NCBI GenBank assembly: GCA_021108405.1
Contig: JAIOQW010000305.1
Location: 1 to 38,724 of the forward strand
Direction: 5' to 3'
DNA: 38,724 nucleotides
DNA from: Methanosarcinales archaeon
GTDB lineage: Archaea > Halobacteriota > Methanosarcinia > Methanosarcinales > Methanocomedenaceae
Positions 1 through 38,724 of the stretch are shown piece after piece. Below the pieces are notes generated by a model. It was not told the origin of the DNA. It made no database searches and saw only the letters and a list, made by a program, of their open reading frames with translations. The number at the start of each line of letters is the position of its first letter. Within the stretch, counting starts at the first letter, position 1. The translations under genes were made by a program, and so were the position numbers.

Positions 1-294
1 ATTAATGTGATGAAGGTTAATTTGCTCAATTATTTAATAAGCCGATAGTCATGTAATAGATACTCAGTTAAAATTTATATCATAATTATCATTGTTAACA
101 TCACCAATTTATTTTGAAATGATTTGGAAATATATATATACTATGAGAGTTATAAAAATAATAGGTTAGGAAATAAACCTGAAATCCAATAATCAGAATA
201 TGATCCTATCTTTTTATAAAAATATATATACAATGAATATTGTTAAGAATTCAATAAAATATGCCTATAAAATAATCGAATGTAAGGTGAAAAA
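1..294. other. AT-rich intergenic stretch, no gene seen
   Basis: No open frame with a convincing start and no repeat copy is visible here. The stretch is very AT-rich and contains several TATATATA-like tracts, for example near 131-140 and 222-230, either of which could serve as an archaeal TATA element. The last ten bases hold the ribosome-binding site of the small gene that starts at 295. Confidence 0.5.
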
Positions 295-444
295 ATGAGC
301 AAAAACGATAGTATTGATATATGCATTGGATGCGGCCGGGAAACTACAGCAAACCTGACCACAAAATTTGGCAGTGTTATATGCAGGCAGTGTTTTAATG
401 AAATAAAAGGGCAAGGACATGTACGTGTTGAAGGTAATTATTAA
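295..444 (+). CDS. small zinc-ribbon protein (49 aa), function unknown
   Basis: A 49-residue protein with two CxxC knuckles (C10-x2-C13 and C30-x2-C33), the usual layout of a compact zinc ribbon. A good Shine-Dalgarno sequence (AAGGTGA, 284-290) lies 4 bases before the ATG, which supports a real gene despite the small size. The chain between the knuckles is polar and has no membrane segment. Proteins of this kind often bind nucleic acid or act as a subunit of a larger complex, but nothing here shows which. It is monocistronic: a hairpin repeat copy follows in opposite orientation. I do not recognise a named family. Confidence 0.7.
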   Translation: MSKNDSIDICIGCGRETTANLTTKFGSVICRQCFNEIKGQGHVRVEGNY

Positions 445-484
445 TACCTGAGATACAAACTGTTCTTACCATCCCCTTTTTTTA

Positions 485-759
485 TAGTATATCGAGGCTG
501 TCCCATAATTGCTTTTGGTACTAAAAATTCGGCTTCTTTTTGGATTTACAGCCCTATTTTCCTTTCTTTTTATTCCACTTTTGGATTGTTGGACAGCCTC
601 TATCAAGTATAACTTGATATATCGAAAATGTTCACTCCGTTCACATTTCCTAATCTTCAGATTCTTCAAAGCTTCAGTCGAAGATTCTACGAATCTTCTA
701 ATCCTCCATTCCTCTGGAATGTCGGTCAAGAAAATCCGAGCGATAGCGAGGATTTTGTT
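485..759 (-). repeat. modular hairpin repeat, copy 1 (interrupted by MITE)
   Basis: This is an essentially complete copy read on the minus strand. In order from 759 downward it has the AAAATCC/GGATTTT hairpin, the GAATGTCGG region, the GAAGATTC/GAATCTTC hairpin, a degenerate GCTT hairpin, the AAAATG/CATTTT hairpin and the TATCAAG/CTTGATA palindrome. The last module is split by a 107-bp insertion at 494-600. In the first hairpin the inner pairs are GC/GC where copies 2, 3 and 5 have CC/GG. Confidence 0.9.
494..600. mobile_element. 107-bp MITE-like insertion with 10-bp inverted ends and TATC duplication
   Basis: The ends are perfect inverted repeats, GAGGCTGTCC at 494-503 and GGACAGCCTC at 591-600. 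The bases TATC stand directly on both sides (490-493 and 601-604). Removing the insertion and one TATC rebuilds the palindromic end of the surrounding hairpin repeat exactly as it appears in copy 3. The element has no room for a transposase, so it is a non-autonomous element or the remnant of an insertion sequence. GAGGCTGTCC-type ends occur in some DDE-transposase IS families, but I cannot fix the family. Confidence 0.85.
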
Positions 760-815
760 ACTTTATTCCAAATACATCAGTAAACGATATCAGACACCAA
801 TTACAAAGCTTGACC

Positions 816-917
816 TTATTTGATCTTTTTCAAAAGGTAAGCCACTACCAGAAGCATCGCTACTGCAAATAGCATCTCAAATCCAGGTATGTCTATTATA
901 ATATTAAGATCTCCCCA
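816..917 (-). pseudogene. relic 3' end of a PGF-CTERM surface protein gene
   Basis: The minus strand reads a 33-codon open frame ending at TAA (816-818). It contains Ile-Pro-Gly-Phe-Glu, then a hydrophobic span of about 15 residues rich in Leu, Val and Ala, then a Lys-Lys-Ile-Lys end. That is the layout of the PGF-CTERM signal used by archaeal S-layer and secreted proteins for processing and lipid anchoring by an archaeosortase. An in-frame TAA at 918-920 and the lack of a start codon show that no intact gene precedes it. I read it as the surviving tail of a deleted or rearranged gene. Confidence 0.6.
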
Positions 918-982
918 TTTATGCCTTGTAATTTATATAAGACCAATTATTTATAGTTATTACACATTAAAATACTTTTTTA

Positions 983-1025
983 TAGTATATCAAGTATAAA
1001 TTAACCCGACCAAAGGTAGGAATTT
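983..1025 (-). repeat. modular hairpin repeat, reduced copy 8
   Basis: Read on the minus strand this has only the first hairpin, in a diverged form (TACC-TTT-GGTC core), followed by the half-palindrome TATACTTGATATACTATA. It resembles the reduced copy at 12,046. A 20-base motif beginning GGTATCCACT follows at 1,047 and recurs near copy 9 at 32,113. Confidence 0.6.
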
Positions 1026-1080
1026 ATTCATCATATTTATAAAAAAGGTATCCACTCCAAATCAGAGGACATAAATGATA

Positions 1081-1135
1081 GCCACAGAGAACACATAAGA
1101 TCACAGAGTTTTTCCTCTAAAGTGTCCTCTGTGGC
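1081..1135. repeat. ACAGAG-type inverted repeat upstream of clpB
   Basis: The arms 1,081-1,094 (GCCACAGAGAACAC) and 1,122-1,135 (GTGTCCTCTGTGGC) pair in 13 of 14 positions around a 27-base loop. A closely related and stronger hairpin lies just downstream of clpB at 3,893-3,967. ACAGAG-rich repeats of this kind recur in many prokaryotic genomes. Its position about 75 bp before the clpB start may affect the leader. Confidence 0.8.
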
Positions 1136-1209
1136 AGATAATATAAACAATGATTTATATAGATTTCATTCCTATACTTTTTGAAATGGATACAAAAAGA
1201 GGTATAATA

Positions 1210-3822
1210 ATGGATTTAAACAGTTTTACAGTAAAAGCACAGGAAGCTATTCAGGGCTCTGCTACAATTGCTGCAAGATATCATCACCAACAGATTGATT
1301 GTGAACATCTGCTGTTGGCATTACTCGAACAAGATGACGGACTTGCATTAAGACTTCTCGAGAAGATAGGGATATCTCCCGACATAATACAACAGGAACT
1401 GGAAAAACACCTATCTGAGCTGCCCCAGGTATCGAGTACAGGTAGCGACCAGGTATACATGACCCAGAATCTGAACAGGGTATTCGATACAGCAAAAAAA
1501 GAAGCAAGCCAGATGAAGGATGATTATATCAGTGTGGAACATCTGCTACTTGCACTGATCAAAGAAACAGATAGTATAAGCTCAAAGATACTCTTGAGTG
1601 CAGGTGTGACCAGAGATAATTTAACTCAGGCATTATCGCAAGTAAGAGGCGATAGACGGATCACATCACAGAACCCTGAAGAAACCTATGAATCACTAAA
1701 TAAATATGGGATCGATCTTACGGAACTTGCGTCGCAGGGGAAACTTGATCCTGTCATAGGCAGGGACCATGAAATCAGACGCACTATCGAAATACTCTCC
1801 CGCCGCAGGAAGAACAATCCTGTGCTTATAGGAGAGGCAGGTGTTGGTAAGACCGCAGTAGTGGAAGGGATATCACAGCGTATTGTAAACCGTGACGTAC
1901 CCGAGGCCATGAAAAATAAACACATTATTTCCCTTGATATGAGTGCATTAATTGCAGGTGCGAAGTTTCGGGGTGAGTTTGAAGAACGGTTAAAAGCCGT
2001 ACTTCAGGAAGTCGTTGATTCAGAAGGTGAGATCATCCTGTTCATTGATGAACTGCATACGGTTGTGGGTGCCGGGGCAACAGAAGGTGCAATGGATGCT
2101 GGTAATATCCTAAAACCCATGCTGGCCCGTGGTGAACTTCACTGCATAGGTGCAACCACGCTGAATGAATACCGTAAATATATTGAAAAAGATGCAGCCC
2201 TTGAGCGCAGGTTCATGTCTGTCCTGATAGACCAGCCAAACGTAGAGGATACCATCTCAATACTGCGCGGGCTCAAGGAACGCTATGAGGTACATCACGG
2301 AGTAAGGATCAAGGATACAGCACTGGTTGCAGCCGCTGTATTAAGCAATCGATATATATCAGACCGTTTTCTACCTGACAAAGCCATTGATCTTGTAGAT
2401 GAGGCTGCAGCCAAGATCAGGACCGAGATAGACAGTAAACCTACAGAGCTTGATAAAGTTGACCGCAAGATCATGCAACTTGAGATCGAACGCGAAGCAC
2501 TAAAAAAAGAGAAAGATCAGGCTTCAAAAGAGCGTCTTGAAAACATTCAAAAGGAACTTGCGGATATTCGGGCCGAATCTGATGCCATGCGCGCACAATG
2601 GCAGAATGAAAAAGAAACAATCCGGAAATTAAGTAAACTCAAACAGCAGATAGAAGATATAAAAACACAGATTGAACAGGAAGAACGCGATTACCAGCTT
2701 AATAAAGTAGAGAATCTTGATCATGCAGCAGAATTACGACACGGCATATTGCCTGACCTTGAGCGCCAGTATGCACAGGAGGAAGCCAATTTACAAGAAA
2801 AACAAACAGATATGCTGTTAAAAGAAGAGGTAGGAGAGGAAGATATTGCTGATGTAGTAAGTGAATGGACCGGTGTACCTGTAAACAAACTGATACAGGG
2901 AGAACGTGAGAAACTGACACATCTGGAAGATAACCTGCATAAACGCCTGATAGGACAGGATGAAGCAGTCCAGGCAGTATCTGATGCTGTGATCCGTGCT
3001 CATGCCGGTATTAAAGATCCGGGCAGACCCATAGGAAGCTTTATTTTCTTAGGACCGACGGGTGTTGGTAAGACCGAGCTTGCTAAAGCTTTAGCAGTTG
3101 AGCTCTTTGATGATGAGAATAACCTGATCCGTATTGATATGTCAGAATATATGGAGAAACATACGGTCTCGAGAATGATCGGTGCACCTCCGGGGTATAT
3201 CGGTCACGATGAAGGGGGACAGCTCACTGAAGCTATCAGGCGCAAGCCATATGCCGTGATACTCTTTGATGAGGTAGAGAAAGCACACAGTGATGTGTTT
3301 AACATCATGCTCCAGATACTGGATGATGGGCGTTTGACAGATTCACATGGACGGACTGTGGATTTTAAGAACACACTTATCATCATGACCTCAAATATAT
3401 GTGTGGATTATGCAGTTGAACAACTGGAGAAAGGCGGGGATTATAGCGAGATGCAGGCGATAGCCATAAATGAATTGAGTAAATATTTCAGACCTGAATT
3501 TTTAAACAGGATCGATGAAGTGGCAATCTTCCATCCATTGACAAGGGAACAGTTAGTCAAGATAGTTGATATCAAAGTAGTAGATCTGGTTGAAAGATTA
3601 AAACAACAAAGGATCGATCTTGAGATCATTGATGCTGCAAAGAAGTATCTTGGGGATGCAGGATATAGTGAAACGTATGGTGCACGGCCACTGCAACGTG
3701 TTATTCAAAATGAAGTTGAGACGAGGATTGCTAAACTCATTGTTGCCGGAGAGGTACTGGAAGGATCAAAGGTTGTTGTTGATGCGGATGAGCGTGGTAT
3801 TATTATATCTTCAGTCATATAA
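1210..3822 (+). CDS. clpB: ATP-dependent disaggregase ClpB
   Basis: Hsp100 protein-disaggregating chaperone of the cytoplasm, which works with DnaK to pull polypeptides out of aggregates. At 870 residues it has the family's usual length. In order it shows the double Clp N domain (1-145), AAA-1 with Walker A GEAGVGKT (208-215) and Walker B Asp-Glu at 280-281, a long charged coiled-coil middle domain (roughly 405-530), AAA-2 with Walker A GPTGVGKT (615-622) and Asp-Glu at 687-688, and the C-terminal D2-small domain with a GARPLQR motif. The middle domain separates ClpB from ClpA and ClpC. I chose the ATG at 1,210 because AGAGGT lies 6 bases before it and the protein then begins at the N domain; the open frame extends to 1,150. 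ClpB is patchy in archaea and usually regarded as bacterial in origin. Related hairpins flank the gene. Confidence 0.96.
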
Positions 3823-3892
3823 AAAGGAGATTAGGGGTTGTGATTATATGTATATACTACACTCCGCACGTGTAATTTGGAACCCTATATGA

Positions 3893-3967
3893 CTGCCACA
3901 GAGAGCACAGAGATAAGAGTTAGTGACGGAAAAGGCATCTCTGTGTTCTCTGTGCTCTCTGTGGCAG
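3893..3967. repeat. strong ACAGAG-type hairpin downstream of clpB
   Basis: The arms 3,893-3,912 and 3,948-3,967 are a perfect 20-bp inverted repeat (CTGCCACAGAGAGCACAGAG) with a 35-base loop. The right arm is part of a run of CTCTGTG units. It lies between the ends of two convergent genes, clpB and fae-hps, where it could stop transcription in both directions. It is related to the hairpin at 1,081-1,135. Confidence 0.85.
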
Positions 3968-4004
3968 AAAGTCATAAAAAACAGATATGGTTTAGTATAT
4001 AGTA

Positions 4005-5198
4005 CTAAAAATCAGTCATAACCCTATATTGATCAATCTCAGCCTTCTGTAGATCCTCAAGGCATACCTCGGCTGCCAGCCTCACATCTTTTGCCTTGGT
4101 TATAGCCCTGCCAACAACCACAATATCAGCACCAGCCGTACATGCATCACTTACAGTCGCAGCATCTTTTTCCAGCTTGGCGATACCTCCTGCTACTGCT
4201 ACCAGTAATTTAGGAATGACCTTCTTCATTTCAGATATACTGCCCCATGCATGAGCAAGATTCTCTTCATCAATAGCCCTGTGCAACTCCACAATATCAG
4301 GTTTAATACTTAATTCCTTTAGCACTTTCACAGGATCAGGTACATTCAACATATCAATATATGCATAAATACCGGTCTTTTTTGCCTCTTCTATAGCCTT
4401 TTCCATAGTTGATATAGGTGCAAGTCCTGAGATCACTACAGCATCAGCCGTGGCATCTGCAACCATCCTGGCCTCCAGGTTCCCGGTATCCAGGGTCTTC
4501 AGATCAGCAACAATGAATGCATTAGGTCTGGCCTTACGCATCTGCTGTATTACATCTAGCCCATAGCGTTTGATCAAAGGCGTACCTGCCTCGATAATAA
4601 TGTGATCACTTATAGGTACCTGGTCAAGTACTTTGCGCACAAACTCCATATCCGGAATATCGATAGCAACCTGTAGATACGGAGGATCCCACAGCCTGGT
4701 TACATTGAATCCCATAACCGGATGCATAGTCCTGTCTTTCTCTTTTAATACAGTATCAACATCAGGGAATGATTCCATCGCTCTTTGGACAGCCAGTTTG
4801 GTAGCACCGTAATTATATCTATATATCCTATCATAATCCCTGGCCTCAGGGTGAATGAATACACTGGCAACCACTACTAAATCTTCTGCCTGTTCTTTTG
4901 GTATTACCCCATCATCCATGGCATCTGCAACAGCCCGGGATACTGCTGTCTGGGCAGGGCCGAATATCCTGGCCGCATCTTCCATATTCTGTACTGTTAC
5001 CTTGGGTATGATAAGTGTTGCCGGCTTTGTTAACAGATTGGGCCGAATCACAGAAAGAAGCGGTGTATGTCCTGCGCTAAGCTGAGTGAACCCGGTAGCA
5101 AATGCCTGCCCGGCAGGGCCGTTCTTGTCTCCGATAATTATATCAACATGTGCGAGTTCAGGTTCCTCGCCAATAAGTGCTTCTCCGATCAATAACAA
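4005..5198 (-). CDS. fae-hps: bifunctional formaldehyde-activating enzyme / 3-hexulose-6-phosphate synthase
   Basis: Fusion of two enzymes. The N-terminal Fae half (about 1-165) condenses formaldehyde with tetrahydromethanopterin; the conserved His17 is in the AHVD motif and a GDKNGPAG loop follows. The C-terminal Hps half (about 175-390) is a TIM barrel with [10 protein letters not shown] and VADLKT motifs and interconverts ribulose-5-phosphate plus formaldehyde with hexulose-6-phosphate. In methanogens the pair runs backward to make ribulose-5-phosphate for nucleotides while Fae traps the formaldehyde released. At 397 residues it matches known Fae-Hps fusions. The start is a TTG at 5,196-5,198 with GAGGTG about 9 bases upstream. 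It is divergent from the LeuC/HacA gene across 128 bp; a TTAAATAC element on the minus strand at 5,236-5,243 may be its TATA box. Confidence 0.96.
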
Positions 5199-5326
5199 TA
5201 TCTTTACACCTCAATGGGTCATTAACAACGATACAGTATTTAAGGATACCGTGAATTGCGAATTATCATTTATATCATTTACTTTTCATTACCTTTATTA
5301 CTTCATGCCTCTTATAGAACAATTCT

Positions 5327-6601
5327 ATGACCTCTAATAATCTGACACTCACCGAAAAGATTTTCTCAAAAGCAGCTAACAAACCTGTTCGCTCGGGAGA
5401 TTTCGTTATGGCATCCATAGACTGTGCAATGACCCATGACATCACGGGGCCACTTGCAGTCCAGGGTTTTAATGAAATAATGAAAGACAAAACTGATCCG
5501 AAGGTTTGGGACCCTGATAAGATCGTCATACTCTTTGACCATCAAGTACCTGCAGATTCTCTTAATGCAGCAGCTAACCATATCATGCTTAGACAGTTCG
5601 CTAAGGAGCAAGGTATTACTAACTATGATATTTTCGAAGGAGTATGTCATCAGGTAGTTCCTGAAAAAGGATGGGTCAAACCAGGAAACCTGGTGGTGGG
5701 CAGTGATAGTCATACCTGTGCCTATGGGTCACTTGGAGCATTCTCCACAGGGATTGGCAGTACTGATATGGCTGCAGTATTTGCCACCGGAAAACTCTGG
5801 TTTAAAGTACCCGGGACTATCAGGTTCGAAGTAAAGGGGAAACTGCCTGAGCATGTATATAGCAAAGATATCATTCTGCATATGATAGGAGATGTTGGGG
5901 CTGACGGTGCAATGTATATGACAGCCCAATACGGCGGCGAAACAATCAAAAACCTTGACATATCCCAACGTATGACCATAAGCAACATGGCTATAGAAAT
6001 GGGAGCTAAAGCGGGTATTATTGAAGCCGATGAGACCACACAGAAGTATTTGGAAGAACGCACTTCCTTTACACCGGACCCATACTGGATAAGCGATGAA
6101 GACTGTGAATATGAACAGTATCGTGAATATGATATATCAGACTTACCTCCCCAGGTGGCATGTCCACATAATGTGGATAATGTAAAACCAATTGAAGATG
6201 TGGAAGGTACCAGGATCGATCAGGTACTGGTAGGTTCATGTACCAACGGAAGATTTGAGGATATCAAGATCGTTGCTGACATTATGGGAAATGAACCGGT
6301 TGCACAAGGTGTGCGACTACTGATCATCCCGGCATCCCGTACAGAATATTTAAAAGTTCTGCGTGCAGGGCTGATCGAACAGTTCATGGAAGCCGGAGCT
6401 ATTGTTGAGAGCCCTTGCTGCGGACCGTGTATGGGAGGCAGTTTTGGTCTGCTTGGTGATGGTGAGGTAGGTCTTGCTACATCTAACCGCAACTTCCAGG
6501 GCCGGCAGGGCAGTGCCAATGCATTTGTATATCTCTCATCACCTGCCACGGCTGCAGCCTCTGCCTTAACAGGCGAGATAACAGATCCAAGGAAATCCTA
6601 G
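5327..6601 (+). CDS. aconitase-family dehydratase large subunit (homoaconitase / isopropylmalate isomerase)
   Basis: Large [4Fe-4S] subunit of a LeuC/HacA-type hydro-lyase. Cluster ligands are Cys305 in VGSCTNGR and Cys365 and Cys368 in [16 protein letters not shown] and the IFDH-like FDHQ motif form the active site. Length (424) and domains fit archaeal LeuC/HacA. Methanogens have two paralogues, one for leucine synthesis (3-isopropylmalate) and one (HacA) for the 2-oxosuberate chain of coenzyme B; the sequence alone does not say which this is. The swivel-domain small subunit that completes the enzyme is not in the window, so it must be encoded elsewhere. The ATG at 5,327 has no strong Shine-Dalgarno sequence; TTTATATC at 5,269-5,276 is a possible TATA box. 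Confidence 0.9.
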
Positions 6602-6639
6602 GAATGATCAGATCTGTTCATGCCCGGGAGAAAATGTAG

Positions 6640-6792
6640 AACAAAATCCTCCCTCCGGTCGGATTTTCTTGACCGACATTCAAGAGGAATAGAGGATTAG
6701 AAGATTTGCAGAATCTTCGCCTGAGGCTCTCAAAAGAGCCGAAGATTAGAAAATACGAAGTATTTTCGATTCAAGTTATACTTGATATACTA
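6640..6792 (+). repeat. modular hairpin repeat, copy 2 (complete)
   Basis: Complete plus-strand copy. Hairpins in order: AAAATCC/GGATTTT, ATTC/GAAT, GAAGATT/AATCTTC, GGCTCT/AGAGCC, AAAATAC/GTATTTT, and the end palindrome. The fifth stem is AAAATAC-GAA-GTATTTT here but AAAATG/CATTTT in other copies, so both arms changed together. The copy ends 15 bases before the aminopeptidase ATG. Confidence 0.92.
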
Positions 6793-6807
6793 CAGGAAGT
6801 AATAATT

Positions 6808-7743
6808 ATGACATTGAAAGAAAGTACAAAGACGATTCTAAAAACCTGTATGGGTGTTCTGCCTAAAGAGTCTGTATTGATCATTACTGATACTGCCACA
6901 CATCCATCCATAGGACTGGAGCTTTATAATACAGCAAAGCAGATGGGGTGTGAGGTATTATTAATGACCATGGAACCAAGGGATCATCACGCCCAGGAGC
7001 CCCCCAAAGCTGTTGCAGAAGCAATGAAGGCTGTGGATGTACTATTAGTACCTACTAGCAAATCCCTGACCCATACCCAGGCAAGACTGGCCGCTAATAA
7101 ATCAGGAGTCCGTATCGCTACCATGCCAGGGATCAGTATTGAGATGATGGAATCAGGAGGCATTACGGCTGATTATCTTACTATAAAGGATACTACGTTC
7201 AATCTTAGGAAGAAACTTGAAAAAGTGAAAGAGATCCGAATAGTCACTGATCCTGGCACCGATATAATTCTTAATGTTGAAGGATGTGACTGGCATGAGG
7301 ACCATGGTATCTGCCATAAGGCAGGTTCATCTACTAACCTACCTGCCGGAGAGGTCTTTGTTGCACCGAAAAATGCGCAAGGGGTTTTTGTAGTAGACGG
7401 TTCCATGGGCGGATTGGGGATGCTGGATTCACCGTTGACAATTATAGTGAAAAATGGAAAAGCTGTCGATTTCACAGGGCCCAGGGCTGAAGAACTGCGT
7501 TATATGCTTGATAATGTAGGACCATTAGCACGCAATCTGGCAGAACTTGGTATTGGCGCAAATCCGGCAGCACATCTTATTGGAAATATTCTAGAAGATG
7601 AAAAGGTAGCAGGTACAGTCCACATTGCACTGGGTGACAACAGTACATTCGGCGGTAATGTGATTGTGGGCATTCATCTTGATGGTATTATAACAAAACC
7701 CAGGGTGTTCATAGATGGTGAATTATTAACACTCCCTGCTTAA
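6808..7743 (+). CDS. M29-type metalloaminopeptidase (leucyl aminopeptidase)
   Basis: A 311-residue cytoplasmic peptidase of the thermophilic M29 type, which removes N-terminal residues using two divalent metal ions. Visible family motifs are LPAGEVFVAP with the conserved Glu (about residue 190), HIALGDN with a following Gly-Gly (about 272-282), and the IHLDG segment near the end. It is at the short end for M29, as archaeal members tend to be. The ATG at 6,808 is chosen because GGAAG lies 8 bases before it; the frame runs further upstream only through repeat copy 2, whose codons are not protein-like. Repeat copies stand on both sides, so it is probably a single-gene unit. Confidence 0.88.
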   Translation: MTLKESTKTILKTCMGVLPKESVLIITDTATHPSIGLELYNTAKQMGCEVLLMTMEPRDHHAQEPPKAVAEAMKAVDVLLVPTSKSLTHTQARLAANKSGVRIATMPGISIEMMESGGITADYLTIKDTTFNLRKKLEKVKEIRIVTDPGTDIILNVEGCDWHEDHGICHKAGSSTNLPAGEVFVAPKNAQGVFVVDGSMGGLGMLDSPLTIIVKNGKAVDFTGPRAEELRYMLDNVGPLARNLAELGIGANPAAHLIGNILEDEKVAGTVHIALGDNSTFGGNVIVGIHLDGIITKPRVFIDGELLTLPA

Positions 7744-7832
7744 TGATCTTATATCAGGGAGGTTTTGCAGTACATAAATAGATATAAATATAGATATAGA
7801 CTAAGTTTTATTATTATTGTGAGTATAATATG

Positions 7833-7995
7833 AACAAAATCCTCCCTTCGGTCGGATTTTATTGACCGACATTCCGGAGGAATGGTGGATTAGAAGATTC
7901 GTAGAATCTTCGTCTGAAGCTTCGAAGAAGCCGAAGATTAGAAAATGTGAACGGAATGAGCATTTTCGATATATCAAGTTATACTTGATATACTA
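7833..7995 (+). repeat. modular hairpin repeat, copy 3 (complete)
   Basis: Complete plus-strand copy filling most of the 304-bp gap between the aminopeptidase and dacZ. The third hairpin is GAAGATTC-GTA-GAATCTTC at 7,893-7,911. The fourth stem is GCTTC-GAA-GAAGC, where copies 2 and 5 have GGCTCTT/AAGAGCC. It ends with TATCAAGTTATACTTGATA and TACTA, about 50 bases before the dacZ start. Confidence 0.92.
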
Positions 7996-8047
7996 ACATA
8001 ATTATTATTGTACCTAATATTAATATATATACGCAGGGGAAATTGTA

Positions 8048-8938
8048 ATGGTAGATAAGACTTTAATTATCCGGACAGCCACAAATATCGCACAGGAGAT
8101 CTCAGCCTGTGCAATCATCATTATGTCAGCTGATCTATCACTTAATATTGATACCAGCATTCCAGTCCTTATGGCTTCCCCGACAGCTATGATGATGGCA
8201 GGTCCCATTTTAGAGGGAGATGATCTCGATAATGGAAAGGGTCCGGCGCAAAGATTACAAAACCTGTCAAATATATTATACCGCAAAGCTTCATCAGGAT
8301 CTGAATATATTATAGACGCTTCAGCAGCAGCTTTTATTAAGAATTTACTTGAAGGAGATAGAGTTGTAGGCATAGTCTCATATGAGGGAACAACCAGTAT
8401 CGTGATACATGATCTAAAGGACAATCATATAGTAGAAGAATTAAAAGTATGTTCGGAAATGATCGATCTGGATATCCTGCAGTCAGTCCTCCTGATCGCT
8501 ATTGAACTTGGCACATATGGTCGTGAAGGAAGGTCAATTGGTACTGCCTTTATTATCGGAGATACAAAAGAAGTAATGAAGCGGTCCCACCAGTTAGTAT
8601 TGAATCCTTTTTCAGGTCATCCTGAAAAAGAACGTAATATCCGTGACACAATAAGATGGGAAACAGTGAAAGAGTTTTCTCAACTTGATGGAGTGTTCAT
8701 ATTGGACAGTGAAGGTTTTTTGATTGCGGCTGGACGTTATCTTGATATAGACGCAAGGGATGTAGAGACAGTTAAAGGACTGGGAGGACGGCATGCATCT
8801 GCTGCAGCAATCACCCGGGAGACTGAGACTGTAGCAGTAACAGTGTCTGAAAGTGATGGCGCGATAAGAATATATAGGGATGGTATCCAGATACTTGAGA
8901 TTAATCCAAGATCGTTTGAAGTGTCTTTATTAACATAA
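8048..8938 (+). CDS. dacZ: diadenylate cyclase DacZ
   Basis: Makes the second messenger cyclic di-AMP from two ATP. The C-terminal half is the DisA_N catalytic domain, with the DGx motif (Asp214-Gly215-Val216, where bacterial enzymes usually have DGA) and the RHx motif (Arg248-His249) in GGRHASAAAITRET. The N-terminal half (1 to about 175) is the alpha/beta pyruvate-kinase-C-like domain typical of archaeal DacZ rather than bacterial CdaA or DisA. At 296 residues it fits archaeal DacZ. AGGGGA at 8,036-8,041 precedes the ATG at 8,048. In haloarchaea DacZ is essential and its product helps control osmotic balance. A lipoprotein gene follows after 19 bp, probably in the same transcript. Confidence 0.9.
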   Translation: MVDKTLIIRTATNIAQEISACAIIIMSADLSLNIDTSIPVLMASPTAMMMAGPILEGDDLDNGKGPAQRLQNLSNILYRKASSGSEYIIDASAAAFIKNLLEGDRVVGIVSYEGTTSIVIHDLKDNHIVEELKVCSEMIDLDILQSVLLIAIELGTYGREGRSIGTAFIIGDTKEVMKRSHQLVLNPFSGHPEKERNIRDTIRWETVKEFSQLDGVFILDSEGFLIAAGRYLDIDARDVETVKGLGGRHASAAAITRETETVAVTVSESDGAIRIYRDGIQILEINPRSFEVSLLT

Positions 8939-8957
8939 AGCCTGGTGTTATTTTATT

Positions 8958-9770
8958 ATGAAAAAAAAAAAATCATTTTTTTTATTAGTCCTGCTATTTT
9001 TTATCTCTATTTTTATAGGATGCTTAGGAAACCCAAATCCGGATGACGTTATTATACCTGACGGCCAATTAAATAATTATGAGATCAATTTATCTGCTGG
9101 TAATCTAACTAATTCAACCACGTATTATTTATATACTGATAAGAAGAATAAAACAACTCAGGCAGTAACTACAATAGTTAATACTTCCACATTAAATGTC
9201 AGTATTCGGAAAGATATGTCTGCTCATGCTAAATCCAAAGAAGAATATGGAATTGAAGACCTTGTTGTGATAGGTAAAATATCATACAATAACAATATTG
9301 ATTCTAATTTTAGTATCTTATCGAATACATCATATAACACTTCTTATTACGAAACATCAATTATAAAGGTGATATGTATCGAATTTGCACAACCTACAAC
9401 CGGTTTTGTCGCATATTCCTTTTCAGGCGAATACGGGCAATTCGATCAATTATTAAAAAGAAACGAGACAATAACAGTTGTACTGCCACCTGGACATAGT
9501 ACCGGGAATATCATCCTTGGTACTACGAAACCAAAAAAACCGGATAAAACATTTATTGATGGGAATAACAGGACATGTTTGCTCTGGAACGATCTGTATC
9601 CGGATCGGATTAGTATTTTAGTGCGGTATTATAAATCGTTTCTACCTGCCATTTTAAGTATTACAGTAATAGTACTTGGTACGTGTTTATTGATCGTTTC
9701 ACTTTATTATTCAAACGAGATACGTAAACTACGAAAAAAACAGGAACTCATAGAATCTGAAATTAAATAG
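8958..9770 (+). CDS. membrane-anchored lipoprotein with C-terminal TM segment
   Basis: A 270-residue exported protein. Residues 2-5 are Lys, 6-20 are hydrophobic, and IGC (Cys22) forms a lipobox. The outside part (about 30-225) is rich in Asn-X-Ser/Thr sites, suggesting heavy N-glycosylation. A transmembrane helix spans about 228-250, and a short charged tail lies in the cytoplasm. Archaea carry DUF5803-type proteins with this design, and I suggest that family at low confidence. It follows dacZ by 19 bp, so co-transcription and a link to cell-envelope or osmotic signalling are plausible inferences. The start is followed by 12 consecutive A (8,961-8,972), a tract prone to slippage that could switch the frame. 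Confidence 0.75.
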   Translation: MKKKKSFFLLVLLFFISIFIGCLGNPNPDDVIIPDGQLNNYEINLSAGNLTNSTTYYLYTDKKNKTTQAVTTIVNTSTLNVSIRKDMSAHAKSKEEYGIEDLVVIGKISYNNNIDSNFSILSNTSYNTSYYETSIIKVICIEFAQPTTGFVAYSFSGEYGQFDQLLKRNETITVVLPPGHSTGNIILGTTKPKKPDKTFIDGNNRTCLLWNDLYPDRISILVRYYKSFLPAILSITVIVLGTCLLIVSLYYSNEIRKLRKKQELIESEIK

Positions 9771-9789
9771 ATCCTTCTTTACTCTATGA

Positions 9790-10530
9790 TCAAATAGTGA
9801 ATTCCATTCCGTCTTTTCCAAGAGGCCACTGCTTAAGAGCTTCTTTGTGGGGGGGAAACATATGACTGATATGAGTGAACACGACCTTCTTAACCTGCAG
9901 TTTGTTTGCAAGATCAAATGCTTGCTGTGCATTCATATGTTTGACAAGATTGATACCAGGGGGCACAATAGCATCTATGATCAAAAGATCAGCACCATGC
10001 ATAACTTCAAGACTACGGGGCAAAATGTTATCATTGGTATCACTGCTGATAACTATTTTTTTCTTATTCTCGCATATGAGCACTCCTGCACATTCTCTCA
10101 ATGGGGGGTGATTTACAGGAAACAGTGTAAAATCAAGGCCTGCTATCGAAAAGGGTTTAAAAAAATTGACATCGTGCCTCTCAGGTTCTAAAAACCCTAG
10201 ATATTGCAGAATATAGTCCAGGGTATTAGTAAGTCCGTACACAGGCACATGCTGTTGAACCCTGTGGAAATCACCAAAACCGGCATAGTGGTCATAATGA
10301 GCATGGGTCCAGATAACGCCATCTATATGATCCAACCCATTTGATAGCATCTGCCACCTCAAATCCGGACTGGTATCTATCATTACTTTACCCTGTGGGG
10401 CATTTACCAGTACAGAGAACCTGAGTCTCATACTTGGACCACCATTAAGAGCATCCAGGCAAGTAGGACAACGACATCCTATTTTAGGTGTACCAATAGC
10501 ATCACCGGTACCAAGTAGTGTGACTTTCAT
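9790..10530 (-). CDS. PhnP-like metallo-beta-lactamase-fold hydrolase
   Basis: A 246-residue cytoplasmic metallohydrolase. Visible motifs are the LLGTGDAIGTP start of the fold, a Cys cluster C19-x-C21-x2-C24 that in PhnP holds a structural zinc, the metal site HAHYDH (His76, His78, Asp80, His81), a further metal His in VNHPP, SSDT near the middle, and a late FTHISH motif. The closest named family is PhnP, a phosphodiesterase that opens phosphoribosyl cyclic phosphate, but archaeal members occur without phosphonate genes and their substrate is unknown. The start overlaps the end of the AAA ATPase gene by 4 bases (ATGA), so the two are translationally coupled and probably work together. Confidence 0.85.
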   Translation of the reverse strand: MKVTLLGTGDAIGTPKIGCRCPTCLDALNGGPSMRLRFSVLVNAPQGKVMIDTSPDLRWQMLSNGLDHIDGVIWTHAHYDHYAGFGDFHRVQQHVPVYGLTNTLDYILQYLGFLEPERHDVNFFKPFSIAGLDFTLFPVNHPPLRECAGVLICENKKKIVISSDTNDNILPRSLEVMHGADLLIIDAIVPPGINLVKHMNAQQAFDLANKLQVKKVVFTHISHMFPPHKEALKQWPLGKDGMEFTI

Positions 10531-11801
10531 CGATTATCTATCGGCACATATTTAAGTGCAGTCCTTTTATCAAACTCACCCACAGCCCGAATCAGGTCAT
10601 CCTGTGTCAATATTGTCCTTTCTTCCATCAGGGCATTCAAAACTGCTTCTCTAACAACCATCCTGAGATCCGAACCTGAATAATCATCAGTTATTGCAGC
10701 AATCTCTTCCGGATCAAATGAACCCTCTATTTCACTAATAACTATTTTAAGGATAGCCTCTCTCATATTTGTATCGGGAAGTGGAAAATCAACAATATCA
10801 TCGAATCTTCTCCAGGCAGCACTATCTAACAATTGCGGGTGGTTTGTTGCTGCGATAAGCAGCACCCGATGTTTTATGAGGCTTATTTCATCAATAGCTT
10901 TGAGCAGTGCGTTCACGGCCCGCTTTAGAGCTGCATTCTCATCAGAAGATCTCGTTTTTGCAAGAAAATCAAACTCATCTATGAACAATATACATGGATT
11001 CATCTTTTTTGCAAGATCAAATACCCGATCAATATTCTTAGCAGTCTCACCCAGATACTGGTCTGTTATCATTGATAGTTTTACCTCCAGGATAGGAAGT
11101 TCCAATTTTGCAGACATAGCCCTGGCTGTTGAAGTTTTACCTGTACCCGGGGGTCCGACGAATAGCAGCTTGCCTATTTCTAACAATCCGATACGTTTTA
11201 AGTAGTCCCTGAACTGTATGGCTTTGATCATTTTATTTACTTCGTCTTTTTGATCCTGGTTCAATACTAGCTTATCAATAGTCTGGTCAATCTCCTCAGG
11301 GACCATGACATGTACTAATTTAAGGAGATCCTCTCCGTCCTTTTGATTACCTATTTGTGATATTAGCGAGTCGGCCCACTGCCGGCTTACCTCCTTTGGT
11401 TCATTGTCCTGTTTTGATTCTTCATAACTGACATCCAGTGAATGGTTTTTTTCATAGTAATAGGCAAGTACGGGGTTGCTTTTAATATAATCAATTCCCT
11501 GTTCATGTTTGGCTATCCATTTTACTGCAAGATCAAGAACAGTGATCCGGATTGTTGAGCCGAATTCTTCAAATTCCAGAAAAGGGAGGGTTTTTATAAC
11601 CTTATCCGGATCTTTTATATCATATAATTCCTGCAGATCGTTGATCGTAACAACAATAGGTCGTTTAACGGTTTTCTCCTTGATATCCCAATATTGTTTC
11701 CTCAGATCAGCAAAAAGGTCGTCAACTTGAAGTTCCTCTATTTTATTATATATTTCGGCTGTCAGTAGCAGTCCAGTCATTTCCAGATTATTATCATACA
11801 T
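10527..11801 (-). CDS. AAA+ ATPase of the FtsH/Cdc48-like class
   Basis: A 424-residue AAA+ ATPase with Walker A GPPGTGKT (216-223), Walker B ILFIDEFD (about 273-280), an ATNHP sensor-1 motif and an AAWRRFD arginine-finger segment. The first 190 residues are not a family I recognise; they include an acidic, low-complexity stretch around 125-145. It lacks FtsH's membrane segments and zinc protease domain, so it is a soluble remodelling ATPase. The gene runs into the metallohydrolase with a 4-base overlap. The ATG at 11,801 has no clear Shine-Dalgarno sequence; Met8 (11,780) is an alternative start. The substrate is unknown. Confidence 0.88.
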   Translation of the reverse strand: MYDNNLEMTGLLLTAEIYNKIEELQVDDLFADLRKQYWDIKEKTVKRPIVVTINDLQELYDIKDPDKVIKTLPFLEFEEFGSTIRITVLDLAVKWIAKHEQGIDYIKSNPVLAYYYEKNHSLDVSYEESKQDNEPKEVSRQWADSLISQIGNQKDGEDLLKLVHVMVPEEIDQTIDKLVLNQDQKDEVNKMIKAIQFRDYLKRIGLLEIGKLLFVGPPGTGKTSTARAMSAKLELPILEVKLSMITDQYLGETAKNIDRVFDLAKKMNPCILFIDEFDFLAKTRSSDENAALKRAVNALLKAIDEISLIKHRVLLIAATNHPQLLDSAAWRRFDDIVDFPLPDTNMREAILKIVISEIEGSFDPEEIAAITDDYSGSDLRMVVREAVLNALMEERTILTQDDLIRAVGEFDKRTALKYVPIDNR

Positions 11802-12045
11802 TCAATATCAGTCCATGTCAAAATTGGATAATAATATAGGTTATCCGGAAACAAATAGTTTTCGTGTCGTATATGATTTTTTTTCCGGACTTTTATTTTA
11901 AGGTATTAAGCCTTTACCCGCCTGCCTTATATTTTGCCATATGCACAACTGATGATTGTTATGTGAGATATATTCTTATAAAATATATACAGTAAAAAAT
12001 GCATGTATACTTTCCGATATGTAAAAAAAGAAATAGATAAGAATT
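11802..12045. other. intergenic stretch upstream of the AAA ATPase gene, promoter region
   Basis: No gene seen. The stretch is AT-rich and holds the promoter region of the minus-strand ATPase/metallohydrolase pair. It leads into repeat copy 4, which stands between the UPF0058 gene and this promoter. Confidence 0.4.
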
Positions 12046-12102
12046 CAATCCTCCTTTTTGGTCGGATTTTTTTGAGTATATCGAGTTATATAAGATATAC
12101 TA
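12046..12102 (+). repeat. modular hairpin repeat, reduced copy 4
   Basis: Only the first hairpin (AATCC-TCC-TTTTT-GGTC-GGATT) and a diverged end palindrome remain; the four middle hairpins are absent. A perfect 9-bp inverted repeat, GAATTCAAT at 12,041-12,049 and ATTGAATTC at 12,111-12,119, encloses the unit. Confidence 0.75.
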
Positions 12103-12159
12103 CCAGAAGAATTGAATTCATTATCGATTATTCAAATTTAATTTTTTTAAATTATTTTT

Positions 12160-12438
12160 CTAATGGTCGATCTCAACGAGCGCTTTATCAGCAAGTTCAT
12201 TCATGCGTACAGATGTTCTTCCAGTACCTGAAAAATCATCATCTGATATTATTGAGGCAATCTCACTTCCTAAAACAAATATGGCGTGTTTATGTTCAGC
12301 TTTACTTCGATGAACATGTACGGGACTAATTCCCAAATTATCATAGATGTCAAAAGTGTTATACGCTCCTTTGTCTTCGAAAAAGCTCTTCATTTGTGCC
12401 ATTAAGGTATGTAGCTGTATTAGCTCCTCTTTATGCAT
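12160..12438 (-). CDS. UPF0058 family protein
   Basis: A 92-residue protein matching the archaeal UPF0058 family, recognisable from its opening MHKEELIQLHTLMAQ and the conserved SPVHVHRSKAEHKHAIFVLG segment. The family is widespread in methanogens and haloarchaea and has no established function; it is small, soluble and helical. The ATG at 12,438 is chosen because GGAGG lies 8 bases upstream and the family starts at this MHKEE; the open frame runs back only to a TTG at 12,453. It lies alone upstream of repeat copy 4, transcribed away from the methyltransferase gene. Confidence 0.85.
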   Translation of the reverse strand: MHKEELIQLHTLMAQMKSFFEDKGAYNTFDIYDNLGISPVHVHRSKAEHKHAIFVLGSEIASIISDDDFSGTGRTSVRMNELADKALVEIDH

Positions 12439-12614
12439 ATTCCCATCCTCCAACAGTAGCGGGTTTGATGAATAGTGTTCGTTAATTTTCGATCACATAT
12501 TCACATATCTATAATTTTTTCATTACTTCAACTTAAAAAAGGGTTTTGTAGGAATGGTATTTCCTATCATCCAACCTTAAATTTTTCTATTTAATCTTAA
12601 CGATTTATCTTATC

Positions 12615-13397
12615 ATGAACAAAACACAAGATTCAAACATATTGTATACGTATAGAATAATAATGCCTTATGCTTTATTTGACCGTGATGCATTTATTGC
12701 ACGAACCGGATTAGGTCCGGATATGAATGTACTGACTATAGGCCCGGACTATTCTATGGCACTTCAAATTGCCAGATATGTAGAGACCACAGTAACTGCC
12801 GTAGTTGCTAATTCTAAAGAAGCTAGAAGTTTACGTACTTTCACACCTGATTCTAATCAATTAATTACCGAATATGCCCACCAACCTATAAGAGATGATG
12901 CTTTTGATGTAGTGTTTGTATATCACACGATAAATAGCCTCAAGGCAGAAACTGTATTGGAAATGTTTGGCGAAATCAGGCGTATGCTCAAAGAGAACAG
13001 TAGATTTGCTGTATTGCATTGGTCATCGGAGCCAAAGAACAAGGCCCAATCGTCTCACCTAATGCTATTGAAAATTCTTGAACAGGTGGGGCTTGTACAA
13101 CTTCATACATATGATATGGTTTTGGAATGGTTAAAAAAGATGGATTTTGAAGATATTACCATAGAATTAGTAAACTCTCAAATAACAGTTCCGGAAAAAT
13201 GGGTAGAAATACATATTAAAATGCTTACTGAGATTGTATTAAAACGTTTGCATAATAATGTATCCGTACCTTCGGATATTGAAAAAGATATTGAACTATA
13301 TAAATCCCATGTAACTGAATATGGAGAAGAATTGTTGCCGGCAATTCAATTTACAGCCAGAAATAATAAAGGGTTATTTGGAATTGATATACTATGA
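12615..13397 (+). CDS. divergent SAM-dependent methyltransferase-like protein
   Basis: A 260-residue protein with the Rossmann fold of class I methyltransferases: beta-1 VLTIGPDYS (about 39-47), an acidic loop, RDDAFDVVFVYHTIN as motif IV/post-IV (about 94-108), and a helix with GEIRRMLKENSRFAVLHW. The SAM-binding motif normally reads (D/E)xGxGxG; here it is TIGPDYS, which lacks the second and third glycines. It may bind SAM differently or have lost activity. The C-terminal third (about 185-260) is unassigned. The substrate is unknown. The Sm-like gene follows after 62 bp. Confidence 0.7.
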   Translation: MNKTQDSNILYTYRIIMPYALFDRDAFIARTGLGPDMNVLTIGPDYSMALQIARYVETTVTAVVANSKEARSLRTFTPDSNQLITEYAHQPIRDDAFDVVFVYHTINSLKAETVLEMFGEIRRMLKENSRFAVLHWSSEPKNKAQSSHLMLLKILEQVGLVQLHTYDMVLEWLKKMDFEDITIELVNSQITVPEKWVEIHIKMLTEIVLKRLHNNVSVPSDIEKDIELYKSHVTEYGEELLPAIQFTARNNKGLFGIDIL

Positions 13398-13459
13398 AAA
13401 GGAAAAATTGAAATAATACTATTACTATTTAGTGGCATCAGTTATTGGGAGGATAAATA

Positions 13460-13708
13460 TTGTTTCCAACAAAAAAAGTACAATCATTAATTAATCAGAA
13501 GATCCGTGTTGAAATGAAAGGTGGTCAACATATCTTAGAAGGCACTCTGGAAAGTTCGGATGAATACCTTAATATGCATCTTATTAATACAGTTGAGATC
13601 ATTGCCGGTGATAAATCAATCTCTTTAGGTTCTGTAATACTTAGAGGAAATAATATTATAATCATCAATCCAATTGATAATATGGATATCAAAGCAAAAC
13701 CTGTTTAA
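13460..13708 (+). CDS. Sm-like (LSm) RNA-binding protein
   Basis: An 82-residue archaeal SmAP. The Sm1 motif covers about 16-44 (GQHILEGTLESSDEYLNMHL) and Sm2 covers 56-68 (LGSVILRGNNIIII). Such proteins form six- or seven-membered rings that bind U-rich RNA and act in RNA stability or processing. It starts at TTG (13,460-13,462) with GGGAGGA 6 bases upstream. The winged-helix gene follows after 23 bp and is probably co-transcribed. The C-terminal tail after Sm2 is short and hydrophilic. Whether it pairs with the canonical SmAP1 elsewhere in the genome cannot be seen here. Confidence 0.85.
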   Translation: MFPTKKVQSLINQKIRVEMKGGQHILEGTLESSDEYLNMHLINTVEIIAGDKSISLGSVILRGNNIIIINPIDNMDIKAKPV

Positions 13709-13731
13709 GATAACAAGGTGTTTATTACTAT

Positions 13732-14100
13732 ATGATAGAAGATGAAATGTTTGACCTGGTAAGTCAACATAAGGACGGCATTCTTCAAAGCGTAGTCAGG
13801 AAGACATTGGAAATTGACAGTAAAAAATGTTCAAGGACCATTGCCAAATTAATGAAAAAACATTTGATACGCAGGGAGCCTGAACTGGCAAGTGGCAGGA
13901 ATACTTTTCGAATTTATTGTACGGAATTCACAGGCCCCAGTGATAAACATAAGTACTTCCTTGCCGGTGGTATGTTCAGTCCATGCACCGGATGTAATAT
14001 GGAATGTTATCATGAAACCTGTGTGCCCCTGGATGAATGGGTATGGGCCATTATTAAAGAAGCAAAGAACAAAATCCTCCCTTCGGTCGGATTTTCTTGA
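13732..14100 (+). CDS. winged-helix protein with a four-cysteine C-terminal cluster; 3' end made from a repeat
   Basis: A 122-residue protein. Residues 1-65 read as a winged helix-turn-helix: a DGILQSVVRKTLEID helix, then CSRTIAKLMKKHLIRREP as the recognition helix and the wing. The C-terminal part has C85-x2-C88-x3-C92-x4-C97, a likely metal or iron-sulfur site, so it may be a metal- or redox-responsive regulator. The partner Sm-like gene is 23 bp upstream. Repeat copy 5 begins at 14,068, so codons 113-122 (NKILPSVGFS) and the TGA stop are repeat sequence. The native end of the protein was probably shortly after Lys112. I do not recognise a named family. Confidence 0.75.
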   Translation: MIEDEMFDLVSQHKDGILQSVVRKTLEIDSKKCSRTIAKLMKKHLIRREPELASGRNTFRIYCTEFTGPSDKHKYFLAGGMFSPCTGCNMECYHETCVPLDEWVWAIIKEAKNKILPSVGFS

Positions 14101-14183
14101 CTGAGGCTCTTAAAAGAGCCGAAGATTAGAAAATGTGAACGGAGTGAGCATTTTTGATACATCAAGTTATACTTTATGTACTA
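14068..14183 (+). repeat. modular hairpin repeat, copy 5 (lacks hairpins 2 and 3)
   Basis: After the first hairpin, the sequence jumps from TTGACTGAGG straight to GGCTCTT/AAGAGCC, so the second and third hairpins of copies 2 and 3 are cleanly missing. The AAAATG/CATTTT hairpin and a diverged end palindrome follow. It lies between two convergent genes and overlaps the end of the first one. Confidence 0.9.
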
Positions 14184-14200
14184 TTAAAAACTGTATCTAC

Positions 14201-14707
14201 TCAAATAATGTAAGTCGGTGATGAAATTATTATATTCGTAGGATTGTGAACTATAGTAACTTTAATCTGGTCACCAGTCTTAAGTACAGCGTTACTACTG
14301 GCAATTTTAAAATTACCATATTCTCCCGGACCCCATATATTATCATGACTCTGGTTTGAAGGTGACCCCCAAAATACACCACCTAGAGCACCGTAAAAAC
14401 CAGTAATTCCTCCAATCACAGGAAGGTTGATCAGATTGTGATCAAGCATTTCATCATTTATGCTAATTAGAATATTAATCTGAGTTATATCAATCGGATC
14501 CCCTCCTTTATGTACCAGTATAACTTCCTGGTGATTTGACAAGTCAATGTTTTCTATGTCAATAAGTGTGATTACTGGCTTTTCTAACTCATAACTGTTC
14601 AGTAATACAAAGGCTGCGCCGGAAGAGGCAACAGTGATAGCAATTAGCAGGATGACCCCTATTACCGGAGAAACTGCACTGTTATTGTAAAAAACCAAGA
14701 GGCGCAT
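14201..14707 (-). CDS. type IV pilin-like protein (DUF1628/Pilin_N class)
   Basis: A 168-residue protein. After a short N-terminus (1-10), Ala11-Val-Ser-Pro-Val-Ile-Gly opens a hydrophobic helix to about residue 35, the hallmark of archaeal type IV pilins and related secreted proteins with class III signals. The rest (40-168) is a beta-rich, Gly- and Asn-rich outer domain with potential N-glycosylation sites such as NQS. Archaea carry many such single-copy pilins whose role is adhesion or surface appendage. The gene follows the phosphatase-family gene by 29 bp in the same direction, so the two are probably one transcript of envelope proteins. Confidence 0.85.
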   Translation of the reverse strand: MRLLVFYNNSAVSPVIGVILLIAITVASSGAAFVLLNSYELEKPVITLIDIENIDLSNHQEVILVHKGGDPIDITQINILISINDEMLDHNLINLPVIGGITGFYGALGGVFWGSPSNQSHDNIWGPGEYGNFKIASSNAVLKTGDQIKVTIVHNPTNIIISSPTYII

Positions 14708-14736
14708 TTTAATTTCTCACCCGGGTAGATCATTAT

Positions 14737-16125
14737 TCAATCCTTTATTCTTCGAATTACCAGCAATCCTGCTATTATAACAAGAATTATCATAGCAGAG
14801 GCAATTCGTTTTCTCCATACTTCATAATCCAAATTTTTTTCGATATTACCAGGAATGTTAATATTAAACTCGATATGGCGGTCGATATCCATTTTAACCG
14901 CTTCTTCGAGTATTTCATCATCTTTTGAAACCCTGACAATATAATTAGTTTCTGGTTTTAATCCTGAGAAAAAATATTGTGAATCTCCTGTACTGCTGAT
15001 TATCCTTTTTTCATCCTGTGTTATCTCCACATCAGCTTCCACGTCTGACGAGACCCTCAGATTCGTGTATTGTTTCACAGGAAGTACTTTACCATCAGTA
15101 TATTTTAGCTGGTATGGAATATCAAGGATAGATAGTATGGTAGGTGCTATATCCTGCTGATTATAATTATGATCTATAACGCCGGTAATAATATTTGAAG
15201 AAACCAGTATCAATGGAACTGTTACAGCTTCACTACAAAAAAATTCATCCGAAGCATGACCACCTCTTGTGGCATTTGCCGACCTGAAGGCCATACCATG
15301 ATCAGCAGTGATGATAAGTCCTGTATTACTATCGCGAGCGACCTGTATTAACGGCTCTAGATACTTATCTACTGTTTCTATTGATGTGATATAACCTTCA
15401 ATTCCCCTGTAATGCCCGGCACAGTCTACTATACCTATATTTATAGTAAGGATGTATCTCGTATCAGGGTGTTGTTTTGCCATTAGGGAAACTAGGTGTT
15501 TTGAAGCATTTATTTCCCAGTCTGCATAGGCCGTATAACTATCGATCCCTTTGGTTCCTTTTTGGTATGAAGATAATTTTTGTTCCCAGTATTCAAGTTC
15601 CTTTACTATATCATCAGGTACATCATTATCATTGACCTGTAGTGCAAGTAATGGTTCTTTAATGGAATTGGATTTGGTATATAATATGATATCCTGCTCA
15701 TTGCGCATTTGTGAAAAGTCACCTTTGTGCATAATAGCAATAGATAGAAATCCTTCTTTGTTAAGAACATCATAGATCGTAGCATCAGGGAACTCTACTG
15801 TTTCCTGATCAGCTCCTGAATATCCCGTCATAATTACAGAATGAGCAGGACCGGTACTGGGAACAGGTACATGAATATCGGGTATAAGTACGCCATGTGA
15901 GATCATTTCATACATAATAGGAACATCAGCTTGAGAAACGGGTGTACCGTCAAGTGCGGTAGGAATACAATTCGGACTGATATATTTGGACCCCATACCA
16001 TCGATGACCAGCAATATTATATTGGAAGGCGGATTTGTTTTGCCTACATCAATGTGGGTATGTGCTAATGCAGATGGTATTATGATTATAATAAGGCATA
16101 TACAAGCAATCGTATAATTGTACAT
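14737..16125 (-). CDS. secreted, membrane-anchored alkaline-phosphatase-superfamily protein
   Basis: A 462-residue protein with a signal peptide (1-21), an alkaline phosphatase/sulfatase-type domain (about 33-355), a beta-sandwich-like segment (about 360-430), and a C-terminal transmembrane helix (about 440-458). Metal ligands seen are Asp42 in VIDGMG, Asp275-His276 in ITADHGM and His290 in GGHAS. The segment STGPAHSVIMTG (90-101) should hold the Ser/Thr nucleophile, though I cannot name the residue. Family members hydrolyse phosphate or sulfate esters; the substrate is unknown. It acts outside the membrane. The pilin gene follows in the same operon. The ATG at 16,125 has no clear Shine-Dalgarno sequence; TATATA at about 16,150 suggests a short or absent leader. 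Confidence 0.85.
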   Translation of the reverse strand: MYNYTIACICLIIIIIPSALAHTHIDVGKTNPPSNIILLVIDGMGSKYISPNCIPTALDGTPVSQADVPIMYEMISHGVLIPDIHVPVPSTGPAHSVIMTGYSGADQETVEFPDATIYDVLNKEGFLSIAIMHKGDFSQMRNEQDIILYTKSNSIKEPLLALQVNDNDVPDDIVKELEYWEQKLSSYQKGTKGIDSYTAYADWEINASKHLVSLMAKQHPDTRYILTINIGIVDCAGHYRGIEGYITSIETVDKYLEPLIQVARDSNTGLIITADHGMAFRSANATRGGHASDEFFCSEAVTVPLILVSSNIITGVIDHNYNQQDIAPTILSILDIPYQLKYTDGKVLPVKQYTNLRVSSDVEADVEITQDEKRIISSTGDSQYFFSGLKPETNYIVRVSKDDEILEEAVKMDIDRHIEFNINIPGNIEKNLDYEVWRKRIASAMIILVIIAGLLVIRRIKD

Positions 16126-16283
16126 TTATAAATTGTAATACTTATATGTTGATATATAGTTTTACATTTAAATTAATACTTTAGCATTTTTATGTATATA
16201 GAGCAGGGAATTATTAAACTGCCATTAATAAATATTCAACTGCTGGACATCTTATTGATAGTCTCGCCTAAATAGAAAGGAAT

Positions 16284-16384
16284 AAGATTTGTAGAATCTT
16301 CGACTGAGGCTCTTAAAAGACCCGAAGATTAGAAAATGTGAACATAATGAGCATTTTCAATATACCAAGTTATTTGTTATACTA
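16284..16384 (+). repeat. modular hairpin repeat, copy 6 (lacks hairpins 1 and 2)
   Basis: It begins in the third hairpin (AAGATT/AATCTT), then has GGCTCTT/AAGACCC, AAAATG/CATTTT and a mutated end palindrome (TATACCAAG...TTATACTA). It stands between the divergent phosphatase and MFS genes and ends 40 bases before the MFS start. Confidence 0.85.
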
Positions 16385-16424
16385 TAACAAAACTTTTTTA
16401 ACTACTTTGCCTTTTCTATACTCT

Positions 16425-17624
16425 ATGCCTGATACAGCAGTTCAATTTTCAAGCTGTAGAAACAGGATTGTGATAATCCTTTCTATTGGTCTGTTCATTG
16501 TTTTTACAGGAATTTTATCCTTGATCCCAATGCTGCCTGCAATTAGTAATGACCTCAACATCAATAAGACTATGCTGGGAGTGATCATGGGCTCATTTAT
16601 GGTATGTATGGCATTTCCACAGATACCCATAGGTGTACTTTCAGATAGATACGGAAGACGTCCATTCATTACGGGAGGTATATTGATATTCAGTTTTGGT
16701 CTTTTATTTTTCTCAAAAGCCGAATCAGGATCCCAAATGCTTATTGCCAGATCCTTATCAGGATTCGGGGCTGCTATGTTCTTCTCAACTGCATATACCA
16801 TTGTTAATGATATTTACAGTGCCAGGGAACGCGGCAAGGGAATGGGGATCATTAGTATGACAGTAGGACTGGGTACGGTGTGCGGATATATCCTGGGTGG
16901 TGTCGTGGGAGGATTGTTCGGATGGAGAGCGGTTTTCATATGGATGTTCTGGGCTTCATTATTAATAAGTGGAAGCACCCTGTTGCTGACAGAGACCAGC
17001 CCACGTACTCAAGAACATGATTTCGGGATCAAGAAAATGGCATCAGCTACCCTGGTTATATTTAGGGATAAAGCAATAGTATTAGCAAGTATAGTGAGTA
17101 TGCTGTGTGGTATAGCAGTAGTTGGGGCATCATATACTTTCTCATTCTTTGCCAGTGATATTGTGTCTCCTGTTGAAATGGGGTTCGTTTTTATTCCATA
17201 TGCCATTACCAGCAGTCTGGGGGCATCTATAACAGGATTTTTAAGCGATCGGATCGGACGTAAAAAACCACTTATCGTCATGACCATTTTAGGGGGATCT
17301 GCCCTTATTTTTTTTGCCTGTGTTACTCCTGGTCCTTTGATGATGGCGATAATTTTTGGGTTTGTAGGACTTAGTCTTGGACCAGTGGTAACCCTTACTA
17401 CCACAATACTGGCTGATGTGGTAGTAAGAAAAGATGTACGCATCCTGGGTTCTTCAATAGGTGCGTTTAATATGGTAAGGTGGACAGGGACAGCAGTTGG
17501 TCCTGTGATTGCAGGATACATTATTCAGATTACAGGAACCAGAATGAGTTTTTCGGTACTGGCATTATTCATTTTATTATCTTGTGTGATCAGTATCTTT
17601 ATCAGGGAGACTCTGGAAGAATAA
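16425..17624 (+). CDS. MFS transporter (drug/metabolite efflux type)
   Basis: A 399-residue inner-membrane protein with about 12 hydrophobic helices. The MFS signature GVLSDRYGRRP lies in the loop between helices 2 and 3 (about 69-79), and a second copy, GFLSDRIGRKKP, marks the start of the C-terminal half (about 293-304). Members of this class use the proton gradient to export small molecules; the substrate cannot be inferred. I chose the ATG at 16,425 since the open frame to 16,338 runs through repeat copy 6. Repeat copy 7 starts inside the TAA stop. No regulator lies nearby. Confidence 0.9.
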   Translation: MPDTAVQFSSCRNRIVIILSIGLFIVFTGILSLIPMLPAISNDLNINKTMLGVIMGSFMVCMAFPQIPIGVLSDRYGRRPFITGGILIFSFGLLFFSKAESGSQMLIARSLSGFGAAMFFSTAYTIVNDIYSARERGKGMGIISMTVGLGTVCGYILGGVVGGLFGWRAVFIWMFWASLLISGSTLLLTETSPRTQEHDFGIKKMASATLVIFRDKAIVLASIVSMLCGIAVVGASYTFSFFASDIVSPVEMGFVFIPYAITSSLGASITGFLSDRIGRKKPLIVMTILGGSALIFFACVTPGPLMMAIIFGFVGLSLGPVVTLTTTILADVVVRKDVRILGSSIGAFNMVRWTGTAVGPVIAGYIIQITGTRMSFSVLALFILLSCVISIFIRETLEE

Positions 17625-17678
17625 AATCCTCGCTAGCGCTCGGATTTTCTAGAGTATATTGTCCTAGATTATATACTA
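17623..17678 (+). repeat. modular hairpin repeat, reduced copy 7 at the MFS stop codon
   Basis: It begins with the last two bases of the MFS stop. The first hairpin has the GC/GC inner pairs (AAAATCC-TCGC-TAGC-GCTC-GGATTTT), as in copy 1. A diverged palindrome ending in ATACTA follows; hairpins 2-5 are missing. Its position suits a transcription stop for the MFS gene. Confidence 0.85.
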
Positions 17679-17791
17679 TGTAAAGGTTTAAGTATAATGC
17701 AAACAATATTGGGCGGTGCTTCAATACAGTATTTCAATCATATCATATTCAGATCGGTGGAGAATTGTCCGATAAAATTTCGTTGCAAGGC

Positions 17792-17800
17792 TTTAATAAA
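17792..17800 (+). promoter_or_regulatory. possible TATA box for tRNA-Lys and the rpo cluster
   Basis: TTTAATAAA lies 32-40 bases before the tRNA 5' end, a reasonable archaeal TATA position with a short leader. Since rpoH starts only 20 bases beyond the tRNA, this promoter may also drive the polymerase genes. Confidence 0.35.
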
Positions 17801-17831
17801 AAAACAGAGGTAGCTAAAGCTGTAAATAAGA

Positions 17832-17938
17832 GGGCTCGTAGCTCAGACAGGCAGAGCACCTGGCTTTTAAAATGTAGAGTATATACTCATACATTTGAAG
17901 ATACCAGATGGTCGGGGGTTCAAATCCCTCCGAGCCCG
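17832..17938 (+). tRNA. tRNA-Lys (UUU) with a 33-nt intron
   Basis: Acceptor GGGCTCG (17,832-17,838) pairs with CGAGCCC (17,931-17,937); G is the discriminator and CC is encoded after it. The D arm is GCTC/GAGC, the T arm GGGGG-TTCAAAT-CCCTC. The anticodon loop is C-T-TTT-A-A, anticodon UUU at 17,866-17,868. The intron is 17,870-17,902, in the usual place after position 37. It makes a bulge-helix-bulge: CTTT (17,864-17,867) pairs with GAAG (17,897-17,900), with three-base bulges TAA and ATA cut between their second and third bases. The rest of the intron forms its own hairpin (AATGTA/TACATT enclosing GAGTA/TACTC). A 27-43 C-A mismatch in the anticodon stem is unusual. Confidence 0.95.
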
Positions 17939-17957
17939 CCTTTTATTTATTTAGGGG

Positions 17958-18227
17958 ATGAATGTTAGAATGAATAGTTCAGGAAGTTTCAGTTTACTTA
18001 ACCATCAGTTAATTCCACAGCATATACTATTATCAGAAAAAGAGGCAGCTCAAGTCCTAAAGGAATTAAGTAGTCTTCAATCAATCGAAAAAGAGCAACT
18101 GCCTAAGATAAAAAGTACTGATCCTGTGATCGTGGAGATCGGTGCTAAGGTTGGTGACATGATAAAAGTAATCAGAATAAGCCAGACTGCGGGAGAAGGA
18201 GAATTCTACCGACTGGTGATCGAATAA
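17958..18227 (+). CDS. rpoH: DNA-directed RNA polymerase subunit H
   Basis: Archaeal counterpart of the C-terminal domain of eukaryotic RPB5, part of the lower jaw of RNA polymerase. The conserved segments SLLNHQLIPQHILLSEKEA (about 13-31), LPKIKSTDPV and GAKVGDMIKVIRIS are present. It begins the standard euryarchaeal order rpoH, rpoB'', rpoB', rpoA', rpoA''. The first ATG is 17,958; Met5 at 17,970 gives 85 residues and has AGGGG (17,953-17,957) at a 12-base distance, so either start is possible. The tRNA-Lys ends 19 bases upstream, so both may share a transcript. Confidence 0.95.
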   Translation: MNVRMNSSGSFSLLNHQLIPQHILLSEKEAAQVLKELSSLQSIEKEQLPKIKSTDPVIVEIGAKVGDMIKVIRISQTAGEGEFYRLVIE

Positions 18228-18304
18228 GTTTGTGATATGACTGTAATAGATAAGAACTAACCATTGATGAGATAAATTTATAGTAACCGCGAAGGAGGAT
18301 TGCT

Positions 18305-19888
18305 GTGTTAGATAGGAAAATATTATCCAGGGCGTATTTTACCAGAGAAAAAATAGTCAAACATCATATTGATTCGTTTAATGATTTTTTAGACTATGGA
18401 ATGCAAAAAGTAATTAATGAACAAGGGACCATTGAAACCGATATTGAGGACACCTATGTAAAACTAGGAGAGATCAGGATAGGCAAACCTATTGTGAAAG
18501 AGGCTGATGGTGCACAAGACATGCTATATCCCAACGATGCAAGACTACGGAATATTAGTTACTCTGCCCCGATCTTTCTTGAAATGATAATTATACAGGG
18601 AGATCAGCAAAAGGAACCAGTTGAAACAGTAATTGGACAGCTTCCGATAATGCTGTTAAGCAAGGCATGCAACCTGTGTGATATGACTCCCGAAGAAATG
18701 ATAGAAGTGGGTGAAGACCCACTGGACCCCGGGGGCTACTTTATAGTAAATGGGACAGAAAGGGTCATTATCACTCTGGAGGATCTGGCACCTAATAAGA
18801 TATTAGCTGATTTTGAGATGAGATATGGTGAAAAAATAGAGGTTGCCAAGGTATTCAGTGAACGCCGAGGATACAGAGCATTAGTAGTAGTTGAACGTGG
18901 CCGCAAATCAATTATAGAAGTAAGTTTCCCATCCATCTCAGGACGTTTGAATTTTATAACATTGATGCGTGCCCTGGGTATTGAAACTGATGAAGATATC
19001 GTGAATTCCGTTTCCTACGATCCTGAAATTATTAAATTCTTACTTGAGAATCTGGAAGAAGCAGAAGTCCATACTCAAGAGGAAGCTATAGAAAAAATAG
19101 GCAGTAGAGTTGCTGCAGGACAGACACGGGAATACCAGATAAAAAGAGCCAATTATGTTATTGATAGGTACCTGTTACCGCATTTAGGTAATGAGGACTT
19201 CAATGGGATTTTAAAAGCCCAGTTCCTGGGGAGAATGGCAGAAGCCTGTTTTGAAATGGCACTTGGTAGACGTAGGCCTGATGATAAAGATCATTATTCT
19301 AATAAACGCCTTAAACTGAGTGGGGATTTAATGGAAGATCTATTTCGAGTATCTTTTAATCGACTGGCAAGGGATATAAAATACCAGCTTGAGAGGGCTA
19401 ATATGCGAAATAGAGATTTAAATGTAGTTACTGTGGTCAGGGCCGATGTCCTTTCTGAAAGACTTGCACATCCGTTAGCTACTGGAAATTGGGTAGGTGG
19501 CAGAGCCGGAGTATCCCAATTATTAGACCGTATAGACTATATAGCAACATTGTCACATCTGCGACGTGTGATATCTCCTCTTTCCAGGGCCCAGCCGCAT
19601 TTTGAAGCAAGGGATCTGCATCCGACTCAATGGGGACGTATTTGTCCATCCGAAACACCGGAAGGGCCTAATTGTGGCCTTGTGAAAAATTATGCACAGA
19701 TGGTCGAGATATCTACAAAGGTGTTTGATATAATTGACTTGAAACAAACATTCTTCAATATGAAAATTGAACCTATAGTAACTCATAATCTGAGCGCAGA
19801 TGAAAGTCCGGGAACCTATGCAACCGAACTTGAAGCTCAAGAAGCTAATATGGAATATACCAATAACGAAGGTGGTCTGTTTGAATAG
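18305..19888 (+). CDS. rpoB2: DNA-directed RNA polymerase subunit B''
   Basis: N-terminal half of the split beta-type subunit (527 residues), forming the lobe, protrusion and part of the fork. It ends after the conserved [20 protein letters not shown] segment, which is where methanogen and haloarchaeal genes are split. It starts at GTG (18,305) with AAGGAGGA 5 bases before. AAATTTATA near 18,273 may be an internal TATA element. Its last 8 bases overlap the start of rpoB', so the two halves are translated together and in balance. Confidence 0.97.
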
Positions 19889-21698
19889 GACTAGAATTTT
19901 CTTAAATGGAGAACTATTGGGTTATAATGATAATCCGGATGAACTTGTTAATAATATCAGACAGATGCGCAGAGCAGGTTCGATACCCAGACAGGTGAAT
20001 GTGACATATTATCAAAATACCCGTGAAGTTATAATAAGTAGTGATAATGGTAGAGCCAGAAGACCTGTTATTATAGTTGAAAATGGGAAACCTCTACTTA
20101 CAGAAGATCATCTGGATTCGTTAAAAAAGCATATAATAACCTTTGAAGACCTGATCAACATGGGTTTGATAGAGTATATAGATGCCGAAGAAGAAGAGAA
20201 TACTTTCGTCGCAGTTAACGAAGGAGACCTTACTCTTGATCATACGCATCTTGAGATAGATCCGTCACTAATACTGGGTATCTGCGCCGGCATGATCCCG
20301 TTCCCGGAACATAATGCATCACCAAGGAACACAATGGGTGCAGGTATGGTAAAACAGTGTCTTGGAATACCAGTAGCAAATATTAATCTACGTCCTGATA
20401 CAAGAGGTCATTTGCTTCATTATCCTCAAAAATCCCTGGTACATACCCAGACCTCCCAGGTGATCGGATTTGATGAGAGGGGGGGTGGCCAGAACTTTGT
20501 TGTTGCAGTAATTTCCTATGAAGGCTATAATATTGAAGATGCACTCATAATTAATAAAGGAAGTATTGAACGCGGACTCGGAAGAAGTCATTTCTTACGG
20601 ACACTTGAGGGTGAAGAGAGACGCTATCCTGGCGGCCAGGAAGATAAATTTGAGATCCCAGATCAAGAAGTCCGCGGTGCTCGCGGACCTGAAGTTTATT
20701 CACAACTTGATGATGATGGTGTAGTCAATCCACAAATTGCTGTGGATAAAAATGATGTACTGATAGGTAAGACCAGTCCTCCCAGGTTCCTTGAAGAACC
20801 AACAGAACTTGGTGGTTTAAGTCCCCAGCAGAGACGCGAGTCAAGTATTACTATGCGTTCTAATGAAAAAGGGGTAGTAGATGCAGTAATTCTTACCGAG
20901 AGCGAGAATGGAGCACGTCTGGCAAAAGTAAGGATACGTGATGAAAGAGTTCCGGAACTGGGTGATAAATTTGCCTCCAGACACGGCCAGAAAGGTGTAA
21001 TTGGCTTAATCCTTCCTTACGAGGACATACCGTTCACTGAATCAGGCCTGGTACCTGATCTTATTATCAATCCTCATGCAATTCCGTCGAGGATGACAAT
21101 AGGTCATGTACTTGAAATGATCGGAGGGAAGGTAGGCTCACTGGAGGGAAGACGCATCAATGCCACATCATTCACCGGAGAATCAGAGGATGAACTACGC
21201 CTGGGATTAAAAAATGCAGGGTATTCACATACAGGTAAAGAAGTGTTCTATGATGGGATCACAGGTAACAAGATGGAAGCTGATATTTTTGTTGGTGTGA
21301 TCTTATACCAGAAGCTCTATCATATGGTTGCGTCCAAGATACATGCAAGGAGTAGGGGTCCGGTACAGGTGCTTACCAGACAACCTACTGAAGGACGAGC
21401 CAGGGAAGGTGGTCTAAGGTTCGGAGAAATGGAACGCGATGTGCTCATCGGGCACGGCGCATCCCTTACACTTAAGGAGAGACTGCTGGATGAATCTGAT
21501 AAAGTGGTCCAGCTTGTCTGTTCAAGTTGTGGGATGGTAGCTACCCAGGATAAAAGAAGGAACCTGATATTTTGTCCTAACTGCGGTGCTGAAACCGGAA
21601 TTTATCCAGTTGAGATGAGCTATGCATTCAAGTTATTACTTGATGAGATCAAGTCGCTTGGTGTGGCTCCCAGATTAGTGTTAGAGGACGCGGTGTAG
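19881..21698 (+). CDS. rpoB1: DNA-directed RNA polymerase subunit B'
   Basis: C-terminal half of the split beta-type subunit (605 residues), with [14 protein letters not shown], the RFGEMERD switch region and a C-terminal zinc ribbon (CSSCG and CPNCG). The start is a TTG at 19,881, inside the end of rpoB'' and 5 bases after GGTGGT; the upstream frame back to 19,800 is only the shadow of rpoB''. [10 protein letters not shown] holds catalytic-centre lysines. Overlap with rpoB'' suggests coupled translation. Confidence 0.96.
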
Positions 21699-21711
21699 AG
21701 GTGATATGTAA

Positions 21712-24357
21712 ATGATAACTACTGTTCCAAAAAGGATAAAAGAAATTCAATTCGGGTTGATCTCGCCTAGCGAGTATCGAAAAATGAGTGTTACCAGAGT
21801 GATCACAGCTGATACCTATGATGATGACGGATTCCCTATTGAGATGGGGTTAATGGATCCTAAGATGGGAGTTATTGATCCTGGACTTAGGTGTAAGACC
21901 TGTGCAGGGCGTGCCGGTGAATGTCCAGGTCATTTTGGACATGTTGAACTTATAGCACCTGTAATACATGTGGGGTTTACCAAATTAATACGTAAGATGT
22001 TAAGAGCTACATGTAGAGAGTGTAGTGCTCTACTTCTGGATTCAACCCAGAAGAAACTATATCTTAACCAGATCAGAACATTAAAAAAGATGGGGCAACC
22101 TATTGAGGATGTCACTAACGAGGCTTTTAAAGAAGCCAGAAAACCCAAAATCTGTATGTATTGCGGAGCCCCGCAGCTGGAAGTAAAAGTTGAAAAACCA
22201 TCCACATATATAGAGAAAGGGAATTCGCATGATCACAAGCTCATGCCGTCAGATATCAGGGTCAGATTCGAGAAGATGACAGATGATGATATCGAAGTTA
22301 TGGGTATTAACCCGAAAAATACCAGGCCTGAGTGGATGATCATGACAGTTTTACCCGTACCACCTGTGACCATGCGTCCGAGTATAACCTTAGAATCCGG
22401 ACAGCGGAGTGAAGATGATCTTACTCATAAATTAGTAGATATTATCAGGATCAACCAGCGATTCCAGGAGAACCGTGAGGCAGGTGCACCCCAGCTTATT
22501 ATAGAGGATTTGTGGGAACTACTACAGTACCATGTGACCACGTTTATGGATAATGCTGTTTCGGGTGTTCCTCCGGCAAGACACCGTTCGGGGAGACCTT
22601 TAAAAACATTATCCCAGAGACTTAAAGGTAAAGAAGGTAGGTTCAGAGGGAGTTTATCAGGCAAAAGAGTCAATTTCAGTGCCAGGACAGTTATTTCACC
22701 TGACCCCAATTTGAGCGTTGGTGAGTTGGGAGTACCTTTTGCTATAGCAAAGGAGCTGACCATACCTGTTAATGTAACTTCTCGTAATATAGAGCAGGTA
22801 CGTCAATTTATTAAAAATGGAAGTGAAAAACACCCTGGTGCAAACTATCTAGAACGCGCAGACAACCGTAAGATAAAAATAACTGAAAAAAATTGCGACG
22901 AACTGGCCGAGACTCTTGAGGTAGGGTGGAAAGTAGAGAGGCAGTTGAAGAATGGGGATATAGTACTCTTCAATCGACAGCCTTCACTGCATAGGATGAG
23001 TATTATGGCCCATGAAGTTAAAGTAATGCCTGATAAGACCTTCAGGTTAAACCCGGCAATATGTCCTCCATATAACGCTGATTTTGATGGAGATGAGATG
23101 AACATGCATGTTCTACAGACCGAAGAGGCAAGGGCGGAAGCAAAAATGCTGATCCATGTCAGAGAGAATATTCTTTCTCCAAGGTTCGGTGGTCCTATCA
23201 TAGGCGGCATCCATGATCATATTTCAGGTATGTACCTGTTAACCAATGGCGAAAATAGATTAGATAGGAAAGAGGCATTAGGACTTCTTCGGAGTTCAAA
23301 AATTTTAGAGATACCTGAACCTGCCGGTGAAGAGGATGGGATTCCTTACTGGACTGGTAAACAGATATTCAGTTATTTTCTACCGGAAGGATTAGACCAG
23401 ACATATACTGCAGGAAAATGTACCAGTTGTGTTGAATGTAAAAAAGAGAACTGTGAACGTGATGCCTATGTGGTAATAAGAAATGGACAGCTTATTTATG
23501 GTACTATTGATGAGAAAGGTATTGGGGCATTCAAGGGACTGGTCCTTGATAGGATTGTTAAGGATCACGGTCAGACCGTAGCTGTTCAATTCATTGATGA
23601 TATGACCAGATTGGCTATTAGAAGCATTATGCATTTTGGATTTAGTTTCGGGATAGATGATGAGGATATACCTATTGAGGCTAGTAACCAAATATCAGAA
23701 TTGCTGAAAGAGGCGGAAGAAAAGGTTATGAACATTATTATAGCATATAATGAAGGTAACCTGGAACCACTTCCCGGAAGGACAGTGGATGAGACTCTTG
23801 AATTGAAGATCATGCAGGAACTGGGAAAGGCAAGAGATACTACTGGAAATATTGCAGGAAAATATCTTGGTATCGAAAATGCAGCTGTGGTTATGGCGAT
23901 ATCGGGAGCGAGGGGTTCCATGTTAAACCTAACACAGATGGCTGGATGTGTGGGCCAGCAAGCAGTAAGAGGTGAGCGCATTAGACGAGGTTATTCAGGC
24001 AGGACACTTTCTAATTTCAAATGGGATGATCTTGGAGCTGCCGCGCATGGGTTTGTAAAGAGCAATTATAAAAGTGGTTTATCGCCTACTGAATATTTCT
24101 TCCATTCCATAGGTGGGCGTGAAGGGCTTGTAGATACTGCTGTTAGAACATCACAGAGTGGATATCTCCAGCGAAGACTGGTAAATGCCCTCCAGGACCT
24201 TGAAGTTCAATATGATGGGACTGTAAGGGACACACGTAATATGATCGTACAATTTAAATACGGAGAAGATGGCGTAAATCCTATGAAAAGTGAACATATA
24301 AAACCGGGTGCTGTCAGGAAGATCATCGAATCTGTAGTAGGAAGGGAGATAGAATAA
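21712..24357 (+). CDS. rpoA1: DNA-directed RNA polymerase subunit A'
   Basis: Larger part of the split beta'-type subunit (881 residues), which carries the catalytic Mg2+ site NADFDGDEMNMH (about 455-466). The N-terminal clamp has a zinc site built from CKTC and CPGHFGH, plus a second CxxC pair (CMYC). The rudder/lid segment GKEGRFRGSLSGKRVNFSARTVISPDP is intact and the bridge helix lies near the end. It starts at ATG 13 bases after rpoB'. Its stop TAA shares a base with the ATG of rpoA'' (TAATG), so translation is coupled. Confidence 0.97.
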   Translation: MITTVPKRIKEIQFGLISPSEYRKMSVTRVITADTYDDDGFPIEMGLMDPKMGVIDPGLRCKTCAGRAGECPGHFGHVELIAPVIHVGFTKLIRKMLRATCRECSALLLDSTQKKLYLNQIRTLKKMGQPIEDVTNEAFKEARKPKICMYCGAPQLEVKVEKPSTYIEKGNSHDHKLMPSDIRVRFEKMTDDDIEVMGINPKNTRPEWMIMTVLPVPPVTMRPSITLESGQRSEDDLTHKLVDIIRINQRFQENREAGAPQLIIEDLWELLQYHVTTFMDNAVSGVPPARHRSGRPLKTLSQRLKGKEGRFRGSLSGKRVNFSARTVISPDPNLSVGELGVPFAIAKELTIPVNVTSRNIEQVRQFIKNGSEKHPGANYLERADNRKIKITEKNCDELAETLEVGWKVERQLKNGDIVLFNRQPSLHRMSIMAHEVKVMPDKTFRLNPAICPPYNADFDGDEMNMHVLQTEEARAEAKMLIHVRENILSPRFGGPIIGGIHDHISGMYLLTNGENRLDRKEALGLLRSSKILEIPEPAGEEDGIPYWTGKQIFSYFLPEGLDQTYTAGKCTSCVECKKENCERDAYVVIRNGQLIYGTIDEKGIGAFKGLVLDRIVKDHGQTVAVQFIDDMTRLAIRSIMHFGFSFGIDDEDIPIEASNQISELLKEAEEKVMNIIIAYNEGNLEPLPGRTVDETLELKIMQELGKARDTTGNIAGKYLGIENAAVVMAISGARGSMLNLTQMAGCVGQQAVRGERIRRGYSGRTLSNFKWDDLGAAAHGFVKSNYKSGLSPTEYFFHSIGGREGLVDTAVRTSQSGYLQRRLVNALQDLEVQYDGTVRDTRNMIVQFKYGEDGVNPMKSEHIKPGAVRKIIESVVGREIE

Positions 24358-25511
24358 TGGCACTTAGCGAAAAAACCATAGATGAAATGACCAAAAACCT
24401 TCCAGTGCCCTTTAGTGTCAAGAATGCCCTGGTCAATGACCTGAAAAAAATTGATGTGAGTAAAAAGGAAGTTGAAGAAATAATTGAACGTATATTGAAT
24501 ATTTATAATTATTCTACAATTGAACCCTGTGAGGCAGCTGGTGTGGTATCAGCACAGAGCATTGGAGAACCTGGTACACAGATGACAATGAGAACATTCC
24601 ACTATGCTGGTGTGGCTGAGATTAATGTCACTCTGGGTCTGCCAAGACTAATCGAGATTGTAGATGCAAGGAAAAATCCTTCAACACCTATGATGACAGT
24701 TTATCTTACACAGGAGTATTGTGATAGTAGGGAAAAAGCTCGTGGACTCGCATGGAATATAGAAGCTACACATATCAGTCATCTAGGTAGTCTTTCTACT
24801 GATATCAGCGAGATGACATTAACTATTGACCTGAATGAAAAAGTGATCCAACACCGTAATATTACTCAGGTGGAGATAGCACAAAGACTGGAAGATGAAC
24901 TGGGTGTAAACATTTCAATTGATGGTAACCGCATTATCATCAGGCCTGAAAAGGAATCATATAGAGAATTACTTCAATTGGCAAAAAATGCGGAAAATGT
25001 AACACTCAAAGGAATTAAAGATATTAAAAGAGTAGTCATCAGGAAAGAAGAAAATATAGGAGAATACGTACTATATACTGAAGGGTCTTCATTGAAAAAT
25101 TTAGAGGATTTCCATGGAGTGGATATGACTCGTACTATAACAAATAACATTCACGAAATATATGAAGTGTTCGGGATAGAGGCTGCAAGAAATAGCCTGA
25201 TCAAGGAAGCAACAGATACATTGCGTGAACAGGGTCTGACAGTTGATGTAAGACATATCATGTTGGTATCGGATATTATGACAGTTGATGGTGAAGTTAA
25301 AGCTATAGGAAGACATGGTATATCAGGTGAAAAGGCCAGTGTACTGGCTCGTGCTGCATTTGAAGTGACTGTGAACCATCTATTGGATGCAGGTATCAGA
25401 GGAGATGTCGATGAACTACGCGGTGTGACTGAGAATGTTATTGTCGGACAACCTATCAAACTTGGGACTGGACATATTAAACTTATTGTGGAACCAAAAG
25501 AACTTAAATAA
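24357..25511 (+). CDS. rpoA2: DNA-directed RNA polymerase subunit A''
   Basis: C-terminal part of the beta'-type subunit (384 residues), supplying the trigger loop and jaw. The trigger-loop segment QSIGEPGTQMTMRTFHYAG (about 64-82) is intact, as is the late IMTVDGEVKAIGRHGISGEK motif. No intein or insertion is visible. It overlaps the rpoA' stop by one base. The ribosomal protein L30e gene follows 41 bp downstream. Confidence 0.97.
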   Translation: MALSEKTIDEMTKNLPVPFSVKNALVNDLKKIDVSKKEVEEIIERILNIYNYSTIEPCEAAGVVSAQSIGEPGTQMTMRTFHYAGVAEINVTLGLPRLIEIVDARKNPSTPMMTVYLTQEYCDSREKARGLAWNIEATHISHLGSLSTDISEMTLTIDLNEKVIQHRNITQVEIAQRLEDELGVNISIDGNRIIIRPEKESYRELLQLAKNAENVTLKGIKDIKRVVIRKEENIGEYVLYTEGSSLKNLEDFHGVDMTRTITNNIHEIYEVFGIEAARNSLIKEATDTLREQGLTVDVRHIMLVSDIMTVDGEVKAIGRHGISGEKASVLARAAFEVTVNHLLDAGIRGDVDELRGVTENVIVGQPIKLGTGHIKLIVEPKELK

Positions 25512-25552
25512 TAAGGCCTTGTTTGTATAAAAATTCAAATGGGATGAAATGT

Positions 25553-25843
25553 ATGGATATAGATCTTAATAAAGCATTAAGAAATGTAGTTAATAACGGA
25601 ACAGTACTAATCGGTTCCAAACGGACAATTAAAGCAGTAGACAATCAAGAGGTTAAGGTTGTGATACTATCTTCGGATTGTCCGAAAGACATTGAAGATA
25701 GAATGACCGGGAAAGTATCTATTATCAATTTTCCGGGAATAGGAATTGAATTGGGTACCATCTGCGATAAACCATTTGCGATTGCGGCTATGTCAGTTAT
25801 CGAACCAGGTGAATCCGATATAATGGCAGTAAAAATACAATAA
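25553..25843 (+). CDS. rpl30e: ribosomal protein L30e (eL30)
   Basis: A 96-residue large-subunit protein of the L7Ae/L30e RNA-binding fold, with the typical NNGTVLIGSKRTIKAV start and the FPGIGIELGTICDKPFAIAAMSV segment. I chose the ATG at 25,553 since the family starts at this MDIDLNKALR; upstream ATG (25,544) and TTG (25,523) are in frame but would add residues not seen in relatives. It stands in the standard position between rpoA'' and nusA. Confidence 0.93.
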   Translation: MDIDLNKALRNVVNNGTVLIGSKRTIKAVDNQEVKVVILSSDCPKDIEDRMTGKVSIINFPGIGIELGTICDKPFAIAAMSVIEPGESDIMAVKIQ

Positions 25844-25853
25844 AGGGATATAA

Positions 25854-26282
25854 TTGAGTGAAGTTAAGCTGAACACAAATGGAATACGGTATATAGCACT
25901 ATTTGATAAGTATACCGGAGCAACTGCCAAAGACTGCTTGATGGATGAAGAGAATAACAGAGTGATCTTTGTTGTAAAAACAGGAGATATGGGCCTTGCC
26001 ATAGGTAAAAATGGGGAACATATCACTAAACTTGTTAAAGACATTGGACGCCAGATTGAAGTTGTGGAATATAATGATGATCCGATCATTTTTATAAAAA
26101 ACTTAATGCAACCTGCGATTCCAACTAATGTCAAGATAATACATAAGGATGACAAGCGTATAGCTTATGTAGAAGTAAGAACTAAAGAGAAAGGTCTCGC
26201 TATAGGACGAAACGGAAAGAATATAAAAAAAGTTAAAATCCTTGCTAAGCGACATCATGATATAGATGATATTTCAATATAA
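25854..26282 (+). CDS. nusA: NusA-like transcription factor (archaeal NusA)
   Basis: A 142-residue protein made of two KH domains, with GxxG loops at IGKNGEH (about 50-56) and IGRNGKN (about 117-123). It corresponds to the RNA-binding core of bacterial NusA without its S1 and acidic domains, and is thought to bind RNA during elongation or termination. The start is a TTG at 25,854 with AAAGGGA 5 bases before. It is part of the rpo-str run, with 10 bp from rpl30e and 22 bp to rps12. Confidence 0.93.
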   Translation: MSEVKLNTNGIRYIALFDKYTGATAKDCLMDEENNRVIFVVKTGDMGLAIGKNGEHITKLVKDIGRQIEVVEYNDDPIIFIKNLMQPAIPTNVKIIHKDDKRIAYVEVRTKEKGLAIGRNGKNIKKVKILAKRHHDIDDISI

Positions 26283-26304
26283 AAAATAAAGGAAGTACTT
26301 TAAT

Positions 26305-26733
26305 ATGGGAAAAGGAAAATATGCAGCCCGTAAACTTATAAATAATAGAGATAAATTCAGATGGAGTGATAGCAGATTCTTAAGGCGAACACTCAGGCTT
26401 AACATTAAAGCTGACCCATTGAGCGGCGCTCCTATGGGAAGGGCTATCGTTCTTGAAAAAGTAGGTGTAGAAGCAAAGCAGCCGAATTCAGCTATAAGAA
26501 AATGTGTAAGGATCCAATTGATTAAAAATGGAAGACAGGTGACTGCATTTTGTCCAGGGGACGGGGCCATTAATTTTATAGATGAGCATGATGAAGTGAC
26601 TGTGGAGCGAATTGGTGGTCGTATGGGAGGCGCTAAGGGTGATATTCCCGGAGTCAGGTTCAAGGTTACTGCAGTAAATAATCTGAGTCTTAGAGAAATG
26701 GTGATCGGCCGCAAAGAAAAACCAATGAGGTAA
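26305..26733 (+). CDS. rps12: ribosomal protein S12 (uS12)
   Basis: A 142-residue small-subunit protein at the decoding centre. The hallmark [15 protein letters not shown] (about 56-70) and the late [10 protein letters not shown] segment are present. Length and sequence match the archaeal/eukaryotic S23e form. It precedes rps7 by 4 bp, in the classic str order S12, S7, EF-2, EF-1A. The ATG at 26,305 lies 10 bases after AGGAAG. Confidence 0.97.
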
Positions 26734-26737
26734 TAGT

Positions 26738-27298
26738 ATGTACAAATTATTTGACAAATGGGATTATTCTGAGATTCAAGTGGATGATATCAGTATGTCG
26801 AGATATATTAATGTCAAGCCTGTTATAGTGCCATATTCCGGAGGAAAACATGCGAAGAAAAAATTTAATAAGTCGAACCAAAATATTGTAGAAAGACTTA
26901 TTAATAAGATCATGCTAACCGAACAAAATACAGGTAAAAAAATGATGGCTTATAGGATTGTTGAAAATTCTTTTGATATTATTAATAAAAAAACAAAAGA
27001 GAATCCTATTCAGGTTCTGGTCAATGCCGTTATCAATGCCGGACCCAGAGAGGAAACTGTCAGGTTAAAATACGGGGGAATCGCAGTTCCCAAGGCAGTG
27101 GACTCAGCACCTCAGCGCAGGGTAGATATTGCATTGAAACTTATCGCTAATGGAGCACAAAAATCAGCATTCAAGAGTCGTCGATCGGTTGAAGAGGCGC
27201 TGGCAAATGAGATTATAGCGGCTGCCAATTATGATGTTAAATCTTATTCAATTAATAAAAAGGAAGGAAAAGAACGCGTGGCAAAGGCTGCAAGGTAG
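26738..27298 (+). CDS. rps7: ribosomal protein S7 (uS7)
   Basis: A 186-residue primary 16S rRNA-binding protein of the 30S head. Conserved segments include [29 protein letters not shown] and a late region [21 protein letters not shown]. It has the archaeal N-terminal extension. It follows rps12 by 4 bp and precedes fusA by 12 bp, so it is part of the same transcript. In bacteria S7 represses the str operon; no matching operator is obvious here. Confidence 0.97.
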
Positions 27299-27310
27299 TG
27301 AGGATATAAC

Positions 27311-29503
27311 ATGGGACGAAGAAAAAAAATGGTTGAGCGCGTTACAGTGCTCATGAATGAACCTGAAATGATACGAAATATCGGTATTGTGGCTCATATA
27401 GATCATGGTAAGACTACGTTAACTGATAATATCCTAGCAGGCGCAGGCATGATCTCAAAAGAACTTGCCGGGAGGCAGTTGTTCACTGATTCTGATGAAG
27501 AAGAACAGGAGAGAGGGATCACTATTGACAGTGCATGTGTTTCAATGGTACATGAATATAAGGATAAAGAATATCTTATTAATCTAATTGATACTCCAGG
27601 GCATGTTGATTTTGGTGGAGATGTTACCAGAGCAATGAGAGCTGTAGATGGTGCTGTGATTGTAATAGATGCTGTGGAAGGAACTATGCCACAAACTGAG
27701 ACTGTACTACGTCAGGCCCTTAAGGAACACGTTAAACCAGTGCTTTTTATCAATAAGGTTGACAGGCTCATTAATGAGTTACAGGTTGATCTTCAGGAAA
27801 TGCAGAACAGACTTGGTAAACTGATAGATCATGTGAATAAGCTTATCAAAGGTATGAATGAAGAAAAATATAAGGCAGGATGGCGAGTAGATGCTGCAAA
27901 CGGTACTGTTGCATTTGGTTCTGCATTATATAACTGGGCAATAAGTGTCCCTTTCATTGAGAAATCAGGTGTTGGATTCAAGGAAGTATATGATTACTGC
28001 CGCAAGGATGATATGAAGAGTCTGGGAGAAAAATGCCCACTCCATGAAGTGATGAATGATATGATCATACGGTTCTTACCCAGTCCTATTGATGCTCAGA
28101 AAGATAGAGTGGGTGTTATCTGGCACGGCGATAAGACTTTAAAAACAGGTAAAGACATGCTGGAGGCTAACCCAGATGGAGAACTTGCATTCATGGTCAC
28201 TGATATTTCTATGGATCCCCATGCAGGAGAAGTTTCTACTGGTAGGCTCTTTAGTGGTTCTATTAAACGTGGTATGGAAATTTATGTATCCGGAACTACA
28301 AATACTAACAGAGTTCAGCAGGTGGGAGTGTTCATGGGTCCGGAACGATTGGAAGTGGAAACGATCCCGGCAGGAAATATAGCTGCAGTTACCGGTATCA
28401 AGGATGCGTATGTAGGGGCTACCGTATCAACAATAGATGATATGGTCCCGTTTGAATCAATCAAACATGCCAGTGAACCTGTAGTCACTGTGGCAGTAGA
28501 AGCTAAACATATGAAAGATCTACCAAAACTGGTCGAAGTGCTCAGGCAGGTTGCTAAAGAGGATAATACTCTAAGGGTCAATATTAATGAAGAAACCGGA
28601 GAGCATCTAATGTCAGGAATGGGTGAGCTACATCTTGAGATCATAGGTCATAGAATCGAAAGAGATAAAGGAGTGGAGATCTCAACAAGTGCACCTCTTG
28701 TGGTATATAGAGAGACTGTGCAAAAACATGCCGGCCCAACTGAAGGTAAGTCTCCGAATAGACATAATAGGTTCTATATCGAAGTGGAACCATTAGATAA
28801 TGAAATTGTAGACCTTATCAAATCCGGTGAGGTATCTATGCGTATGCCTGAGCTGGAACGCAGGAACAAGTTCATGGAGACGGGAATGAAAAAAGATGAG
28901 GCAAAAGGTATTACCCAAATATATGAGTCAAATGTTATCTTTAATATGACAAAAGGTATTCAGTACCTGAACGAGACTATGGAGCTTATTATAGATGGGT
29001 TTGAAGAGGTAATGAAGGCCGGACCGTTGACAAGAGAGCCCTGTCAGGGAATCAAGGTTAAACTGGTGGATGCAAAACTTCACGAAGATGCAATACATAG
29101 AGGACCTGCTCAAGTGATACCTGCTGTTCGATCAGCGATCCATGCAGCTATGCTTATGGCAGATGATACTCTTCTGGAGCCGTATCAAAAAGTTTTCATC
29201 CAGGTACCTCAAAATAATATGGGTGGAGCTACCAGTGAGATCCAGGGTCGTAGAGGTGTTATCAGTGATATGACCCAGGAAGGTGACATGACTATTATTG
29301 AAAGTAAGGCACCTGTGGCAGAATTGTTTGGATTTGCCGGAGATATTAGATCAGCAACTGAAGGGAGGGCAATGTGGAGTACTGAATTCGCTGGATTTGA
29401 AACTCTACCTGCCAGTCTGTTAAAAGAGATCGTCACTCAGATACGTCAACGGAAAGGATTGAAACTGGAAATACCTAAACCCAGTGATTTTATCAGTCAG
29501 TGA
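27311..29503 (+). CDS. fusA: elongation factor 2 (EF-2)
   Basis: Translocase GTPase (730 residues) that moves tRNA and mRNA after peptide-bond formation. G1 is AHIDHGKT (about 28-35), G3 DTPGH, and G4 NKVD. The archaeal/eukaryotic signature is His596 in HRGPAQ, the residue that is modified to diphthamide and is the target of diphtheria-type toxins. The start [11 protein letters not shown] is the family's usual one. It is followed by tuf after 77 bp, where CTTAAAAG at 29,511-29,518 could be a promoter for tuf alone. Confidence 0.97.
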
Positions 29504-29580
29504 CACAAAGCTTAAAAGCATGAAAGTAATATGTACATAAAATCAATAGATAATAATAATAAAAATATGGAGGATTGAAA

Positions 29581-30849
29581 ATGGCAGAGAAACCGCATCT
29601 GAATCTTGCAGTAATCGGTCATATCGATCACGGGAAATCAACTCTTGTTGGTCGACTAATGTATGATACTGGTGCAATTGAACCGCACGTTATTGAAAAA
29701 TACAGAGAAGAAGCAAAAGCAAAAGGGAAGGAATCATTTGCTTTCGCATGGGTTATGGACTCTCTTAAAGAAGAGCGAGAAAGAGGTATAACGATTGATA
29801 TCGCACATCAACGTTTTGATACTGATAAATACTATTTTACCGTAGTGGACTGTCCGGGACACCGTGATTTTGTTAAGAACATGATCACCGGCGCATCACA
29901 GGCAGATGCTGCAATTCTTGTGGTATCAGGAAAGGATAGTGTTCAGGCACAGACAAAAGAGCATGTGTTCCTATCCAGGACCCTGGGAATCAATCAGTTG
30001 ATCATAGCAATCAATAAAATGGACGAGATCAACTATGATGAAGCAAAGTATGAAAAAGCAGTAGAAGATGTTAGTGTTTTATTAAAAATGGTTGGTTTTA
30101 AACCAGGTGATATTAATTTTATTCCAACATCTGCTTTTGAGGGAGATAATATAGCCTCACATAGTGATAACACTAAATGGTATAAAGGTCCTACTATTCT
30201 GGAATCACTGGATACTCTAAAAGAACCTGAAAAACCCACTAAACTGCCATTGCGTATCCCTGTACAGGACGCATATACTATCAGTGGTATCGGTACTGTT
30301 CCTGTTGGACGTGTGGAGACAGGTACAATGAAAAAAGGAGATAAGGTTATTTTCCAACCAGGTGGTACGACAGGTGAAGTAAAATCAATAGAGATGCATC
30401 ACGAGGAAGTACCGGAAGCAGTTCCTGGCGATAATATTGGCTGGAATGTTCGGGGTATTGGTAAGAATGATGTTCGAAGAGGTGATGTTTGCGGGCCGGC
30501 TGATAAGCCACCGACAGTAGCTGAAGAGTTTACTGCACAGATTGTTGTACTGCAACATCCGTCAGCAATTACCGCAGGATATACTCCCGTATTCCACTGC
30601 CATACAGCACAGGTAGCTTGTACATTAATTTCTCTTGATAAAAAACTTGACCCAAAAACAGGTGAGGTAAAAGAGGAAAATCCTTCATTTATAAAGACAG
30701 GGGATGCAGCTATTATAACTGTAAAACCTACTAGACCACTTGTTATTGAGAATGTGAAAGAGATCCCTCAGATGGGGCGCTTTGCTATCCGTGATATGGG
30801 ACAGACAGTCGCAGCTGGCATGGTTATTAGTATAAAGGCGAGACCTTGA
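29581..30849 (+). CDS. tuf: elongation factor 1-alpha (EF-1A)
   Basis: GTPase (422 residues) that delivers aminoacyl-tRNA to the ribosome. The P-loop is GHIDHGKST (13-21), followed by DCPGH and NKMD; domains 2 and 3 follow with GRVETG and the late [10 protein letters not shown] motif. The ATG at 29,581 has GGAGG 7 bases upstream; an in-frame TTG at 29,575 is less likely. A longer leader and a possible TATA element suggest that tuf has an extra promoter as well as read-through from fusA. Confidence 0.97.
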
Positions 30850-30862
30850 GTCTCTCCATTAT

Positions 30863-30871
30863 CTTTTTTTA
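30863..30871 (+). terminator. T-run after tuf, possible partial terminator
   Basis: A run of seven T lies about 20 bases after the tuf stop. Archaeal polymerase can stop at such runs without a hairpin. The rps10 gene starts 27 bases later, so this may reduce but not end transcription. Confidence 0.3.
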
Positions 30872-30897
30872 AAAAATTAATTTTGGAGTAATTATTA

Positions 30898-31209
30898 ATG
30901 GCACAAAAAGCAAGAATACGACTCTCAGGTACCAGTCCGGAAACACTGGATAAAGTATGTAACCAAATTAAGAGTATTGCGCAAAAAATCGGTGTAAATA
31001 TTTCTGGCCCTATACCTTTACCAACAAAAAAATTAGTTGTACCTGTTTTAAAGAGTCCTGATGGCGAAGGGACTTCTACATGGGATCACTGGGAAATGAG
31101 GGTTCATAAAAGACTTATTGACCTTGATTCTGATGAACGGGCATTGCGACAGCTTATGCGTGTTCAGGTTCCAAAGGATATCAGTATTGAGATTGTTTTG
31201 ACTTCTTAG
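30898..31209 (+). CDS. rps10: ribosomal protein S10 (uS10)
   Basis: A 103-residue small-subunit protein. The typical [20 protein letters not shown] start, the GPIPLPTKK loop that reaches into the 30S head, and the [12 protein letters not shown] segment are all present. It is the last gene of the str-type run, as in many euryarchaea. GGAG lies about 12 bases before the ATG. Its last 29 bases overlap the end of the convergent UbiV-like gene. Confidence 0.97.
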
Positions 31210-32062
31210 TTAGAGTTTCTATTATTTGTGGTAATTTTTCAGGTTCATACATATCAGCATTAACAATTATACGTTCTAATCCCTGAAATTCTCTACATTT
31301 ACTCTTCATAAAAATAATATTTCCCAGTAGATAGAGAGTTGGAAATATTTCTTTCATTTTTTGATCGGGTTGTGCAAATCCCGGTGGTGTACCTGATAGA
31401 TCAAACATATCTGCCAGTTGAAGTTTAATAAGTGTATTACACCTGGAAGTACAATCAGGTGGTTTTTCATTATAGAACCTGGAAGTGTGGCAGGAACGAG
31501 CATATGCAACGGCAATGAATTCCAAATGTGCAGCAGTTGGTAACCCAAGTGCAACCGCAGCTTTTACGGTATTTGATTCCATATCGGTTTCTATTGCTGA
31601 GATACCCAGACCGGTAATTAGATCAAATGTCCGGGTGTAATTCAGGTTTGTTTTAAGAAAAGCTTCTTTGATGATATCAGACTCATCTCTAAGTAGATGT
31701 TCAACCCATGGACAGGCCTCTGAAGTGTGTACAATTCCACGTCCTGCTGCAATTTGGTAAAAATTATTTGTTGAATTGCTGTTATGCAATGAATATAATA
31801 TCCCCATATCATTTACCACAAGTCTGATACTGGATGGTAGTGCCTTGATAAATTTTAGCATTTCTTCATAATGCTTCTGTGGGGTGATAGGAGTGATTAC
31901 TGATAAATGTTCTATGGTATTAGCTATTTTTCTTATTTGATCAAGTGTAGGAAGTTTGTATACACAACTTTCGCTACCTAATCCTATCTTCAAATTATAT
32001 ATGTCAGATAGATTTAGTATCTGATCTAATTTTGTAATGTCTGTAGTACGGATCTCAATCAT
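31181..32062 (-). CDS. UbiV-like / peptidase U32-type [4Fe-4S] protein, function unknown
   Basis: A 293-residue protein of the U32 TIM-barrel type. It has Cys33 in SESCVYK and then C191-x12-C204-x3-C208. This spacing matches that of UbiV, where C180-x12-C193-x3-C197 plus an early Cys hold a [4Fe-4S] cluster needed for oxygen-independent ubiquinone hydroxylation. Archaea do not make ubiquinone, so the role here must differ; RNA or cofactor hydroxylation is known for other U32 proteins. The start is ATG at 32,062, preceded closely by repeat copy 9. Its 3' end overlaps rps10 by 29 bp in convergent orientation. Confidence 0.65.
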
Positions 32063-32072
32063 GCTAATTCCA

Positions 32073-32113
32073 GTTAAGTATAACTTGATATATCAAAAAT
32101 GCTTCGTATTTAC
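32073..32113 (-). repeat. modular hairpin repeat, partial copy 9
   Basis: On the minus strand this has the AAAT...ATTTT hairpin in the short ACGAAGC form of copy 2 and the palindrome TATCAAGTTATACTTAA. It ends 10 bases before the UbiV-like start. On its other side the motif CGTATCTACTTCAAATCAG also occurs near copy 8. Confidence 0.75.
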
Positions 32114-32645
32114 GTATCTACTTCAAATCAGATGGTAATAGTGATAGTCTACAATCCTGATGTAATCTGATAGTAAAGATAGGTTGTGGTTTTGATGGGC
32201 AAGGAAGGATGATATTGAGATTATTAATATAAAAATTAATCCTGATCATATACATTGATTGTTAAATATCCACCAAAATATTCCGTAAATTATATATCGA
32301 AGATGATCATAAGTAAAAAAAGCAGGATGCTCAGGATAAAATTTTCCTATTTGAAGGAATGGTGCTGAGACCATCTATGGGCTCCAAGCTGTTACCACGG
32401 CTTTGTGAGTGCTGACTGGGATGTGGATGAGAAATATATCTCAGCACACAATAATACGAGTATAATAGGAGATAATCCTGAAAAATCGCTATATACAGGC
32501 CCGGGACATTTGTCCGGAGTATACCGGTGACTGCGGAATGGGAGATTTATGCTCGGATAATAAACCTTAGAGTTTTTCATTTATTACAAATTGTTAAAAA
32601 ATTATGCAAGTTGTATCTCTTAAAAAAATAAAATATATTTGTTAT
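32114..32645. other. long intergenic stretch with a possible decayed open frame
   Basis: No intact gene is seen. On the plus strand a frame of about 50 codons (32,369-32,527) reads protein-like (HGFVSADWDVDEKY, then SLYTGPGHLSGVYR) but has an in-frame TGA at 32,366-32,368 just before it and no good start. It may be the remains of a gene or chance. The region beside the DUF262 cassette is otherwise AT-rich. Confidence 0.3.
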
Positions 32646-33563
32646 TTAAAGATGTTTTCCAATATGAGCAACCAAGATTCGCCCTCCTTCTACATCTGGT
32701 TTCCCTTCATGAAAATAAATTCTATTAAAATAAAAATGTGTATCCCCGGGCAAGTCATTTTTACCTAATTTTAAGTGAGGTTCACAATAAATCGATATTG
32801 GATTTGAATTTTCATCAATAAAGTCAAAAGTAAGTGAAGATCTTCTCCTTGTATCCCCCTCAGCTGAAGCATCCACTTTACAAATAGAAGAAAACTTCCT
32901 TAAGGTTCGAATTCGATCAGAAGGATTATTATATTTACTGAAATTATCATTAAGTTGAGTAAGATTATATACAATCCCTTTTGCAAACTTTTTTAAACCA
33001 CCTTCTAATCCTCTTAGTGATGGCTCCACATTTGGATGGAAATTGATATTTGTAAAATATTTCTGAGATTCATAATAAAAGTTCGATTCATCGACTGGAT
33101 TTTTCGATAAAAAATACCTATGAAAATTATCCCAATGTTCTTTCGTTTGAATAATAAGTTTATCATCAATTTCATCTACATCAATTGAATGAAAACAAAG
33201 TAAACCTGTGAGAGCATCTGAATTATTCATCAAAAGAAATACTATTTCTTCTTCAGTTAAATCACTTTGCTTCGCATGATTAATAAGAATTTTTCTTAAA
33301 ATAGATATTTCATCTCGGTATTTGCTAAAATATTCATTCTTAACAAATAAAATGTCATGAATTGTGACATTTTCGAAAATTTTAATATAGAATATATCAT
33401 TATTTCTGAACACTTGATCCTTTTCACTCGGAAATTGATTATTAATTTTATTTATATGTAGTATTGTTTTTTGAAGCTCTCTTAGATTGTCACAAAAAAT
33501 ATCTGGTGAGATTTCATCTTTATCAATAAAAGATGAATTGAATAAATATAAATCTGCTTTCAC
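32646..33563 (-). CDS. unknown protein, third gene of the DUF262/AAA cassette
   Basis: A 305-residue soluble protein with no family that I recognise with confidence. The middle is mostly helical and charged. The last 90 residues appear to be a separate beta-rich domain: ICKVDASAEGD, then SIYCEPHLKL, a DTHFYFNRIYFHEGKP stretch and a closing VAHIGKHL. Similar HLKL...RIYF...GKHL endings occur in unnamed proteins beside AAA ATPases, which is an impression and not a search result. It overlaps the ATPase gene by 4 bases, so the two are translated together. An effector or partner role in a defence unit is plausible but unproven. Confidence 0.7.
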   Translation of the reverse strand: MKADLYLFNSSFIDKDEISPDIFCDNLRELQKTILHINKINNQFPSEKDQVFRNNDIFYIKIFENVTIHDILFVKNEYFSKYRDEISILRKILINHAKQSDLTEEEIVFLLMNNSDALTGLLCFHSIDVDEIDDKLIIQTKEHWDNFHRYFLSKNPVDESNFYYESQKYFTNINFHPNVEPSLRGLEGGLKKFAKGIVYNLTQLNDNFSKYNNPSDRIRTLRKFSSICKVDASAEGDTRRRSSLTFDFIDENSNPISIYCEPHLKLGKNDLPGDTHFYFNRIYFHEGKPDVEGGRILVAHIGKHL

Positions 33564-34690
33564 TGCTTTCTACCTTCAAATATATCTGCCAAATCTCTCT
33601 CTTCTTGGTCAAAAAATCCATATGGCCAATCAGATAATCCTGCATTTTCATCTATTGTTAAATGCTGAATTTCTGGACTTTTAGATTTTTCATTTATATT
33701 AAAAAAATTGATAGATATCAAATCATTTGGAATACACTTTTTTAAAATGGCTATTCGTATTCCATTAATCACATGTTCACTGTGTGTTTCTATTAGAACT
33801 TGAACACCTGAAGAAGCTATCTGTGCTAAAAATTGACCAATCCTCGATTGTCCACTTGGATGTAGATGTGCCTCTGGATTTTCTACTATTAATAGACATC
33901 CTTTATCTGCCATCAATCCACTAACTATAATTGGAAGGACATATGAAATTCCAAAACCAACATTATTAGGATTTAATGGTTTTGTATCAGAGTAACTTCT
34001 TCTTAAGTGATAACCCACCATATTTATTTCATGATACAGAGCAGTAGTGATTTCGATGCCTGGAACAATGTAATTTAACCAATATTCTACTTGCTTATTT
34101 AAGTTAGGTACGGTTAATTTAGCACTATTGATTCTTCTTTTTTTGTCAATTTTATAATCGCTGTTATTTGCTAAAGTACATCCTGTATATTCTCCTTGAA
34201 ATCCGGTATTAGCAAAATTCTGATTAACTAGACTTTGGATAACCCTTGGTCCTAATCGCTCTGCATTGAGGTAATGGAATTGATTATTATAAATCGATAA
34301 AGATTGATTTTGATGAATATTTTCTGAATTGTTGAACTTTAGTACTAACTCTGATTTTTTTTTAGACATAGAATAATTAAATGTCATCTCAACATCGGCT
34401 TTATCATTTAGGGTGAAACTAATTTCTTCTGAAGTTGCCGCTGAAGAAAGTACCTGTGAACTATCACCTAAATTTAACAGATATTCACCGTTTAATTGAA
34501 TATCAAAGTCAAAAGGCTTATGATCAGTTTTTAACTTATCAATAGTCTGCCTCACAAGTAAAAGTGCTTGTATTATTGTTGATTTTCCCACTGCGTTTGA
34601 TCCAGCTAATACTGTTAATCCATTAAAACTAATTGAATTATCTAAAAAACATTTAAAATTCTTAATGGTTACATTTCTTATCATAGTCAA
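33560..34690 (-). CDS. RecF/SMC-type AAA ATPase with DUF3696-like end
   Basis: A 376-residue ABC-class ATPase. The Walker A is AGSNAVGKST (29-38) after a KNFKCF start typical of the AAA_15/AAA_21 group; the signature and Walker B region read LLIVENPEAHLHPSGQ, and the H-loop is LIETHSEHVINGIR. The C-terminal SDWPYGFFDQEERDL matches the DUF3696 tail. Such proteins partner with nucleases or other effectors in several anti-phage systems. It overlaps both neighbours by 4 bases (ATGA), so the three genes form a tight unit. No nuclease (TOPRIM) domain is present, unlike OLD proteins. Confidence 0.88.
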   Translation of the reverse strand: MTMIRNVTIKNFKCFLDNSISFNGLTVLAGSNAVGKSTIIQALLLVRQTIDKLKTDHKPFDFDIQLNGEYLLNLGDSSQVLSSAATSEEISFTLNDKADVEMTFNYSMSKKKSELVLKFNNSENIHQNQSLSIYNNQFHYLNAERLGPRVIQSLVNQNFANTGFQGEYTGCTLANNSDYKIDKKRRINSAKLTVPNLNKQVEYWLNYIVPGIEITTALYHEINMVGYHLRRSYSDTKPLNPNNVGFGISYVLPIIVSGLMADKGCLLIVENPEAHLHPSGQSRIGQFLAQIASSGVQVLIETHSEHVINGIRIAILKKCIPNDLISINFFNINEKSKSPEIQHLTIDENAGLSDWPYGFFDQEERDLADIFEGRKQ

Positions 34691-36093
34691 ACCTTCAAAT
34701 GGTCGGTAATTATTTTTTGAACAGTTAAAAAAGTCAGTCCAATTCTTTTTTGATCATTTGTACCGATAGTAATTGCATTATAAAAATCTTGATTATTGTC
34801 TAGTTCAAGAGCAAATGGTTCGAGAAGACACTTCTTCTCATTTTTATTCTTAACTTCATTATAATCGAAATTTGATAATAAAACTGATAATGAAGTAAAT
34901 AGTGACTTATTGATTAATTGTTTTCTTGCATTAGGTTTAATATGTTCACATTTACATTTTCTAAAGGCATATTCGCCAAACAAATATTCAGCAATTTTCA
35001 TAGAATTTAAAAAAGCATTCCGAATCATATTTAATTTTTCTTCACCTTTTTCATTGTTCAATAATTCTAAAGTCTCATCAAGAAATAGTTTCATTCCCCC
35101 TTTATATTTTAGTTTTTCATTACCTAATATTTTAATATAATAAAATCCTAAAAATCTCATTACGAGTTCTTCATCAGCCATTCTAATCGAACTTACACTT
35201 CCAAAAGTAGCTTCTGTAAATTCATTCGAACTTGATAATTCTTTTATCATAGATCTTATTCGAGGACTAGCCAGACAATTACGTATTTCCTGATTATTTA
35301 GAGGTTTGCCACCAGTATTGATTCTTTTAAAAATATCAAACTTGACTTTGTGTGGTGTTTGGGGATCTATAATATTAAAAATAAGTTGAGTTTGATTAAT
35401 CCTTCTAATATATTTTGGATCGAGATTCTTTGTATCATTTTTATTAAAATAACAACCCTTACAATCTTGTAAATATTCTAAATTTTTCAATTTAAATTCA
35501 TTTTTTAAAAAATCTTTAATCACTGTGAGCCTTTGAACCCCGTCAACAATTTGCAATTTTCCATCATTATCTTGTGATAAATAAAAAACTGGCAAGGGAA
35601 TTCTTAGTAAAATCGACTCAATTAATCTGGATTTACGAGTAATATCAGTCCATACAAAATTTCTTTGGAAATCAGGAGATAAATCCAAATCATTGTGCTC
35701 ACCATCCATCATTTCTAAAACATAACTTATAGACATCGATTTTGTATCAACTCTTATCAATTCCGGATCATAAGGTTTTAGTTCTGAAATGACTTCGGAA
35801 TCTTCATCTGTATCTTCAATCCCTGCGTTTTTATTTTCTAGTTTTCGCTCTGATAATTCAGTAATTATCATCTCAAATTCGTCATTTATAGCATCATCTG
35901 GGCTTCGGATATTATTACCTTTTTCTATTGACTTGATTTTATTTTCTTCGTCAGTTAAAATTGATATACTATAATCATCGCCACTATAACCTTCAGCAAA
36001 CCCACTCCAAAAAGTTCCATTTGAAGTTTCTTTTGGGGATAATATCGCTTCTAATAGATTGTCAGAATTTATTACATGAACATTTATTTTCAT
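34687..36093 (-). CDS. DUF262 (GmrS-like, ParB-fold) protein without an HNH domain
   Basis: A 468-residue protein. The first 100 or so residues are acidic and unassigned. The DUF262 domain (about 125-270) has DFQRNFVWTDITRKSRLIE, then IPLPVFYLSQD, and the nucleotide-binding motif DGVQR. DUF262 is the GmrS part of GmrSD, which uses NTP to control a nuclease; here the DUF1524 HNH motif usually found in a GmrD part is absent. The C-terminal half has a CKCEH motif and helical character. It begins the three-gene cassette and overlaps the ATPase gene by 4 bases. It probably senses or regulates rather than cuts. Confidence 0.85.
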   Translation of the reverse strand: MKINVHVINSDNLLEAILSPKETSNGTFWSGFAEGYSGDDYSISILTDEENKIKSIEKGNNIRSPDDAINDEFEMIITELSERKLENKNAGIEDTDEDSEVISELKPYDPELIRVDTKSMSISYVLEMMDGEHNDLDLSPDFQRNFVWTDITRKSRLIESILLRIPLPVFYLSQDNDGKLQIVDGVQRLTVIKDFLKNEFKLKNLEYLQDCKGCYFNKNDTKNLDPKYIRRINQTQLIFNIIDPQTPHKVKFDIFKRINTGGKPLNNQEIRNCLASPRIRSMIKELSSSNEFTEATFGSVSSIRMADEELVMRFLGFYYIKILGNEKLKYKGGMKLFLDETLELLNNEKGEEKLNMIRNAFLNSMKIAEYLFGEYAFRKCKCEHIKPNARKQLINKSLFTSLSVLLSNFDYNEVKNKNEKKCLLEPFALELDNNQDFYNAITIGTNDQKRIGLTFLTVQKIITDHLKV

Positions 36094-36308
36094 AATTAAT
36101 CTAACTCTATATGAAATTATTATAGTTATATTTCAGCTTGTAAGTTAATTTTAAAGTTATTAAATGTTTATATTACGATCTTATCTTCAAAAGCTACTTT
36201 GGTCTGACATACTGGCTTACAGAATTTTTATTTAAAATTCAATTTAATAATGTAAATAAAGTCATCTATAAATAAGCAGTTGCTATATTGAATAAAAAAA
36301 TTGAGGTG
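36094..36308. other. AT-rich promoter region of the DUF262 cassette
   Basis: No gene seen. The region contains the minus-strand promoter of the cassette and is very AT-rich, in sharp contrast to the GC-rich stretch that follows at 36,327. Confidence 0.4.
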
Positions 36309-36475
36309 TATAAATAAATCCGAGCATCAACCAGATGCCCCGGACAGAGCGAAGCGGCGTCCGGGGTCGTTGACTTTGTGGGGTTGGGTCGAAAGACTTA
36401 ATGCAGGAGAAGAGTGAAGGGAGTATGTGATGATTGGAGTTCGCCCGTAAGGATGCATATATGGACCAGGTTCGG
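36309..36475 (+). ncRNA. candidate structured RNA or element, GC-rich island
   Basis: In an AT-rich gap, the stretch 36,327-36,470 is markedly GC-rich. It opens with a strong hairpin: CCCCGGAC (36,338-36,345) pairs with GTCCGGGG (36,359-36,366), extended by TCAAC/GTTGA outside it. A second small hairpin with a GAAA loop (GTC-GAAA-GAC) follows near 36,388-36,400. TATAAATA at 36,309-36,316 is a good archaeal TATA box about 25-30 bases before the hairpin. No open frame fits. A small RNA gene is the simplest reading, but a mobile-element end is possible. Confidence 0.4.
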
Positions 36476-36512
36476 ATATACCAAAGTTATGTATCCACTT
36501 CAAAAAGTATGG
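36475..36512 (-). repeat. fragment of the modular hairpin repeat (end palindrome) with the GTATCCACT motif
   Basis: GATATACCAAAGTTATG resembles the end palindrome of copy 6, and GTATCCACTTCAAA follows, as beside copies 8 and 9. It is short and so only a likely fragment. Confidence 0.4.
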
Positions 36513-36721
36513 TAAAATGAAGGATTAATATAGACACGGATTAACGTACGATTATACCTTTCGGTTTGTTTTGTATATTTTTCATGTATGAGATAGAATA
36601 AATGTACCTAATATTTATCAAAAATATCAACATATTTGCTGAATGTAGGCGAAGAGAGATAGGCTAACATATACCCTATTATTTTATTAAGTGGTTTAAG
36701 TAGCATCCACAGTTTCAAATA

Positions 36722-36740
36722 TCGGGGGCACATCCCCCGA
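36722..36740. terminator. G5/C5 hairpin downstream of the zinc-ribbon gene
   Basis: TCGGGGG and CCCCCGA form a perfect 7-bp stem around CACAT, 27 bases after the stop of the minus-strand gene at 36,768. GAACCCCC follows, as in REP-like G-rich elements common in prokaryotes. It may end transcription of that gene. Confidence 0.6.
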
Positions 36741-36767
36741 ACCCCCTCGAACTAATGATTGTTGTTA

Positions 36768-37061
36768 TTATTCATCTTTTTCATCTTTAAAACGTTCATG
36801 CCATACATCCTTTATCTGTTCTGAATCGCGATATCTATAACTAGGTCTGCCAAGATCATTTGATGTGCCTCCTGTAAGTTTACATCGCTCACATTCAAAT
36901 ACTGCTTCAAACTTACCATTAATGTAATAGATAAATGGACGCAAAATTCTCTTTCTACCAGATCTGCAAATATGACATTCAGTTTTAATATTCTTAAATA
37001 AATGAGGAGACATTGTTAAATCAATTCTTTCTTCTAATGTGATATTTCTGGATTTCATCAA
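36768..37061 (-). CDS. zinc-ribbon protein, function unknown
   Basis: A 97-residue protein with two CxxC pairs, C29-x2-C32 and C57-x2-C60, separated by 24 residues with IYYINGKFEAVFECERC between, a typical zinc ribbon. The C-terminus is charged (SEQIKDVWHERFKDEKDE). Two Met codons begin the frame and either could be the start. It is 79 bp from the end of the IS110 transposase and in the same direction, so it might be carried along or simply be a neighbour. I do not recognise the family. Confidence 0.6.
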   Translation of the reverse strand: MMKSRNITLEERIDLTMSPHLFKNIKTECHICRSGRKRILRPFIYYINGKFEAVFECERCKLTGGTSNDLGRPSYRYRDSEQIKDVWHERFKDEKDE

Positions 37062-37139
37062 TTACTCACTATTTTGAACCTCAAATAAGATAGCTTAAGC
37101 TGATCGCTATTGTATTTGGTTTCTTCCCTTTTCTAATGC

Positions 37140-38342
37140 TTATGCCTGTTGTGTTTGATATTCTTTATTGTTATTTAATACCCAATAAACAATTCTTAGT
37201 AATTTAGCAGCTAAAGCATTTAATGCTGAATGAAAATGCTTTCCTTTATTCATTTTCTTTTCATAATATTTTCGTAGATTTACATCTTTCTGCCTTGCAA
37301 CATTTGCTGCTGTGAATAAAGCCCACCGAAGATCTGGTGATCCTCTCTTTGAAATATGTCCGGTTTTATTTTTGAACTTTCCCGAGTGATTTATAACCGG
37401 ATCAAGACCAGCAAAAGCAACTAACTTTTTAACATTACTAAATCTACTTATATCGCCAATTTCACCAAGAATAACTGCTCCTAAATAGCTGCCAATACCA
37501 GGAATCGATGTAATCTGTGTATTCATCTGATTCATCGACAGATTGATTTCTTTATCTAATGCTTGAATCTGTTTATTGTACATTTCAATTTCTAACACAA
37601 GTGTTTTGATTTCAATACTGACAATAGAATCAATTTCAGGCACAGTTAATATGTGCTCTATTTGATTGTATAACTCTTGTGCTTGTTCTCTTGATATTTG
37701 TGATCGTGAATTTTTTTTAATCATTTCAAAAATCTCTTCGATGGGCCTTGAAGCTGCAATTGAGGGAGATGAATATTCTTTTAGAATTGCCAGTGAAGTT
37801 TTTCCAAAAATACTCTTCATAACTGACTTATATCCAGGCCAAATCAAATCGAGATTGCGGATAAGCTGAATTTTACACTTGGTACGTTTATCCACATTTC
37901 GCTGACGTACTCTGCACAATTCTCTTAGCTGGTATATCGCTAAATTATCAAAAGTAGTTGAAACAGATGGTTCATGATAACGTAACATATCTGAAATGAT
38001 AGCGGAATCGATCTGATCTGTTTTTGTCTTGCGTATTTCCATTTTACGATAACCATTTGTTTGAATTGGATTAAAAAGTTTCACCAGACATCCATCTCGC
38101 TTAAGTGCAGAATATAATGGGAAACAGTATATTCCAGTTGCTTCCATGCCAAAAAATGCTTCTGCATTTTCTCCAGTATTAGCTTTAAATTTATCTACTG
38201 TTATGTAGAGTTTATTAAGACCTTCCTTTGTGTTCTTGATCTTAAATTGTTTGAGCACGTTCCCGTTGTTGTTTTTGATACAAATATCATGTTTATTTTT
38301 CGATACATCAATTCCAATTAATATTTTTATATTCTGATTCAT
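37140..38342 (-). CDS. IS110-family transposase
   Basis: A 400-residue recombinase of the IS110 family. The RuvC-like DEDD residues are Asp12 (GIDVSK), Glu67 (GMEATG), Asp109 and Asp112 (KTKTDQIDS). The C-terminal Tnp20 domain has SIPGIGSYLGAVILGEIGDISRF and then HSGKF (Ser320, the likely nucleophile serine) and GHISKRG. The protein appears complete. GGAGG lies 7 bases before the ATG (38,342). IS110 enzymes use a structured RNA from the region upstream of the gene to pair target and donor, and a fitting candidate is visible at 38,382-38,556. Confidence 0.95.
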   Translation of the reverse strand: MNQNIKILIGIDVSKNKHDICIKNNNGNVLKQFKIKNTKEGLNKLYITVDKFKANTGENAEAFFGMEATGIYCFPLYSALKRDGCLVKLFNPIQTNGYRKMEIRKTKTDQIDSAIISDMLRYHEPSVSTTFDNLAIYQLRELCRVRQRNVDKRTKCKIQLIRNLDLIWPGYKSVMKSIFGKTSLAILKEYSSPSIAASRPIEEIFEMIKKNSRSQISREQAQELYNQIEHILTVPEIDSIVSIEIKTLVLEIEMYNKQIQALDKEINLSMNQMNTQITSIPGIGSYLGAVILGEIGDISRFSNVKKLVAFAGLDPVINHSGKFKNKTGHISKRGSPDLRWALFTAANVARQKDVNLRKYYEKKMNKGKHFHSALNALAAKLLRIVYWVLNNNKEYQTQQA

Positions 38343-38381
38343 ATTTCGGCCTCCTTGGTTATATTTTATCTCAAATGTTAA

Positions 38382-38556
38382 GGCCGAGAGAACAATATTT
38401 CCTCCTTTTTCCTTCCCACAAGTTCGCTAGTTATATGTGATACATATTTATTTATATGGTCAAAACGTACTAATTCGTGTATTGAAAGGAAGAGAGGGTA
38501 ACAGGTTAATCAACGGGAACGAATCCCAAACACAGTGTTTGTTATCCCTCTCGGCC
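38382..38556 (-). ncRNA. candidate IS110 bridge RNA
   Basis: Directly upstream of the transposase a 175-base segment is closed by GGCCGAGAG (38,382-38,390) and CTCTCGGCC (38,548-38,556). Inside, GAGAGGGTAAC (38,492-38,502) pairs with GTTATCCCTCTC (38,541-38,552) with one bulged base, and its loop contains a GGGA/TCCC hairpin. A second stem, GGAAG (38,488-38,492) with CTTCC (38,412-38,416), encloses another loop. Two stem-loops with internal loops, upstream of the gene and of this length, are what IS110 bridge RNAs look like. Outer and inner stems share bases, so they cannot both form fully. Confidence 0.55.
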
Positions 38557-38572
38557 TACTTTCAGAGTAGGC
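38554..38572. repeat. perfect 7-bp hairpin at the upstream end of the IS110 element
   Basis: GCCTACT (38,554-38,560) pairs with AGTAGGC (38,566-38,572) around TTCAG. It lies at the edge of the candidate bridge RNA and may be close to the element's left end, whose exact position cannot be set without an empty site. Confidence 0.6.
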
Positions 38573-38662
38573 TGCAAGAAGTTATATTTTTTTTCCTGCG
38601 ATATAGGTGTATATACGAACACAGATTTACACAGATTATTGAAAAAAAGGATATGGTATTTC

Positions 38663-38724
38663 ATGACAGAGTCAAAAAATCATCATATTACTGAAAAAAT
38701 CATTGGAGCCGCTTATTTAAATCA
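38663..38724 (+). CDS. GxxExxY family protein, N-terminal fragment cut by the window end
   Basis: The first 20 codons read MTESKN then HHITEKIIGAAYLN, which matches the opening of GxxExxY (PDDEXK-like) proteins, whose function is unproven. The signature Gly-x-x-Glu-x-x-Tyr itself would lie beyond the window end. The leader has AACACAGATTTACACAG at 38,620-38,636, a kind of sequence often seen just before such genes. The rest cannot be seen here. Confidence 0.6.
   Translation, partial: MTESKNHHITEKIIGAAYLN

Follow-up and report, generated by a model that had tools for sequence, protein, structure and literature searches.

Insertion sequences IS608 and ISDra2 of the IS200/IS605 group have the target motifs TTAC or TTGAT, and IS91-type elements the target tetranucleotides GAAC/CAAG. 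Enzymes of the IS200/IS605 group bind subterminal hairpins, with cleavage set by the flanking target tetranucleotide and its equivalent at the right end, and one survey found archaeal Y1 enzymes to be of the IS200 type only (PMC6006769). In related Y1 enzymes, the choice of strand depends on loops and stem mismatches (PMC8266576). The palindrome-associated transposable elements (PATE) of Haloquadratum walsbyi, in which tnpA genes are mostly broken (PMC3119063), are the closest named category to the repeats described here. An earlier note on this DNA knew of no matching named family; the PATE category does fit by anatomy. No RNA family matched.

The window analysed here, a stretch of 38,724 nucleotides, comes from a 3.67-Mb draft genome (99% complete), and the nearest relative compared, ANME-2 cluster archaeon HR1, is close to it. 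The earlier note had reported at least nine copies or fragments, and all nine sets of coordinates hold copies of one repeat family (Table 1). The best core copies reached a covariance-model E of 5e-17 (439-kb sample) and full copies were 82–95% identical to each other by BLAST, placing the family far beyond chance. A 400-kb sample plus the window (439 kb) held 93 module clusters, of which 65 reached 45 nt or more; extrapolated from that sample, we estimate about 540–780 copies per genome; 504–511 candidates came from a first-look DNA search. ANME-2 genomes thus probably each contain several hundred copies of what appears to be an undescribed mobile element: we found no published description in the literature searched, which held little from subscription journals. 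Sixty of the 65 copies lay mostly outside predicted genes, every class of spacer was occupied, and orientation was split 21 to 12 with no clear bias to gene starts, gene ends or strand. A role as terminator or promoter was rejected for want of a clear positional or strand bias. Copies are indeed missing from the 13-kb rpo/str cluster, to which the note had attached meaning, but at the sampled density the probability of zero copies there is 0.06–0.15, before allowing for the cluster's few spacers, and the absence is not significant.

Table 1. Copies of the repeat family and associated features in the window (LE and RE, left and right ends).
Feature	Coordinates	Strand	Remarks
Composite copy	485..759	+, read LE(H6) to RE(H1)	H6 - H5inv - Z - Y - X - H1; interrupted at 494-600
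Full H1-B-Y-B-H5-H6 part of composite 485..759	601-759	(-)	
Foreign 107-bp miniature inverted-repeat element	494..600	.	10-bp inverted ends GAGGCTGTCC / GGACAGCCTC
Decayed two-hairpin core	983..1029	+	target-like CTTTTTTA in front
Full composite H1-X-Y-Z'-H5(short)-H6	6639..6792	-	H6 end = LE; HR1 orthologous site (G001:C112) empty
Reference full composite H1-X-Y-Z-H5-H6	7832..7995	-	HR1 same site: internally deleted H1-H6 copy, joint ATTTTC
Two-hairpin core LE + RE (H1-H6 only)	12047..12102	-	absent from 69 bp replacing the spacer in HR1
Composite H1-Z'-H5-H6	14067..14183	-	HR1 site cleanly empty (GAAGAAAA|TTGAAACAC)
Composite Y-Z'-H5-H6, RE (H1) side truncated	16284..16384	-	missing in HR1 along with ~110 bp adjoining
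Two-hairpin core (H1-H6 only), H6 variant stem	17619..17678	-	HR1: longer array, interrupted near this point by another insertion
Fragment of H6 + short H5	32076..32111	+	
Y1 (IS200-type) transposase pseudogene fragment	32252..32458	+	clade widespread in the class; neighbour of the element

The first copy, listed earlier as 485-759, is a genuine member split in its LE (H6) hairpin by an element unrelated to the family and flanked by a 4-bp duplication, TATC (490-493 and 601-604). Other small features lie in the window. At 1080-1135 and 3893-3967 lie two copies of another repeat family, with CCACAGAGA...TCTCTGTGG as its framework; the second contains a perfect 21-bp inverted repeat. Element copies in Methanothrix (L195) have similar sequence next to them. 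An inverted 29-bp repeat (TTTTTGAAATGGATAC; 1169-1197 and 36487-36515) is perhaps yet another short repeat, related sequence standing beside several fragments (L117:18330, L125:600). A 107-nt tRNA gene at 17832-17938, matched by Rfam and missed by ARAGORN, probably contains an intron.

The covariance-model search of related archaea that had been proposed covered 238 genomes of the class and detected the core in 32: every genome searched in the home family, some members of two further families in the order, and two Methanothrix genomes from another order. Some Methanosarcinaceae are among the hosts. The Methanothrix copies are near-identical, which suggests recent activity there. A viral, phage or plasmid source was considered, and none of the viral contigs, phages and plasmids searched contained the family. 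One copy lies on a contig binned as Desulfobacterales C00003106 (L295, MAXM01000101.1), perhaps mis-binned ANME DNA.

The basic unit is a 61-bp element with two hairpins. On the top strand, the one used for the model, it consists of the target TTTTYTTR, the left hairpin, the linker CTCAAG, the right hairpin, and CTTG or GTTC. The left hairpin, preceded by NNTAG or TTG, has the stem AGTATATCAAG/CTTGATATACT and the loop TATAA, or a compensated variant; the right hairpin, preceded by CAAG, is AAAATCC-GA-CC-GAA-GG-GA-GGATTTT. There is no inverted repetition between the element ends, GAACAAAATCC... and ...GATATACTA, and no copy has a gene between its hairpins. Copies obey a strict grammar, H1-(B-Y)n-B-H5-H6, in which the H6 end is the left end, the H1 end the right end, and B is any of the interchangeable hairpins X, Z or Z'; in the plus orientation the reference copy at 7832-7995 runs H1, X, Y, Z, H5, H6. 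Typical copies measure 61, 116 or 165 bp, and the longest at least 205 bp. The fixed ordered set of at most six hairpins described earlier gives way on both counts: hairpins 2 and 4 can each be X, Z or Z', and arrays can be longer, with up to six B hairpins in HR1. Evolution by hairpin units, by contrast, is borne out by swapped modules and by homogeneous HR1 arrays. In these arrays (261–361 bp), three to five B-Y units are near-identical within an array and different between arrays; units are therefore homogenised within a copy. Two further subfamilies, one in genus g4 and one in the home genome, share the plan with the H5 module as right hairpin; the g4 form, a separate element, reads LE-linker-AAAATGC..GCATTTT-CTTG. 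Apparently solo, nearly palindromic H1 hairpins flanked by AACAAAATCC and GGATTTTGTTC were also seen (L117:12862-12908, L114:17772-17833), possibly single-hairpin mobile forms or deletion scars.

Mobility was evident from comparison with HR1, in which contig C112 is syntenic with the window from 4 to 18 kb at 86–94% identity. The sites at 6639 and 14067 are empty in HR1, with no target duplication at either; the HR1 copy at site 7832 has lost the part between H1 and H5 at a short microhomology, and from the spacers of 12047 and 16284 the element is gone together with some flanking DNA. The eight top-strand bases 5' of the element resemble TTTTYTTR, the insertion lying 3' of such a T-rich site. 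TTNTNN directly preceded 93 of 125 copies (23/29 own, 70/96 other), against 0–3 (own) and 1–14 (other) at shifted control offsets; the motif was derived from copies of the same kind as those on which it was tested, and the two host groups agree. One target, that at 6639, does not fit TTNT. Most copies in the home genus and g4 have the right end TTTTGTTC, and most copies elsewhere TTTTCTTG. Of the 125 copies, 14 begin exactly at the right end of another copy. At L104:3609-3839, three elements of different subfamilies form an exact head-to-tail tandem, the middle one belonging to a third subfamily with the right hairpin AAATGC..GCATTTT, and 61-bp cores in other genera sometimes stand in the same arrangement. 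An explicit insertion motif, together with sites at which HR1 and its relative are not alike, provides a testable insertion rule.

Conservation of structure among copies had been set as the test of the family, and the core proved to covary strongly across genera. Paired cells made up 90.5%, and the covariation score was 0.283; shuffles gave 0.091, and sliding no more than 0.061. Both core hairpins show compensatory changes: the TATAA loop is kept across genera while the surrounding stem varies, and the right hairpin retains its GA/GA mismatch and short loop while its pairs change (AAAATCC/GGATTTT versus AAAATGC/GCATTTT). In composite copies, 15 of 49 pairs had compensatory changes. Such changes, and tandem-GA, short-loop hairpins that would also be stable as RNA, confined to spacers, are what would be seen if the repeats were a structured RNA that was multiplied by ordinary duplication and retained for a function (as cis-regulator, terminator or small RNA). 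We nevertheless consider this unlikely. Presence and absence differ at syntenic sites, a target motif is conserved outside the folded part, copies have no clear gene-end, gene-start or orientation bias, and the GA/GA mark falls on different strands in H1 and in B/H5. No Rfam family was found in 6600-8050 even at E up to 1, and on the whole window at the gathering cut-off Rfam returned only a tRNA. Of the two substrates first envisaged, RNA or folded DNA, the latter is the likely one, given the compensatory changes and insertion at a fixed motif without duplication. Such copies should not be called regulatory RNA from compensatory changes alone; no host function is supported, and a selfish element is the best reading.

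We think it probable that the repeats are insertion elements without autonomy, dependent on a Y1-type (HUH) transposase supplied in trans, and that they are moved as folded single-stranded DNA, much as IS200/IS605 ends are. To judge by anatomy, their insertion logic closely matches IS200/IS605 single-strand transposition, with hairpin feet nearer the element ends than is usual in that group. After recognising the hairpins, the transposase would cleave behind TTNTNN in the donor flank and again behind this motif at the element's right end; the cut strand would then be joined 3' of a TTNTNN target, leaving no duplication. Since the target motif also closes the right end, a new copy could land directly behind an old one, which would yield head-to-tail tandems.

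The putative enzyme was sought among Y1 genes. No dedicated transposase for the family was found, and the 298 left ends scanned in draft genomes yielded no gene-bearing copy bounded by a left and a right end within 4 kb, which would have marked an autonomous element with these ends. Every Y1 gene found in the home genome, including that in the window, is fragmentary or broken. The IS to which these pseudogenes belong was rejected as parent because its left end (AATACTTTCA) and right hairpin (GGACTTAAGTCC) are not those of the element. A common Y1 clade occurred in 22 of the 32 genomes that bear the element and in 45 of the 206 that do not (uncorrected for kinship); as the enzyme in trans it was set aside, being enriched but not specific, with ends that differ from those of the element. 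At L032 and L037 the element abuts a truncated tnpA through an identical junction. Copies at contig ends in G236 were also dismissed as parents; they have one longer repeat in common, with identical flanks, that is not a transposon.

A domesticated TnpA-REP (RAYT) could instead have moved the repeats as REP/BIME- or REPIN-like elements. High copy number, intergenic position, mosaics, tandems, and hairpins that are strand-specific and keep their mismatches all recall such systems (PMC8266576), but the hairpin feet have no constant GTAG or CGTC, the hairpins are unlike each other and in direct rather than inverted order, no RAYT adjoins them, and Y1 searches in the home genome (G000) gave only IS200-type fragments near copies; this origin is improbable. 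HR1 has a longer Y1 protein (L079), with no adjoining element copy. Descent from IS91-type (Y2) rolling-circle elements would account for the H1 end, which on the plus strand reads GAAC or CAAG like IS91-type targets, and the home genome has one intact Y2 transposase. That tetranucleotide travels with the element, however, the variable target being at the other end, and Y2 was found in three of ten element-rich genomes searched and not in HR1 or six others, making such descent very improbable. A MITE of a DDE transposon with diverged ends, as high copy number, small size, lack of genes and empty sites might suggest, is scarcely credible and already contradicted by two ends that are not inverted repeats of each other and by the absence of target duplication at empty sites and in flanks.

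Under the preferred reading, folded single-stranded DNA moved in trans, the modular copies also become intelligible. The earlier note held that copies lose whole hairpins. A true deletion did occur at the HR1 orthologue of 7832-7995; for the most part the direction was probably the opposite, because other genera of the home family carry the two-hairpin core almost exclusively, which makes the core most likely the ancestral form and most internal hairpins later additions. The six-hairpin long form accordingly looks, from sequence, derived in the home genus; elsewhere, the genomes G006 and G011 have a few such copies, G011 being 6% contaminated, with a long copy that may be mis-binned. All composites have the same two junctions, H1-B (...TTTTCTTGA|CYGA, in some TTTTATTGA, B starting right behind TTTTCTTGA) and H5-H6 (...CATTTTCGA); a single nesting event, amplified afterwards, is therefore probable. 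On the opposite strand, H5 resembles the model's right hairpin (partial hits 31-57), and the GA/GA mismatch of B and H5 is on the strand opposite to that of H1. On its lower strand the core linker reads TTTTCTTGAG and carries TTTTCTTG; it contains the target motif, and so could have received a second unit in opposite orientation. At L100, a Z-H5-H6 copy without H1 lies directly behind TTTTTTAA; a standalone inverted unit is represented by one good copy.

The best reading of the long copies is that another two-hairpin unit, with B as its left hairpin and H5 or Y as its right, would have landed, inverted, in the linker between the hairpins of the first and was then tandemly multiplied. As the simplest account of the order of events, we infer one inverted B-H5 insertion between the core hairpins followed by tandem gain, exchange and loss: from the nested founder, tandem duplication, hairpin exchange and microhomology deletion would produce the modular copies of the window. 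This offers a concrete route from two-hairpin units to modular multi-hairpin repeats, a question open for mosaic repeats generally. We are doubtful of a further possibility, a self-nesting system in which the unit, carrying its target at the right end and inverted in the linker, would build and rewrite ordered arrays by single-strand insertion alone, with a transposase unlike the archaeal IS200-type.

Compared with known systems, the family resembles bacterial and archaeal MITEs in being small, gene-less, of high copy number and confined to spacers, but it has neither inverted ends nor duplication. It shares with bacterial REP, BIME and REPIN sequences hundreds of intergenic hairpins, conserved internal mismatches and mosaic clusters (PMC3116915, PMC3733652, PMC8266576), but lacks a GTAG/CGTC tag and a RAYT neighbour, and its hairpin pair is asymmetric. 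Like IS200/IS605 elements (IS608, ISDra2), it has two subterminal hairpins on one strand, no target duplication, and a target motif 5' of the left end that resembles the right-end motif; unlike them, it carries no tnpA or tnpB, and its target is TTTTYTTR. With PATE it has in common near-terminal palindromes without terminal inverted repeats, a short targeting sequence, no target duplication, no coding capacity, strain-specific insertions, deletions at short direct repeats and mostly broken host transposase genes. The 52-bp terminal-only forms of PATE are a further likeness, as are the small mobile repeats that target PATE palindromes, which the element at 494-600 within H6 recalls. The differences from PATE are that no related IS605-type transposon with this family's ends was found, that the palindrome starts 1–3 nt from the end, that extra hairpins form nested and tandem arrays, and that the hosts are methanotrophic and methanogenic archaea rather than haloarchaea. 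We regard the family as PATE-like, non-autonomous and probably single-strand-transposing, and as new in its nested modular form.

Follow-up and report, generated by a model that had tools for sequence, protein, structure and literature searches.

The 175-base segment at 38382-38556 (minus strand) of the window, the 38,724-nt stretch of archaeal DNA analysed here, very probably comprises most of a bridge RNA that is encoded in the left end of an IS110 element and guides its insertion (probability about 0.94). The element ends, a two-loop fold and matches between guides and flanks were read from the sequence; the remaining steps are modelled on bacterial IS621. An earlier sequence-only reading had proposed a bridge RNA of an archaeal IS110 element here, and this proposal is supported by the match of one loop to the target and of the other to the donor. 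Most of what is known about programmable bridge RNAs comes from bacteria. In the literature that we searched, archaea appear only as survey genomes or in passing, with no dedicated study of archaeal bridge RNAs; judging from the guide matches described here, the bacterial mechanism of RNA-guided insertion very likely works in archaea too.

The element, its ends and its transposase

The window corresponds to contig 15 in the 3.67-Mb draft genome of an ANME-2-type archaeon. To define the ends of the element, we compared its junctions with uninterrupted targets in the same genome. At one end of the window copy ATCTGTGTT joins CGTATATACACC (in a longer reading, ...AATCTGTGTT joins CGTATATACACC...), and at the other GTACGTT joins AATCCGTGTC (...ATAATCGTACGTT joins AATCCGTGTCTATATTAATC), whereas L010, a dispersed repeat without the element (AATCTGTGTGAATCTGTGTTAATCCGTGTCTATATTAATC), carries the uninterrupted site ATCTGTGTTAATCCGTGTC; L011 is similar. 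The complete 2.1-kb element therefore occupies 36543-38619 (about 2.08 kb) on the minus strand, with a GTT/TT core. Its parts and borders are:

36543-38619, minus: whole IS110 element with core dinucleotides (left core 38618-38619, right core 36543-36544)
38620-38628, minus: left half of the target, AATCTGTG, before core TT; matches the left target guide (LTG)
36535-36542, minus: right half of the target, AATCCGTG; matches the right target guide (RTG)
38343-38617, minus: left end (LE), 275 bp, encoding the predicted bridge RNA and the transposase leader
37140-38342, minus: IS110 transposase, 400 aa, DEDD_Tnp_IS110 and Transposase_20
36545-37139, minus: right end (RE), 595 bp, unusually long, with terminus CCGAAAGGTATAATCGTACG
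36768-37061, minus: 97-aa passenger ORF with two CxxC motifs, within the RE
36545-36565, minus: conserved BRE/TATA-like RE terminus, candidate promoter; kept in own-genome relics, L022, L026 and L027

Insertion is site-specific, as seen from the uninterrupted L010 site, and takes place at a short core within an ambiguous GTT. The core is surrounded by a short inverted repeat, TACG-TT-CGTA; long terminal inverted repeats are absent from the ends of the window copy. Locating the ends, a check proposed beforehand, places the segment inside the element, in its left end. The RE is longer than the LE in the window copy (595 vs 275 bp) and measures about 0.3 kb in relatives.

The segment lies directly upstream of the transposase gene, as the sequence-only reading had stated (37140-38342, minus; PF01548, E 2.9e-36; PF02371, E 3.3e-26). 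The protein combines a DEDD RuvC-like N-terminal domain with a C-terminal Transposase_20 domain carrying the conserved serine, and aligns with the PDB entries for ISCro4 and for IS621 (8wt6; DEDD and SK.G motifs). Its closest named relatives are from ANME-2 cluster archaea (68-70% identity), and its dN/dS against L022 is about 0.15.

Could the window copy be a decayed relic whose guide-like sequence is kept by descent only? Many copies in the source genome are fragmentary and lie at contig ends, and remains of a second IS110 are found in the RE. Yet the location of most fragments at contig ends is expected where an assembly breaks at multi-copy elements. The transposase of the window copy is intact (400 aa, no stops) and under purifying selection, both ends are intact, and LTG and RTG match the copy's own site. 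We thus consider a relic improbable.

Predicted fold of the bridge RNA

We folded the LE of the window copy and of 13 relatives. The predicted LE fold (-69.8 kcal/mol) consists of two 5' hairpins, a target loop and a donor loop, in this order:

38409-38600, minus: inferred bridge RNA, about 190 nt, predicted ends (LE fold; conserved in 17 aligned copies)
38574-38599, minus: 5' hairpin 0, GCAGGA...TCTTGC (LE fold; GCAAGA...TCTTGC in relatives)
38554-38572, minus: 5' hairpin 1, GCCTAC...GTAGGC (LE fold; one pair compensated in 5 sequences)
38492-38552, minus: target-binding loop, stem GAGAGGG/CCCTCTC (LE fold and alignment)
38529-38536, minus: LTG, ACTGTGTT; 7/8 to left flank TCTGTGTT (p=5e-5, 12 guide classes)
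38506-38512, minus: RTG, TGATTAA (reverse complement TTAATCA); 6/7 to right target TTAATCC
38409-38491, minus: donor-binding loop, stem TTCCTTTC/GGAAGGAA (LE fold; pairs as ATCCTTTT/AAAAGGAT in relatives)
38464-38471, minus: left donor guide (LDG), AGTACGTT; equals the element right end ...GTACGTT
38422-38429, minus: right donor guide (RDG), TAGCGAAC; pairs with the core and left end GTTCG, followed by a G-U wobble
38382-38390, minus: 3' arm of the outer stem, CTCTCGGCC; alternative partner of the ribosome-binding site (RBS)
38347-38356, minus: RBS arm, AAGGAGGCCG, upstream of the transposase start

The two internal stem-loops noted in the sequence-only reading are real and correspond to the target- and donor-binding loops. 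Its segment covers most of the RNA; its borders cut off the 5' hairpins (38554-38599) and overrun the end of the donor loop at ~38409, with the predicted RNA starting at ~38600. Compared with dinucleotide shuffles, the segment is unusually stable (z -2.93; 2/200 as good), as is the whole leader (z -3.70; 0/200 as good).

Pairing in the donor-loop stem survives base changes (TTCC/GGAA in the window copy, ATCC/GGAT in relatives). Covariation within the RNA is weak (term -0.35, RNAalifold on a MAFFT alignment) because the target-loop stem is nearly invariant. As MAFFT misaligned the 3' arm of the donor loop, we examined the stems one sequence at a time. RNAalifold also paired the start of the LE with the donor loop (columns 1-5 with 154-158); we rejected this helix, which reflects donor guide complementarity (CGTAT/GTACG) and is not intramolecular. 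A target-loop pattern gave 61 matches in 25 genomes, out of 238 searched in the class, and none when reversed; no Rfam family matched. Across sister copies, a comparison set beforehand as a test, the predicted guide positions vary and the structure stays.

The sequence-only reading had closed the 175-nt RNA with a 9-bp stem, GGCCGAGAG/CTCTCGGCC, holding both loops inside. The loops are real, the complementarity is present, and relatives keep it (97% of cells paired vs 30-59% when slid). Covariation of this outer stem is not clearly above that of shuffles (38/500), though, and when the stem is forced, hairpin 1 and the target-loop stem open and the energy rises from -69.8 to -62.9 kcal/mol, a cost of 6.9 kcal/mol in the window copy and of 0.1-10 kcal/mol in the 13 relatives. 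Moreover, in the best fold of most copies its 3' arm pairs with the RBS arm. The predicted fold lacks the outer stem, which is a less stable alternative, and a bridge RNA closed by this stem is very unlikely.

The 3' motif that directly follows the donor loop most likely masks the RBS of the transposase gene. L022 and L036 lost the standard register of the RBS hairpin but keep the hairpin in another, and L029 is without it; column shuffles revealed no covariation for the pairing between the 3' arm and the RBS. Tentatively, and against the odds, the leader may be a two-state switch between guide RNA and messenger, an idea that takes up the switching suggested in the sequence-only reading. In one state CTCTCGRCC would pair with the RBS, leaving the bridge RNA folded and translation off; in the other it would pair with the GGYCGAGAG arm that belongs to hairpin 1 and the target loop, breaking the bridge RNA and turning translation on, so that one transcript would never serve both roles at once. 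Such a switch would explain how a single left end can act as guide RNA and as mRNA leader.

Guides and flanks

To relate guides to insertion sites, we defined the LTG as the 8 bases preceding TGGGAT in the target loop and gathered from the class 45 copies for which a left flank was available; these yield 27 distinct pairs in 12 guide classes; as the copies are related, independent guide changes are fewer than copies. Over the 12 classes, the LTG matches its own left flank at a mean of 6.0/8 positions, compared with 4.4 when guides are reassigned, and 0/20,000 permutations scored as high. At the five variable LTG positions the values are 3.1 and 1.65, respectively. When every leader offset was scanned blindly, the LTG was the only position at which the excess of own-flank matches peaked, and there the leader reads in the sense of the target top strand. 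One of the 27 pairs, L030, was scored with an empty flank; this scoring is conservative since the true flank, CAATCCTGTT, agrees with the L030 guide. The RTG could be scored in eight copies whose two ends lie on the same contig; its reverse complement matches the own right flank at 4.6/5 variable bases, against 2.6 when reassigned (p=0.0003, permutation).

Matches extend beyond the common repeat in L029 (TCTTGTT and TTTTTCT; predicted target TTCTTGTTTTTCTC), L023 (TTTCGTT), L027 (TTAATCC) and L031 (CTCTG). L031 has the left core CT instead of TT, a change shared by flank, LTG and RDG (GCGAGC). Guide and flank match poorly in some copies, namely L115 and the left side of L032. The RDG pairing, CGAAC/GTTCG, is short, with only 5 bases and one wobble.

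It is highly implausible that the segment serves solely as an attenuator, a structured 5' leader by which the transposase mRNA hides its RBS, and that the guide matches are coincidental. Most copies do have a predicted RBS hairpin, and a leader of this type is known from ISPpu9, which belongs to the IS110 family (PMC8450116), but this account leaves a variable 8-nt stretch that tracks the insertion site over 12 guide classes, a second guide and a donor match unexplained, and the guide-flank permutation tests refute it as the sole explanation. A leader function and a bridge RNA can coexist.

The natural aims of the guides are:

ATCYGYGTT^HATCYGYG: window copy and others
ATCCTGTT^AATCC: L030, L084, L088
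CYGTGCT^CTCTG: L031, L092
GTATTTGTT^: five G185 flanks, left half only
TTCTTGTT^TTTCTC: L029
AAAGTGTT^AATAG: L032

Natural guides have thus been re-aimed at least several times within the clade, their targets including various dispersed repeats, sister elements and the gene of another transposase. The site of the window copy, ATCTGTGTT^AATCCGTG (as a whole, ATCTGTGTTAATCCGTG), belongs to a dispersed intergenic repeat with a 10-base period (ATCYGYGTTH; window 38618-38640 and 36525-36545) that often forms inverted pairs. The target occurs at 202 places in the source genome (G000), with 0 for the reversed control, and this abundant repeat is probably a harmless place to land.

In genome G185, at least 11 copies share a single guide (ATTTTGTT) and almost all of them lie at contig ends; five flanks read GTATTTGTT, each in a different context; these copies represent a recent burst of insertion. 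At L029/L045, an IS110 copy with matching guides lies near the 3' end of the transposase gene of another IS110 group, and L032 lies inside the right end of a sister element, again with matching guides; both are IS110s aimed at IS110s. A second archaeal IS110 group (L037, L038, L039, L040, L041 and L045) has a transposase ~35% identical and appears to possess its own target loop and a CT core. In the first guide register this group gave no guide-flank signal. Shifting the guide by one base gave 5.3/7 vs 4.3 (p=0.006), a result from six copies in a register picked after the first try that is suggestive only.

Proposed mechanism, known systems and neighbouring features

By analogy with IS621, the element would be excised as a circle in which ...GTACGTT joins CGTATATAC. 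The conserved CCGAAAGGTATAATAGTACG at the RE end resembles BRE/TATA, and its spacing suits a start near hairpin 0. In the circular form the RE terminus would face the bridge RNA, so that the joined right and left ends could form a BRE/TATA-like promoter, with CCGAAAGGTATAATCGTACG just upstream of hairpin 0, driving the RNA. The bridge RNA, presumably loaded on the transposase as in IS621, would pair through its target loop with both target strands around the core TT and through its donor loop with the circle junction. DEDD-serine chemistry would then exchange the strands and insert the circle, in the case of the window copy at the dispersed intergenic repeat at which its guide is aimed.

This layout closely resembles that of the IS621 bridge RNA from E. 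coli, a member of the IS110 group (Durrant et al. 2024, PMC11208160). In both, an LE-encoded RNA upstream of a DEDD/Ser transposase contains a 5' stem-loop, a target loop and a donor loop, in this order; the 5' guide reads as the target top strand (pairing with the bottom strand) and the 3' guide pairs with the top; the first loop is poorly conserved and the second highly. Both insert into dispersed repeats, REP elements being targets of the bacterial relatives, and a short inverted repeat flanks the core, the IS110-group pattern (PMC11208160). Unlike IS621, the copy described here resides in an archaeal host and has two 5' hairpins, a passenger ORF in the RE, a core that is mostly TT (CT in some copies) and a predicted circle-junction promoter that is BRE/TATA-like instead of sigma-70-like. 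In contrast to typical IS110-group elements (PMC11208160), its RE is longer than its LE; an LE longer than the RE is a statistical tendency of the group and not essential.

The seekRNA of IS1111/IS110 elements (Siddiquee et al. 2024, PMC11187229, who describe the IS1111 family as abundant in archaea) is likewise a transposase-associated RNA that selects the target. In IS1111 elements the RNA lies in the right end and the subterminal inverted repeats are long, whereas the guides of the window copy lie in the LE at 38506-38536; the copy fits the IS110 group, not IS1111. Repeat targeting and a leader structure hiding the transposase RBS are shared with ISPpu9 of P. putida (IS110 family), whose long 5' UTR forms this structure (PMC8450116). 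The ISPpu9 leader is opened by an antisense RNA, a role that in the window copy may fall to a competing 5' arm within the bridge RNA.

Modestly surprising features are the long RE, whose passenger ORF is under selection, the TT core and the possible leader switch. The natural guide/target pairs are ready-made for testing bridge recombination in archaea, and the elements may suit other temperatures, salinities and cell types.

The 97-aa ORF is present in several element copies of the source genome, with a broken copy in G009, and has no match in Pfam or PADLOC. It is under purifying selection in two comparisons (dN/dS 0.10-0.17); a third, with a frame-shifting gap in the alignment, was uninformative. 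At 36590-36680 (plus strand), the RE contains, in inverted and degenerate form, part of a left end of the L037-L041 type (TCTCGTATATAGGATAAGTGCACC...), which belongs to the second IS110 group; the 5' hairpin region of that left end is included. A strong palindrome, CCCCGGACAGAGCGAAGCGGCGTCCGGGG, is located just outside the element (window 36338-36366), and right ends of relatives contain similar hairpins with AGCGAAGCG-like loops. The element adjoins a complete three-gene defence operon, NsnA-NsnB-NsnC (window 32646-36093, minus; PADLOC E 2.6e-116, 8.9e-111 and 4.8e-69), which we take to be a Menshen system. A tRNA gene at 17832-17938 (plus) spans 107 bases, a length that could hold an intron.
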